Part shown: piece after piece, positions 1 through 64,000 of the stretch | How positions within the stretch are numbered: the stretch's first letter is position 1 | Layout: the number at the start of each line of letters is the position of its first letter | Assembly: GCF_910596095.1 (NCBI RefSeq) | Contig: NC_056538.1 | Location: forward strand, 21,748,501 to 21,812,500 | Origin: Thunnus maccoyii | Lineage: Eukaryota; Chordata; Actinopteri; Scombriformes; Scombridae | DNA length: 64,000 nucleotides | Reading direction: 5' to 3' | Made by a program: the position numbers and the translations under genes | Notes under the pieces: generated by a model | Database searches by the model: none | What the model saw: only the letters and a program-made list of their open reading frames with translations | Told to the model about the DNA's origin: nothing

Positions 1-860
1 AGAGAACGTATTTTAATTTTCATTTTTCTAATTACTTATGTGTTAACTCCCCCTGCTCGTTTTTCACTCCGCGTTGAATGTTTTGTCAGAGTAATATTTA
101 TTTGGGGTGCTTTAACTGTGGGCTTTCCCTCATGCCTCTATGCGCCTTTTTTCTGCCTTTTGGGTGCAAATTCAGGAGGTGCATTTACCGCAGTTACAGT
201 CAAATTAAGCACACCTGCAGAGCAGCCACCCTACACTAAACTGATATAACAGCTACAAGTCACGTTTTACCTGCAACACTCGTGTTTTAATGCTGCTCAT
301 CATTTGTGATGTGAAAATGTCAGAGACATAAAAAGCTTGCGTCCTGGTATTTGTTCAGTTATAAAATCCAATTGCATTGCGGAGCGTCTCTCCTGCCGGC
401 TGCTGACAGCGCTGCCAGAGAGTTGATGTGTGATTATCAAGAATGTCACAAAAAGTAGAGAGCTAAGAGTGCTTGAGCAAAACTAGTGTACATATAAATG
501 TACAGCGGGTAATTTGCCACAGTAATGAAGAATATAGTAAAATTAACTGGGTTGAGATGCAGAAACAATACTAATAACACAGAAACTCCGGCAACCAGAA
601 ATGAGGCAATACGCTTACCACAGCACGTCACGTCATTTATGATTGGTTCGCGGAATTAATTGCGTAATTATCATAATAAATGTCCGAGCATAACCATGCC
701 CAATTCAAACCCAATATAAGGAAAGTTAACAAAAACTTAAATGACAATGTAACAAATTTGGATTGAAGCTAATTTCTAATACTTTTTAGATGCTTACTAT
801 CATGTAAATGAGACAATAAATTCCATAGTTAGAAGGCTATTGTGGATTTGGGTTTCCAGT
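1..860. other. intergenic, no gene recognised
   Basis: I see no V2R exon or other recognisable coding sequence here. The open frame at 40-249 has no domain I recognise. Homology to the intron 5 sequence of genes B and C starts only at about 860, so this stretch lies outside the duplicated receptor unit. Confidence 0.5.
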
Positions 861-1005
861 GGCTTTAATGATTGCATATCCATATTTAAAATATTAGTGT
901 CAGTTTAACTAGATTTATTGTTAAATGTATTGCTTATAAAAGTATTATTTCCTGCAAATGTGAGATCCAGATGCAGAACTCATACTTTCAGTTCATGTTC
1001 AACAG

Positions 1006-1913
1006 GTGCAGCAGACTGCACACCCTGTCCACAGGAATACTGGTCTAATGACAGGAAAGACAAGTGCATTCCTAAAACTATTGAGTTCCTGACATATTAT
1101 GAACCGATGGGAAGAGCTCTCACAGTTGTGTCCCTGCTAGGAGTCACTCTGTCGCTGGCCACAATGACCATCTTTATCCACTCCAGAGACACCCCTGTGA
1201 TAAAGGCCAGCAACTCTGAGCTGAGCTGTTTTTTGCTGTTTTCTCTTTCTTTGTGTTTTCTCTGTCCCCTCACTTTCATCGGCAGACCCACGGTCTGGAC
1301 TTGCATGCTGCGCCACACAGCTTTTGGAGTGACATTTGCACTCTGTATTTCCTGTGTCTTGGGAAAGACTATTGTTGTGGTTACAGCTTTCAAAGCCACG
1401 TTTCCTGGCAGCAAAGTTGCAGGAAAGTTTGGTCCTGCACAGCAACGGATCATAGTTTGCTCATGCACTTTAATTCAGATAGTAATATGTGTGTTGTGGC
1501 TAAAGTTAAATCCACCTTTCCCAGACATGGTTTTCAGATACAGCAATAAGAAGATTGTTTTAGAGTGCAACACTGGCTCTGAGGCTGCTTTCTATGCAGT
1601 GCTGGGGTACATAGGGCTTCTTGCAATAATATGTTTGGTCCTGGCATTTCTAGCAAGAAAGTTGCCTGATAACTTTAATGAAGCCAAATTTATCACCTTT
1701 AGCATGCTGATATTCTGTGCTGTCTGGATCACCTTTATCCCAGCATATGTCAGCTCTCCTGGAAAGTTCACTGTCGCTGTGGAGATATTTGCAATTTTGT
1801 CCTCAGCATATGGTTTATTAATTTGCATTTTTGCACCTAAATGTTACATAATATTGATAAAGCCAGAGAGAAATACCAAGAAGCATATTATGGGAAAAAA
1901 TCAGAACAAATGA
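1006..1913 (+). pseudogene. Gene A: isolated 7TM exon of a V2R-like receptor
   Basis: This is the terminal exon of a class C odorant/pheromone receptor, nearly identical to the last exons of genes B and C. The exon would start at 1006, after the acceptor ...TTCAACAG, with the CxxCP end of the cysteine-rich domain. It runs through all seven helices, including the hallmark [18 protein letters not shown] and the PKCYIIL end of TM7, to TGA at 1911-1913. The frame is open for 302 codons. About 145 bp of the preceding intron (860-1005) is also conserved, but exons 1-5 are not found upstream, where exon 5 would be expected around 690-815. I infer a 5'-truncated duplicate. The alternative is an intron enlarged by inserted DNA with exons 1-5 left of the window. 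Without its VFT it could not work as a normal receptor. Confidence 0.8.
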
Positions 1914-3555
1914 CTATGATTTCTTAGTTTTAACGGATGATGTTACCGTTACTGCTAACTTTTATGTAATATATTACAGTATGTGAATAGTAAGCAAGAT
2001 GATGTAACATTTCTGACATTTAATTTATAAATCTTCTCTATATAAAATGTAATATTAATGAGGCAACAGATTTACTCTAGGTAAAAAACCATGGGTTACT
2101 TCATATTTATTATTTTTTACTGCATAATTTACTCATAAATGATGAATGATAATTGTGGATTGCATATTGTTTACTGACTCATTGTAATAGTAATATTTTA
2201 ACAAATCATTAAATGGTCATTTTTTCATACCAGCACTGTGTTAAACAAAGTTGTGTTTTTTTATGACGTGCAGTATAATGTTTTTCCCAACATGTTGCAG
2301 TGCTGATATCTGGGGACACACTGTGATTAATTAAATGTATATATACATTTAATTGTCAGAGGTCTGGCTCAGTGATTAAGAGAAATCATTATATTATTGG
2401 GCTTCAATTCATTTAACTTCATTTCATCTATTTTTGGTCCTTTCACAATTAAATGACAATCTTTATTTACATTGGAACTTTGTAAATCTTGCATTGCCAG
2501 TGACATACAATACATTTGTCTCATCATATAGGTATATAAGTGGACAAACACAATTTTTACAAGGTACTGCATTTGAAATATAAATAAAATGAACATGGTT
2601 TCTTTGGATAATCTAGATATTTAATATCAGTATCAGAAATAATATATAAATAATATAATTCATATATAACTGTGTAAACGGCAAGAAAAAACGGAAGGTT
2701 AAAGCCAGATGTTGACTATTATATAATCATATTGAACTCACAGTCACATACTGTATTGGAAGACCTTAATTAACAGTTGTAACTAGGCCACAGCCACTCA
2801 CAGAAGATATTTATCACCACACATTTGTGGGCATGTACACATCAAGTTTGCATAAAATATTTTACTATTTTTATATTATTTAAATACAGTATTAAATATA
2901 ACAAGTGTGATTTATATTTTGAAGCACAGTGTCACATGGTGTCAGTTTTAATCATTTACTCATTACTCATTTAATCATTTAATCATGTAGGACCAAGTGT
3001 TGCCCAGCAGGTGTCAGCGTGTTAAATATACTACTGCTTGAAAAAATTATGAACCAGATACAGTGATCCTGTGTTGAAAAGTAAGCTAAATGTTACTGCT
3101 GACCATTCAGGTATGCTAGTCAGATGTATATTTTGCCCACTGACATCTGGTTTAGAGTTCATGTATTAATTAAAGGTGCATATGTTAGTTATCAGTCTAA
3201 CAGTGATTAATAAAGGTCAAGTACTGTATCAGTCATTTTAGCATAGCTCCATCTAAATTCATTATATTTTATGCATGGCTTCAAATATTTGTTAGTCATG
3301 CATGCAGAGTCATACAGAGACTTAATTTATGTTTTCATTAATGATAAGTCATTATCCTTATTATAAAGTGTTACGCTGGCATTAGCACTCTACCCAGATG
3401 GTTTTCATACTGGGATAACCAAATTTCCCTCCGGGGGATACTATGATGCAAAGACCACCTGTCACATCATCTGTTTCTGAAAAGACCTCACACTCTAATC
3501 AACCAACTAGCCTAAAATTCACAACTCACACAGTGCCCACTTTCAGACCCCTTAT
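1914..3555. repeat. duplicated 3' flank, copy 1
   Basis: Non-coding DNA downstream of gene A that matches 11471-13036 downstream of gene B almost base for base, with small indels. It includes the same palindrome around 2331-2354 and an AATAAA at 2583. Homology stops at 3555, where unit 1 enters extra DNA and unit 2 continues directly into the next gene's upstream flank. Confidence 0.85.
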
Positions 3556-3689
3556 TGAAGCTATTCAGTGAAGTTTAAGGAGCAGGACCACACCTCAACT
3601 ACGCCACTTCTGGCATTGCTATAAATACCACCTAACCTGATAATAATCTAGCCTAGAAGTAACAAATGCGTGGACTAGTTTTTCTGCAT

Positions 3690-4850
3690 CTTTTTAGGAC
3701 AGGATGTGCCTGATTTTTGCAATATTAGTCCTTGAAATTTGATTTGTGTGGGAGTTAAAGGACATAGCCTGATCAAAGATAACTCCAAGACTCCTTACGG
3801 TGGTGCTTGAGGCCAGGGTAATGCCATCCAGAGTTATATCATTAGATAATGTGTTTCTAAAGTGTTTAGGGCCAAGTACAATAACCGCAGTTTTATCTGA
3901 GTTTAGTTGTAGAAAATTGCAGGTCATCCAGGTCTTTATGTCCTTAAGGCATGCTTGGAGTTTGTTTAACTGATTGGTTTCATCAGGCTTCATTGATAAA
4001 TATAATTGGGTTATCATCTGCATAACAATGAAAATTCATAGAGTGTTTCCTGATAATATTACCTAAAGGGAGCATATACAAGGTGAATAGTATTGGTCCA
4101 AGCACAGAACCTTGTGGAACTCTGTGTCTAACTTTTCCCTTCATGGAGGATTCATGGTCAACATGTACAAACTGATATCGGTCTGATAAATAAGACTTAA
4201 ACCAACTTAATGCAGTTCCTTTAATGCCAATTAAATATTCCAGTCTCTGTAATAAGATGTGATGATCAATTGTGTCGAACGTCACACTAAGATCTAACAA
4301 GACAAGTATGGAGAGAAATCCTTTGTCCGATGCAGTTAGGAGCTCATTTGTGACTTTCACCAGTGCTGTCTCTGTGCTATGATGCGCTCTAAATCCTGAC
4401 TGAAAATCCTCAAATAAACTATTGTTATGTAGAAAGTCACATAACTGATTAGAGACTGCTTTCTCAAGGATCTTAGAGAGAAAGGGAAGATTAGATATAT
4501 GTCTATAGTTGGCTAAAATGCCTGAATCAAGAGAAGGCTTCCTAAGAAGAGGTTTAATTACAGCTACTTTAAAAGACTGTGGTACATAGCGTGTTACTAA
4601 AGACAGATTGATCATATCTAGTAAAGAGGCACTAACTAAGGGTAAGGCTTCCTTAAGCAACCTAGTTGGGATAGGGTCTAAGAGACAGGTTGATGGTTTA
4701 GCTGAACAAATCATTGAGGTTCAGGAAAGTTGACTGGAGAAAAACAGTCCAAACATATCTCAGGTTTTACAGCTTTTTCTAAGGTTCCTGTGTTTGGGAT
4801 AAATCAGTGCCTGTTGAGGGCAGGAGGTGATGAATTTTGTCTTTTGGTTG
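3690..4850 (-). mobile_element. L2-like LINE fragment (reverse transcriptase)
   Basis: The minus strand encodes non-LTR reverse transcriptase blocks. They include [15 protein letters not shown], a [17 protein letters not shown] block, the [20 protein letters not shown] block and CYADD, followed by a thumb region with LNSDKTAVIVLGP. These match L2/Maui-type fish LINEs. The reading frame shifts once near 3983-4023, and no endonuclease domain is seen, so this is a truncated, inactive copy. Confidence 0.85.
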
Positions 4851-5675
4851 CCAAATACTATTATAACTACACTAACATCATATCAGTAACATCTATCGTT
4901 ATGTGCACTGGGTTGCAAGTTACTAATACTAAGTCAAATGTCACTTTGATAACGTCTGTGGTTACTAATACAACTAATCTAATGTCACTTCAGTATCATC
5001 TGCTGTTCTGATCTGCTGCACCGGTTTGCAAGCTACTAATACAACTTATCTAATGTCACTTCAGTAACGTCTGCCATTACGTGCACCAGGTTGCAAGTTC
5101 CTAATACAACTAATTTAACGTTACTTCAGTATTGTCTGCTGTTACATGCACCGGTTTGCAAGCTACTAATACAACTAATCTAACGTTACTTCAGTAATGT
5201 CTGCTGTTACGTGCACCAGGTTTGCAGGCTACTAATACAACTAATCTAAAGTCACTTCAGTAACGTCTGCCGTTACATATACCAGGTTGCAAGTTCCTAA
5301 TACAACTAATCTAAGGTCACATCAGTATTGTCTGCTGTTATGTGCACCAGGTTGCCAAATACTATTATAACTACTCTTACATCATTTCAGTAACATCTAT
5401 TGTTACGTGCACCAGGTTGCAAGTTACTAATACTAACTCAAGCATCACTTCGGTAACGTCTGCCGTTGCATGCACCAGATTGCAAGTTACTAATACAACT
5501 ACTCTAATGTCACTTCAGTATTGTCTGCCATTACACGTACCATGTTGCAAGTTAATAATAGCACTAATCTAACATCATTTCGTAACTTCCATCATTATAC
5601 GCACCTGGTTGCCGATTACTAATAAAACAGATCTAAAGTCATTTCAGTAACATCTGCCGTTACAAGCAACAGGTT
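4848..5675. repeat. minisatellite, about 65-bp unit, about 13 copies
   Basis: Each unit begins near TTGCAAGTTACTAATAC and ends near GTTAYGTGCACCAGG. Variation between units is about 10-20 percent, with some composite or double-length units. It abuts the end of the LINE fragment. Confidence 0.9.
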
Positions 5676-5689
5676 GCGAGTTTATCAAC

Positions 5690-6190
5690 ACCAACACCAG
5701 CAGCTGTCAGCGCCCCCTGCCATCCAGCTGCAGCAATCTCAACAGCCAGCCTTATCAGGGGAACCTGGCACCGGGATGCCAGCGCCCCCCTGCCCCCACT
5801 TCCAGTTACCGCAAAAGCCAACGCAAGTCAGGGCATCTGGCGTCGGGATGTTAGCACCCTCTGCCGCCCACTTCCAGCAACCTCAAAAGCCGGCTTTAGT
5901 CAGGACATCTGGCGCCGGGATGCCAGTGCCCCCCACCATCCAGCTGTGACAATCTCAACAGCCAGCCTTATCAGGGAAACCTGGCACCGGGATGCCAGCA
6001 CCCCCCTGCCGCCCACTTCCAGTTACCGCAGTAGCCAACTCGAGTCAGGGCATCTGTCACCAGGATGCCAGCGCCCCCTACCGCCTTCTTCCAGCAACTT
6101 CAGCAGCTGGCTTTAGTTAGGGCATCTGGCACCGAGTTGCCAGCCCCCCCTGCTGCCCACTCCCAGCAACCACAGCAGAAATGCCCAGAC
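5690..6190. repeat. GC-rich tandem repeat, about 75-bp class
   Basis: Repeating blocks with GGCACCGGGATGCCAGCGCC and CCCACTTCCAGCAACC motifs occur with apparent higher-order spacing of about 240 bp. They are much richer in G+C than the surrounding DNA. One frame is open over 5674-5949 and is rich in Pro, Gln and Ala, but this follows from the repeat and I do not call it a gene. Confidence 0.75.
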
Positions 6191-6829
6191 AACACTAACT
6201 CTATATAAGTGCTGTTCTTTCTGCCAGTTTTTGGAGGTTTCCATGGTAGACGATGATTCTCCTCCAAGTGGCCAACCGAGATCACACAGTTGCAAAAAAT
6301 TCTTTAAAACATCTCCAGTTGTTCATTAGATCTACCCAGCGTCACTGCTTCACAACAAATACAGCATAACCTACCCATCGTTCGATCTCGTCACCGTGAC
6401 AGTTTCATTACCTACGCCCCTTCCGCGATTGCCATCAAAACGCATACCATCCATGTTTATGCGAGTGGCATCAACTCTTCTCTAATCTCCTAACTGACAG
6501 CCAGGCCTGGTCTCCAACCATTCTCATTTAATTTCACTTGTCATAGAACTTTATCACCAAGAGTGAGCTAAAAATCCGCGCTGCCTTCCTCTTACTGCCG
6601 ACTTGCTGTCAGTCAGCATTCACATCATCTGCTCCAGATATTGCAATCCTCACATTGCTCGTAATTTAGAACTCATGTTCTCACTTGCATTCTTTGGTTT
6701 GCTCATATGCTCCGAATTCACTGCCTCAACTCTTCACTCTGACCCAAGCTGCCACGCCTGCTTTTCAGGCTTATCTTAATTCTCAGATGACACCGTCTCC
6801 CTCTCTCTCAACCCAACCGGTCAAGGCAG

Positions 6830-7015
6830 ATGGACGCCGACCTAGAGCCCGGTTCTGTTCGAAGTTTCTTTCTGTTAAAGAGTTTTTCCTCGCCGCCGTC
6901 GCCAAGTGCTTGCTCATGGGGAAATGTTGGGTCTCCACAAATTAAGAGTATGGTCTTGACCTGCTCTATATGAAACACGCCATGAGATAACTTAGTTGTG
7001 ATTTGGCACCATTAA
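6830..7015 (+). mobile_element. LINE/SINE-type 3' tail
   Basis: Contains the familiar fish repeat string around TTTCTGTTAAAGAGTTTTTC, then CGCCAAGTGCTTGCTCATGG and GGTCTTGACCTGCTCTAT, ending in an A-rich run at 7014-7025. This resembles the 3' tail of fish L2-type elements and the SINEs that share it. The exact family is not assigned. Confidence 0.6.
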
Positions 7016-7346
7016 AAAAAAAATTAACCTGACTACTCAAAACAAACTGAAATAGATCAATCCGGTCAGCCATCCCTAATTTTACTTCAAAGTTCAATCT
7101 CTGATAATCCTTCCGAGACCAACGCAAAATACTTGCGATTCCAATTTATTTTGCCAGACACTCCTTCAGGATCAGAGCCGCCACTTCAGCCTTCATACAG
7201 TCCATACATAGTAATTGGAGGTTTTTGGGGGTCCGCTGTTGCCCGGGTGCTGCGGCAGATTCCCCACAAGGACTATGCATATCAAATGTTTTCCTTAATA
7301 AATCATCCAAACACATCTTGTTGATGTTGTGGTCCTTGCTAGTGAA

Positions 7347-8146
7347 TCACCTATGAAACAGATTTCAAATATTGTTGTCATTGTGCCATTATGTCATTAT
7401 TGTCATTAATGGGTACAAAATTATTTAAAATCAATTTCATATACAAAAACGAAACATGTACAGACATATACATATCACATACCCACAAGAGTCTGCACCA
7501 GTCTGCACCATGGTCACCATATTTCAACAGTGGGCCTATGCAGCATTTAGTAGGATTTTACCAATGTTCTCTATCTTTCCAAATAATTTACACATATAAT
7601 TTGTTTATGGTGAAAATAACTGACAACCACTTACACAATAACATCATTTTCAGTATCCCAAGTCATTTATTATTACTGCAGTATTTACCTGCTTGCAGTG
7701 CTGTACTCCACAAGCTTTCTTGACCTTGCTTTATTTAACATCCTCCAAAAATGTGGCTGTTCTATCACCTTTTGCATCTTGGTTCAAATTTCTCTCCTGA
7801 GCAGCAAAGTTGATTTATTTTATAGATCAAAGTACTTTTCCAAACAATTGAAACTCAGTAGCTTTTTAAGCTTTTGTCAAGTATGTGATGTGTCACATAT
7901 GTGAGTTGGCCAAATTGTACAGTTTTTAGGGGCCTCAGAAAATAAAAATGTTTTGAATCTATATTGTATAACACACACAGTACTTTATGGGTGTGCACTG
8001 AATGTAGCAATAACCTTACCAATGTAAGATTGTTGTGCCCTGCGGGAAATAAATCACCCTTTTATGAAGGGAGCACGTTCTCCTGCATCCGACACAGTTG
8101 TTATAAGTGCTGCATCCTTGTCTCTCTTAAAAAATGCAGGGCAAAC
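7347..8146. repeat. duplicated 5' flank, upstream of gene B
   Basis: Matches 13037-13835 upstream of gene C at high identity. It presumably contains the promoter of gene B, but I see no clear TATA box. A 61-codon open frame runs in phase into exon 1 from 7964 and is shared with the C copy. The downstream ATG with a signal peptide is the more likely start. Confidence 0.85.
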
Positions 8147-11100
8147 ATGTATGAGCTGGAAAGATCCATGCTCTTATATTTGTCTGTTCTCTACTTGAAC
8201 GCAGCTTCTGGCTGTGAACTGCTCAGCAGGTTTGATATGCCAAGTTTGTTCAAGCAGGGAGACATAATGATTGGGGGGATTTTCCCAGTTTTGAACAAAG
8301 ATATAAGCAGCACTTCTACATTTGATAGGGACCCACCTGGAATGAAGTGCACAGGGTAAGTTTAAACAGATCTGAGTTTTTTATGCTTCATTCAGTCTCC
8401 TCTAATATTATCTTAAAATTGTAATCTCATATGTACATGTAGCATCGCTTTTATTTTACAACCTATTGCAAAACCTTTTTAGATTTGACCTGCGAGCCTT
8501 TCGATGGACCCAAGTGATGATATTTGCAATTGAAGAAATCAACAAAGATCCTGCTCTCCTGCCAAACATATCGCTTGGCTATAGGATTCTTAACTCTTGT
8601 GCATCTCCCACAAATACTTTACGTGCTGCACTAACTCTGTCTAGTAGACCAGAAGAGACAGACTCAACTTCTCCTTGTCCTCCAGTAATATCTGCCCTCA
8701 TAGCTGAAGCCGGATCATCTCAATCTTTAGCTTTGGCTGGAATGCTTGGACCATTTCAAATGCCAATAGTAAGAAATAATTTAGATGTTTTATTTCAATA
8801 TTGTTCTGTAATAATTGATGATTTTCAAGTGCTTGTTATGACATTTTGTAAGACCTCTATTGGTGTTTTTTATTTTTATTTTTTTACAGGTAAGTTACTT
8901 TGCAACATGTGCCTGTCTGAGTAACAGAGCTAAATATCCTACTTTTTTTCGAACAATCCCCAGCGACTATTTCCAGGCAAAAGCTCTGGCTGCACTGGTC
9001 AAACATTTTGGCTGGCAGTGGATTGGAGCCATACATTCAGACAATGACTATGGGCGGAATGGGATCCTGGCTTTTACCGAAGAGGTTAAAAAGCTTGGGG
9101 TTTGTGTTGCATTTGTTGGGACAATTCTACGGACATACTCTGTGGATAAAATACTGGATGTTGTGGAACTGATTAAGCAGTCAACTGTCAAAGTCATTCT
9201 TGCTTTTGTTCCTGAGGGTGACTTTTATCCTTTGATGAAAGAGGTTGTGAAACAGAACATTACAGGAATTCAGTGGATTGGCAGCGAGGCCTGGATAACA
9301 GCTTCTCGACCCTCCACTTCAGAAATCTACCAAGCTTTTGGAGGAGCCCTTGGATTTGTGGTGAAGAAAATGGCTATTCCAAACCTAAAACCATTCCTTA
9401 CAGGCATAAGCCCTTATACTGATCCACGTGCAGCATTTGTGAGGGATTTCTGGGAGAATATAGTGGGCTGTAGACCTGCTTTACCTGGGGAACACATAGG
9501 TTCTGAGGCAACAAATGAAATATGCACAGGCAATGAGACATTAATGAATTCCCAGGATGTGTTCTTCAATGTCACACAGCTCAGAGTTTCTTATAATGTG
9601 TATAAAGCAGTTTATGCAATTGCACATGCTCTTCACCAACTTGTATTTTGCCAACCAGTTGGAGAAAAAAGAGTGAGCCCATGTTTGAACATATCAGAAA
9701 TTCAGCCCAAAAAGGTGAGAAATAGTGCAAGTAATCGTTAGCAACACATAAGTACAAATAAACATTTTATTTACCTGTATAGAAATAATCTTGTTAATGT
9801 GAACAAAAACATAAAAATGTCTAACAGATAATCTGTTTTGCTTTTCACTTTGCTGTTCTCAGGTCACTGATCACCTACAAAGAGTGAATTTTAGGAATCA
9901 GTTTGGGGATAATGTGTTCTTTGATGAGAACGGCGACCCTCCTGCTTCTTATGATGTTATTAACTGGCAGCTGAGAGATGGGCAGGTGCAACATGTGACT
10001 TTGGGTCATTTTTCCTCTGCTGCTAACGGTGATTATGAGCTCAGCATCCAGGAGGAAGAGATAGTGTGGAGAACTGGAAAAATGGTAATCAAGGAGAATT
10101 TTTTCATGCACCAAGCTTGTTGTTTATCAACTATGTGTCTTGTTGAAACATTAGATCAGTATGACATTTTTTGGGCTGCACTATAATTAGTATTGTTTGT
10201 TTTTCTTTATTTCTCAGGTTCCGACATCAGTGTGCTCTAATGTTTGTCCAATAGGAACCAGGAAAGCTCAAATTAAGGGACAACCCATCTGCTGTTTTGA
10301 CTGCATCCCGTGTGCTGACGGAACTATAGCCAATTCAACAGGTAGAGACATGTATCCACAGCATGTGTGCTATACTAAACCAAACATGCGCAATCCAGTG
10401 TCATTGCATGTATTTAATGTTTACCATCTCCATATTAAAAATATCAGTGTCAGTTTAACTAGATTCATTATTAAATATAATGCTTTTCAATTGCATTTGG
10501 TAGCTTTTCCTGCAAATGTGAGATCCAGATGCAGAACTCATACATTCAGTTCATGTTCAACAGGCGCAGCAGATTGCACACCCTGTCCACAGGAATACTG
10601 GTCCAATGACAGGAAAGACAAGTGCATTCCTAAAACTATTGAGTTCCTGACATATTATGAACCGATGGGAATAGCTCTCACAGTTGTGTCCCTGCTAGGA
10701 GCCACTCTGTCACTGGCCACAATGACCATCTTTATCCACTCCAGAGACACCCCTGTGATAAAGGCCAGCAACTCTGAGCTGAGCTGTTTTTTGTTGTTTT
10801 CTCTTTTTTTGTGTTTTCTCTGTCCCCTCACTTTCATCGGCAGACCCACGGTCTGGACTTGCATGCTGCGCCACATAGCTTTTGGAGTGACATTTGCACT
10901 CTGTATTTCCTGTGTCTTGGGAAAGACTATTGTTGTCGTTACAGCTTTCAAAGCCACGGTTCCTGGCAGCAAAGTTGCAGGAAAGTTTGGTCCTGCACAG
11001 CAACGGATCATAGTTTGCTCATGCACTTTAATTCAGATAGTAATATGTGTGTTGTGGCTAAAGTTAAACCCACCTTTCCCAGACATGGTTTTCAGATACA

Positions 11101-11470
11101 GTAATAAGAAGATCGTTTTAGAGTGCAACACTGGCTCTGAGGCTGCTTTCTATGCAGTGCTGGGGTACATAGGGCTTCTTGCAATAATATGTTTGATCCT
11201 GGCATTTCTTGCAAGAAAGTTGCCTGATAACTTCAATGAAGCCAAATTTATCACCTTTAGCATGCTGATATTCTGTGCTGTCTGGATCACCTTTATCCCA
11301 GCATATGTCAGCTCTCCTGGAAAGTTCATGTAGCTGTGGAGATATTTGCAATTTTGTCCTCAGCATATGGTTTATTAATTTGCATTTTTGCACCTAAATG
11401 TTATATAATATTGATAAAGCCAGAGAGAAATACCAAGAAGCATATTATGGGAAAAAATCAGAACAAATGA
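8147..11470 (+). pseudogene. Gene B: V2R-like receptor with frameshift before TM7
   Basis: Classic six-exon V2R gene. Exons: 8147-8355, 8483-8768, 8890-9714, 9863-10084, 10218-10341 and 10564-11470. All junctions are GT-AG with the family's usual phases. The signal peptide is [15 protein letters not shown], starting at Met 8147 or 8168. The VFT includes [25 protein letters not shown] and the WIGSEAW hinge motif. The CRD contains CCFDCIPC, and the 7TM contains [12 protein letters not shown]. One base is missing near 11328, compared with ...KFTVAV in A and C, so the frame hits TAG at 11331-11333 in extracellular loop 3. TM7 and the C-terminal tail are lost. The displaced frame stays open to TGA at 11468-11470, which indicates a very recent lesion. 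Everything upstream is intact. It could be a recent pseudogene, a null allele or a sequencing error. It is otherwise a close tandem copy of gene C. Confidence 0.9.
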
Positions 11471-13036
11471 CTATGATTTCTTAGTTTTAACGGATGATGT
11501 TACCGTTACTGCTAACTTTTATGTAATATATTACAGTATGTGAATAGTAAGCAAGATGATGTAACATTTCTGACATTTAATTTATAAATCTTCTCTATAT
11601 AAGATATGATATTAATGAGGCAACAGATTTACTCTAGGTAAAAAACCATGGGTTACTTCATATTTATTATTTTTACTGCATAATTTACTCATAAATGATG
11701 AATGATAATTGTGGATTGCATATTGTTTACTGACTCATTGTAATAATAATTTTTAAATAAATCATTAAATTATTTGTTAGTTTTTCATACCAGCATTGTG
11801 TTAAACAAAGTTGTATTTTTTTATGATGTGCAGTATAATGTTTTTCCCAACATGTTGCAGCGCTGATATCTGGGGACACACTGTGATTAATTAAATGTAT
11901 ATATACATTTAATTGTCAGAGGTCTGGCTCAGTAATTAAGAGAAATCATTATATTATTGGGCTTCAATTCATTTAACTTCATTTAATCTATTTTTGGTCC
12001 TTTCACAACTAAATGACAATCTTTATTTACATTGGAACTTTGTAAATCTTGTATTGCCAGTGACATACAATACATTTGTCTCATCATATAGTTATATAAG
12101 TGGACAAACACAATTTTTACAAGGTACTGCATTTGAAATATAAATAAAATGAACATGGTTTCTTTGGATAGTCTAGATATTTAATATAGGTATCAGAAAT
12201 AATATATAAATAATATAATTCATATATAACTGTGTAAACGGCAAGAAAACACGGAAGGGTAAAGCCAGACGTTGTCTATTATATAATCATAATATACTCA
12301 CAGTCACATACTGTATTTGAAGACCTTAATTAACAGTTGTAACTAGGCCACAGCCACTCACAGAAGATATTTATCACCACACATTTGTGGACATGTACAC
12401 ATCAATTTTGTATAAAATATTTTACTAGTTTTATATTATTTAAATACAGTATTAAAGATAACAAGTGTGATTTATGTTTTGAAGCACAGTTTCACATGGT
12501 GTCAGTTTTAATCATTTACATAAATGTAGAACCAAGTGTTGCCCAGCAGATGTCACCATGTTAAATATACCATTGCTTGAAAAAACCATTCAGGTATGCC
12601 GATCAGATGTATTTTTTTCCCACTGACAACTGGTTTAGAGTTCATGTATTATTAAAGGTGCATATGTTAGTTATCAGTCTAACATTGATTAATAAAGATC
12701 AAGTACTGTATCAGTCATTTTAGCATAGCTCCATCTAAATTCATTATATTTTATGCATGGCTTCAAATGTTTGTTAGTCATGCATGCAGAGTCATACAGA
12801 GCATTAGTTTATGTTTTCATCAATGATAAGTCATTATCCTTATTTTAAAGTGTTACGCTGGCATAAGCACCCTACCCAGATGGTTTTCATACTGGGATAA
12901 CCAAACCTCCCTCTGGGGGATACTGTGATATAAAGACCACCTGTCACATCATCTGTTTCTGAAAAGACCTCACACTCTAATCAACCAACTAGCCTAAAAT
13001 TCACAACTCACACAGTGCCCACTCTCAGACCCCTTA
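11471..13036. repeat. duplicated 3' flank, copy 2
   Basis: Non-coding DNA matching 1914-3555, including the 24-bp AT palindrome near 11889-11912. It joins directly to the upstream flank of gene C at about 13036, which defines the tandem duplication unit. Confidence 0.85.
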
Positions 13037-13835
13037 TCACCTATAAAACAGATTTCAAATATTGTTGTCATTGTGCCATTATGTCATTATTGTCATCAGT
13101 GAGTACAGAATTATTTAAAATCAATTCCACATACAAAAAAGAGACATGTACAGACATATACATATCACATAACCACAAGAGTCTGCACCAGTCTGCACCA
13201 CGATCACCATATTTCAACAGTAGACCTATGCAGCATTTAGTAGGATTTTACCAATGTTCTCTATCTTTCCAAATAATTTACACATATAATTTGTTTATGG
13301 TGAAAATAACTGAAAACCACTCACACAATAACATCATTTTCAGTATCCCAAGTCATTTATTATTACTGCAGTATTTACCTGCTTGCAGTGCTGTACTCCA
13401 CAAAATTCTTGACCTTGCTTTATTTAACATTTTCCAAAATTGTGGCTGTTCTATCACCTTTTGCATCTTGGTTCAAATTTCTCTCCTGAGCAGTAAAGTT
13501 GATTTATTTTATAGATAAATGTACCTTTCCAAACAATTTAAGCTCAGTATCTTTTTAAGCTTTTGTCAAGTATGTGATGTGTCACATATGTGAGTTGGCC
13601 AAATTGTACAGTTTTTAGGGGCCTCAGAAAATAAAAATGTTTTGAATCTATATTGTATAACACACACAGTACTTTATGGGTGTGCACTGAATGTAGCAAT
13701 AACCTTACCAATGTAAGATTGTTGTGCCCTGTGGGAAATAAATCACCCTTTTATGAAGGGAGCACGTTCTCCTGCATCCGACACAGTTGTTATAAGTGCT
13801 GCATCCTTGTCTCTCTTAAAAAATGCAGAGCAAAC
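13037..13835. repeat. duplicated 5' flank, upstream of gene C
   Basis: Near copy of 7347-8146. It should hold gene C's promoter. I could not point to a convincing TATA box or other element. Confidence 0.8.
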
Positions 13836-16800
13836 ATGTATGAGCTGGAAAGATCCATGCTTTTATATTTGTCTGTTCTCTACTTGAACGCAGCTTCTGG
13901 CTGTGAACTGCTCAGCAGGTTTGATATGCCAAGTTCGTTCAAGCAGGGAGACATAATGATCGGGGGGATTTTCCCAGTTTTGAACAAAGAGATAAGCAGC
14001 ACTTCTACATTTGATAGGGACCCACCTGGAGTGAAGTGCGCAGGGTAAGTTTAAACAGATCTGAGTTTTTCACGCTTCATACAGCCTCCTCTAATATTAT
14101 CTTAAAATTGTAACCTCATATGTACATGTAGCATCGCTTTTATTTTACAACCTATTGCAAAACCTTTTTAGATTTGACCTTCGAGTGTTTCGATGGACCC
14201 AAGTGATGATATTTGCAATTGAAGAAATCAACAAAGATCCTGCTCTCCTGCCAAACATATCGCTTGGCTATAGGATTCTTAACTCTTGTGCATCTCCCAC
14301 AAATACTTTACGTGCTGCACTAACTCTGTCTAGTAGACCAGAAGAGACAGAGTCAAGTTCCCCTTGTCCTCCAGCAATATCTGCCCTCATAGCTGAGTCT
14401 GGATCATCTCAGTCTTTAGCTGTGGCTGGAACCCTTGGACCATTTCAAATGCCAGTTGTAAGAGATTATTTAGATGTTTTATTTCATTATTGTTCTGTGA
14501 TAATTGATGATTTTCAAGTGCTTGTTGTGACATTTCATAAGACTTCTATTGGTGTTTTTTCTTTCAGGTAAGTTACTTCTCAACATGTGCCTGTCTGAGT
14601 AACAGAGCTAAATATCCTACTTTTTTTCGAACAATCCCCAGCGACTATTTCCAGGCAAAAGCTCTGGCTGCACTGGTCAAACGTTTTGGCTGGCAGTGGG
14701 TTGGAGCCATACAGTCAGACAATGACTATGGGAGGAATGGGATCCTGGCTTTTACTGAAGAGGTTAAAAAGCTTGGGGTTTGTGTTGCATTTGTTGGGAC
14801 AATTCTACGGACATACTCTATGGATAAAATACTGGATGTTGTGGAACTGATTAAGCAGTCAACTGTCAAAGTCATTCTTGCTTTTGTTCCTGAGGGTGAC
14901 TTTTATCCTTTGATGAAAGAGGTTGTGAAACAGAACATTACAGGAATTCAGTGGATTGGCAGCGAGGCCTGGATAACAGCTTCTCGACCCTCCACTTCAG
15001 AAATCTACCAAGCTTTTGGAGGAGCCCTTGGATTCGTGGTGAAGAAAATGGCTATTCCAAACCTAAAACCATTCCTTACAGGCATAAGCCCTTATACTGA
15101 TCCAGGTGCAGCATTTGTGAGGGATTTCTGGGAGATTATAGTGGGCTGTAGACCTGCTTTGTCAGGGGAGCACACAGGTTCTGAGGCAACAAATGAAATA
15201 TGCACAGGCAATGAGACATTAATGAATTCCCAGGATGTGTTCTTCAATGTCACACAGCTCAGAGTTTCTTATAATGTGTATAAAGCAGTTTATGCAATTG
15301 CACATGCTCTTCACCAGCTTGTATTTTGCCAACCAGTTGGAGAAAAAAGAGTGAGGCCATGTTTGAACATATCAGAAATTCAGCCCAAAAAGGTGAGAAA
15401 TAGTGCAAGTAATCGTTAGCAACACATAAGTACAAATAAACATTTTATTTACCTGTATAGAAATAATCTTGTTAATGTGAACAAAAACATAAAAATGTCT
15501 AACAGATAATCTGTTTTGCTTTTCACTTTGCTGTTCTCAGGTCACTGATCACCTACAAAGAGTGAATTTTAGGAATCAGTTTGGGGATAATGTGTTCTTT
15601 GATGAAAACGGCGACCCTCCTGCTTCTTATGATGTTATTAACTGGCAGCTGAGAGATGGGCAGGTGCAACATGTGACTTTGGGTCATTTTTCCTCTGCTG
15701 CTAACGGTGATTATGAGCTCAGCATCCAGGAGGAAGAGATAGTGTGGAGAACTGGAAAAATGGTAATCAAGGAGACTTTTTTCATGCACCAAGCTTGTTG
15801 TTTATCAACTATGTGTCTTGTTGAAACATTAGATCAGTATGACATTTTTTGGGCTGCACTATACTTATATTGTATAAGCTTTTTTAATTTTTTTTTTATT
15901 TCTCAGGTTCCGACATCAGTGTGCTCTAATGTTTGTCCAATAGGAACCAGGAAGGCTCAAATTAAGGGAAAACCCACCTGCTGTTTTGACTGCATCCCGT
16001 GTGCTGACGGAACTATAGCCAATTCAACAGGTACATGTATCCACAGCATGTGTGCTATACTAAACCAAACATGCACAATCCAGTGTCATTGCATGTATTT
16101 AATGTTTACCATCTCCATATTAAAAATATCAGTGTCAGTTTAACTAGATTCATTATTAAATATAATGCTTTTCAATTGCATTTGGTGGTATAATTTCCTG
16201 CAAATGTGAGATCCAGATGCAGAACTCATACATTCAGTTCATGTTCAACAGGCGCAGCAGATTGCACACCCTGTCCACAGGAATACTGGTCCAATGACAG
16301 AAAAGACAAGTGCATTCCTAAAACTATTGAGTTCCTGACATATTATGAACCGATGGGAATAGCTCTCACAGTTGTGTCCCTGCTAGGAGCCACTCTGTCG
16401 CTGGCCACGATGACCATCTTTATCCACTCCAGAGACACCCCTGTGATAAAGGCCAGCAACTCTGAGCTGAGCTGTTTTTTGCTGTTTTCTCTTTCTTTGT
16501 GTTTTCTCTGTCCCCTCACTTTCATCGGCAGACCTACAGTCTGGACTTGCATGCTGCGCCACACAGCTTTTGGAGTGACATTTGCACTTTGTGTTTCCTG
16601 TGTCTTGGGAAAGACTATTGTTGTCGTTACAGCTTTCAAAGCCACGTTTCCTGGCAGCAAAGTTGCAGGAAAGTTTGGTCCTGCACAGCAACGGATCATA
16701 GTTTGCTCATGCACTTTAATTCAGATAGTAATATGTGTGTTGTGGCTAAAGTTAAACCCACCTTTCCCAGACATGGTTTTCAGATACAGCAATAAGAAGA

Positions 16801-17150
16801 TTGTTTTAGAATGCAACACTGGCTCTGAGGCTGCTTTCTATGCAGTGCTGGGGTACATAGGGCTTCTTGCAATAATATGTTTGGTCCTGGCATTTCTAGC
16901 AAGAAAGTTGCCTGATAACTTTAATGAAGCCAAATTTATCACCTTTAGCATGCTGATATTCTGTGCTGTCTGGATCACTTTTATCCCAGCATATGTCAGC
17001 TCCCCTGGAAAGTTCACTGTAGCTGTTGAGATATTTGCAATTTTGTCTTCAGCATATGGTTTATTAATTTGCATTTTTGCACCTAAATGTCACATAATAT
17101 TGATAAAGCCAGAGAGAAATACCAAGAAGCATATTATGGGAAAACTATGA
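13836..17150 (+). CDS. Gene C: V2R-like (OlfC) class C GPCR, intact
   Basis: Intact six-exon receptor of 854 aa. Exons: 13836-14044, 14172-14457, 14568-15392, 15541-15762, 15907-16030 and 16252-17150; total 2565 bp. In this family the protein sits in the dendritic membrane of olfactory neurons and the VFT binds amino-acid-like ligands. A signal peptide lies in residues 1-22 (second possible start at Met 8). The VFT spans about 30-480, with GESGS-like [16 protein letters not shown] at the usual amino-acid contact position and WIGSEAW. The CRD is about 515-565 and the 7TM about 575-825 with [18 protein letters not shown]. The start Met lies upstream of the hydrophobic segment, and B uses the same one. 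The 3' flank resembles A and B only to about 17250, and the tail ends MGKL rather than MGKNQNK. A polyadenylation signal AATAAA lies at 17404. The receptor class is certain; the ligand is unknown. Confidence 0.93.
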
Positions 17151-18509
17151 TTTCTTAATTGATGACACTGTCCTGCATACTTTTATGTAACGTACTGTTG
17201 TAGAGTATGTGAGTGAAGCGAGATGATGTAATGTTTGATATAATACAGAGTCTGCATCCATAAGTATGACAAATGTTCCATATTTAAAAAAACAAACATC
17301 TTTTTTTTTCTTTTTTAATATATAGTCTCTATCATCCTTAAAATGATGATAGTAAAAAAATGTTTATAAACTTTGAGACTCAAATTACATTCACATTAGT
17401 GCCAATAAAAAAATAATAATAAAAATTAAAAACTCTGTCATTGTCTGTGGGTTTTTATTATCATCATTTAGAGTAACAAATACAATTTTTAAATTAAATA
17501 TTACAGACATACGGACAACACAGTGCTCTATGCTGATAGTTTAGAGAGATGTTCTGCAAAAGTAAAAGCTATATATAGCTTATAATATAAACTCAAATAA
17601 CTCAATTTAATCATTGTGTTTGTATGTGTTTATAGAATTTTACAATTAGAACGTTTTAACTAAGTTTCAACATACAGTAAATATTTGCATCATTATAGAA
17701 CGGTTTGTATGGTGGCCCTGAGAGCTTAACGCACTGCAAATTAAAAAAACACATCCACATAGACAAAATACAAACAAATTAAGAAACATCTTCATCACTT
17801 TGACAACATGCTGCAAATTCAGACACAATACAATACAGACAATACAACACATTACAATAATGCGCTGCAAATACAGACAACACATTACAGAAATGCTCTG
17901 CAAAAGACACAACAGATAAATATACACATTAAATAAACACAACAGAAGTGTTTCCAAAGTGATGAACACATCTGGACATGCTTGTTGTTGCCATGGTTCA
18001 TGACTCATGGTGTTATTGAAGTGAGCTATCTAAATGAGCTAAAATATTAGTGTTTTTGGTTTATTTTAATATTGTGATTGCATGTCCACACACATTCGTC
18101 ACTTTTAAGTGTCTTCTGGAAACACTTCAGTTATTTTTATTTATTGTGTATATTTATCTGTTGTGTCTTTATTTGCAGCGCATTTCTGTAATGTGTTGTG
18201 TTGTTTGTATTGTGTTGTGTTGTCTGAATTTGCAGCGTGTTTTCTAAATGTTGCACGTGTTGACAAATTGGTGAAGATATTTTCTTTATTTGCTGTTGAT
18301 GCAGTGCACTGAGGTCTCAGGGCCACCATAAGTTTGTGAAGTGAAAACATGTTTTACCCTGTACTTCAGCAAACGTATTTCAAAAAGGATAGCCTTATTG
18401 CATTTCCAGCATAAATCTTTAATAGTTCATATAACATAAAGTCATTTCTTACAAATTACTTTATTATACATGTAAATTCTATTTTAACACATGTAATGTG
18501 CTGTCATTT
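17151..18509. other. intergenic between convergent genes C and D
   Basis: About 100 bp still resembles the A/B 3' flank. The rest is AT-rich and contains the foldback element 17708-18330. A minus-strand AATAAA for gene D lies at 18460-18465. No gene is seen. Confidence 0.6.
17708..18330. mobile_element. foldback/MITE-like element with long inverted arms
   Basis: The left arm (17708-17957) and right arm (18112-18330) are inverted copies of each other with scattered mismatches. Both ends read TATGGTGGCCCTGAGA when taken inward. A short GTTTG lies just outside each end, possibly the remnant of a target duplication. There is no coding capacity. I infer a non-autonomous DNA transposon of unassigned superfamily. 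Confidence 0.75.
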
Positions 18510-21500
18510 TCATTTGTGCATCATTTTCTTCTTGGAGTTTTCTTCTGGTTTCAGAATTATGATATAGCACTTTGGAGCAAAAATGCAAAAAAGGAGACCA
18601 AAGCTCGAAGTTAAAATAGCAAAGATGTGGACAGCCACCGTGTACTTCCCAGCTGTGCTCACATAAACTGGAATAAAAGTAATCCACACTGCAAAGAATA
18701 TCAGCATGCTGAAGGTGATGAACTTTGCCTCGTTAAAATTATCAGGCAACTTCCGAGCCAGAAAAGCCATTAAGAAGCACATACAGGCCAGGATGCCGAT
18801 GTATCCAAGAACGCACCAGAAGCCAACCTCTGAGCCAGTAACGCACTCGATGATGATGGTAGCACTGTGGTAATCCGTATTATTGTGGGCATGAGGTGGA
18901 CTGGTGATCAGCCAGATAAGACAGATTATTACCTGATCAATGGGGAAAACAGCAAGATGTTTATTTTAATCAGCACAGTTGAAAAGATATTTATAAATTG
19001 CTGATTTTCGGATAGTATTTTTACCTGGACAGCTGTTCCTAAAAACACACTGGCTCTCTGCTGTTTTGGTCCAAACCATTTCATGACATTACTTCCTGGC
19101 AGTGTGGACCTAAAGGCCATTAGGACCACCCCTGTCTTGGCCAGGAGGCATGAAATGCAGAGGGCAAAACTGATCCCAAATGCTGGGTACCTGATGCGGC
19201 AAAGCCAGTCTGAGGGCTCTCCGATGAACAACAGGCCAACAAGGAAACATACGGCAAGAAACACCAAGAAAAGGAAGCTCAATTCCATGTTGTTTGCCCG
19301 AACCAATGGTGTGTCTTTATACATGAAGAATAGGGCAAGGATGGAGAGGGAAATGCAAGCTCCAAGGACAGATACCACACACAGCACAATACCCATTATT
19401 TCATGGTAAGAAAGGAACTCAATTGTCTTTGGGATACAGAGATCTCTGGCTTTATTGGACCATCTGTCCTCTGAGCAGCGTGAGCATTCTAAAGAATCTG
19501 GAGAGAGAAAAGGACATTTTAATGTAGAGACTCTACCTTTAGATTAATACATGTCAAACTGTATTCATATAATTTAGGGGAATGTGTTAAAAAATGAAAG
19601 AACTCAACACACCATTTTCATAACTAACTTCTCCCTCAGCACAGGGGACACAGTCAAAACAGCAGATGGGTTCCCCCTTCCTCCTGGCGATGCGGGAACC
19701 TGGAGGACAAGTGTCACTGCAAACAGACCGGGAAGCCTGAGAGGCAGAGTTCAGCCACTCAGAAAGACACTGATTTCAATCAATGTGACTATACACTTCT
19801 GTCCCTGCAGCCTGTAGTTCAGATACAGACTCAAAGTGATGATAATTATGTGAACTAAAGAGGGAGAAACTAAGTGTGACCTATTGATGATCTGTTACAA
19901 CTACAACTGAAGACAATTAAGTGGTCATAATTTTATAAAAGAATTAACAAGATAATTACGAGGCAGTAATTGTGTAACAATCCAGTTACACAATAAGTGA
20001 ATTATTTTCATTACCAGATGATTACCAGAGCACTCAGTTTATCATCATCCAATCCCCAAAAACATAATATCATAATATGTAGCAGTATTTCTTTCTTGTA
20101 ATTGTGATTACTGTATTTCTGACATATTCTTCGTAGCAAGTCTAATGAAATTAATAGCTGTGTTTGCCCTACAAATGTGATATAAATAGCATTAATACAT
20201 GTATAAATTACCATAATGAAAATTATTTGCAAAATACAATTTTCACTTTGTAATCACCTCTGCAATTACCCATTCACAAATGTGGGTATTAAAATGGTTA
20301 TTGCAACTAAATGCAAATTGTTATCAGAATATTAGGTTATTAATGTGGTTCATGTTTACAGCATTCATATGAAATTTCAGCTTGAGTAGGTTATACTTCT
20401 CTTTGAACTCTTTCAGGGGGTACCTACATGTTTAACAATACATTATATTGCACAGTAATAAGAGCAGATTGGCTGATGTGTTGATCAACAGTACATACAA
20501 CAGTCTAAGGGGTGAACATGGCCTCAAGCCTGTTTGCAGAGAACACACCTTCTTCCCAACAGGCCACTGAATCACTGAGTCATTTATCACCAGGCTGTAT
20601 CCATCAGGCAATGAGGCATCATAGAAGCCTACTTTAACCAAATGTAGTGAGCCATCAGGCATCCTCTGCCAGTTAAGGAGATCATAGTAAGCGATGGGGT
20701 CACCATTTTGATCAAAGCTGACTTTTTCTCCAAGTGCAGAAAAATTTGTATGCTTCATGTAGTGGATGAGCTGAGAGAAGATGAAAACAGGTTAACTAAA
20801 CACAAACTATGGTGCATTTTACTTCTTTCTCAGCCTTTTAAAAAATCTACTGATCCTGAGAATATCTCTTACCTGCCAAGATTGAAAATTCTTAGGGTCT
20901 GCACAGGTGCCGTTAAGGAAAGGCCCCTGTCCAATTATGCAGTCACTCATATCTTGCAATGCATGGGCTACAAGATACACAGCCTTGTAAACATTATATG
21001 ACACTCTTAGCTGTGTTACATCAGAATAAGGAGAGTAAACATCCTTTAAATCCTCCGTCCCTTTACATGGACATCTGTCTAGGTACTTGTCGACCCCGTG
21101 AGAGTGGCTGTTCACGGACCCATTTAGCCGACAGTTAAACATCTCTTCCCAAAATTCTGCCAGGTAAGCTGAGTCATGTATGTACGATGGTCTGAGACTG
21201 ATGAGGTGTTGCTTCAACCCTGGAATTGCTTCTGCCCTCCGGATAGCAAATCCTAATGTTCCCGTCAGGAGATCTCCAAATTTTTCCCAGAGTGATTTGG
21301 CAGTGGACCAGGCCTCACTGGCAATCCACTGCAGGTCGGTTATGTTTCGACGTCTGATTTCTCTCAGAATAGTCTGAAGCTCTGATTCACTAGAAAAGTT
21401 AATGATGACCTTGGAGGATGCCACCTAAACAGTGAAAATGTAATTATTGTTAATACTGATGACAACAACTGACATGATGAGACAATCCAGTACATGCAAG

Positions 21501-23331
21501 CCCTTCTGTGAAGTTGAGAAATTACTTGATGATACTTTTTAAGGACATAGTTTATAGTGCTGTTTTAAAAACACTGTAAACTATACAGTAAAGTCTGCAT
21601 TTCCAAAAAACAGAAAGGAAAAAATGTGGCACTCTATGTCTAAAACAGAAAAATAATTAGCTCATGTGTGAATTTTATTTACAATCAATAGGCTGACAAA
21701 TGTTACTGACTTTTTTTGGGGGGGAAAGACAGTGATGATGTTTTTTAGGTGGGTGCTTTACCCACATGAAATTCCGTGCAGGAGGATAACACCTGTTTCC
21801 TCTCATGATTATACATTATACAGTGCTGCAATGCAATAACATTGCATAGTAAGGCCTGATAAATGACGACAGAGTTGAATCAACATATTTCTGAAACTAT
21901 CATAATATTTAACATTATAGGTTTCTGAAAGGTAGTATTTACTGCAGGAGTGTATATTATTTTTTCTACCCCTTGTATGCAAGAGAAATTTGCATTGACC
22001 CACAATACCTGAATATTATCAAGAAGCTCATCTACATCTTGCTGACTTAGTGCTACAGGGTAGAGGTGTGTGTAGGCAGCACACACACCATAGTGCACTG
22101 ACTCCTGGAGGAAGAGCTGGATGGCAAAGCGAGCGTATTCAGATTTAGCTCCAATGACTCCCACCCAGGTCCAGCCGAAATAGCTAACCAAGCGCGCCAG
22201 GGCTCTGATCTGGAAGGCATCACTAGGCATGGTCCGCATGAATGTAGGGAACTCTCTTTGGTTACTCAGACAGCTGCAGGATGCAAAGTAGCTCACCTGG
22301 TATTATAGCAAACAATAGTTAACCCTCTGCACACTTTGGCTCACTCAAAAGGCTGTATCAAATTTCTCCAAACAATACCACCGTCTTTAAAAGCATTCAG
22401 TGGTGCAGAATTTCTGCTTCACTTGAATTTAAATGGCAGTTTGCAGTCTAGCAATTTAACTATCCAGCTGCTTACACTGTAAGCATAATAAATGATACAT
22501 TTACAAATACAGCACTATATACTTGAAAGTCTACTCAACAGTAGCAAAATATATGGAAAAATGGCAAATGATTATACATGACAGGAGACTGATTTTACAT
22601 GGCAAAACACATACTCTATAAATATTACCAAAATCAAAGTTTAGGCAGTCTCACCAGGGGGATGTGGAAAGAACCTAGATTTCTTAGCAGAGCCATAGAC
22701 ACCCCAGAGCCAGCATCTCCTATAATTACTGGGGACACAGCCTGGCTAACGGCACCACAGCCTAAATTAGAGTCAGTGTCTATCTCCAGACCTTTGCCCC
22801 TCTCTGGTTGACCGTTCACCAGTAGTAAAGATGCTTTCAGAGACGCAGGTATGTTGTCACCGCTGTCACGGATGTGGAAACCCAGCTTAAGGTGTGGCAG
22901 GAGGTCATTGCGCTGGTTGATCTCTTTGATTGCAAAAGTCATGGTCTGCATCCAGCGCAAGGCACGGGAGCTGAAACTGTAGTGAAAAGCAGTTAATCAC
23001 ACAGCAGCACAGATATAAACATTAACGTACTATAAATACAAATATAGTAAAATAAAATGTATGTGCTACACATGGATACTATTATAAGATGCATTCAAAT
23101 ATTTACTCACTACTTATATGTACTTAGTGTTGGTTTTTTTTTGTATGTTGGAAGAGAAGAAAGAGGACTGTAGTGCAGAGGGAATAAGCCCCCTATAACT
23201 ACATCTCCATCTTCGTACAGATTATTTGTCTCCTCTTCCCCCATGAAAACGCAGTTATCCAGAGCAGCTGAGCCACTTTTGCCCCCAAAGAGAGAAAGCA
23301 ACATAAGAAGTTTGGCAGCCACCAATGCCAT
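18510..23331 (-). CDS. Gene D: V2R-like receptor with an intron inside TM4
   Basis: Eight-exon gene, 874 aa, frame intact. Exons in transcript order: 23331-23111, 22976-22655, 22296-22009, 21424-20873, 20770-20549, 19736-19613, 19497-19025 and 18932-18510. The start at 23331 has G at +4 and is followed by the signal peptide [17 protein letters not shown]; an upstream in-frame Met at 23385 is possible. VFT motifs include [17 protein letters not shown] and WIASEAW; the CRD has CCFDCVPC; the 7TM has [18 protein letters not shown]. Two introns are additional to gene C: one splits the VFT exon after ...DNIQ, and a 92-nt GT-AG intron splits the 7TM exon after ...GTAVQ in TM4. The conserved Cys of the exon 1/exon 2 junction (KCxG in paralogues) is Tyr here, beside an A9 run, so an error or early decay is possible. 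The gene is convergent with C and divergent from E. Confidence 0.88.
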
Positions 23332-23451
23332 GACTGGCCCAGGGCTTGAAGGAGAACTCCAGCTCAGTTTTGTTAAATAATTCAAAAGTTAAATATGAGC
23401 TGGCCTTTTCTGGTCACATACAAAGGAATATGATATTTCAGGACACAGCTG

Positions 23452-23460
23452 ATTTATATA
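23452..23460 (-). promoter_or_regulatory. TATA-like box of gene D
   Basis: TATATAAAT read on the minus strand, about 120 bp upstream of the start codon at 23331. It is placed as expected for a core promoter with a short 5' UTR, but was found by pattern alone. Confidence 0.45.
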
Positions 23461-23769
23461 CTGTTGTGAACACACATAACTCTGAGGGGACCGCCCAGAT
23501 ACAGGAGTTATGACATGATTAAAGACAACACCTCATGTTCTTGGTGCAGCATGAACATACAGTAAATTAAAAAAAATCATACAACAATCAGCACTTCAGG
23601 TTGTTTTCTTAGTGACATATGATTAAGTTTTCTGTTGTGTTTGATTAGTTGTGATGTTGTAACAAAATAAGCTAATTAAACCATCAAGATCTGTTCTAAG
23701 ACTATGGCATTTAACTTTTTCGAGTATTTTGTCAAACAAAATCACTCAACTCTAATCTTACACCCTGTC

Positions 23770-24593
23770 TGCAATGGCTGCATAGAGAAAGTCCACAAAG
23801 GATGCGTTCAGCCTAAGCAGGTAGTTCCAGGTCTGAAAAGTGAAGCCAATGCAGAGGTGCCTTAAACCTGCATTCTCTCTAATGGCCATCAGGTGGCGAG
23901 TCCACTGGCTCCAGAAGGAAGTCAGATTGCATAGAAGTCTATGGGAAAATGATCCTACTTGATTTATTACCTCAGTAAAGGCTTTCCTAATGAATTTATG
24001 GTTTTAATTGCTAGTTTTCAGTCTTCTTCAATATAGCATGATGTTCATTTTGTAAATTATTTTATAAATAATGGTCCCTTTTAAATTTAAATTTGACGAT
24101 GAACAGGGTATGGTTTACGGCGTGGCTACGATGTTGGGGTTATGATGATGATTAGGTAACATAGCTGTAGCTATTTCAGTGTGTTTTCAGTTCATGAAAG
24201 TTAACTGTAACATTTTGGTTGCCTTAAAAAAGTCTTGTTCAGCATTTGGTTGTACTAAAAGTCCCTCTAAGAAGTGGAATGTTCAGTTTTTACTGTTTTT
24301 AAGTACATTTTGTTTTAATGGTTTTAAGCCTGTTTTTCGCTAGTGAAATTAAGCATTAGCATTTTCACAGTTAACCATAGACTGTAAATGCACCGTGCTA
24401 ACCAAGCTAGCAGCTAGCGTCAGCGTCAGCTCCACCCTCTTGTCCATATTTGGTCACTTCTCATCACTTCTGGCTCCAAATATCCAAGATGGCGACAGTC
24501 AAAATGCCAAACTCAAGGCTTCAAATGCAAATCCACAAACCAATGGGTGATGTCACGGTGGCTACGTCCATTATTTTTATACTGTCTATGGTT
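23770..24593. mobile_element. dispersed fish repeat with inverted ends AACCATAGAC
   Basis: The sequence around CATCAGGTGGCGAGTCCACT and TATAGAAGTC-like text, then CCAAGATGGCGAC and GGTGATGTCACGGTGGCTAC, is typical of a fish interspersed repeat. Its right part (24373-24593) starts AACCATAGACTGTA and ends with the inverse TACTGTCTATGGTT, giving short inverted termini. A short plus-frame stretch near 24233-24290 reads CSAFGCT...SKKWNVQF, faintly reminiscent of a THAP zinc finger, which some DNA transposases carry. One or two nested elements are possible. Confidence 0.55.
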
Positions 24594-25639
24594 CAGCCAC
24601 AGTACTGCTGTGTGGTCATTCATGTTTTGGCAATGTTTGTACGTCAAAATAACTGTAGTTACACAAGTACAAGGGAAGAAAATAGATATTAAGCCTTAAA
24701 AGATGCTTCAAATTGCATTGCACAATAGCATGAGCTGTTACACAGTAGACAGTTTTGACTTACTTGTCAAAGAACTATAGTTCTTTGAGAATTTACAATG
24801 TAGTATAAAGCCAAGAGGTTGTGCACAACAAGCTAGCAAAGCTCTGTTAACAGACCTGGTTCCTGTGCATGCGCAGTGGTGTCTTCCATACAAGGTACTG
24901 TTCTCCGGAAGCTGAAAATGTGATGCTGTTAATAGTCTTTTGAGCCATTTCTAAACAACAGTACTGTTTGTACTACTACTGTTAATAGTAGTCTTTGGGG
25001 TGAAGGAACGTGTCACCCAGTGCATTGGTCTAGCTCATTGTCGTGTTTTTAAATGATTTTTTAGACAACAGCGAAGTTCTACGGCACCCAAAGAATATAT
25101 CAGGTTTTAGATATTTATTGTTGGTTTAGCTCTGCTCATGAGATTTGTTGACAATAAGAAAAACATCACCAACCTTGTGCTTTAATGACATTACACAGGT
25201 GTTTTTGGAGTTTCCATTTTTTTGTTAGGCAGTATCTGCATTAGTGAACCTCAGGCAGCCAGGCAAATTAACTTTTCAGGCTTTCTTTCTTTCACTCTGT
25301 CTTTAATACCAGCGCTCAGGTCATCAATGTACAGACAAGGCTTGCAAAGAGAAGACAAAGAAGGGTAGTAAAAGTCCAATTTATATAGGTTCCACTTAAC
25401 ATCTGTTTCTACTCAAGTTTCTTGGTACATGAATCAATTTTGGCATAGAGTCAAAACACATGGTTTCTAGAAGTTACTCCACACATTTCCAGAATGTCCT
25501 GGCTTTGAGTCAACAGAAGCTGACATTCCTGAGAAGTGTCGTTTTCTATTCCAAGAAACTCAGAAACCCTTTTTGTGCCACATTTAAAAAGAATGCATCA
25601 ATACATTTTGAACATACATGGTTATAAATTACACTATTT

Positions 25640-25990
25640 CAATGAGTGAGAGGTCTTTGCTGTTGTATTTTATCTCATTTGTATATATGGAGAACAAGAG
25701 GGGAGATAAAACACACCCCTGTGGAACACCGCTGTTCAGGACAGTCAGTGGAGGTGTTATTAATACAGACTCATTGGGGCCTCTCTCTCAGGAACTCTCT
25801 GATCCACAGTACAAGGTTGTTGCTGATGTTCAGGTCACACAGGTATCTAAGGAGAAGATGAGGCTGGACCGTATTAGAAGCAGAAGAGGAATACATAAAA
25901 AGTACATAGACATATGTGTTGGCTTTGTCTAGATGACCATGTACTTTGCCAGGAGAGTGAGTGGCATCCTCCACACCTTGGCTGTCTTGG
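25640..25990 (-). mobile_element. CR1/Rex1-like LINE fragment
   Basis: Minus-strand translation gives SSASNTVQPHLLL, then LVLWIREFL, and in another frame NSGVPQGCVLSPLLFSIY. These are successive reverse transcriptase blocks of a non-LTR element. At least one frameshift separates the blocks near 25771. It is a short, inactive fragment. The clade is judged from motif flavour only. Confidence 0.7.
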
Positions 25991-26313
25991 TTAGCAAACT
26001 GTTTGTGATATGAGTTCCTTGCTCACTAGACACTCCATGTGGAGTGAGGTGTGAGGGGAATGATTGCCATTTTCAGAGCCATCACATCTCTTACCAGTTT
26101 GCTATGAAGCTTTTTTCATTGCTTGATGATATGGTGGACTGTTCCAATGTGGTTCAGAGACTTAAACAATGTTTTATATATTTCTCCTCATATCTGCTTA
26201 GCTATAACTTGATCTTTTACTTACTTTGGAAAGTTCTGACTTTCATCTGACTGTACATGTGGAAATACTAATCATGTTTTCAAATATAACACAAATGTAT
26301 TATGATATATTAC

Positions 26314-26373
<60 letters not shown>
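26314..26373. repeat. (TAA)n microsatellite
   Basis: About 20 uninterrupted copies of a three-base AT-only unit, about 250 bp upstream of gene E. Confidence 0.97.
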
Positions 26374-26624
26374 TATTACATACATTTAATTAAAAAAAAT
26401 TCGTAGGATATTCTATATCCACTATCATGGTCCTATTACATCATTTGTCTTTGTCATTCAGACTCCAGTAATCCACTTTCATAAATTAGGCGGGACTGCT
26501 GATGACCAATCCAGTGGCACTCTGTCATTAATAAGATGCTAGAATATAGCAAGGGTTACAGGGGATATAGTATATAGCTTGTCTCATTTCCTGCACTCTC
26601 TCTATTTGGGGGGTGTTTGACAGT

Positions 26625-29600
26625 ATGATTCCACTTGCCTTATTTTCCTTGATTAACTATGTCTGGGTCCTCACTTTAATTTATGCCCCAATTTCCATCT
26701 TCACCTCTCTATCCCCATCTGCAGCCAAAGTGTGCACTCTTCAAAACAGCTTTGAGCCAGGCTTCGTGGCAGAGGGTGACTATGTTATCGGGGGGATCTT
26801 CCCCCTTCACTATAACCAGGAGATGCCAGACCTCAACTGCACCTACAGACCACCACCAGTGAAGTGCAATGGGTGAGTTTAATAGGTTTGGATTAGAAAT
26901 CAGATTGGGGGTATTTAACTTAATATATTCAGTTGGATGTTGTGTGATTTTGTCTCAAAGAAACATGTTGTGACATTCTTATTCTATCAAATAGATTATG
27001 CAGGTTATATTTATGTGTACCACGCAAAATAAGTTATTTCTATATACAATGATGGCTTGACCTGACCTGCACTTTGAGTTTGAGTAAGATATTTAGGTTT
27101 TAGCAAAGAAAGTTCCAAAGAGAAAAGGTTTGTCTGTAATTCCCAAATCATTTCTAAATAATTTACAAAAAGTTTCCTGAAAAAAAGTGCTCCAAGAAAC
27201 CAACCAGAGAAAAGAAAAATGAAGAAAGAAAATTATTATTCATTTTTCATTTAAAAACATAATTTCTGAGACAGTTGTCAATCATTGGAAACGTTATTCA
27301 TCTATGCTGAATTTGTATGTATGTTTGTATTCATTGTATTCATTGTTCATATACAAACATACAAACATAATTTCTGAGAGTCAAGACAGCTATCAATCAC
27401 TGGAGACTTTATTCATCTATGTTGAATTTGTATGTTTGTTTTTATAAAAATTTGTATTCATTTTGCATGTTCAGCTGGCCTACTGTTGGAAATTATTGGA
27501 TAATGAGGAGCCTGAAAAATAAAGTGTTACCAGACACATATCTTGCTAAAATATCTTGCCAAAAAAAAATCTTATGCACTTAGATGCAGAGAGATGACTA
27601 ACTTTTACCTTTAAATTTTACCTTTTCTACACCTTTGCTGTGTTCAATGTGTGTGTGCATATGTGTGTCTGCTGAGGTACAGTTTTGATCCGAGGGCTTT
27701 CCGCTGGGCTCAGACTATGAGGCTGGCAGTGGAGGAGATAAACCAGAATATGGAGCTGTTGCCCAATTACACCCTTGGCTACAAAATCTTTGATTCATGT
27801 GCATATCCACTGACCGGCCAGAGGGCTGCTCTGGCTGTGTTGAACGGTTTGAGTGAGGACCACTCTCCCATGTGCAGAGGTGCCTCTCCACTCCTCGCTG
27901 TGATCGGGGAATCTGGTTCTGCTCAGTCTATCGTGGTATCAAGAATCCTGCAGCCGTTCAGAATCCCAATGGTTAGTTAGGATAATTATGTTCTGTTATA
28001 ATAGCCCAAAAACATGTGTTCTCAAAATATTACACTTTAATCTGTTCTTTATTAACCCTTTTTTACCCAGATCAGCTACTTCTCGTCATGTGCATGTTTG
28101 ACTGACAGAATAAAATATCCAACTTTCTTCAGAGTAATCCCTAATGATGACTATCAGGTGAGGGTTTAGCTTTAGATTTAAATGGGTTTCTACAGTATGT
28201 GGTCCGGTGTTGTCCTATGAAAACCTTGTACTTCCTAAACTCAACTTGAGTGGATGATATATTAGATTACATTACAGCATTAGACAAAGTACATATTAAA
28301 AAAAGCTTTATTGATTTCTCCGTCAGTTTACTTTGTTTTGTTTTTCTAAATATCTGAGTTATGACACAATAAAATTGGCACTTTTTTCCTGATCCTAGGT
28401 GAAGGCCATTGCCCAGCTGCTGGTACGCTTCAACTGGACTTGGGTGGGGCTGGTGCGAGGGGACCATGAATATGGGCGCTTCGCTGTGCAAGGTTTACTA
28501 AGAGAGCTACAGGGAACCAAAGTGTGTGTTGCGTACCGAGAAATGATCCCTCTGCTCTACAATCGCCAGAGGGCTCTGGAGATCATGCAGGTAGACACAA
28601 ACAAACACTGAATTTGAGTTATAGAAAAAGAGAGTTTTTATTTCACCTCAAGACCTCTTATAGTATGTGCTGATGACGAATTGATCCCAATAAAGCCCAT
28701 GTGTGAATAATGTTTGTGTTATTATAGCATGTTTTAAGTTATTTTGATGGTAAAAGTTTTGGTGTGTAAAATGAGACAATCCTGGGTTAGGGTTAACTAG
28801 ACTTAGTTTTAACAGCTTTATTTTTGCTTCTTCCTTATGAAACATTTTCCTCCTAGGTAATGCGTAGCTCTACAGCAAAAGTGGTGGTGGTATTTTCGGC
28901 CGAGGGGGAGATGACACCTTTCTTGAGGGACTACATGATGCAGAACATTACTGGAATCCAGTGGGTGGCTAGCGAGGCCTGGGTCACAGCATCTGTCTTT
29001 ACAGGGAGCGAGTATTACCCCTACCTGGGGGGCACCATTGGGTTTGGCATCAGAAAAGGTCATATCTCCAGACTCAGTGACTACCTGCTGACAGTAAATC
29101 CTCAGATGTATCCCAATAACCCACTGGTGCAGGAGCTGTGGGAGGCTCTGTATGGTTGCAATCCTTCTCTGTCCTCTGGTTCCCAGCTGCCTCCCTGCTC
29201 AGGGCAGGAGTCCCTGTTGGATCAGCATTCAGCTTACATGAATACATCCAGTCCTAGAGTTGCCTATAATGTCTATAAGGCTGTATATGCAATTGCTCAT
29301 TCCCTGCACAACCTACTACTCTGTCAACCAGACCAAGGGCCTTTCCTCAACAACTCATGTGCACAAAGCAACAACATACAACCCTGGCAGGTATTGTCTA
29401 GTATTCTTATTGATTATTGCACTGTAAATCTTGCTTGAGTATTTCATATTATTTATTGTCTTTCAAGCTCCAACACTACCTCCAGGAAGTGACATTCAGC
29501 ATTGCTGGGGAGGAGGTGAACTTTGACCTGAAGGGCGACTCCATACCCTATTATGATATCATCAACTGGCAGAGGGGCACAGGCGGTAACATTGAGTTTG

Positions 29601-31651
29601 TCAACGTGGGGTTGTTTGATGGAACCAAGCCTGCCGGAGAGGAGCTGGTGATCCAGGAGGACAGGATAGTGTGGGCAGGTCATCAGAGTGAGGCAAGCTG
29701 CTCACACTGTGTTTTTACCTTCATCAGATGCCACCTGTTGAAGTTCTGTAGGTTGAGGTGGAGGTAAGTCAGGTTGACAGGACAAGCTGGATCAGGTATG
29801 AGTTTGATCAAATTTATATTAGAGATGCAAATGCTCATCATATGACCTTGAAGTCCTTGTGGCTGGATTATTGTAAAATACAAACTACGGTGTTAGTAAT
29901 GTTTCAAATGTATGCTGATTATATTCAAATGAAACACTGCATTCCAAACCACAGACACAAAAACGTTCTCTCATGTTATGGCTATTTTTTTAAACAGCAA
30001 TGGGTGAATATTCTGGAGCCACAGTTGTTCCCATTTTACCAAACTTGTTGTTAAATTGAATGTAAGATTGTAAATATCTCATAAAAAAAATAACTTAATC
30101 CAGCCCTGATTGTGAAAATCTCAGCTAAGCTTCTCTACCATTTTCTTGCTGGCTGCATTTTCTGACAAAAGAGTTCAGGAACATGTATGGGCCACAACTA
30201 ATAATTACTTTTACTATTGATTAATCAAGAACTTTTTTTGTTTGGTCTATAAAATGTCAGAAAATAGAAAAATGCCTATCACAACTTCCTAGAAAAAACA
30301 GAGAAAAACAGCAAATCCTCACATTTTAGAAGCTGGAACCTGGAAATATTGATGTTTTTCATGATAAATGGCTTGAACAATAATGTGTTTTTTTCTGTTG
30401 ATGGACTAATCAAGTAAATGACTAATCATTTCGGCACACTAATCTGACACTGCAGAGCTGAAAGACACTATTGTCTGTGTGCTTCTTAGATGCCGGTGTC
30501 TGTATGCAGTGCCAGCTGTCTTCCAGGGTCCCGGAAGGCTGTCCGTCGTGGGGAGCCTGTCTGCTGCTTTGACTGTGTACCATGTGACAGTGGCAAAATT
30601 AGCAATCAGACAAGTGAGCTTTCAACCAAGCAATAAAGATGACAATTATATCTAATATATTTTATTGCAATCAGGTGATATTTGAATATGGAATTGTTTT
30701 AAATAAACTATTCCTTTGTATTTCTTTTAAATATTTTCTTACTCTTTAGATTCCATAGAGTGCACATTTTGTCCTGAGGACTTCTGGTCAAACAACGACA
30801 GAACAGCCTGCATCCCAAAGAAAGTGGAGTTCTTGGCCTATGATTCCTTGGGTATAGCCCTAACAGTGATCTCTGTTGTGGGTGCCTGTCTTACTATAGC
30901 GGTCCTTGCAGTCTTCTTCCATCACAGAAACACAGCCATAGTCCGTGTGAATAACTCTGAACTCAGCTTCTTCATCCTGTTTGCGCTGACTCTGTGTTTC
31001 CTGTGTTCTCTTGTGTTCATTGGAGAGCCAACAGCTTGGTCCTGCATGCTGCGCCACACAGCCTTCAGCATCACATTTTCACTTTGCATCTCCTGCATAC
31101 TGGGGAAGACTCTGGTGGTGTTGGCTGCTTTCACTGCCACCAGGCCAGGAAACAACATTATGAAGTGGCTGGGGCCCAAACAGCAGAGGGCCATTATCTT
31201 TAGCTGCACTCTGATTCAGGTGATTATTTGTGCTGCCTGGCTCATTGATGCTCCCCCTTACCCATCCCGAAATACACAATATGAACGTTCAAAAATCATA
31301 CTGGAGTGTAGTGTGGGCTCTAGCCTTGCATTCTGGTGCGTTCTGGGATATATTGGTCTGCAGGCCTGTCTGTGTTTCATTCTGGCCTTTCTAGCCCGAA
31401 AGTTGCCGGGGAACTTCAATGAGGCCAAGTTTATCACTTTCAGCATGTTGATCTTTTGTGCTGTGTGGCTGGCATTCATCCCTGCTTATATCAGCTCTCC
31501 TGGAAATTATGCCGATGCAGTGGAGTCATTTGCCATTCTGGCCTCCAGCTTTGGCTTGTTGTTCTGTCTGTTCGCCCCAAAGTGTTATATTATTTTACTG
31601 AAGCCTGAAAAGAATACAAAACAGCATCTGATGGGAAAAGAAAAGAAGTGA
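26625..31651 (+). CDS. Gene E: V2R-like receptor, eight exons, one GC-AG intron
   Basis: Frame-intact receptor of 866 aa. Exons: 26625-26872, 27683-27971, 28071-28157, 28399-28590, 28857-29390, 29468-29692, 30490-30613 and 30750-31651. The signal peptide is hydrophobic from [20 protein letters not shown]. The VFT has [33 protein letters not shown] and WVASEAW; the CRD has CCFDCVPC; the 7TM has [18 protein letters not shown] and ends [13 protein letters not shown]. The usual single VFT exon is divided by introns after ...DDYQ and ...EIMQ. The intron after exon 4 can only be spliced in phase with a GC donor (GAG followed by GCAAGC), a rare but accepted class. Weak TATA-like sequence lies near 26563-26577, and AATAAA at 31877-31882. 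Divergent from D and convergent with F. The alternative is a splice-site mutation in exon 4, but coding sequence is otherwise clean. Confidence 0.9.
27253..27470. repeat. 108-bp tandem duplication in intron 1 of gene E
   Basis: Two copies start ACATAATTTCTGAGA and continue through TTATTCATCTATG and TGAATTTGTATG. They differ by several substitutions and small indels. Confidence 0.85.
30193..30440. mobile_element. dispersed fish repeat in intron 4 of gene E
   Basis: Starts near GGGCCACAACTAATAATTAC with ATTGATTAATC, contains TTTGGTCTATAAAATGTCAG and TTTTAGAAGCTGGAA, and ends with GACTAATC motifs inverted relative to the start. I recognise this as a common short fish interspersed repeat, probably a MITE. 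Family not assigned. Confidence 0.65.
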
Positions 31652-32334
31652 TATGCCTGAAGTTAACCTTTTAAAAAAGCATTTCTATTCAATGTTTAAT
31701 GTTTAAAGATAAATGTTTTAATGTTAAATTAAACGTGATTTAGTTCACATTTGTATAGACTGGACTGTGACTGTTGTATATTGCAGCATTACAAATGTAG
31801 TGCAGTGGTAAAAGAAATAAATAAGTACATATGCAAGGACCATATCACTCTAATGTACTAATACATATTTTAAAGAAATAAAGATGTGAAGTGTTCAATA
31901 TTCTTTGAAGATTCTGAGGTTCAGTTTGTTGGGAAAAGACTTTCTGCTGATCTTCTACCCTGCTACAACTATGAGCGCCAATCCAAAGTTAATGAATTTA
32001 GAGTTTTACACACTAGACAGGAAAATCAGTAGTAATTTAATAATAATTATTAGCTTACAGTTTATAATCAGTATTAATTATTGATTACATACTGTGAGCT
32101 ATTGTAATGTAACATGTTCAGGCTTTTGTCCTGAGGGAACATAAAACAGATTGTGTATAGTGAAATGTTAGGGGAGGGTCAGGCAAAGGGAATAGATATG
32201 ACAAAAAATATGGAATTGTGAACTATAATGAGCATGCCTGAAGTTTAATCAGCTGTTAATGCTGATTCTTCAGTAGGCATTAGTACACATGGGCAGCAAA
32301 TAAATGATATACATACCAGATTCAAGTGAAACAT

Positions 32335-32870
32335 TTTTATTTAAAATACAATCAGTCAATCAAATTGTAAATATAGCATAATCTGTACATTGTAGATAAT
32401 TCAAAATGCTTCACATAAAAACATAGACATCAAGAGAATAAATAAAACAATTAAAACAATACAGAATTCCAGAATTATAATAAAAACAAGCTTAACACTT
32501 GATTATCATATTATTAAATAAAAACATTTAAAAACAATTTAAAAAATGGATGCAAAAGTTTTTAGCTAGTTTTTAAAAGACACTACTGAAGTTGCCTGTT
32601 TCATGTGTTCTGGTGGGCTGTTCCAAAGTTTAGGTACATAGATGGAAAGAACTGCATCTCCAATATTTTTTCTGAGAAAGCAGCTTAGTATTGAAGGACC
32701 TAAGGGCTTGTGCAGGAATATATGGGTTTAAAAGTCTGGTTAAATGGACCAGACATAAGCCATTTAAGGCTTTGCAAACCAGTAAAAGGACCTGAAAATC
32801 AATTCTTAAAGTTACAGTGAGCCAATGTAATGAAGGTAGAATGGGTGTGATGTGGTCTCTCCTTGTTTTG
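32335..32870 (+). mobile_element. dispersed fish repeat, LINE-like
   Basis: Includes ATTCAAAATGCTTCACATAA, then GGGCTGTTCCAAAGTTTAGG, TTTAAGGCTTTGCAAACCAG and GGGTGTGATGTGGTCTCTC. This string order is typical of a widespread fish repeat also seen, in its first part only, at 41535-41690. The family is not assigned and it is non-coding. Confidence 0.65.
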
Positions 32871-33257
32871 CTAGGTTAAAAGCCTTAAAGGGGCATTGCA
32901 CTAATTGATTCCCATGGAGCAATGAGTGGTAAAGGTAGTGACTGGCTTCCACACCACTCATGGATACTCCATTTAGATGTGTCAATATAATGAGAACATT
33001 GCCCTTGATAAAAAAAAGTACTAGTAGTAATTATATTTTTCACCCAATTTCATTTCTTATTTCTTGGGTTGGAGGACAAGGTATTCAGCATGCCAAGGCT
33101 GAAGTAACTCACACATGCATTGGTAATGTTAATCTCAGGCACATCAGGCTTCCAGTTTTTAACAACTACTTGCATCTTTGTGTTGCAGTCTGAGGCCTCC
33201 AGTTGTCACACTGTGTCAAATCACTGACACTCAAGAGGTGATTCACAGTTCCAGAAA

Positions 33258-33430
33258 AAGGGGAGTGGTGGTCAAATGGTTACTGTGCATGCCACATAAC
33301 TGCAATCTCCCTGGCTTGACCCCAGCCTCGTTGCATGTCATACCCATCTCTCTCTCTCTCCTTATTTCCTGTCTGCCTCTTCACTGCTCACTATCCCATA
33401 AAGGACATAACAATAACCTTAAAAAAAAAA
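33258..33430 (+). mobile_element. tRNA-derived SINE
   Basis: The head carries an A-box-like GGTCAAATGGTT and a B-box-like GGCTTGACCCC (33313-33323). The body has TGTCATACCCATC, a CT repeat and TTTCCTGTCTGCCTCTTCAC. The tail is AAAGGACATAACAATAACC followed by A10. This is the layout of common fish tRNA-type SINEs. No clear target duplication is seen. Confidence 0.75.
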
Positions 33431-33850
33431 GATGCAGTGTTTTGAATGAGGTCACAAAGGGGAGGCTTAGAGCTTGAGATGTCTCAGGTTCTCGAATCTT
33501 TGGGCAAAGCCTTCTAGAAGACAATATTACAGATACTATAGCTTGTAACACTATAGTATAGTAACCTGTAGTCATTAGAAGTCCACTAAAAGAAATTCAG
33601 ATTTAAAAGGTTAATGGAAGTGATAGAGCTAAGAGAAATTGTACAGTAATAGGAAATAGTATCCACAGATCCCAGTCTGTTATTTACTTATTTATTTTGG
33701 CATCAAAGTGTGCAAATATCAACTTGTTCATGTGGCTTTTAATTTTGTTCCATATTCAAATATACAAACTTTCTGTTTTTATTTCAACTATGAAAATTAA
33801 TTTCAAATATCAGATGTGTGTTTCTGTTCACTTCACGTACTATGTTAAAT

Positions 33851-36800
33851 TTATCTGGGATATTTCCCAGTCATGCCTTTCTTAATGTTTCTCTCAGGCT
33901 GCAGTAAAATTATGTAACATTTGGGAACAAAAATACACAGTAAAAGTCCAAAACTAGAGGCTAAAATTGCAAATATTTCCACAGCCACAGTGAACTTCCC
34001 AGGAGAGCTGACGTAGGCTGGGATGAAAGATATCCATACAGCCCAGAAGATCAGCATACTGAAGGTGATGAGCTTCGCCTCATTGAAGGTATCAGGCAGC
34101 TTGCGTCCCAGGAAAGCCAGGAGGAGGCACAGGAAGGCCAGTAGGCCAATGTAGCCTAGGACCAGATAAAATCCAGGGGGCCATGGTTCCTTACACTCCA
34201 CAACAATCTACAGTATATTATGTCAAATAATATCAATCATTGCATAAGAGTGTGCAATAACTTACTACATATGATCAGGTTCGACTTTTTTTCTGATTTC
34301 AAGAATAAACATTAAAGCACCTATGCGTAGGCGACTCCTAGAGGCAGAATCAAAAAAGACACTGCGACCATCAAAGCATGTTACTTACTTTTCCAGTTGA
34401 GGCTTGGTATGTTGGGTTCCTGAATGGGAATGGAGGCGCGCCCAACAGCCAACCAGTACAGAGACAAACCTGGGGGTTAATAAAGGAACATGCACTGATT
34501 GTTGACAAAAGGTGTACAAATTCTTTTTATAAATTTCATCAGGTGACTCTTGGTGATCACAAATTGAGGTTAAAATAAATCCAGAGGCTTCCCACCTGAG
34601 GGGCTGTAGTGCAGAGGATCAGAGTTCTCTGTTGGGATGGACCAAACAGCTTTAGAGCCCTGGAACCAGGTGTGTTAGCCCGAAAGGCTGAGAGAACCAC
34701 AATGGTCTTAACGAGGAGGCAGGACAGACAGAGGACAAAGCTGATACCGAAGGCTGCCTGCCGGAGTCTACATGTCCACACAGATGGCTGACCAATGAAC
34801 ACCAAGGAACACAAGAAGCAGAGCTTGAGTGACAGGAGAAGCAAGAAACTTATTTCTGAGTTGTTGGCCTTGACGATGGGCGTGGAGCGGAAATGGTGAA
34901 AGACAGTGGTGATGATTGTTGTCAGGATGACACCCAGCACTGTGAGTGCCACCAGTATGATGCCCATGGTGTCATAGAAAGACAGGAATTCTTCTACCCC
35001 GGCGATGCATTTAACATTGTCTTTGTCTGACCAGTAGTATTCAGGACATTTTGTGCACTCAGTGGAACCTTTGAGGACACACAAAGTAGACAAACACTGT
35101 ATAAAGACACATACAAACTCTCACTGAACATAAAGCAGTTGACAATTGTGCTACATTTTAATGGTTTTCATGTCTCTGTGTGGTTTACATGATTTGAAAT
35201 ATATATGAATACACAAAATGTGTATGGACTACCGGTCTGATTGCTGATCTCTCCATCAGCACAGCGCAAACAGTCAAAGCAGCAGTGGGGCTGTCCTGGA
35301 CGTCTGGCCTGCCTGCTGCCAGGGGGGCATGGTGCACTACACTGGGACACAGGCACCTGGACAAAGGACCGGATAAAAGCGAAGGATGAAAAATAATATG
35401 AATTTAAAGAATGTAGCCCAGATTGTATTTTTGTATCATAAATCATTTTTGGAGGACATGCAGCACAACCTACCTGTGATTGTCCTTTTGTCCATACAAT
35501 GGAGCTTTTCTCCATCTGCAGCTGTTGTCCTAAAGGAGCTGAACCATCATAGCTTCCCACTTTGATGAATCTAAACACAAAATAAATTCTTTATATTGAT
35601 CACAAATTGCAAAAACATGCAGGTCATACAATGTAACAATATTGCTTCATAAACTATTCCCTTTCTGTCATTAGTGCATAGGTAGTTGTTGCTATAATTT
35701 TGTTCTTAAAAAGACAGTTGTTGCGCTTAGGTGTTAGGTGAAAATTTCACCTAATTTCATCATTGCTGTCCTTCTGCCAGTTAATGATGTCATAGAGAGG
35801 GACCGGCTCTCCGTTGGAATCAAAGTATACCTTCTCCTCAAACTGGGTGGTGAAATTCACTGTCTTCAGATAGTGCAGCAACTGCATGGAGGAAGAGAAA
35901 GAAAGTAAAAAAACAGAAAAGAGAGTTTAACTAAGGATAAGCCAGAAAATAAAAACTCTAGGAATAAATCCAATATTCACATGCATATTCATGTATATAT
36001 TTCATAGAAGCTTAACTTACCTGCCTGGAAGAAAATGATTTCTTTTTGTTACACATTCCTTTCAGGTCACAGCTCAACAAATGGTGCAGAGCATGGGCAA
36101 TGGCATACACAGCTTTATACACATTATAGGATATTCTGACTTGAGAAATGTCAGTGTAACTGCTATCAGTGAGCCTTAGATTCTCTGAACCAGTGCATAC
36201 AGGCTTTTCAGCAGTACTTTTATAGTTTTCATCAAATGACTGATTGATGGTGCTTGTTTTCCCCACAATAGGAATAACCAGGGACACAGACTGAGAGTCA
36301 GGTTTGTCCAGGGCACCAGTAGCATCTTCTTTTAATCTGTCTCCCAAAAACTGTAGTCTGCAGCCAAAAAGCTCTTCCCAGAACATGTTGACAAATTCCA
36401 TGCCAGGTTCAGGAGAGGGGCGGACATTCAACAAGAACTCTTTCAAGCCAGGAATATGGACTGCAGGGAAGGAGAATCCCAGCGTGCCCTCCAGAAGAGG
36501 GTGGAAGCGGGGTGAGGTCAGCAGGCTCGCAGTCACCCAGGCTTCACTGGCTACCCACTGTATCCCTGTCACATTCCTCTGAGCCAGCTGGAAAATTAAG
36601 CATAAATAGAGAAAGTTGACAAGCAAACAGATTACCACGAGCAGTAAAAAAATATATATCATGTTATCTATATTTTACGCCCCACCATGTACATTAGCTA
36701 AGATGAAGCATGCTCACCTCTGAGAGCAACTCCAACAGCTGTCCCTCTGTGGCAAAGACCACCACTACCTGTGCTGTTGACCTCTGCAGCCTGTCTGTCA

Positions 36801-38242
36801 TTTCTTGTATCTCAGCCACTGTGGGTGATTTGGAGATGGTCAGATGAAATGCCAGACACCCACCTTGTTGTTTAAACTGATTAGAGAATGCCTGAATGCC
36901 ATAGTGACTGTAGTCATCCTGAAAGATATACAGAGGTTTGTAAATCATGTAAGTGTGTTTAACTAATATCGGAGTATAAAGAAGTCCTCATCTCACCATG
37001 GTTCCTATTGTGCCCACCCAGCGCCAGCCCAAGAAGGTGACCAGCTGTACAAGACCTCTAACTTGAAAGAGATCACTCGGCACGGTTCTCAAGAATGAAG
37101 GGTACACATGCTTGTCAGTAAGACAGGCACAAGTGGCAAAATAACTCACCTATAGGGAGATAAAGTTGTTCAAGAGATAAAATTGAACACTGTTAACATC
37201 ATTGTTACATTATTTGTAGAATAAAGAGCAGAAAATGAAGTACTGTGTGTGATCCTGCCTTTAATTCCTGTCTTACCAGTGGGATATTGAAAGGACCAAG
37301 AGTGTGAGCCACAGCTCTCGTAGGGGAAGACGATGCAAGGCCGATCACAGCAGGGATGGGTGAACCAGCCAGACATGATGGCAAAGTTTCAGATTTTGTA
37401 CCCAGTCTCTCCTCTGTTATATTTTCCTTTATATAATTTCCATTATTTCCAGCACTTCTGTGACTGACTAAAGAGAAAAGAGCTCGCAGGCTGGTGTGAA
37501 CATGGTCACAGCTGTCCATGATCTGGTAGCCCAGTTTAACACCAGGTAACAAACTTGAATTACGATTAATTTCCTGCACTGCAAACACCATGGTCATCAT
37601 CCAGCGGAATGCTCTGCGATCAAAGCTGGAGAAAATTAAATAATGCATTCTGTGTGATTCATCGTCATGAGATAGAAAACACTGTATCACAGCACCATAT
37701 AAATTAGAACATGTAAACAGTGTAGGGGCAACATAGACATCTAATTACAGCAAGAGGAAATTATTTCAGTTACTCATTTTTGTATAAAAATGTGAGATTC
37801 TTTGGATGCAGGACTAAGATAGATGAATCAAAATGCAAATATATATCAGATATCAGCAGTATCCTCACACTCACCCACTGCAAGCTGTGAGCAGAGGTTT
37901 GCTGTTGTAGCTGTGCTGTGGCTCAGGGGCCACATAGTGCAGAGGAAACAACCCTCCAATCACAACATCCCCCTCTGACTGCAGGGCCAGAGCTTCACTG
38001 TCTCCCAGTCTCACACACTGAGGTAAACCAGAACCAAAACCACTTACTCCCTCTATCCCCACACCAGTCAGTCTCTCTGCCATAGTCTCTTCTTCCACCA
38101 CACCTCCCTCCAAATTCAGTTCTTTCCTTTCCTCTGTGGAATGAGAGACATCAGAGAAAACAGGGGAGAAAAGAAGGTTCAACAAGGCCCAAAGAAACAG
38201 CCAGAGAAAAGGGGTTAAATGCAGTGGCCATACTGGACCCAT
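33851..38242 (-). CDS. Gene F: V2R-like receptor with 11 exons and enlarged VFT
   Basis: Frame-intact receptor of 966 aa. Exons in transcript order: 38242-37875, 37625-37277, 37149-36997, 36918-36718, 36587-36021, 35881-35751, 35570-35474, 35356-35233, 35068-34596, 34469-34389 and 34207-33851. Every junction is GT-AG and in phase. Beyond the six-exon plan, introns split the VFT exon (after ...GTIGTM and ...LLELLSE), exon 4 (phase 2, in ...DDEIR-like text) and the 7TM exon twice (mid-TM4 and in extracellular loop 2, leaving an 81-bp exon). Exon 1 is 368 bp: after the signal peptide it adds roughly 40-50 acidic residues before CVRLGD. The VFT carries another extra segment of roughly 40 residues, rich in Ser/Thr, near residues 455-500. 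[11 protein letters not shown] and 7[20 protein letters not shown] are intact. A TATA-like TTTATATAG lies about 65 bp upstream. Divergent from pseudogene G. Confidence 0.87.
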
Positions 38243-39970
38243 AAAGACTGTGTGCTGGAGATGATGATACTCAACAATAATCTCTTAAAGGCTGATGAAG
38301 TAGACTATATAAAAACCATGATGCTCACTTCATTTCATTGGTCATATGAGTCATCGCCAGATCAACCAATCACAATGAAAAGCAACAGCACAGGAGAGAG
38401 GTCAAGATGAGGCTCATGTAAGTCACTTGTGTTAAAACTTGAACGCTGTCATAAATTGTATTATAATATTATTATTATCAGGAAATAATATTTAAAATTA
38501 AAATAAGATCACTCATATTGATCACTGAATATAATTAATATTATAATGCACTTGTACATGTACATTCTCTTTACTTTCCCCCATTTTTTTAAACAACAAT
38601 TTTATCCAAAACGTATTATAAACACATGAAATTAGTGAGCAGTGTTTGATTTGCTAGCTTTTGATCTACTTTGTGCGATTAGACTTGGAAATACTACTAG
38701 CTAAAATACAAAGGTAAAACTAAAACAACTCTATGTTATCATGGAGGAAATAAATTACACGAGGATGAAGACAACTCCTGAGAATTTGTACAATTAAAAT
38801 CAAGTGGAACAATTTAATGTTCAATGTTAACAGCTGCTGCTTTTTAAGCCTGTGCAAATGAAATATGCTGACTGAGCTAATATTCAAATAATTAGTCTTG
38901 GCATTTTGAAAATGTTATTGAATAAAACCCATCGTAGCTAAAATTCTTTGGAAAAATGTTTTCCTCTCATCCCTAAATTAGAGACATCAAAATATGGTTT
39001 GGTATATTGCTGCCACCTACTGGACGTCATATAGTACATGTGATTAAATTCACATGGCTGATTCACAGCAGTGCATTATTGATGTTTTTATTGGTTTGAA
39101 AAGTGTACTGATTAGCATACCAAAATGTGTTCTCCAGGTAAGGAGAGGTAGGTCTATCTATTAACAAAACATTTAATCATTCAGTCACTGACCTCTGTAT
39201 TTTTTTTCCAGCTGAAGTTTTAAAAAGATGCAATGTGTTTCGCCTATTTGAAATCTGAACAGAAACATGTAGGAAGTGGTCAGTTAAGCTAATTTATCAA
39301 TTAATCCACTGACAGTTACTTAAAAACAAAATGATAATGTGTCCTTGATATATTATATAATATAATAACATAAAATCTGACATTGTGGTATCAGGCCCTG
39401 CCTCTACATCCCATTTCAAAGAGATTGCACACTGGCAAAAAACAGAGGCTCCCAGGATGCAAAAGAATCAATTTATTTCAAGTGTAAAAAGTGACACAGT
39501 GAAATAATGTGAGAAAAAGTGAACGTTTCGGTCAAAGAATCATCGTTGACACAATTTACATGAGCTAATCAGCTACCTTGGTGTGATCACACAACCTGCA
39601 TGGAAACCAGAATTTATACATGGACGATACATTGTATCCACACCTACATATTCATACATGCGCCCCATACACCAGTCTAAACCTTATGTGCACTTTTTTG
39701 TACACAAAAGCAAAAACAGCGATATTCCATCACTAAATAAACAGAAATAAGCCTCTACAAAAAACAAGTTAAAGACACTGAGTCCTTCACTGAGGCCTTG
39801 TGGATACAGTGTTCTGTTCCCAGTCTCTAAATCACCTGACACAATATGTGGTGTGAAAGATTAAACAAACAATGATGTAGATCGATGAATGGGATGACGT
39901 AGTCCTGTATATAAAATTAAATGACTGTGCAAAAGGTTTAGAAAACAGGGGTGAATGGAGGACGGCAGTT
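38243..39970. other. intergenic between divergent F and G
   Basis: AT-rich. 39420-39560 (GGCTCCCAGGATGC, then AACGTTTCGGTCAAAGAATC) resembles the 3' end of a fish retroelement that I cannot classify. The promoter-like block of G lies at its right edge. No gene is seen. Confidence 0.5.
39908..39916 (+). promoter_or_regulatory. TATA box of pseudogene G
   Basis: TATATAAAA, about 55 bp before the ATG. The surrounding sequence, down to GGGCAGTTATG-like text, matches the same region of genes I and J, so G was copied with its promoter. Confidence 0.6.
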
Positions 39971-42430
39971 ATGAGGGCATTTGTTGACTCACACCTGCTT
40001 TTGTATGTTTTGATTTTCTCTCTCTTACAGATTGTGTGTTCCTCTAATTCCTCATCTTGTAAGTTATGGAGACAATTTCATCTTAATGGGATGCACAAAG
40101 CTGGCGATGTGGTTCTGGGTGGGTTGTTTGAAGTCCACTATTCCAGAGTCTTCCCCAAGCTGACATTCATCTCAGAACCAAACCAGCCAAACTACCAAGG
40201 GTGACCTCTACAGACATAAAGCAAACAGAAGAAAACTGCTCATTATTCTGCTTCTACCCAGAGTTTTTCTCATATGTAAAATACATCTGTATAAAATGGT
40301 GGCATATTAATACAAGATTTATTGTTAAATAATGTATTAGTAACATGGGCTGATATATTTTTATGTATTTCTACCAAGTTCTCAGGTCACATGTTATTTT
40401 TGTAGTGGTTAATGGTGACATTTTGTGTGTTATGTGTGATATTCTAGGGTTCAGACATGCTCAGACCCTGGCATTTGCTATTGATGAGATCAATAGAAAC
40501 TCCAATCTGCTACCTAATGTGACTCTAGGATACAGTCTTTATGACAACTGTTCCACACTTGGAAATGCATTTTGTGCTGCTTTGTATCTGGCCAGTGGTC
40601 GAGAGGAGCAGATTCTTTTAGATGAGACCTGTGTGGGAGCCCTGCCGGTCCTGGGGATTGTGGGTGATTCCTACTCAACTTTTACAATTTCCATGTCAGG
40701 TGTGATAGGTTTATTCAAGCTGCCCATTGTAAGTTTCCCACCTTCTATTTTTTCCCACTTGCCTTCAGAGAATAATTTTGATGTGTTCTATTTTAGTGAA
40801 TATTATATATATTATATTTTTATGTTCAACATCTTCTGATTTTCAAACCTGCAAGAACTAAAAAAGCCTCCTGTGCATGCCCAGTTTCTCTCACAGGTGA
40901 GTTACTTTGCCACATGTCCTTGTCTGAGTAATCGGCAATGAGGATTGTGGCTGTAATGAAAAAATCCAAAGCTCGAGTGGTCATTGTGGTTGCACGAGAG
41001 TCACTGGCTTCACCTCATTGAGGAGGTAAGAGATGAAAAAGATATTCATTTAGGAAACTATAACAAAAAATCAATTAAGTAAGGTCATATATTTTGTTCT
41101 TGGAGTGATGGCATTACATCAATCCACTGTTTCCAAACATTAAAAAGCATGAATTCATTCATGTAATAACATGGCAGTGCTCTGTGGAAGAGGACTCTAG
41201 ATATAAAGGGCTCATTCTAAGGTAAAGACACAAAAAACACAATAATTAATATTTTCAAGTGATTATACACTAATTAAAACATACATGAATATTCCATTTT
41301 CCATTTCTGCCAATAGATCCCCCTAAATCTTATACACTGGTCCTTTAAATTAATACTGTATCATACATAAAATATTAAAATGTTTACACCTTTTTCCAAC
41401 TAAACAGATCATTGATATGGTCCAAAATTGTGATTTCATTTTTATTTGTATTTTTTTTTTAATACATGATGCATAAATAAACAGAAGAGCTGACTTTATT
41501 TGGGGGTCACAAAGATAATTGATGCGTAAGGCAAGGTTTATTTCTACAGCATGATTCAACAACAAGGCAATTCAAAATGCTTTACATAGAGCATAAAAGG
41601 CATCAAAACAGAATATAAAAGCAACAGAAGGCAATGTAAAAAGACATTTAAATACAATTAAAAAGTGTTAAATTTGGAAATAAAAAGAAGTGTTGAAGAA
41701 GGACCAGGTCACCACTTTATTATATTACATATAAATAGTAATGCTTAGATAATCACGATTATAACATTTGGAATTCAACAGAATACATGTGGTACTGTGA
41801 CTGGTCAGTTTTTCAGCCCGTTCCTTTAACTGCAGACTTAACTATTAATAAGACATGAACATCGTCAATAACTCATCAATAACCCTGCAATGCACAGGTG
41901 GTGAAGCAGAATGTTACAAGCCACCGGTGGATTGCAAGTGAAGCCTGGACAGCAACTGCTGTGCTCCAGACCCCCGAACTCATGCCGTACCTGGGCGGCA
42001 CACTGGGCATCGCCATTCATCGAGGAGAAATACCAGGCCTTTCAGAATACATCCTGACCTGCACTAGAACAACACTTATGAAAATAACACAGTGATGGCC
42101 TTTTTCTTTACTTCACTGCCTGATCAGCACTGACTTGTCACATTATCATCATGATTCTAATCTTAATTTTCTTGCCGCAAGTGAGGCAGTTTTGGGAGTA
42201 CACATTTCAGTGTAGATTTGCGCCACCTCCAGCACTATGCACTATGCACTGGACAGGATAGTCTAGAGAATGTGGAGACTGACATTTGGATGTGTCTAAC
42301 CGCAGGCCCGAGTACATTATTTACAAGGCTGCGTATGCTCTGGCATATGCCCTTGATGACATGCTGCACTGTGTGCCAGGGAGAGGGCCTTTCAGCAGGC
42401 ACAGCTCTCCTCCCAGTTGGATGTGCCCTC
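39971..42430 (+). pseudogene. Gene G: decayed V2R-like gene of the I/J type
   Basis: Recognisable pieces are exon 1 (39971-40200, signal peptide and GGLFEVHY intact), exon 2 (about 40448-40728), a fused remnant of the next two VFT exons (40897-41030), a third VFT piece (from 41898) and a fourth (about 42181-42430). The exon 1 donor is weakened (GTGACC), and the conserved Cys before it is Tyr. The exon 2 acceptor TTAG found in J is TTAT here. A deletion joins SNRQ to the IVEVMKKS-like block with a stop at 40939-40941 and removes an intron plus most of an exon. Later pieces have lost splice sites, and one carries a small tandem duplication of ATGCACT. Exons 4 to 6 (CRD and 7TM) are absent before gene H. 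It cannot make a receptor. Confidence 0.9.
41535..41690. mobile_element. dispersed fish repeat fragment inside pseudogene G
   Basis: AACAACAAGGCAATTCAAAA followed by TGCTTTACATAGAGCAT and an A-rich stretch. It is the same family as the left part of 32335-32870. It probably inserted after or during decay of G. Confidence 0.6.
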
Positions 42431-43292
42431 CACTTAGAGGTGTGCAGGAGGCATCTTAATCCAATGCTCAAGAGACCACTAGAGAGGTGAGAGGTGAACA
42501 AAGACACTGTTTGATAAGGGTTTTAGAATTGTCATGCAAAGATATTCCAGCAAAGCCAAATATGGATCTGGAAATTTGCTCAATATCTCCTCTTTAAACG
42601 ACTGGAGGCTAGCAAAGACATGATTTTCAGGAGGTTTTAAGTTGCTCTTTAAAGATTTTTATAGTTGGACATATTAAAGGAGAAGTCACAGGTTTTATCT
42701 TGTTAATACTCCAGTCTACATCTCATCACACTTAAAGTGTAATAAAAATCATTTTATACTATTTCCAGATTATCAGATAAAAGCAAATAGTTGAAACTTA
42801 AATACTCAGCTGCTGCAATTGATCATACATGACAGGAGTTTTCAAACATTGTGAGTTTTGCAATATAACTAGCTTATCTGTTTTATTGCACTGTATGTAA
42901 TATGCTATGATTGAGCTCCCTCATTCTGCATCAAACTCTTTTTAACCCTTTTTAATAGTTTTTATTCATACTATTATTATATTGATATTATTCAGACAGA
43001 AAATACTGAAAGACAGAAATTGGTACCATGCATTTTTTGTTTATTAACTTTATTTATTTGCTTATTCTATAGTTTCAGCACATGATGAATATTCATATGC
43101 ATTGTCAGAAATGTTTCCATATAACAGATTAAATGGGAATTTACAAAATAATATTTCAATTAAGAAAATATTAATGCACAAAAACTGGTAAAAGTGAATA
43201 TTTAAATCACTTTGTGGACTGTGTTGCATGTACACACCATACGGCTATGTACTGTACATTGCTATCTTAATTACTTGCAAACCTCAGATGTC
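42431..43292. other. intergenic between pseudogene G and convergent gene H
   Basis: AT-rich DNA with no V2R exons, so the missing exons 4-6 of G are not here. Minus-strand polyadenylation signals (TTTATT on the plus strand) for H lie around 43050. Nothing else is recognised. Confidence 0.6.
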
Positions 43293-46200
43293 CTAAGATT
43301 GATTTTTGTTCATTAAATGTTTCTTGGTGTTCTTCTCTGGCTTAAACAATATGATAAAACACTTTGGAGCAAATATACACAGTATCAGTCCAAAACTGGA
43401 GGCCAGAATGGCAAATATCTCCACAGCCACAGTGAACTTTCCAGGAGAGCTGACATAAGCTGGAATAAAGGTGACCCAGACTGCACAGAATATCAGCATA
43501 CTGAAGGTGATCAGCTTGGCTTCATTAAAATTATCAGGTAGTTTCCGTGCTAAGACAGCTAACACAAAGCAAAAGACAGCCAGTAGGCCTATGTACCCAA
43601 GTACAGCCCAGAACCCAACAGCTGATCCTAATGCACACTCCAGGATGATTCTCTCCTTGTATATGGTTAAGTTTTTCATTGGAAAGGGGGGACTAAGAAC
43701 CAACCAAATAGTACATATTAAAACTTGAATAAATGTGAATGATACTACAGTCATTCTTTGCTGTGGGGGACCAAACCATTTCATGACATTACTACCTGGG
43801 AGTGTAGCTCTGAAGGCCATTAAAACCACTATAGTTTTTCCCAGAATGCAAGAGATACAGAGGACGAAGGTGATCCCAAACGCTGTGTGGCGCAGCATGC
43901 AGGACCACTCAGAGGGTGCCCCAATAAAAGTTAATGAACACAAGAAACATAGAGTCAGGGAAAAGAGCAACAGGAAGCTCAGCTCAGAATTGTTGGCCCT
44001 GACAATTGGGGATGTCCTATGACGGAAGAAGACAGCCGCTATTATGATGGCCAGACAGGCACCACCAACTGAGAATGTAGCCAGGATGATTCCTAAGACC
44101 TCGTCAAAGGAAAGAAACTCTACAGGCTTGGGGAAACACGTGTCTCTTTCTGCATTAGGCCAGAACTCCTTAGGGCAACGGAAACAACCAGGGGAATCTG
44201 AAAAAAAATTAGGAAGGGCTATTAGCAGTCATATATTCTATGTTATAGATACTGTATGAATGAGAAAATATTTTATTTTACCTGTAGCATTGCTAATCTC
44301 TCCCTCAGGACAAGGTATACAATCATAGCAGCAGATGGGTTTTCCTTTCTGCAGCACTTTACGAGTTCCTGGAGGACAGCTGTCACTGCACACTGACACA
44401 GGTACCTGTCAGATAGATGCAAAGTCATACAGACACGCACTTTTGCCCACAGCTGTTATAATTCAGAGTCTAATACAATAAATAATTGCTGTTAGGCTTC
44501 TTACTTGTGTGCTACCCCCCACCCATGTGAGGTTCCTGTTGATACGAAACTCCTGGCCCACCGGCAGCGATGCATCGTAATGCCCTACTGTCACCATCTC
44601 AATGCTGCCACTCTTACTTTTCTGCCAGTTAACCAGCTCGTATGTAGCAACAGGGTCGCCATTGGCATCAAATGACACATGATAACCGTTTTGAGAAAAA
44701 TTGACTTTCTTCAGCTGAGTAAGAACCTGTGTTAAAGAGGGGATTAGACGTAACAGTGAGTTGGAGAGAAATAAATCACATAAAATACATTTTATATTTC
44801 ATTTGATAAAATATAGATAAGAGCAAGGGCTTTCTCTTATTCATTTTGATTAACCTGTGTGGATTCTATCCTGGTGAATTTGTCACAATGACTTGTAGAA
44901 TTTGTTTCCTGACACACTGCATTGTGAATGGCATGTGCTATTGCATAAACAGCCTTATACACCATGTTAGTGATTCGGAGCTGAGATGTGTCAGTGTATG
45001 CAATCCGGAGCGTCTGTATGTCTTCAGTTCCATCACACACACTCACATCTGTGGCAACACCTAAAACACACAGAAAGACAGGTGTTTTTAAGCCTTGACA
45101 ATGATATTACAATTATTATTATTGCTTACATAATTATATGATACATAATTCATGTTTAGTATTGTTTTTTACACTCTAGACTGTCCTCACAAGAACCAAT
45201 TTAGTTTTAATTCTATTCTACTTGAGAATCATTCGGTTTTGCCAACATCCCTTGTTCTATTTTCTTTTGTGTTATTATATTTTTTCCTGTATTTGTCTAA
45301 TGCTTTAACTCTTTCTTCATTATCCATGTTTCAGTTTGTGTACAGCACTATGATTGTATAATTTAGTGGCCTTTATCTATGTCATCTCAGGTTATGACTT
45401 AGTGATCAAACAATAGTTTGTTAGTTTTATAATTCATAGTTTAAAAGATACCCACATTAAACTAACACATTTCAGCATGTGGAAATCCACAAGTTCTTTA
45501 TTTTACTTGACTTTGGTGTATTATTGTGAGACTGTATTTGTTGTGTGCTTGAGTACAGTGCTGAATGTGTAGTATGAATAGTGTTTCTGGACCAAAAAAA
45601 TTATCATATTAATGATAATCTTGTATGATTAAATTATTCAGAGTTTCATTTTACACCTACATGAGTTCATTATTGACAGATTTTTCTCTCATTTAATTAA
45701 AATCTGTGAAATGATCTTTAAGCAGCAATGAAGTTTTAACTTGGGAAAACACATACCAACAATCAACACAAGACAACACAACCTCTAAGGAATCTAAATA
45801 TGAGTAACAAACATGTTAACAGTCCACACAACTTTCTCACTTTTTCCCAGACGACATTTGAAAGCATCCTCCCAAAACTCAGTAAGTATTGGAGAGGCAG
45901 CCACTTCAGTGGGGGAGAGATCCAGCAAGAAGTGTCTCAGACCAGGGATGACAGATTGCTGAATGCCAAATCCAATTGCCCCGGCACAGAAGCTGAACCT
46001 CAGCATGTCTGGGGCTGTTATCCAGGACTCACCACCTATCCACTGGCGAGGTGGAGAGGGCTGGCGAGCCAGTTCCTCCAGCAGGATCATCATGTCTCCA
46101 GAGGCTACAAACGCCACAACAACCATAGCTGTTGATCTAGAGTGACAGTTAACAAACATGAGAAATACTTTAATGACTGACTCTATATTATAACAATATG

Positions 46201-47667
46201 AGTAATCAATCTCAGAGCAGTAAGGGAAAAAAGATTAATTGCCAGTTTGCCACTAAGATAATTAAATAGTTTTCCTGTTGTCTTTGGCCAAACATTTTTG
46301 TGGTTTTGTCAGCATAAAGTCAGTGAACACAACCAGAATCAGAGATGTAGGGACCTGCGGATAACATCAGCCACTCGTTGGATCCTGCTGTGTGGGTGGG
46401 TCCTATAAAACGATTCAGAGTATTCTACACAGATGCCCTCTTTGAGCGCTGCGTGCAGGAAAGCCGCCATGCCATTATTCCCATAGTCCGAATCCGACCG
46501 GACAGCACCTATCCAAGTCCAGCCAAAGTGTTTCACCAGTTTAGCCAGAGCGTCAGCCTGGAACTGGTCACTGGGGATTGTTCTAAAGAAACTCGGGTAC
46601 TGTTGCTTATCGGACAAGCATGCACAGGTGGCAAAGTGGCTCACCTAAAGAAAAGAAGCAAAGTGTGATTCTTTAAAGTTAACTTTAAAATTCATTTAAA
46701 GTTCAGTTCTAGGCTGTTTAACACAAGTTTAACCAGAAATTCTAAAAGCTTACTTGAGGAATGTTAAAGGACCCAATGATGCGCGACATGCCGATGGATG
46801 GCGTGGACCCAGACTCACCAACGATAGCCATCACCATACCTGATTGCGAGCACTTGTCGCCGGTGTGAAACACCGGGTCCAGCCCATTTACAAGCTGAAA
46901 TGCCAGGTGCACCGCCACGGGCACTGAGGCGCACGTGTCGTGGATCTGGTAACCGAGTCTGATGCCTGGCAGCAGCTTCGTGCTGTTGTTGATCTCCTCA
47001 ATTGCGAAAACCATTGCGCGTGAGAAGCGCAGTTCACGGGAGTCAATGCTGCACACAGACACTCACTGTTGAAATTTTCATATGATAAGGACAATTCACG
47101 ATTTCAACAGAAAACATAACTACAATGCATCTTAAACTCCTAAACTCACTAACAAGAAATTTAATTTATGCAATTAAATATTCTTACAGCAGTTGTTAAA
47201 TGCACCCATGTTATCAATTATTATCAAGAAAAATAAAAATGCATTTTTAAATAATCACACACTACACAAAATAACGTTTGCAACATTATTGTAAGCACAT
47301 CATAAAAACATTTCTATCCCCACTCATTCTTTCATCCTCCACTTCTCTCTCATACTAACCTCCCTGTGCACCTTAGTGGCTCAGGCATGCTGGTGTAGTT
47401 ATGCTTCACTGTGTGCATGTAGTAGTGTATGGAGAATACACCCCCAATAACGTAGTCACCATCCATTGAGAATGCAGGTAGACGAGCAGTACCTTGGAGC
47501 TTACATTTCACAGATGGGGCCTCAGTGACCCCAGCACCAGTCCTATGCTCTGTATGCCCTGCCCTGTGGTTCAGACCGTCCCCAGAACCGTTCAAGGCAA
47601 GAGCTGAGGGCAGCTCAAACAAACCTAGAGCCAAGCTCAGGCCAGTAATGAGAGCTGAGATCTCCAT
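43293..47667 (-). CDS. Gene H: V2R-like receptor, eight exons
   Basis: Frame-intact receptor of 881 aa. Exons in transcript order: 47667-47360, 47048-46754, 46644-46355, 46136-45841, 45060-44855, 44726-44505, 44405-44282 and 44197-43293. The signal peptide is [17 protein letters not shown]; a Gly/His-rich linker precedes the first conserved VFT cysteine. VFT motifs are [27 protein letters not shown] and WIGGESW (the usual SEAW is ESW). [11 protein letters not shown] and 7[20 protein letters not shown] are present, and the 7TM exon is undivided. Two extra introns split the VFT exon at private positions (phase 2 after ...ADVIR and phase 1 after ...CRLGK). The first has a poor donor, GTCCCT. The exon 1 donor is shifted one codon downstream of paralogues, adding a Ser ([13 protein letters not shown]). 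A TATA box lies about 45 bp upstream of the start. Confidence 0.89.
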
Positions 47668-47709
47668 CCCTCAGCTGTCTGCATGTATACATAGGTGTGT
47701 TTTCACTAG

Positions 47710-47717
47710 TTTATATA
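47710..47717 (-). promoter_or_regulatory. TATA box of gene H
   Basis: TATATAAA on the minus strand, about 45 bp upstream of the ATG at 47667, implying a very short 5' UTR or transcription starting close to the ATG. Confidence 0.55.
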
Positions 47718-49881
47718 GCTTTTCAGACAAAAGCCCTCCTTCTACTGTACGTCAGCTTACTAAACATCAGAGGATGGCCTTACCCAGTGGCCAATTCTTG
47801 TCCAAGTCTTTTAGTTCAATGGGCTGCATGTACAATATAATTTCCACTAAGTGTCCCCATCTCTTTTCTCGTCTTGTAAAGTTATTATTGTTAACGTCAG
47901 ATATCTCCCCAATTTTAAGGAGCTTTTTTTGTTTGAGTTCCCTTTTAAAATTCAGCTGCTCTATAATCTGCAAATAATCTGAATTTAACATTTGTGATTT
48001 GTGCTTGATATACACTTCCATGTTCAGGCAAATTGTCAGGCCTTGTCTGACAGTTATACAGTTTAGACTTATGTGATAGAAAAATGGCTAAAATGGCCAA
48101 TATACCTGTTGTATATTTTCTGGAGTGTTTGAAACTTTGGTGATCAGAATTTTCTTTCAGAAGTCTTTTATTGGATGTTAATTAAATGTATTTTTTGTAG
48201 TTTATGGTATTGCATCACTGTATATGTGCTTAAGTGAACTAACCTGCCACTTTCAAGCTCAAGTGTTCATCTTATTCCCAAATGCAAGATGCCACCCATA
48301 CTGTAAAAGTACAAAGAACAGTTAAAGGAACATAGGAAGACAGACACTCATTTCAAGACTCACTCTACTACCACCTAGTGGAAGTGACAGTCGAGTTCAG
48401 AGAATACATGACAGTGAATATACTCAGAGATGATTTGTGGCTCGTGGCTAGTTTAAATAGATGTGATTAATATAATGTGAAATGTTTGTATATCACTCAT
48501 CATTCCAGTAAGTGAAGATATCACATAAATATAGTAAAAAAATAAAAGTTACCTGTATGTTTTATGAAAAAGAAAAATAGGAAAAGAAGGTTACACATTG
48601 TAAATGCAACTCTAGTTGTTTGAGCACAGAGGAGCCCAGTATAAGCTAACCACTCTCTGCAGAACATATATTTTCTTATGCATTTTCAGAGCAGGAGAGG
48701 AAACAAACAGCTGTCACCTGGTTGGGTTAGTCTGGCAAAATGATGTCTGTGAAACAACACATAACTATGTGGGGGTCAGACTAGGAGCATTTACTGCTTG
48801 TGGTGTCAATGCTTGGAATAACCCCTTAATGCAGGTGCCCCAATTCAGTAGGAGTCACTAGTGCAGCAACAAGGTTATGATCCATCACTGGCTTCCCAAC
48901 TGTTTGCTGGATTTACCCTTATGTGACCCCGCTCCCTTTGTACAGAGGCTCCTGCACTTTGTTGGAAAGTGTGCCTGTCTCTCTCCTGCAATGCTAATAC
49001 TAACTCTTTCATGCTGATGAATGGTGAGAGCACAGTGCATCAGCAAGAAACAGCCCAGATACCAGATAACAGGCCTAGTAGGCATGGGCCCAAGAGATCA
49101 GGGGATCTATGATATCATCAGTAGTACTTTAAGTTATTAACATTTCTCTCTGTCAACTCTCATTCTGAAAAAAACTGAACTGAATAACTTTTCCATTCAT
49201 TTGGAAGATATCACAACAAAGAGGCCACTTGGAGCCAGAACAACACGTTTCACTGGACCAGCTATTTTTCTTTCTTTCTTCTCATCCAAAATGAGTGTGC
49301 AGCTGCTTTTAGATGCCTTTCGATTTACACTGATGTGCAACAGCTATGGTAGACACCTCGGTTTTCCTCTATTACATGTTTTACAGGTCTACTCTGTCTT
49401 TAAGGTTATTTATAAATAGACATACCACATCATAATCAATCATTTCTAATCAAAAACACATAATGCGTATTATACATATTCAAAGAACCGGCTGCATACT
49501 GTATTACACAAGGAAAGACTGTATATCACTTCCTACCTCAATAGACTGAACTGCAATACCTTTAACATAAGTCACATAACATTATTACATGATAGATACC
49601 TAAATACCAAGTTTGATTTTCACACAAAAGAATTTGACATTATAGAAGTTTACAAAATAATTATAATATAGTATGTTTATAACTGAAACATTTGGTGATT
49701 TTGCACATATGAGCCATTCATTGCTGTATATAATTATGTAAATTACACTTTGCTCCTGTATACAACTGAGATGATAATATGTGTATTATGTCCTGCCCAC
49801 ACTACTGGCCGTGCCCCAATTGGTGGTGTGACAGATTAAACAATGACGAAAAGGACGTAAAGAAGATGACATTGCCCTGCA

Positions 49882-49887
49882 TATAAA
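49882..49887 (+). promoter_or_regulatory. TATA box of gene I
   Basis: CATATAAA about 55-60 bp before the ATG, within a block conserved with J and G that continues as AGAAACAGGGGTG...GGAGGGCAGTTATG. Conservation across three paralogues supports a real core promoter and 5' UTR. Confidence 0.65.
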
Positions 49888-49941
49888 TTTGAGTAACTGT
49901 GCATCAAGATTAGAAACAGGGGTGTAGGGAGGAGGGCAGTT

Positions 49942-52900
49942 ATGGGTGCATTTCTTGACGTATACTTTGTCTTTTATGTCTACCTGATCTTGATTTTGTT
50001 CTCGTCTTCTTTTTTCTTCTCTGTGTCTTTCTCTGTTTCCTCAATTTGTAAATTACGAAGGCAGTTTCATCTCAATGGATTGCACAAGCCTGGGGATGTT
50101 ACTCTGGGTGGGCTGATTGAGGTCCACTACACTTCAGTCTTCCCTGAATGGACATTCACTTCAGAGCCACGTCAGCCCAGCTGCACAGGGTAAGTCTCAC
50201 ACACATACAGAAAACAGTATAAGACTTTGTAGATTATTCTGGTCTGTTCAGAGTTTTAAGGTATTTGGAAAATGACATGAAAGTTCTGTGCTGAGATACA
50301 ATATGTGTCCTGTATTTATTATGGGTCTTAATAACAGATATTGAGATATTTCTACAAATTTTAAATATATCTGTAAACATTAAGATATATTAATGAATAT
50401 TTTGTACAATGCTGTAATATGGATAAGAAGGTTTTTTATTTGTACTCTCAAATTATTTTTAGACATTTTGTGTTTCAGCTTTGACACTCAAGGGTTCAGG
50501 CATGCTATGACGATGGTCTTTGCTGTTGAAGAGATCAACAGAAACTCCAAACTACTACCTAATGTGACTTTGGGATATAGTCTTTATGATAACTGTGGCG
50601 CACTTGTTATTGGATTTCGTGCTGCTTTGGCGCTGGCCAGTGGTCAAGAGGAGCAGTTTCTTCAGGAGAACTGTTCTGGGACCCCCCCAGTCCTGGGGAT
50701 TGTGGGTGATTCCTACTCAACATTTTCTATAGCCACCTCCAATGTGCTAGGTTTATTCAGACTGCCTATGGTAAACTTCACTTTCTTCTGGGCTTTTTAT
50801 ATGCTGTTTACAAGTTAATTTCATATATAAAATTTGATCAATTATATCAAATGGCTCTGATGACTTGCATGTGATACACAACCTGTGTGCATACTGTATG
50901 TCCCTTTACAGGTGAGTCATTTTGCCACATGTTCCTGCCTGAGTGATCGGAAACGGTTTCCATCCTTCTTTAGAACAATCCCAAGTGATGCTTTCCAAGT
51001 GAGACTATTAACAACATAATTGTTGCAAATAGATGTTTTACAAGAAATTAATTTGAAATAAGTCTCCCCAGTTCAACAAATCTTTTGTTTGGGGGATGAG
51101 GATATGTGCTTTGTGCAGCATGAATGAAATATATAGTTTGTAATGATAATGCTGAATCTTACATCAGTGACCGAATCACTGAAACAATATTCTCTATCCA
51201 AATAGGTGCGTGCTATGATTCAGATTCTAAAACACTTTGGCTGGACTTGGGTAGGCCTTCTTGTCAGTGATGATGACTATGGATTGCATGTTGCCCGATC
51301 CTTCCAATCTGACCTGGCCCAGTTTGGTGGAGGTTGTCTGGCTTATTCAGAGGTTTTGCCTTGGGGCAATGACCCAGCTGAACGTAGGAGGATTGTGGAA
51401 GTGATGAAGAAATCAACAGCTCGTGTGGTCATGGTGTTTGCACATGAAATCCACATTTATCAACTAATGGAGGAGGTTTGGTTAAAAATACACAGTTTTT
51501 TAAAAAAAGTATTTAGAAAAAAGAAGAAAGAAAGAAAAAAGTTTTCTGTATTTTCTATCTATCCAAATTATAACCTATCAATTATCAACAGTTCAGTTAA
51601 GACATAGCCAGTGCATCAATTAATGTTTTTTTTTTTTTTTCTCCCTGCTGCTATTAAGAAAAGAAAACTAAAGTGAGAAATTGCATATGTTATCATAGCA
51701 TAATTATAATAAAGAGTGCATAACTCAAAGCACTTAACTGTGATTGTGTCCTGGAAGTCTTTAAAAAAAATACAATACACAGGTGGTGAGGCAGAATGTG
51801 TCAGGCCTGCAGTGGATGGCTAGTGAAGCCTGGACCTCAGTTGATGTACTCCAGACCCCTGCTTTCATGCCGTACCTGGGTGGAACACTAGGCATTGCCA
51901 TCCGACGAGGAGAAATAGCAGGGCTCAAGGACTTCCTCTACAAAATACACCCTGATCAACATCATAACAACTATGGAAACAGTATAGTGAGAGTTAATCT
52001 TACAATCTGATCTGAAATTGCAGCAACAATATATTATCACTATTTCTGTTAACACTGATTTTTTTATATTTCATTTCAGGTAAATCAGTTTTGGGAATTC
52101 ATATTTCAGTGTAAATTTGCACCACCTCCAGCAAGTTGGGTGGAGGCTGGAGGAGCACTGTGCACTGGACAGGAAGATCTTCATAATGTGGAGAGTGAGC
52201 TGTTTGATGTTTCAAACCTAAGGCCAGAGTACAATGTGTACAAGGCTGTGTATGCTCTGGCGTACGCCCTTGATGACATGCTGCAGTGTATGCCAGGCAG
52301 AGGGCCTTTCATTGGGCACAGCTGTGCCACTTTACAAAGACTGGAGCCATGGCAGGTGTGATATCAATTTACACTCCACCTGTTTATGTTTCAAAATACA
52401 GCTTCAGGTACTTACTGAATTTACAGTGCAGTCAAAAGTTTGGACACCCCTTCCCATTCACTTGAATGAGAAAATGCGTCCAAACTTTTGAATGGTACTG
52501 TAGTTTATCAGTAGGAATATTATTAAAAAGAAAAAAAAAAAAAAAAGATGCTATTCTACTATCACATCAATAAACAGGCTACTGGCCTGAGGTGTCTAAT
52601 CTAATGAGTATGAAAAAAATATTTATTCTAAAGAGAATCCAATTATGTTTTATGTTAGTAATAACCAATGGCAATTAAGCAATAAGACAAAACAGCCTGA
52701 AATTCATAGTGGCTCAAGAATTGTATTATATTTTGAAAGTTTAAGTTCTTATATCTTAATTTAAACATGACAAATCAAGCAACTAGAATAAAGAATATTT
52801 TATAATGACAGAACAAATAATAAATGATAACTATACCTGACCACGATTAGAGTATTTGGATGGAGTCTGTTACATTTTTTATCTGTTGTTTAATTCATTT

Positions 52901-55246
52901 CACCCTTTTGAAGCTGGTGTATTATTTGGACAAAGTAAACTTCACCACACCATTTGGGGATCAAGTGACATTTGATGAGAATGGTGATGCCTTACCAATC
53001 TATGACGTCATGAACTGGCTGTGGCACCCTGATGGAACAACAAAGATTCAGAATGTGGGTGAGGTTAAGGAGTCAGCCAAAGGTCGAGAACTCACACTTC
53101 ATGAAGACAGAATTTTCTGGAACTTTGAATCCAAACAGGTTACTTCTGCTTATTGATTTTATACATGTTTGCCTGGCTATAACGGCAGAATAACAGCATC
53201 TAATGGTTTAGAGCTGTGACAACTCTTATTATCCCTTTAGCCACCCCGGTCAGTGTGCAGTGAGAACTGCCCCCCAGGTACTCGCATGGCCAGAAAGAAG
53301 GGGCAACCTGTCTGCTGTTTTGACTGCATACCTTGTTCTGAGGGAAAGATTAGCAATGAAACAGGTTGGTATCCTTTATAAAATAATGCTATTTATGAAT
53401 TTGACATTCAGAACTATACCTTTGGCTTGGCCAAGTGCCTTAATGAACATAATTGGTAGTGTTTGCAGGTGAAAGGCATTTTGTTCCTGTCACTGCAATA
53501 GTGACTCCTATTGGTTGGTTAGGGTATGAAAGTGCAGGGGTTGGAATCTGGGGGTGTGATAGCGTTAATCTCTATAAACAGATGCATGTGAATGCAGAAT
53601 CTGTAGGCAACAGGACAAGATTTTGGTACTGGAAGTGTTCTGGTTTCCGTTTGTAGTCCAAATAGTATTGAACAATCACGTTTGACAGGGCTTTGGTTGC
53701 ATGCGGGTCAACAGTCTGTGTGGAGAGCAAAAGAGGTGGATCGCAATGGTAGAAAGGCAATCTCAGAACCCATTGGCTATTTTAGTTTTTATTAATTTTT
53801 TCAAATTTATATGCATTCATATGCATATATCTATTTATAGAGATTAGCCAAAATATCATCTGAACCGTCTCAAGTTGCTAATCGGACTGTAAACAATGAT
53901 TGGCGCACCAAAGAGGAAGTCTTGGCCCAGATATCTGTTATCCGGATGTCCACTTGCTACACCAGAATCCTGAAAGATTAGCCGTTGCCCCCAGAGGCTA
54001 AATCATCATCAGACAGATAGCCAATGGGTTCCGAGATTGGGATAGTGTTAACTTCTATGTGTGTTGTGCCCTCCTTCTAAAGGGCCCTGGTTGGTTGAAA
54101 AGAAGCGTGAAGTGTTAGAGGTGACACATGACTGGTAAAAACTGGTAATGACAAAAGCTTTAATGCGTAGGAAACTGGCCATGCAGGAAAATACCAATCC
54201 CTTGTAACAAATGTGTTTCTTGTTTGAAGACAATGCAAATGGTCTTTTTGAAAGGTGTTCCTTTCAAAACACCCTATGTTTCTATGGAGCATAATAAAAA
54301 TATTTATCTTAACATTTTCCTCTTTTTGTCAGACTCCATGGAGTGCACGAGTTGTCCAGAAGATTTCTGGTCCAACCCCCAGCGTGACCAATGTGTTCCT
54401 AAGAAAACAGAGTTCCTCTCCTACCATGAGCCCCTGGGTATCTGCTTGACAACCGCCTCATTGCTTGGCACATCTATCTGTGCTGTTGTCCTGGGGATTT
54501 TCATCTATTATCGCAGCACACCCATGGTACGCGCCAACAATTCAGAACTGAGTTTCCTGCTCTTAATTTCACTTAAACTATGTTTCCTGTGTTCACTGCT
54601 GTTTATTGGCCGTCCCAGACTATGGACATGCCAGTTGAGACATGCAGCCTTTGGGATCAGCTTTGTTCTTTGTGTCTCATGCATCCTGGTTAAAACCATG
54701 GTGGTTCTGGCTGTGTTCAAGGCCTCCAAACCAGGGGGTGGAGCCAGTCTGAAGTGGTTTGGTGCTCTGCAGCAGAGAGGGACAGTTCTGGTTCTTACCT
54801 CTATACAGGGAGCGATTTGCACTGCTTGGCTTGTCTCCTCCTCACCAGTTCCTCATAAAAACACTCAATACCACAATGACAAGATAGTTTATGAGTGTGT
54901 AGTAGGGTCCACAATTGGTTTTGCAGTGTTACTCGGCTATATTGGCTTATTGGCCATCCTTAGTTTCTTGCTAGCATTTCTGGCAAGGAATCTTCCAGAC
55001 AACTTCAATGAAGCTAAGTTTATCACTTTCAGCATGCTGATCTTCTGTGCAGTGTGGGTGGCATTTGTCCCTGCCTACGTCAACTCACCAGGTAAATATG
55101 CAGATGCGGTGGAGGTATTTGCCATCTTGGCCTCCAGTTTTGGTCTCTTGGTGGCACTGTTTGGACCCAAATGTTACATAATCCTGCTGAGACCAGAGAG
55201 AAACACAAAGAAAGCAATCATGGGTAGAGCCACTCCCAAGACATAA
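49942..55246 (+). CDS. Gene I: V2R-like receptor, nine exons
   Basis: Frame-intact receptor of 879 aa. Exons: 49942-50189, 50479-50770, 50912-50998, 51206-51475, 51783-51986, 52080-52355, 52914-53138, 53241-53364 and 54333-55246. The VFT exon is split into four by introns after ...DAFQ, ...LMEE and ...YGNSI. The signal peptide is long and hydrophobic, followed by [11 protein letters not shown] and [11 protein letters not shown] motifs are [25 protein letters not shown] and WMASEAW. The CRD has CCFDCIPC; the 7TM has [18 protein letters not shown] and ends [14 protein letters not shown]. The donors after ...LMEE (GTTTGG) and exon 4 (GTTACT) are weak but keep phase. Intron 4b carries a 77-bp hairpin element and the last intron an approximately 1-kb expansion. 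AATAAA lies at 55374-55379. A close paralogue of J with identical exon structure. Confidence 0.91.
52422..52502. mobile_element. 77-bp Tc1/mariner-type hairpin MITE
   Basis: The element at 52424-52500 has near-perfect inverted ends, both beginning CAGT and sharing the core CAAAAGTTTGGAC. It is flanked on each side by TA (52422-52423 and 52501-52502), the expected Tc1/mariner target duplication. It lies in the intron before the exon starting 52914 of gene I. Confidence 0.85.
53450..54060. repeat. inverted-repeat insertion in the last intron of gene I
   Basis: The segment TAATCTCTATAAACAGATGC (near 53566) recurs inverted at about 53810-53846. AACCCATTGGCTAT (near 53768) recurs inverted as ATAGCCAATGGGTT (near 54017). 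GATAGCGTTAAT (near 53558) is partly repeated directly as GATAGTGTTAAC (near 54042). Gene J's equivalent intron lacks it and is shorter. I infer one or two nested MITE-like elements. Confidence 0.6.
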
Positions 55247-57579
55247 AACAGCACTTTTGATCCTGTCTGTATTTTATATTCATTCGAGTAGTGATATGTC
55301 CATATTGACCCATGTCACAAGTAAAAACTAAAAACTTGCTTTACATGAAAGAAAACAGAAGGAAACAAGAGGAAATAAAGTTGTTACATCATTAATACCT
55401 TTTTGCCTGATCATTGCTCTTACTTTCTTCAAGATTTGAGAGACCAAAAAGTGCTTGAACTATCTGATTTAATGAGGTTGTCATATTGCCATCTGTTGAC
55501 ATTTAAAAATGATATTCTTACATTCCTCATGGCATAGGCGTTGCATCAGTGTCAAACTCACTTCTGCTTTGATTCATTTTTACTCTTCAGATCTTCTATC
55601 CCTTCTTTTCTGTACCATACTCCTGTTTCTGTCTCTCTAGAAGGTCAGGGGGATCCAAATGTTTTTCTAAATGGCTTTTCATTTATTTTTTCTTTGTATG
55701 TACAGCTTCTGATTGAAGCAATTGCAGTAATGTCAATGCAGCAAATGCTATTTCATAGTCAAATTGTCTATGATGCATCCATAGCATCTTAATGGCCAAC
55801 AGTAAGTAAACCGGACTAGCCGACATGTTATTAGCATAAAAATTTGCAAAAAGTTGGATCATAAAAAAGTCCAGTATTTGCTGCAGCCATGCTTAAGCTA
55901 GTCAAAGTAGCTTGATAATCAATAAATCATTGCTTATTGGTTCTCTTTTTATGGTCACCCAGTGAAATGGAGAAACTAGCATATTTTTATTATTCAGTTT
56001 AGGTAATGTCTTAATTGGCAGAGAGAAACAATGTTGATGTTACCGGCCTCAAGCCTAGGGGTACCTGGGCCAGTAGCTATTATGCTATTATTATCCTTAA
56101 AACCATCTGTTTTAAGGATATTATTCAAATTCAGTATCATAGTCATTAACCAAAACATATTTCTGTATCAAAAATAAACATATATGCCCTTAACTGATAC
56201 TATCTTCTGAGGTGGTTTGAGAAATAAAACTACAGACCCAAGCATACAAAGATAGCCTTCCTGACTGAAATCTCACAAAAACTCCAGTACATGAGAGAGA
56301 CTAATTCATAAAGTAGCTATTTACATCTAGAAGTGATCTTATTATATTCCTCATTTTTTTTCTTTTTCTTTTCTTTTTTTTTATTTTAATAAAGGTGTTG
56401 TCAGTTTTTATTTTACTTCTAATAGAGGCTATTTTTCCATCCTTTACATTGGCATAATGGTACATTTCCCTTCAGTCATGTCTTTTTTTTCTCAAGATTT
56501 GCAGTACTGTAAAACGTTTGTGTACCAGGGTAACCCCGGTTCTCTGAGAACTAAGTGAAAAACTTCACTAATGGAAGTGGCATGACCCACCTTGAAAGTT
56601 CCTTTACCACTATGTCTGTTAGGGGATAGATCAATCACAGAAATTGCATGGGCAACACGGCTTTCTCAAGTGTAGTTCTGCAACGTGCTTTGCACTTGCA
56701 AGGGCACTTGCAAGGGCAGTGTACTAGGATACCGCACCCAGTTTTTAGAGAACAGGTGTTACCCTGCTAACCAAATATTCTCATATGAACCTCACTTAGC
56801 ATCCCTCTATGGGAGATACGGCCCACTCCCAAATTGCATGCTGCAAAGCCCATAATGCCACAACCCATGGGGTGCCAACAGACAGCTGCCTCTGTGAGAA
56901 GAAGCTCAAGATACAAAGAGCTTGTTACTCTTGTTACTCTTTCTAAACCCCTAAGACCAGTCCAAATACATTCGTAAGCCACTCACAGGAAAGCGACTTG
57001 AACTGTGTATCACTTTCCGTGGGTAAAGTGGGAGGGTGAAATCCAGCTGTTCCAGTAGAGGGCAGTTGAAAGAAGACTCAGTACCCTGAGGTACAAAATA
57101 TGTAACATGATCTTCCCAGAGTCTGGGAAAATTTGCAGGCAGAATGCGTGTAAAGATGACACATAAGGTTTACTTATTCCCTAATATCAAAGGGTCACAG
57201 AATGGTTCTGATAATCACTTTTGAGTCGGTGGAGTCCAAGGGCTTCCCTGTACACAGTTAAAGCAGTACACTTTTAGGCCCCAGTAAGACAGAGCACTTT
57301 TTAGCAGCCTGGGGCCACTTTTTGTAACTGTTTTCAATGTGAGTGGATGTTTTCTGCTGTATTCACCTCATGTTGAAAAAACTGCAACTCAGAGTGGAAA
57401 AGCACCCAACGTCATTTGTGTTTTTTCCCATTGTCCAATTGGATGAACTGAGAAGCGGGCCTTCTTTGGTGGTGATGAAAACAAGTGGAAGTAACAGTCA
57501 TAGACGACAAACTAGTGGTGGCTGTTAATGAATACCTGGAGCTATATGACTTACCATAGTTACCAACCATAGTTACCAT

Positions 57580-58293
57580 TAGGGATGTGCAGAGGGCCAA
57601 GTATTTGTATTTGTATCTGTATTTGTTGATGCAGCAAAATTATTTGTATTTGTATTTGAATAAGAGTGGAAATCCTGTTTTTATTAAAGTGTTACAATAA
57701 GTGTTCATGAATAAACTACCTTATGAAGGAGGTCCCCACACCGGGTCTTGAACTGGAGTCACCCAGATCATAGATGACTGTGCTGACTACTGAGCTAAAA
57801 CTTTACTCATCGCCTCATTGCAGACAGACATAACCCATACACCCATAACACAGACAGCACACTGTGTAACATGTAGGGAAGAACTTCAAAGGCGATTATT
57901 GCTTTGCACTTTTCATCAGTTGCCTATTTTTTACAACTAACTTTGTGGAAAGGAGAAGGGGAACAACAAGTTATGAACAGTCCCTTGGGAGCACTTTGTG
58001 TGTGTCAGTAGCTCAGCTTTATCTCTGGGGATCACACAAATTAGGAAATGTGTGTCATGCAGCAGGTGGATGTGACTCCCCTTGTTGAGACCTGCTGATA
58101 GACTAACAGCGATGCAGAGGAGAGAGACTGAGATAGCGATGTAACTGACCTGCGCGCTGGTATTTGACGTGGGTTTTTTTTTTCTTTGTGAAAACATATC
58201 ATTTTTAAAATATTTGTATGAAACAAATATTCTAAAAAAAAAACACTATTTGTGGTTTGCTGAGTAACATATTGGTATTTCGGCCCACCCCTA
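57580..58293. mobile_element. non-autonomous hAT element with 8-bp target duplication
   Basis: Ends are inverted: the left begins TAGGGATGTGC, and the right read inward begins TAGGGGTGGGC. It is flanked by a perfect 8-bp direct repeat GTTACCAT (57572-57579 and 58294-58301), the hAT signature. The left end carries repeated TTTGTATTTGTAT. There is no transposase, so it was mobilised in trans. Confidence 0.9.
57735..57798 (-). other. tRNA-like segment inside the hAT element
   Basis: Read on the minus strand, TTAGCTCAGTAGT fits a tRNA A box and AGTTCAAGACC a B box, spaced as in a tRNA body. The acceptor stem is not convincing, so this is a tRNA-derived relic carried by the transposon, not a functional tRNA gene. 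Confidence 0.55.
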
Positions 58294-58707
58294 GTTACCA
58301 TAATCTGAACAGAAAACGGCAGGCTTGGAGTGACATTACTTCAAAGAAAAATAATTGTTAAGCTACGGACATGATTTGGTGGTTGCCTCACAACAATTAA
58401 AAAAAGATGTATGTTATCTTATACTGCTGTATTGCTTTTTTCTTGTTTATATTTCATCTCCACTGTACTTTCAGAGGTTTTTCTGCAATGTGTGGCTGAG
58501 GTAAAACACTATCAATCTTTTCATAACGTCATTCTTTATGTTTGAGCATACTGCATGTGAAACCACACTTAAATGATGTAATCATGACATTCTGTGTCTG
58601 TACAACTAATTTCATTTGTATGCCCTGCCCCCAAACTATTGTCCATGCCCTGATGAGTGGTGTGATGTTATGACAAAAATCACAAAAGGAGATCACATGA
58701 CTCTTCA

Positions 58708-58714
58708 TATAAAA
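58708..58714 (+). promoter_or_regulatory. TATA box of gene J
   Basis: TATAAAA about 55-60 bp before the ATG at 58768, in the promoter/5' UTR block shared with I and G. Confidence 0.65.
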
Positions 58715-58767
58715 TTAAGTAACCTTGCATGAAGATAAGAAACAGGGGTGAAAGGAGGAGGGCAGTT

Positions 58768-61700
58768 ATGGGGGCATTTCTTGATGCATTTTTGCTGTTG
58801 TATGTCTACCTGATCTTGATTTTATTGTCTTACCCCTGTTTCTTTACAGAGTCTTCCTCTCTTTTCTCATCTTGTAAATTAAGGAGACAGTTTTATCTTA
58901 ATGGGATGCACAAGCCTGGTGATGTGATTCTGGGTGGGCTGTTTGAAGTCCACTACACCTCTGTCTTCCCTGAGCTGACATTTACCTCAGAGCCACATCA
59001 GCTCACCTGTCAAGGGTAAGTCTCACACATATGCAGCAGACAGCATAAATCTGTGCAGATTGATATATCGTATATATTACTTTTTAGTGGTGATTGTGAC
59101 ATTTTATATGTTAGGTTTGACATTCCAGGGTTCAGGCATGCCATGACTATGGCCTTTGCTATTGATGAGATCAACAGAAACTCCAACCTGCTACCTAATG
59201 TGACTCTAGGATACAGTCTTTATGACAACTGTGCCACACTTGTAATTGGATTCAGCGCTGCTTTGTCACTGGCCAGTGGTCGAGAGGAGCAGTTTCTGCT
59301 TCAGGAGACCTGTTTTGGGACCCCTCCAGTACTGGGGATTGTGGGTGATTCTTTCTCAACATTTTCTATCGCCACCTCTGATGTGATAGGTTTATTCAAA
59401 TTGCCCATTGTAAGTTTCCTTTCTTCAGTTTGTCCTTTTGATGTGATGTAATTTAAAAATGATAGGATACGAAAAGCATCCACACATGGCACTTTTTTAT
59501 AGATTTATTGAAGCCAGCCTCTCCAACAAGTCTTTATTTGGTAAACAGTGATTGTTTTATGTTAGATTCTAAAATGATGAACTGTTAAAATAGGCAAAAT
59601 CATTTGAATGTAATACATAACCTCTTTGCATTATGAATTTTTCTTTAAACTGTAGGTGAGTTATTTTGCCACATGTTCCTGCCTGAGTGATCGGCAACGG
59701 TTCCCCTCCTTCTTTAGAACAATCCCAAGTGATGCATTCCAGGTGAAACTGTAAAATAACAAATGCAAAATATGTTTGGCAGGAAGCATAGTGACCTTCA
59801 AAATATGCCACCCTCCAATAAAATTAATCTTTTGTCTTGTGCAGAAGTGTTGTATTTGATTTGTGCACCATTGATAAAACTATATGAATTTAGATGAAAG
59901 AGTATAATGACATCGATTAACGGTATTTTTATTACAGGATGTGAATATGTCATTTCTCACCAAAAGAATATTCCAGACTATACACTAATCCCTCTTCTCT
60001 GTATTCAAATAGGTGCGAGCTATGATTCAGATTCTAAAGCACTTCAGCTGGACCTGGGCAGGTCTGCTGGTCAGTGATGATGACTATGGACTCCATGTTG
60101 CACGATCCTTACAATCTGACCTTGCTGAGTCTGGTGGAGGTTGTCTGGCCTATTTGGAAGTTTTGCCCTGGGGTGACAACTCAGTTGAATTTAGGAGGAT
60201 TGTGGAAGTGATGAAGAAATCCACAGCTCGTGTGGTCATCGTGTTTGCACATCGGATCCATATGATTCAACTAATGGAAGAGGTGGGGATTCAAATCTCT
60301 CTATCTCCTGACTTCATCATAGGTTAAACAATGTTGACTGGTTAAAAAGTACCATAGATGACCATAGATACCATGACCATAGATTTGAGTGCAGACTCCA
60401 CTTTAAATCTATCACTTATCTCTTAATAATTTAATTATGTTGGCATGAGGTTTATAGTTTTGGTTTTATGTTTTGTAGGGATTCAGTCTTACAAAGTGTA
60501 CTGTAATTGTTCCACAGAACTCTGAAAATATATATTTAATATAATACAATACACAGGTGGTAAAGCAGAATGTGACAGGCCTGCAGTGGCTCGCCAGTGA
60601 AGCCTGGACAACAACTGCTGTGCTGCAGACACCCCACCTCATGCCGTACCTGAGTGGCACACTAGGAATTGCCATTCGCAGAGGAAAAATACCAGGCCTC
60701 AGGGATTTCCTACTGAGAATACGTCCTGACCTACACCACAACAACAGCAATGGAAATAACATGGTGAGAGTTTAATCTTGAAATCAGATCTGTATTTCAA
60801 TAATAAAATGTCCTTATTTACTACTAACATTATTACTAACACGTTCTTCTACATTACATACATTTCAGGTGAGGCAGTTTTGGGAACACACATTTCAGTG
60901 TAGATTCGCACCACCTCCAGCAGATAAGGTGGAAGCTGGGGGAGCATTATGCAATGGAGATGAAGACATAGAGAATGTGGAGACTGAGTTATTGGATGTC
61001 TCTGACCTCAGACCTGAGTACAATATTTACAAGGCAGTGTATGCCCTAGCATATGCCCTTGATGACATGCTGCAGTGTGTGCCAGGCAGAGGGCCTTTCA
61101 GTGGACGCAGCTGTGCCACTCTACAAAGACTGGAGCCATGGCAGGTGTGATAACAATATCATAAATATCAATATAAATATCAATGTTTTAATACACCTCA
61201 TTTAAACAGTAGCATGACAAATTCCAGCAAACCTGTCAAACAGAACCTCTGAAAGCATATGTCCAATCAAAGAACAGTACTTGTTTCTGGTGGAGTCCTT
61301 CCTGTCACACTATTTATGTGTTGTATTTATCTGATCCTGCCATAGCTTATGTATTACTTGGAAAAGGTCAACTTTACCACATCATTTGGTGATCAAGTGT
61401 CATTTGATGAGAATGGTGATGCCTTACCAATCTATGATATCATGAATTGGCTGTGGCTCCCTGATGGACGAACAAAAGTTCAGAGTGTGGGTGTGGTTAA
61501 GAAGTCAGCCTTCAAAGGTGAAGAGCTCAAACTGGATGAGGACAGAATCTACTGGAACTTTGACTCCAAACAGGTTACTTCTGTTTATTGTTGTTTCTGC
61601 CATAGTAATGCATACAATAACAGCATCAAATGGTGTAGAATAATAGCAACAGAACCCCTTATCCCCTTTAGCCACCCAGGTCAATTTGCAGTGAGAGCTG

Positions 61701-63146
61701 CCCTCCGGGTACCCGCATGGCCAGAAAGAAGGGGCAGCCTGTGTGCTGTTTTGACTGCATCCCTTGTTCTGAAGGAAAGTTCAGCAATGAAACAGGTTGG
61801 TATCCTTTGTAAACCTATGTGATATATTATGAATTTACATCGCTGAGTCATCCCCTTAGGAACGTTTAGGTGAAAAAGCAAATGTCCACTGCTTCAGAAT
61901 CCCAAGTACAATTCCTGTCATCAATGTGCCATGAAACATAACTGTCAGTGTTCACGGTTGGGATAGACAATGTCAAGCACAAGCAACAACTATTGTTGTC
62001 AGGGTGGCTGTGTGGAGGGAATATGCATGAACTTAACATAATATGTTATATAATATGAACATAATATGTTTATTATGCCCATCTGTCTATACTCTCCCCA
62101 GGCTGGGAGTAGAAGTTAGTAGTGACAAGGGCCACAAAAATTGGAAAACTGGCCATGCAAAATTGTGAGAAAAGTATAAAAATGGTACATAAAAAAATGC
62201 AGTAATAAAGACAATCTACCCCTTTTTCATAGATTCCATGGAGTGCAAAAGTTGTCCGGAGGATTTCTGGTCCAGCCCCCAGCGTGACCACTGTGTTCCT
62301 AAGAAAACAGAGTTCCTCTCCTACCATGAGCCCCTGGGTATCTGTTTGACAACAGCCTCATTGCTGGGCACATTTATCTGTGCTTTTGTCCTGGCGATCT
62401 TCATCTATCATCGCAGCACACCTGTGGTACGCGCCAACAATTCAGAACTGAGTTTCCTGCTCCTAATCTCACTTAAACTATGTTTTCTGTGTTCACTGCT
62501 GTTCATCGGCCGTCCCAGACTATGGACATGCCAACTGAGACATGCAGCATTTGGGATCAGCTTTGTTCTTTGTGTCTCATGTATCTTGGTTAAAACAATG
62601 GTTGTTGTGGCTGTTTTCAAGGCCTCCAGACCAAGAGGTGGAGCCAGTCTGAAATGGTTTGGTGCTGTGCAGCAGAGAGGGACAGTTCTGGCCCTTATAT
62701 CTATCCAAGCAGCAATCTGCACTGCTTGGCTTGTATCTTCCTCACCCACTCCTCATAAAAATAATCAATATCACAATGACAAGATAGTGTATGAGTGTGT
62801 AGTCGGGTCTACAATTTGGTTTGCAGTGTTACTTGGTTATATTGGCATACTGGCAATCCTTAGCTTTCTGCTAGCATTTCTGGCAAGGAATCTTCCAGAC
62901 AACTTCAATGAAGCTAAGTTCATCACTTTCAGCATGTTGATCTTCTGTGCCGTGTGGGTAGCCTTTGTCCCTGCTTATGTCAACTCACCAGGCAAATATG
63001 CAGATGCAGTGGAGGTATTTGCCATCTTGGCCTCCAGTTTTGGTCTCTTGGTGGCACTGTTTGGACCCAAATGTTACATAATCCTGTTGAGACCAGAGAG
63101 AAACACAAAGAAAGCACTCATGGGTCGAGGTACCACCAAGACATAA
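58768..63146 (+). CDS. Gene J: V2R-like receptor, nine exons
   Basis: Frame-intact receptor of 882 aa. Exons: 58768-59015, 59115-59409, 59656-59742, 60013-60282, 60557-60763, 60869-61144, 61346-61573, 61672-61795 and 62233-63146. The start [12 protein letters not shown] was chosen because it aligns with gene I; 13 further in-frame codons upstream (from 58729) overlap the conserved 5' UTR. The VFT has [43 protein letters not shown] and [18 protein letters not shown] and 7[20 protein letters not shown] are intact, ending [14 protein letters not shown]. Exon plan and phases equal gene I, with small codon indels. The donor after ...LMEE is GTGGGG and after exon 4 GTTACT, both weak. AATAAA near 63457 is distant; closer A-rich sequence at 63279-63296 may be used instead. 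Ligand unknown. Confidence 0.91.
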
Positions 63147-64000
63147 GAAGTAACTCTCACAAATATCAATTCAATTCCAACTGTGATCTGCTCATGAAAA
63201 GAAGAAAAGTAACCACCATTTTTAATTTAAAACCTTATTTAGGTAGAAGAATAATGTCAGAAGAAATTAGAAGATATAAAAAAAAAAAAAATTAAAAACT
63301 GAGTTCTCCATAGTCTTTGCGGTTTTGTTTTTTTCCCTGATTACATTCCCTTGAATTTGAAATATGAAAAGAAATTGTCTGTTAGTCATGCAATACACTT
63401 AAGCTTATAATCCTCAGTGATGGAAAACAACAATCTAATTTGTGTCTGTTGTAGCAATAAAAAAATTATTTTCTATTCATCAAAGCAGCTTTAAATCTGT
63501 CTTTGACACTTGATCGCAGCATAACAAGTTGAAAACACATCACTGCTGACATATTATCAATTTATACAGTTGTTATCGTGAATGTATCAGCAAAACATTG
63601 CCTTCACATCTATTTGTATTTCTGTCCATGTGACTAATGTAAGTCCAATATTCACTCTTTTTTAGGTGTATTTTATTTTAAGTTTTATTGGGAGTATTCA
63701 AACTACGTAAGGACACTGATGTTGAACCAATTTACTTAGCGTTTTGGATTTTTTAAGATTTTTTAAAATTAGATTTAGATTTTATAATTTAATTAAATAC
63801 ATCAAAGTCCAGAATATTTAGGCTACCATTAGATCAATTATTATATGCTATGTTTTTTCTTTCCATATGAAAATAAACACAATATGGTCTAGCTGAGACA
63901 GAGTGAAAAATTATTATTATTATCCAGGAGTTAGATTCCTTTTTTTTTGTTATCTATGACTGTGGCCATAGCTTGTGGCCATTGGTGCATAATTGAATGT
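63147..64000. other. 3' flank of gene J, no further gene seen
   Basis: AT-rich sequence with A-runs and a candidate AATAAA near 63457. I recognise no exon or repeat family up to the window end. Confidence 0.5.

Follow-up and report, generated by a model that had tools for sequence, protein, structure and literature searches.

Probable episodic intron gain, partly parallel at conserved proto-splice sites, in an array of V2R-like receptor genes of Thunnus maccoyii

The stretch of Thunnus maccoyii DNA analysed (64,000 nucleotides, here called the window) contains class C GPCR genes of the fish V2R/OlfC type, which form an array with members in both orientations (Table 1). A Pfam scan covering gene C and two pieces of gene F gave ANF_receptor, NCD3G and 7tm_3 over cut-off for gene C, in which the Venus-flytrap, nine-cysteine and class C 7TM domains were all found, and ANF_receptor and 7tm_3 for the F pieces. 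The best solved relative of gene C was CaSR (722.5 bits). Since the paralogue groups showed 44–50% identity among themselves, as compared with 42–44% to human CaSR, they are old and nearly star-like. The name V2R is our assumption, taken from the array, the exon plan and general background on the family. Pseudogene G and a fragment, A, were excluded from alignments, trees and counts. An Rfam scan of the window showed nothing at gathering score, and the 7TM exon of gene E had no confirmed relatives in viral_contigs or genome_contigs.

Table 1. Positions of the V2R-like genes, the pseudogene and the extra introns in the window.
Feature	Position	Strand	Length (nt)	Phase	Remarks
Gene B, V2R-like	8147..11470	+			six-exon plan, no extra introns; single frameshift in 7TM exon near 11328
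Gene C, V2R-like	13836..17150	+			six-exon plan, frameshift-free; used as reference structure
Gene D, V2R-like	18510..23331	-			modelled with eight coding exons; start codon choice provisional
D1	21425..22008	-	584	0	after DNIQ; 9 nt downstream of E2 position
D2	18933..19024	-	92	0	mid-TM4; nucleotide position identical to F4
Gene E, V2R-like	26625..31651	+			modelled with eight coding exons
E1	28158..28398	+	241	0	after DDYQ; position identical to I1/J1
E2	28591..28856	+	266	0	after EIMQ
Gene F, V2R-like	33851..38242	-			modelled with eleven coding exons; 37-codon coding insert 36204-36314
F1	36919..36996	-	78	0	single-lineage
F2	36588..36717	-	130	0	before LAQRNVTG; position identical to I2/J2
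F3	35571..35750	-	180	2	canonical exon 4, single-lineage; five in-frame stops
F4	34470..34595	-	126	0	mid-TM4; position identical to D2
F5	34208..34388	-	181	0	single-lineage
Pseudogene G, V2R	40052..42405	+			frameshifts; similar to I/J
G intron	41026..41897	+			F2/I2/J2 position by flanking residues: after HLIEE, before VVKQNVTS
Gene H, V2R-like	43293..47667	-			modelled with eight coding exons
H1	46137..46354	-	218	2	11 nt from E2 and 2 nt from D1 position; weak donor (-2.3)
H2	45061..45840	-	780	1	single-lineage
Gene I, V2R-like	49942..55246	+			modelled with nine coding exons
I1	50999..51205	+	207	0	after DAFQ
I2	51476..51782	+	307	0	before VVRQNVSG; weak acceptor (-3.4)
I3	51987..52079	+	93	0	among full-length models, I/J only
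Gene J, V2R-like	58729..63146	+			modelled with nine coding exons
J1	59743..60012	+	270	0	after DAFQ
J2	60283..60556	+	274	0	before VVKQNVTG
J3	60764..60868	+	105	0	among full-length models, I/J only

Five canonical introns with phases 2, 0, 0, 0 and 1 were common to all eight modelled genes, intron 1 of H being displaced by a single column where the alignment has a local gap. The donor was GT in 39 of these 40 introns and GC in one, in gene E. Genes B and C contain six coding exons each and canonical introns only, so the classic V2R plan that an earlier note on this DNA ascribed to them was confirmed. In the available parts of the respective papers, a structure of six coding exons is reported for the full-length OlfC genes of zebrafish (PMC1764893), and the same plan is described for TAS1R genes, with TAS1R3B as the exception (PMC10781636).

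In the other six genes (D, E, F, H, I and J) extra introns are predicted on top of the canonical five: 17 introns at 11 positions, distributed as D 2, E 2, F 5, H 2, I 3 and J 3. All 17 have GT-AG borders, as the earlier note had stated, and the number per gene is two to five instead of the one to five given there. Ten of the 11 positions fall in exon 3 or exon 6. The 111-nt stretch of gene F at 36204-36314 was rejected as an intron, having no GT donor and an open frame, and was left out of the count.

Retention of the extra intron broke the reading frame in 17 of 17 cases, and the six intron-rich genes are free of frameshifts, with their start and stop codons in frame. Splice scores of the extra introns (n = 17) did not differ significantly from those of the canonical set (n = 35, gene B left out; Mann–Whitney p 0.62 for donors and 0.11 for acceptors). 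Donors above the 90th percentile of the window-wide background were found in 15/17 extra and 33/35 canonical introns, and acceptors above it in 12/17 and 28/35, respectively. A GT-AG alternative of the same length within 30 nt existed for one intron of the 17, E1; this shift by 6 nt downstream was rejected on its scores (donor -3.9 versus 6.0, acceptor -2.1 versus 4.3). It is very improbable that some of the extra introns are artefacts of homology modelling or sit in unexpressed copies. The weak H1 donor and I2 acceptor would fit such an explanation; against it stand the broken frames and the intact genes, and also the behaviour of the modelling method itself, which put no extra intron in B or C (the profile included a near-identical twin) or in the 7TM exon of E, H, I and J.

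Three of the positions coincide to the nucleotide between groups, in 8 of 8 alignment settings. The intron after DAFQ/DDYQ recurs in E, I and J; that before (L/V)xxNV(T/S)G is shared by F and I/J and, as judged by flanking residues, by pseudogene G; and the mid-TM4 intron is common to D and F, the TM4 label being presumed from CaSR anatomy. These recurrences had been proposed in the earlier note and proved exact. A fourth, an intron before the V-x-S-S block common to D and E, did not: the two lie 9 nt apart in all eight settings, and one common position was rejected. An intron of H, absent from the list given there for this site, lies 11 nt from that of E in the same eight alignments.

If all coding positions were equally likely, three exact coincidences among five lineages would have P of about 0.0001 (J represented I/J in the random-insertion tests). 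When insertion was restricted to proto-splice sites, P ranged from 0.0024 to 0.076 depending on their definition, and from 0.0046 to 0.015 when these sites were drawn exon by exon. Since the coincidences are unlikely even at proto-splice sites, part of the sharing may be inherited. Chance could account for the grouping of D, E and H introns inside 11 nt (P 0.04 with positions drawn at random, 0.07–0.11 with proto-splice sites), although such a cluster would suit independent insertion.

Insertion at proto-splice sites, a mark of episodic intron gain in compact-genome ray-finned fishes, was found in the array. In paralogues lacking the intron, AG|R was present at 10/16 recurrent and 8/55 single-lineage sites, with a background of 683/20088 (3.4%); with one gene per group, the counts were 6 or 7 of 12 recurrent versus 5 of 40 single-lineage sites (Fisher p 0.011 or 0.003). 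In their own genes, 10 of the 17 extra introns are flanked by AG|R, against the same background; MAG|R flanks 7 of the 17. The proto-splice nulls are idealised, because just these 10 of 17 stand at AG|R. At the F/I/J site AG|R occurs in only one of the four groups without the intron, and the sequence in F is GAG|C, so that the case for proto-splice insertion is poorest at the very site that depends most on parallel gain. The parallel gain at proto-splice sites suggested earlier is supported by the AG|R excess at recurrent sites, and least so at the F/I/J one.

The pattern does not form a single nested gain series, as the earlier note held: the F/IJ site conflicts with both E/IJ and D/F on any tree. 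None of the 945 rooted trees possible for six groups explains the three exact sites with fewer than 4 gains, and just one extra gain is forced. Two findings make the conflict smaller than previously stated: the D and E positions differ, and the AU test did not reject clades uniting D+F and E+I+J (p 0.376 for the full length, 0.555 for the flytrap and 0.283 for the 7TM region). For the full length, F+IJ (AU p 0.312) and D+E (0.058) were likewise not rejected; the paralogue tree is poorly resolved. Counting gains only, at least 12 are required, 4 for the three shared sites and 8 for the single-lineage sites. With neither loss nor exchange, at least one of the three coincidences is parallel: that between F and I/J if D+F and E+I+J are clades, and, with F as sister to I/J, the remaining two.

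Inheritance of the shared introns from an early fish V2R ancestor, or from D+F and E+I+J ancestors, with differential loss in paralogues and in zebrafish genes, appears unlikely, though it accounts directly for the identity of position and phase at three sites and agrees with the unrejected D+F and E+I+J clades, with the excess of coincidences over what uniform proto-splice insertion predicts, and with a weak similarity between F2 and J2. Because of the F/IJ conflict on any tree, pure inheritance requires losses. The six-exon descriptions of zebrafish full-length OlfC genes and of TAS1R genes apart from TAS1R3B, as given in the accessible parts of PMC1764893 and PMC10781636, argue against it, and many loss events would be required if all zebrafish OlfC genes are six-exon. 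Trees uniting the groups with exact sharing (D, E, F, I and J) also fit worse, with AU p 0.070 and 0.068 for the full length (not rejected), 0.274 and 0.164 for the flytrap, and 0.148 and 0.036 for the 7TM region.

Compared with shuffles that conserve base composition only, intron similarity gave z 3.4 for F2/J2, 2.7 for I2/J2 and -1.2 for F2/I2. The pairs I1/J1 and I3/J3 were related by global alignment. A blastn search (E 1e-3) of the 17 extra introns against the rest of the window, which bears on a transposon-derived (introner-like) origin, gave no matches, and missed this kinship too. Intron pieces compared with coding sequences, which bears on an origin by tandem duplication, gave just 14–15 nt matches, for E1 and J1.

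Exchange between paralogues, raised in the earlier note, was not clearly supported. A spread of introns to distant paralogues by gene conversion or unequal crossing-over is favoured by the location of the genes in a single array, in both orientations, and by the local nucleotide identity of F and J around their shared intron, which ranks 1st to 3rd of 15 pairs. This identity is merely 0.59–0.61, however, the pairs around the D/F and E/J introns rank 10th–12th and 4th–6th of 15, respectively, and exact aligned matches between groups extend to 13–26 nt at most, although an old exchange could have been erased. Gene conversion is weakened by these results, and exchange is improbable as the source of the sharing.

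The reading we prefer, with a probability of about 0.6, is episodic intron gain in a teleost lineage, onto six-exon V2R/OlfC genes, with some of the gains occurring in parallel at conserved proto-splice sites. To an ancestral six-exon plan, spliceosomal introns would have been added independently in five or more lineages of paralogues, presumably after this teleost lineage split from that of zebrafish, and with a preference for AG|R. A conserved Gln or Glu codon before the site may preserve the proto-splice site in several paralogues, so that separate insertions could hit the same nucleotide. The introns would be removed from the mRNA and the receptor should stay unchanged. That introns were gained, not lost, we infer from the paralogues of one array and from the literature on zebrafish. 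The stronger proposal, that all three exact coincidences are independent insertions at sites preserved by conserved Gln and Glu codons, is put forward tentatively and is somewhat doubtful; if it held, the array would be a direct readout of where introns may land.

The array appears to add a further, intron-rich case to the intron gains documented in other fish genes, with similar episodes reported in the available parts of PMC3151243, PMC2746811, PMC12357937 and PMC10781636. No description of extra V2R introns in fishes was found in the literature searched, most subscription papers being beyond its scope. The MC2R/MC5R, P2Y and CHRM3 genes of compact-genome fishes (PMC3151243) are likewise GPCRs with several new introns per gene; a proto-splice MAG|R is mostly kept, zebrafish is described there as without these introns, and site 140c is common to MC2R and MC5R, which may be compared with the shared sites of the array. 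They are not class C receptors, whereas the array genes are V2R-type with 11 positions. In slc26a1/slc26a2 of Eurypterygii (PMC12357937), a gain burst in a single fish clade includes convergent insertions that hit the same position, or one very near it, in related genes; these are transporters with gains dated on many species, and the array consists of tandem receptor paralogues of one species. Novel introns of ray-finned fish serpins (PMC2746811) also have GT-AG borders and lie at proto-splice sites, with more than one in the same gene, and the parts available report no similarity to complex repeats for them; the family is another one, and its introns measure 68-178 bp versus 78-780 nt in the array. 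TAS1R3B of ray-finned fishes (PMC10781636) belongs to a class C receptor family on the six-exon plan and has two dated gains, in exon 3 and exon 6; the likeness is at the level of the exon. Fish olfactory TAAR genes of cichlids and other fishes (PMC4415300) also carry an added phase-0 intron, present in stickleback, medaka and fugu and not in zebrafish; it occupies nearly one position (2/95 genes differ), and a single gain followed by loss was inferred there.

It has long been asked whether a position shared by introns of related genes points to common descent or to repeated insertion. In the array, three of the 11 extra positions are common to old paralogues, copies on the ancestral plan stand beside them, and the paralogues lacking an intron reveal what its site looks like without it. 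If dated on the fish tree, every shared site would be a direct test of parallel insertion. For annotation, gene finders assuming six exons would miscall such genes; the V2R flytrap region was noted as hard to model in one survey, in the part of it available (PMC9018814).

The tandem array in the window comprised the class C GPCR genes A, B, C, D (−), E, F (−), G, H (−), I and J, of which A is a fragment and G a pseudogene. Gene models were obtained with a custom spliced protein-to-DNA aligner (GT-AG, rarely GC-AG, introns in three phases, frameshifts permitted), queried first with gene B and afterwards with a profile built from the other genes. Gene C carried a flytrap, a nine-cysteine and a class C 7TM domain, and its best solved relative was the calcium-sensing receptor (CaSR, 722.5 bits). 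The paralogue groups, with I/J counted as one group, showed 44–50% mutual identity and 42–44% identity to CaSR; they are tentatively named V2R/OlfC after their arrangement in an array and their exon plan. Genes D, E, F, H, I and J (6/6) had start and stop codons in frame and no frameshifts. The proteins of B and C were 96% identical, and the single frameshift in B marks a young pseudogene, an allele or an assembly error.

Features located in the window
Feature	Position	Strand	Description
Fragment A	909-1910	+	7TM exon only, close to the 7TM exon of B and C; at left window edge, remainder outside
Retroelement remnant	3986-4720	-	Reverse transcriptase fragment between A and B; Pfam RVT_1, E 2.2e-26
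Minisatellites	4961-6178		Two arrays; periods 65/196 and 72/145
Frameshift of B	near 11328	+	In 7TM exon
Canonical intron of E	29693-30489	+	GC-AG
Insert of F	36204-36314	-	37 codons, in frame, flytrap region; absent from the other aligned genes
Pseudogene G	39881-42487	+	I/J-like V2R, several frameshifts
Gap of G	42092-42185		94 nt; may be the third extra intron of I and J (I3/J3) with a decayed acceptor

Five introns (phases 2,0,0,0,1) were common to 8/8 modelled genes, and B and C contained no others. One of these 40 canonical introns, in gene E, carried the sole non-GT donor among all 57. The other 17 were extra introns (D 2, E 2, F 5, H 2, I 3, J 3), all GT-AG and all breaking the frame if retained. 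The extra introns announced in the earlier note are real and largely as described, and the interpretation given there is partly supported. They measured 78 to 780 nt (median 207 versus 139 for canonical introns, p 0.65), and their splice-site scores did not differ significantly from canonical ones (donors p 0.62, acceptors p 0.11); H1 and I2 had one weak site each. By canonical exon, the 11 extra positions fell in exon 3 (eight, binomial p 0.008), exon 4 (one) and exon 6 (two).

Positions were compared in nine aligned sequences, the eight genes and CaSR. Three of the four recurrences originally claimed were confirmed as the same position in 8/8 alignment settings, each with phase 0: the E/I/J intron after a Gln conserved in 9/9 rows, the F/I/J intron after Glu in 8/9 rows (Asp in E), and the D/F intron after a Gln conserved in 9/9 rows. 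Judged from flanking residues, the F/I/J site is also occupied by an intron in G. The fourth, claimed for D and E near the V-x-S-S block, was not: the D and H introns lay 9 and 11 nt from that of E (8/8 settings), forming a cluster of three distinct positions that is compatible with chance (P 0.04 to 0.11).

As proposed earlier, the positions do not form a single nested series, the F/IJ sharing being incompatible with both E/IJ and D/F. Across all 945 rooted trees that six groups allow, at least four gains without loss were required to explain the three shared sites, and the minimum total was 12 once the eight single-lineage positions were added. Inner branches of the paralogue tree were poorly supported. 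In constraint tests, neither D+F with E+I+J (AU p 0.376 full length, 0.555 flytrap, 0.283 7TM) nor F+I+J (0.312, 0.204 and 0.395, respectively) was rejected, and D+E narrowly escaped rejection (0.058, 0.064 and 0.295); the least homoplasy is therefore one extra gain.

That all three exact coincidences are independent insertions was given a probability of about 0.35. In intron-lacking genes the proto-splice motif AG|R was present in 10/16 cases at the three recurrent sites and 8/55 at the eight single-lineage sites, against 683/20088 in coding sequence generally. When each group was represented by a single gene, the comparison became 6 or 7/12 versus 5/40 (Fisher p 0.011 or 0.003, count and p depending on the twin chosen). 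By site, AG|R occurred in 3/4 (E/I/J), 2 or 3/4 (D/F) and 1/4 (F/I/J) of the intron-lacking groups, and F itself reads GAG|C at the last. Since the motif is scarce at the site most needing parallel gain, the proto-splice part of the earlier interpretation is supported unevenly; this scarcity and the chance-compatible D/E/H cluster somewhat lowered the probability given to independent insertion at all three sites. Random insertion gave at least three coincidences with P 0.0001 at any position, 0.0024 to 0.076 at proto-splice sites, by definition used, and 0.0046 to 0.015 when these were drawn exon by exon, where at least one coincidence had P 0.23 to 0.36. Given a proto-splice preference, a single parallel hit is thus readily explained but three are somewhat unlikely, so that inheritance may account for some of the sharing.

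Inheritance of the shared introns with differential loss was considered unlikely. Published work reports that fish V2R subfamilies predate the zebrafish split (PMC1601972) and that the coding region of zebrafish OlfC genes is divided into six exons, whose phases are strictly conserved (PMC1764893). If subfamilies as distant as these predate that split and zebrafish genes are all six-exon, the three coincidences would all be parallel, or the introns lost in zebrafish. Close precedents for intron gain are described for MC2R/MC5R and other GPCRs (PMC3151243), serpins (PMC2746811), slc26, with convergent sites (PMC12357937), and TAARs (PMC4415300), as well as for TAS1R3B, itself of class C, where exons 3 and 6 acquired introns (PMC10781636). 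The phenomenon is thus already known; our literature search found no description of extra V2R introns in fishes, and the array is a new, unusually dense case.

As to exchange of introns between paralogues, F/J ranked 1–3 of 15 pairs in local identity around its shared intron, but at an identity of 0.59–0.61, and identity was not raised around the D/F (rank 10–12) or E/J (rank 4–6) introns. Against composition shuffles, shared introns of different groups gave z −1.2 to 3.4, and I versus J at the three extra sites 2.7 to 11.6. With z 3.4, F2 and J2, two of the introns at the F/I/J site, hint weakly at kinship, but the comparison of F2 with I2 (z −1.2) gave no such hint.
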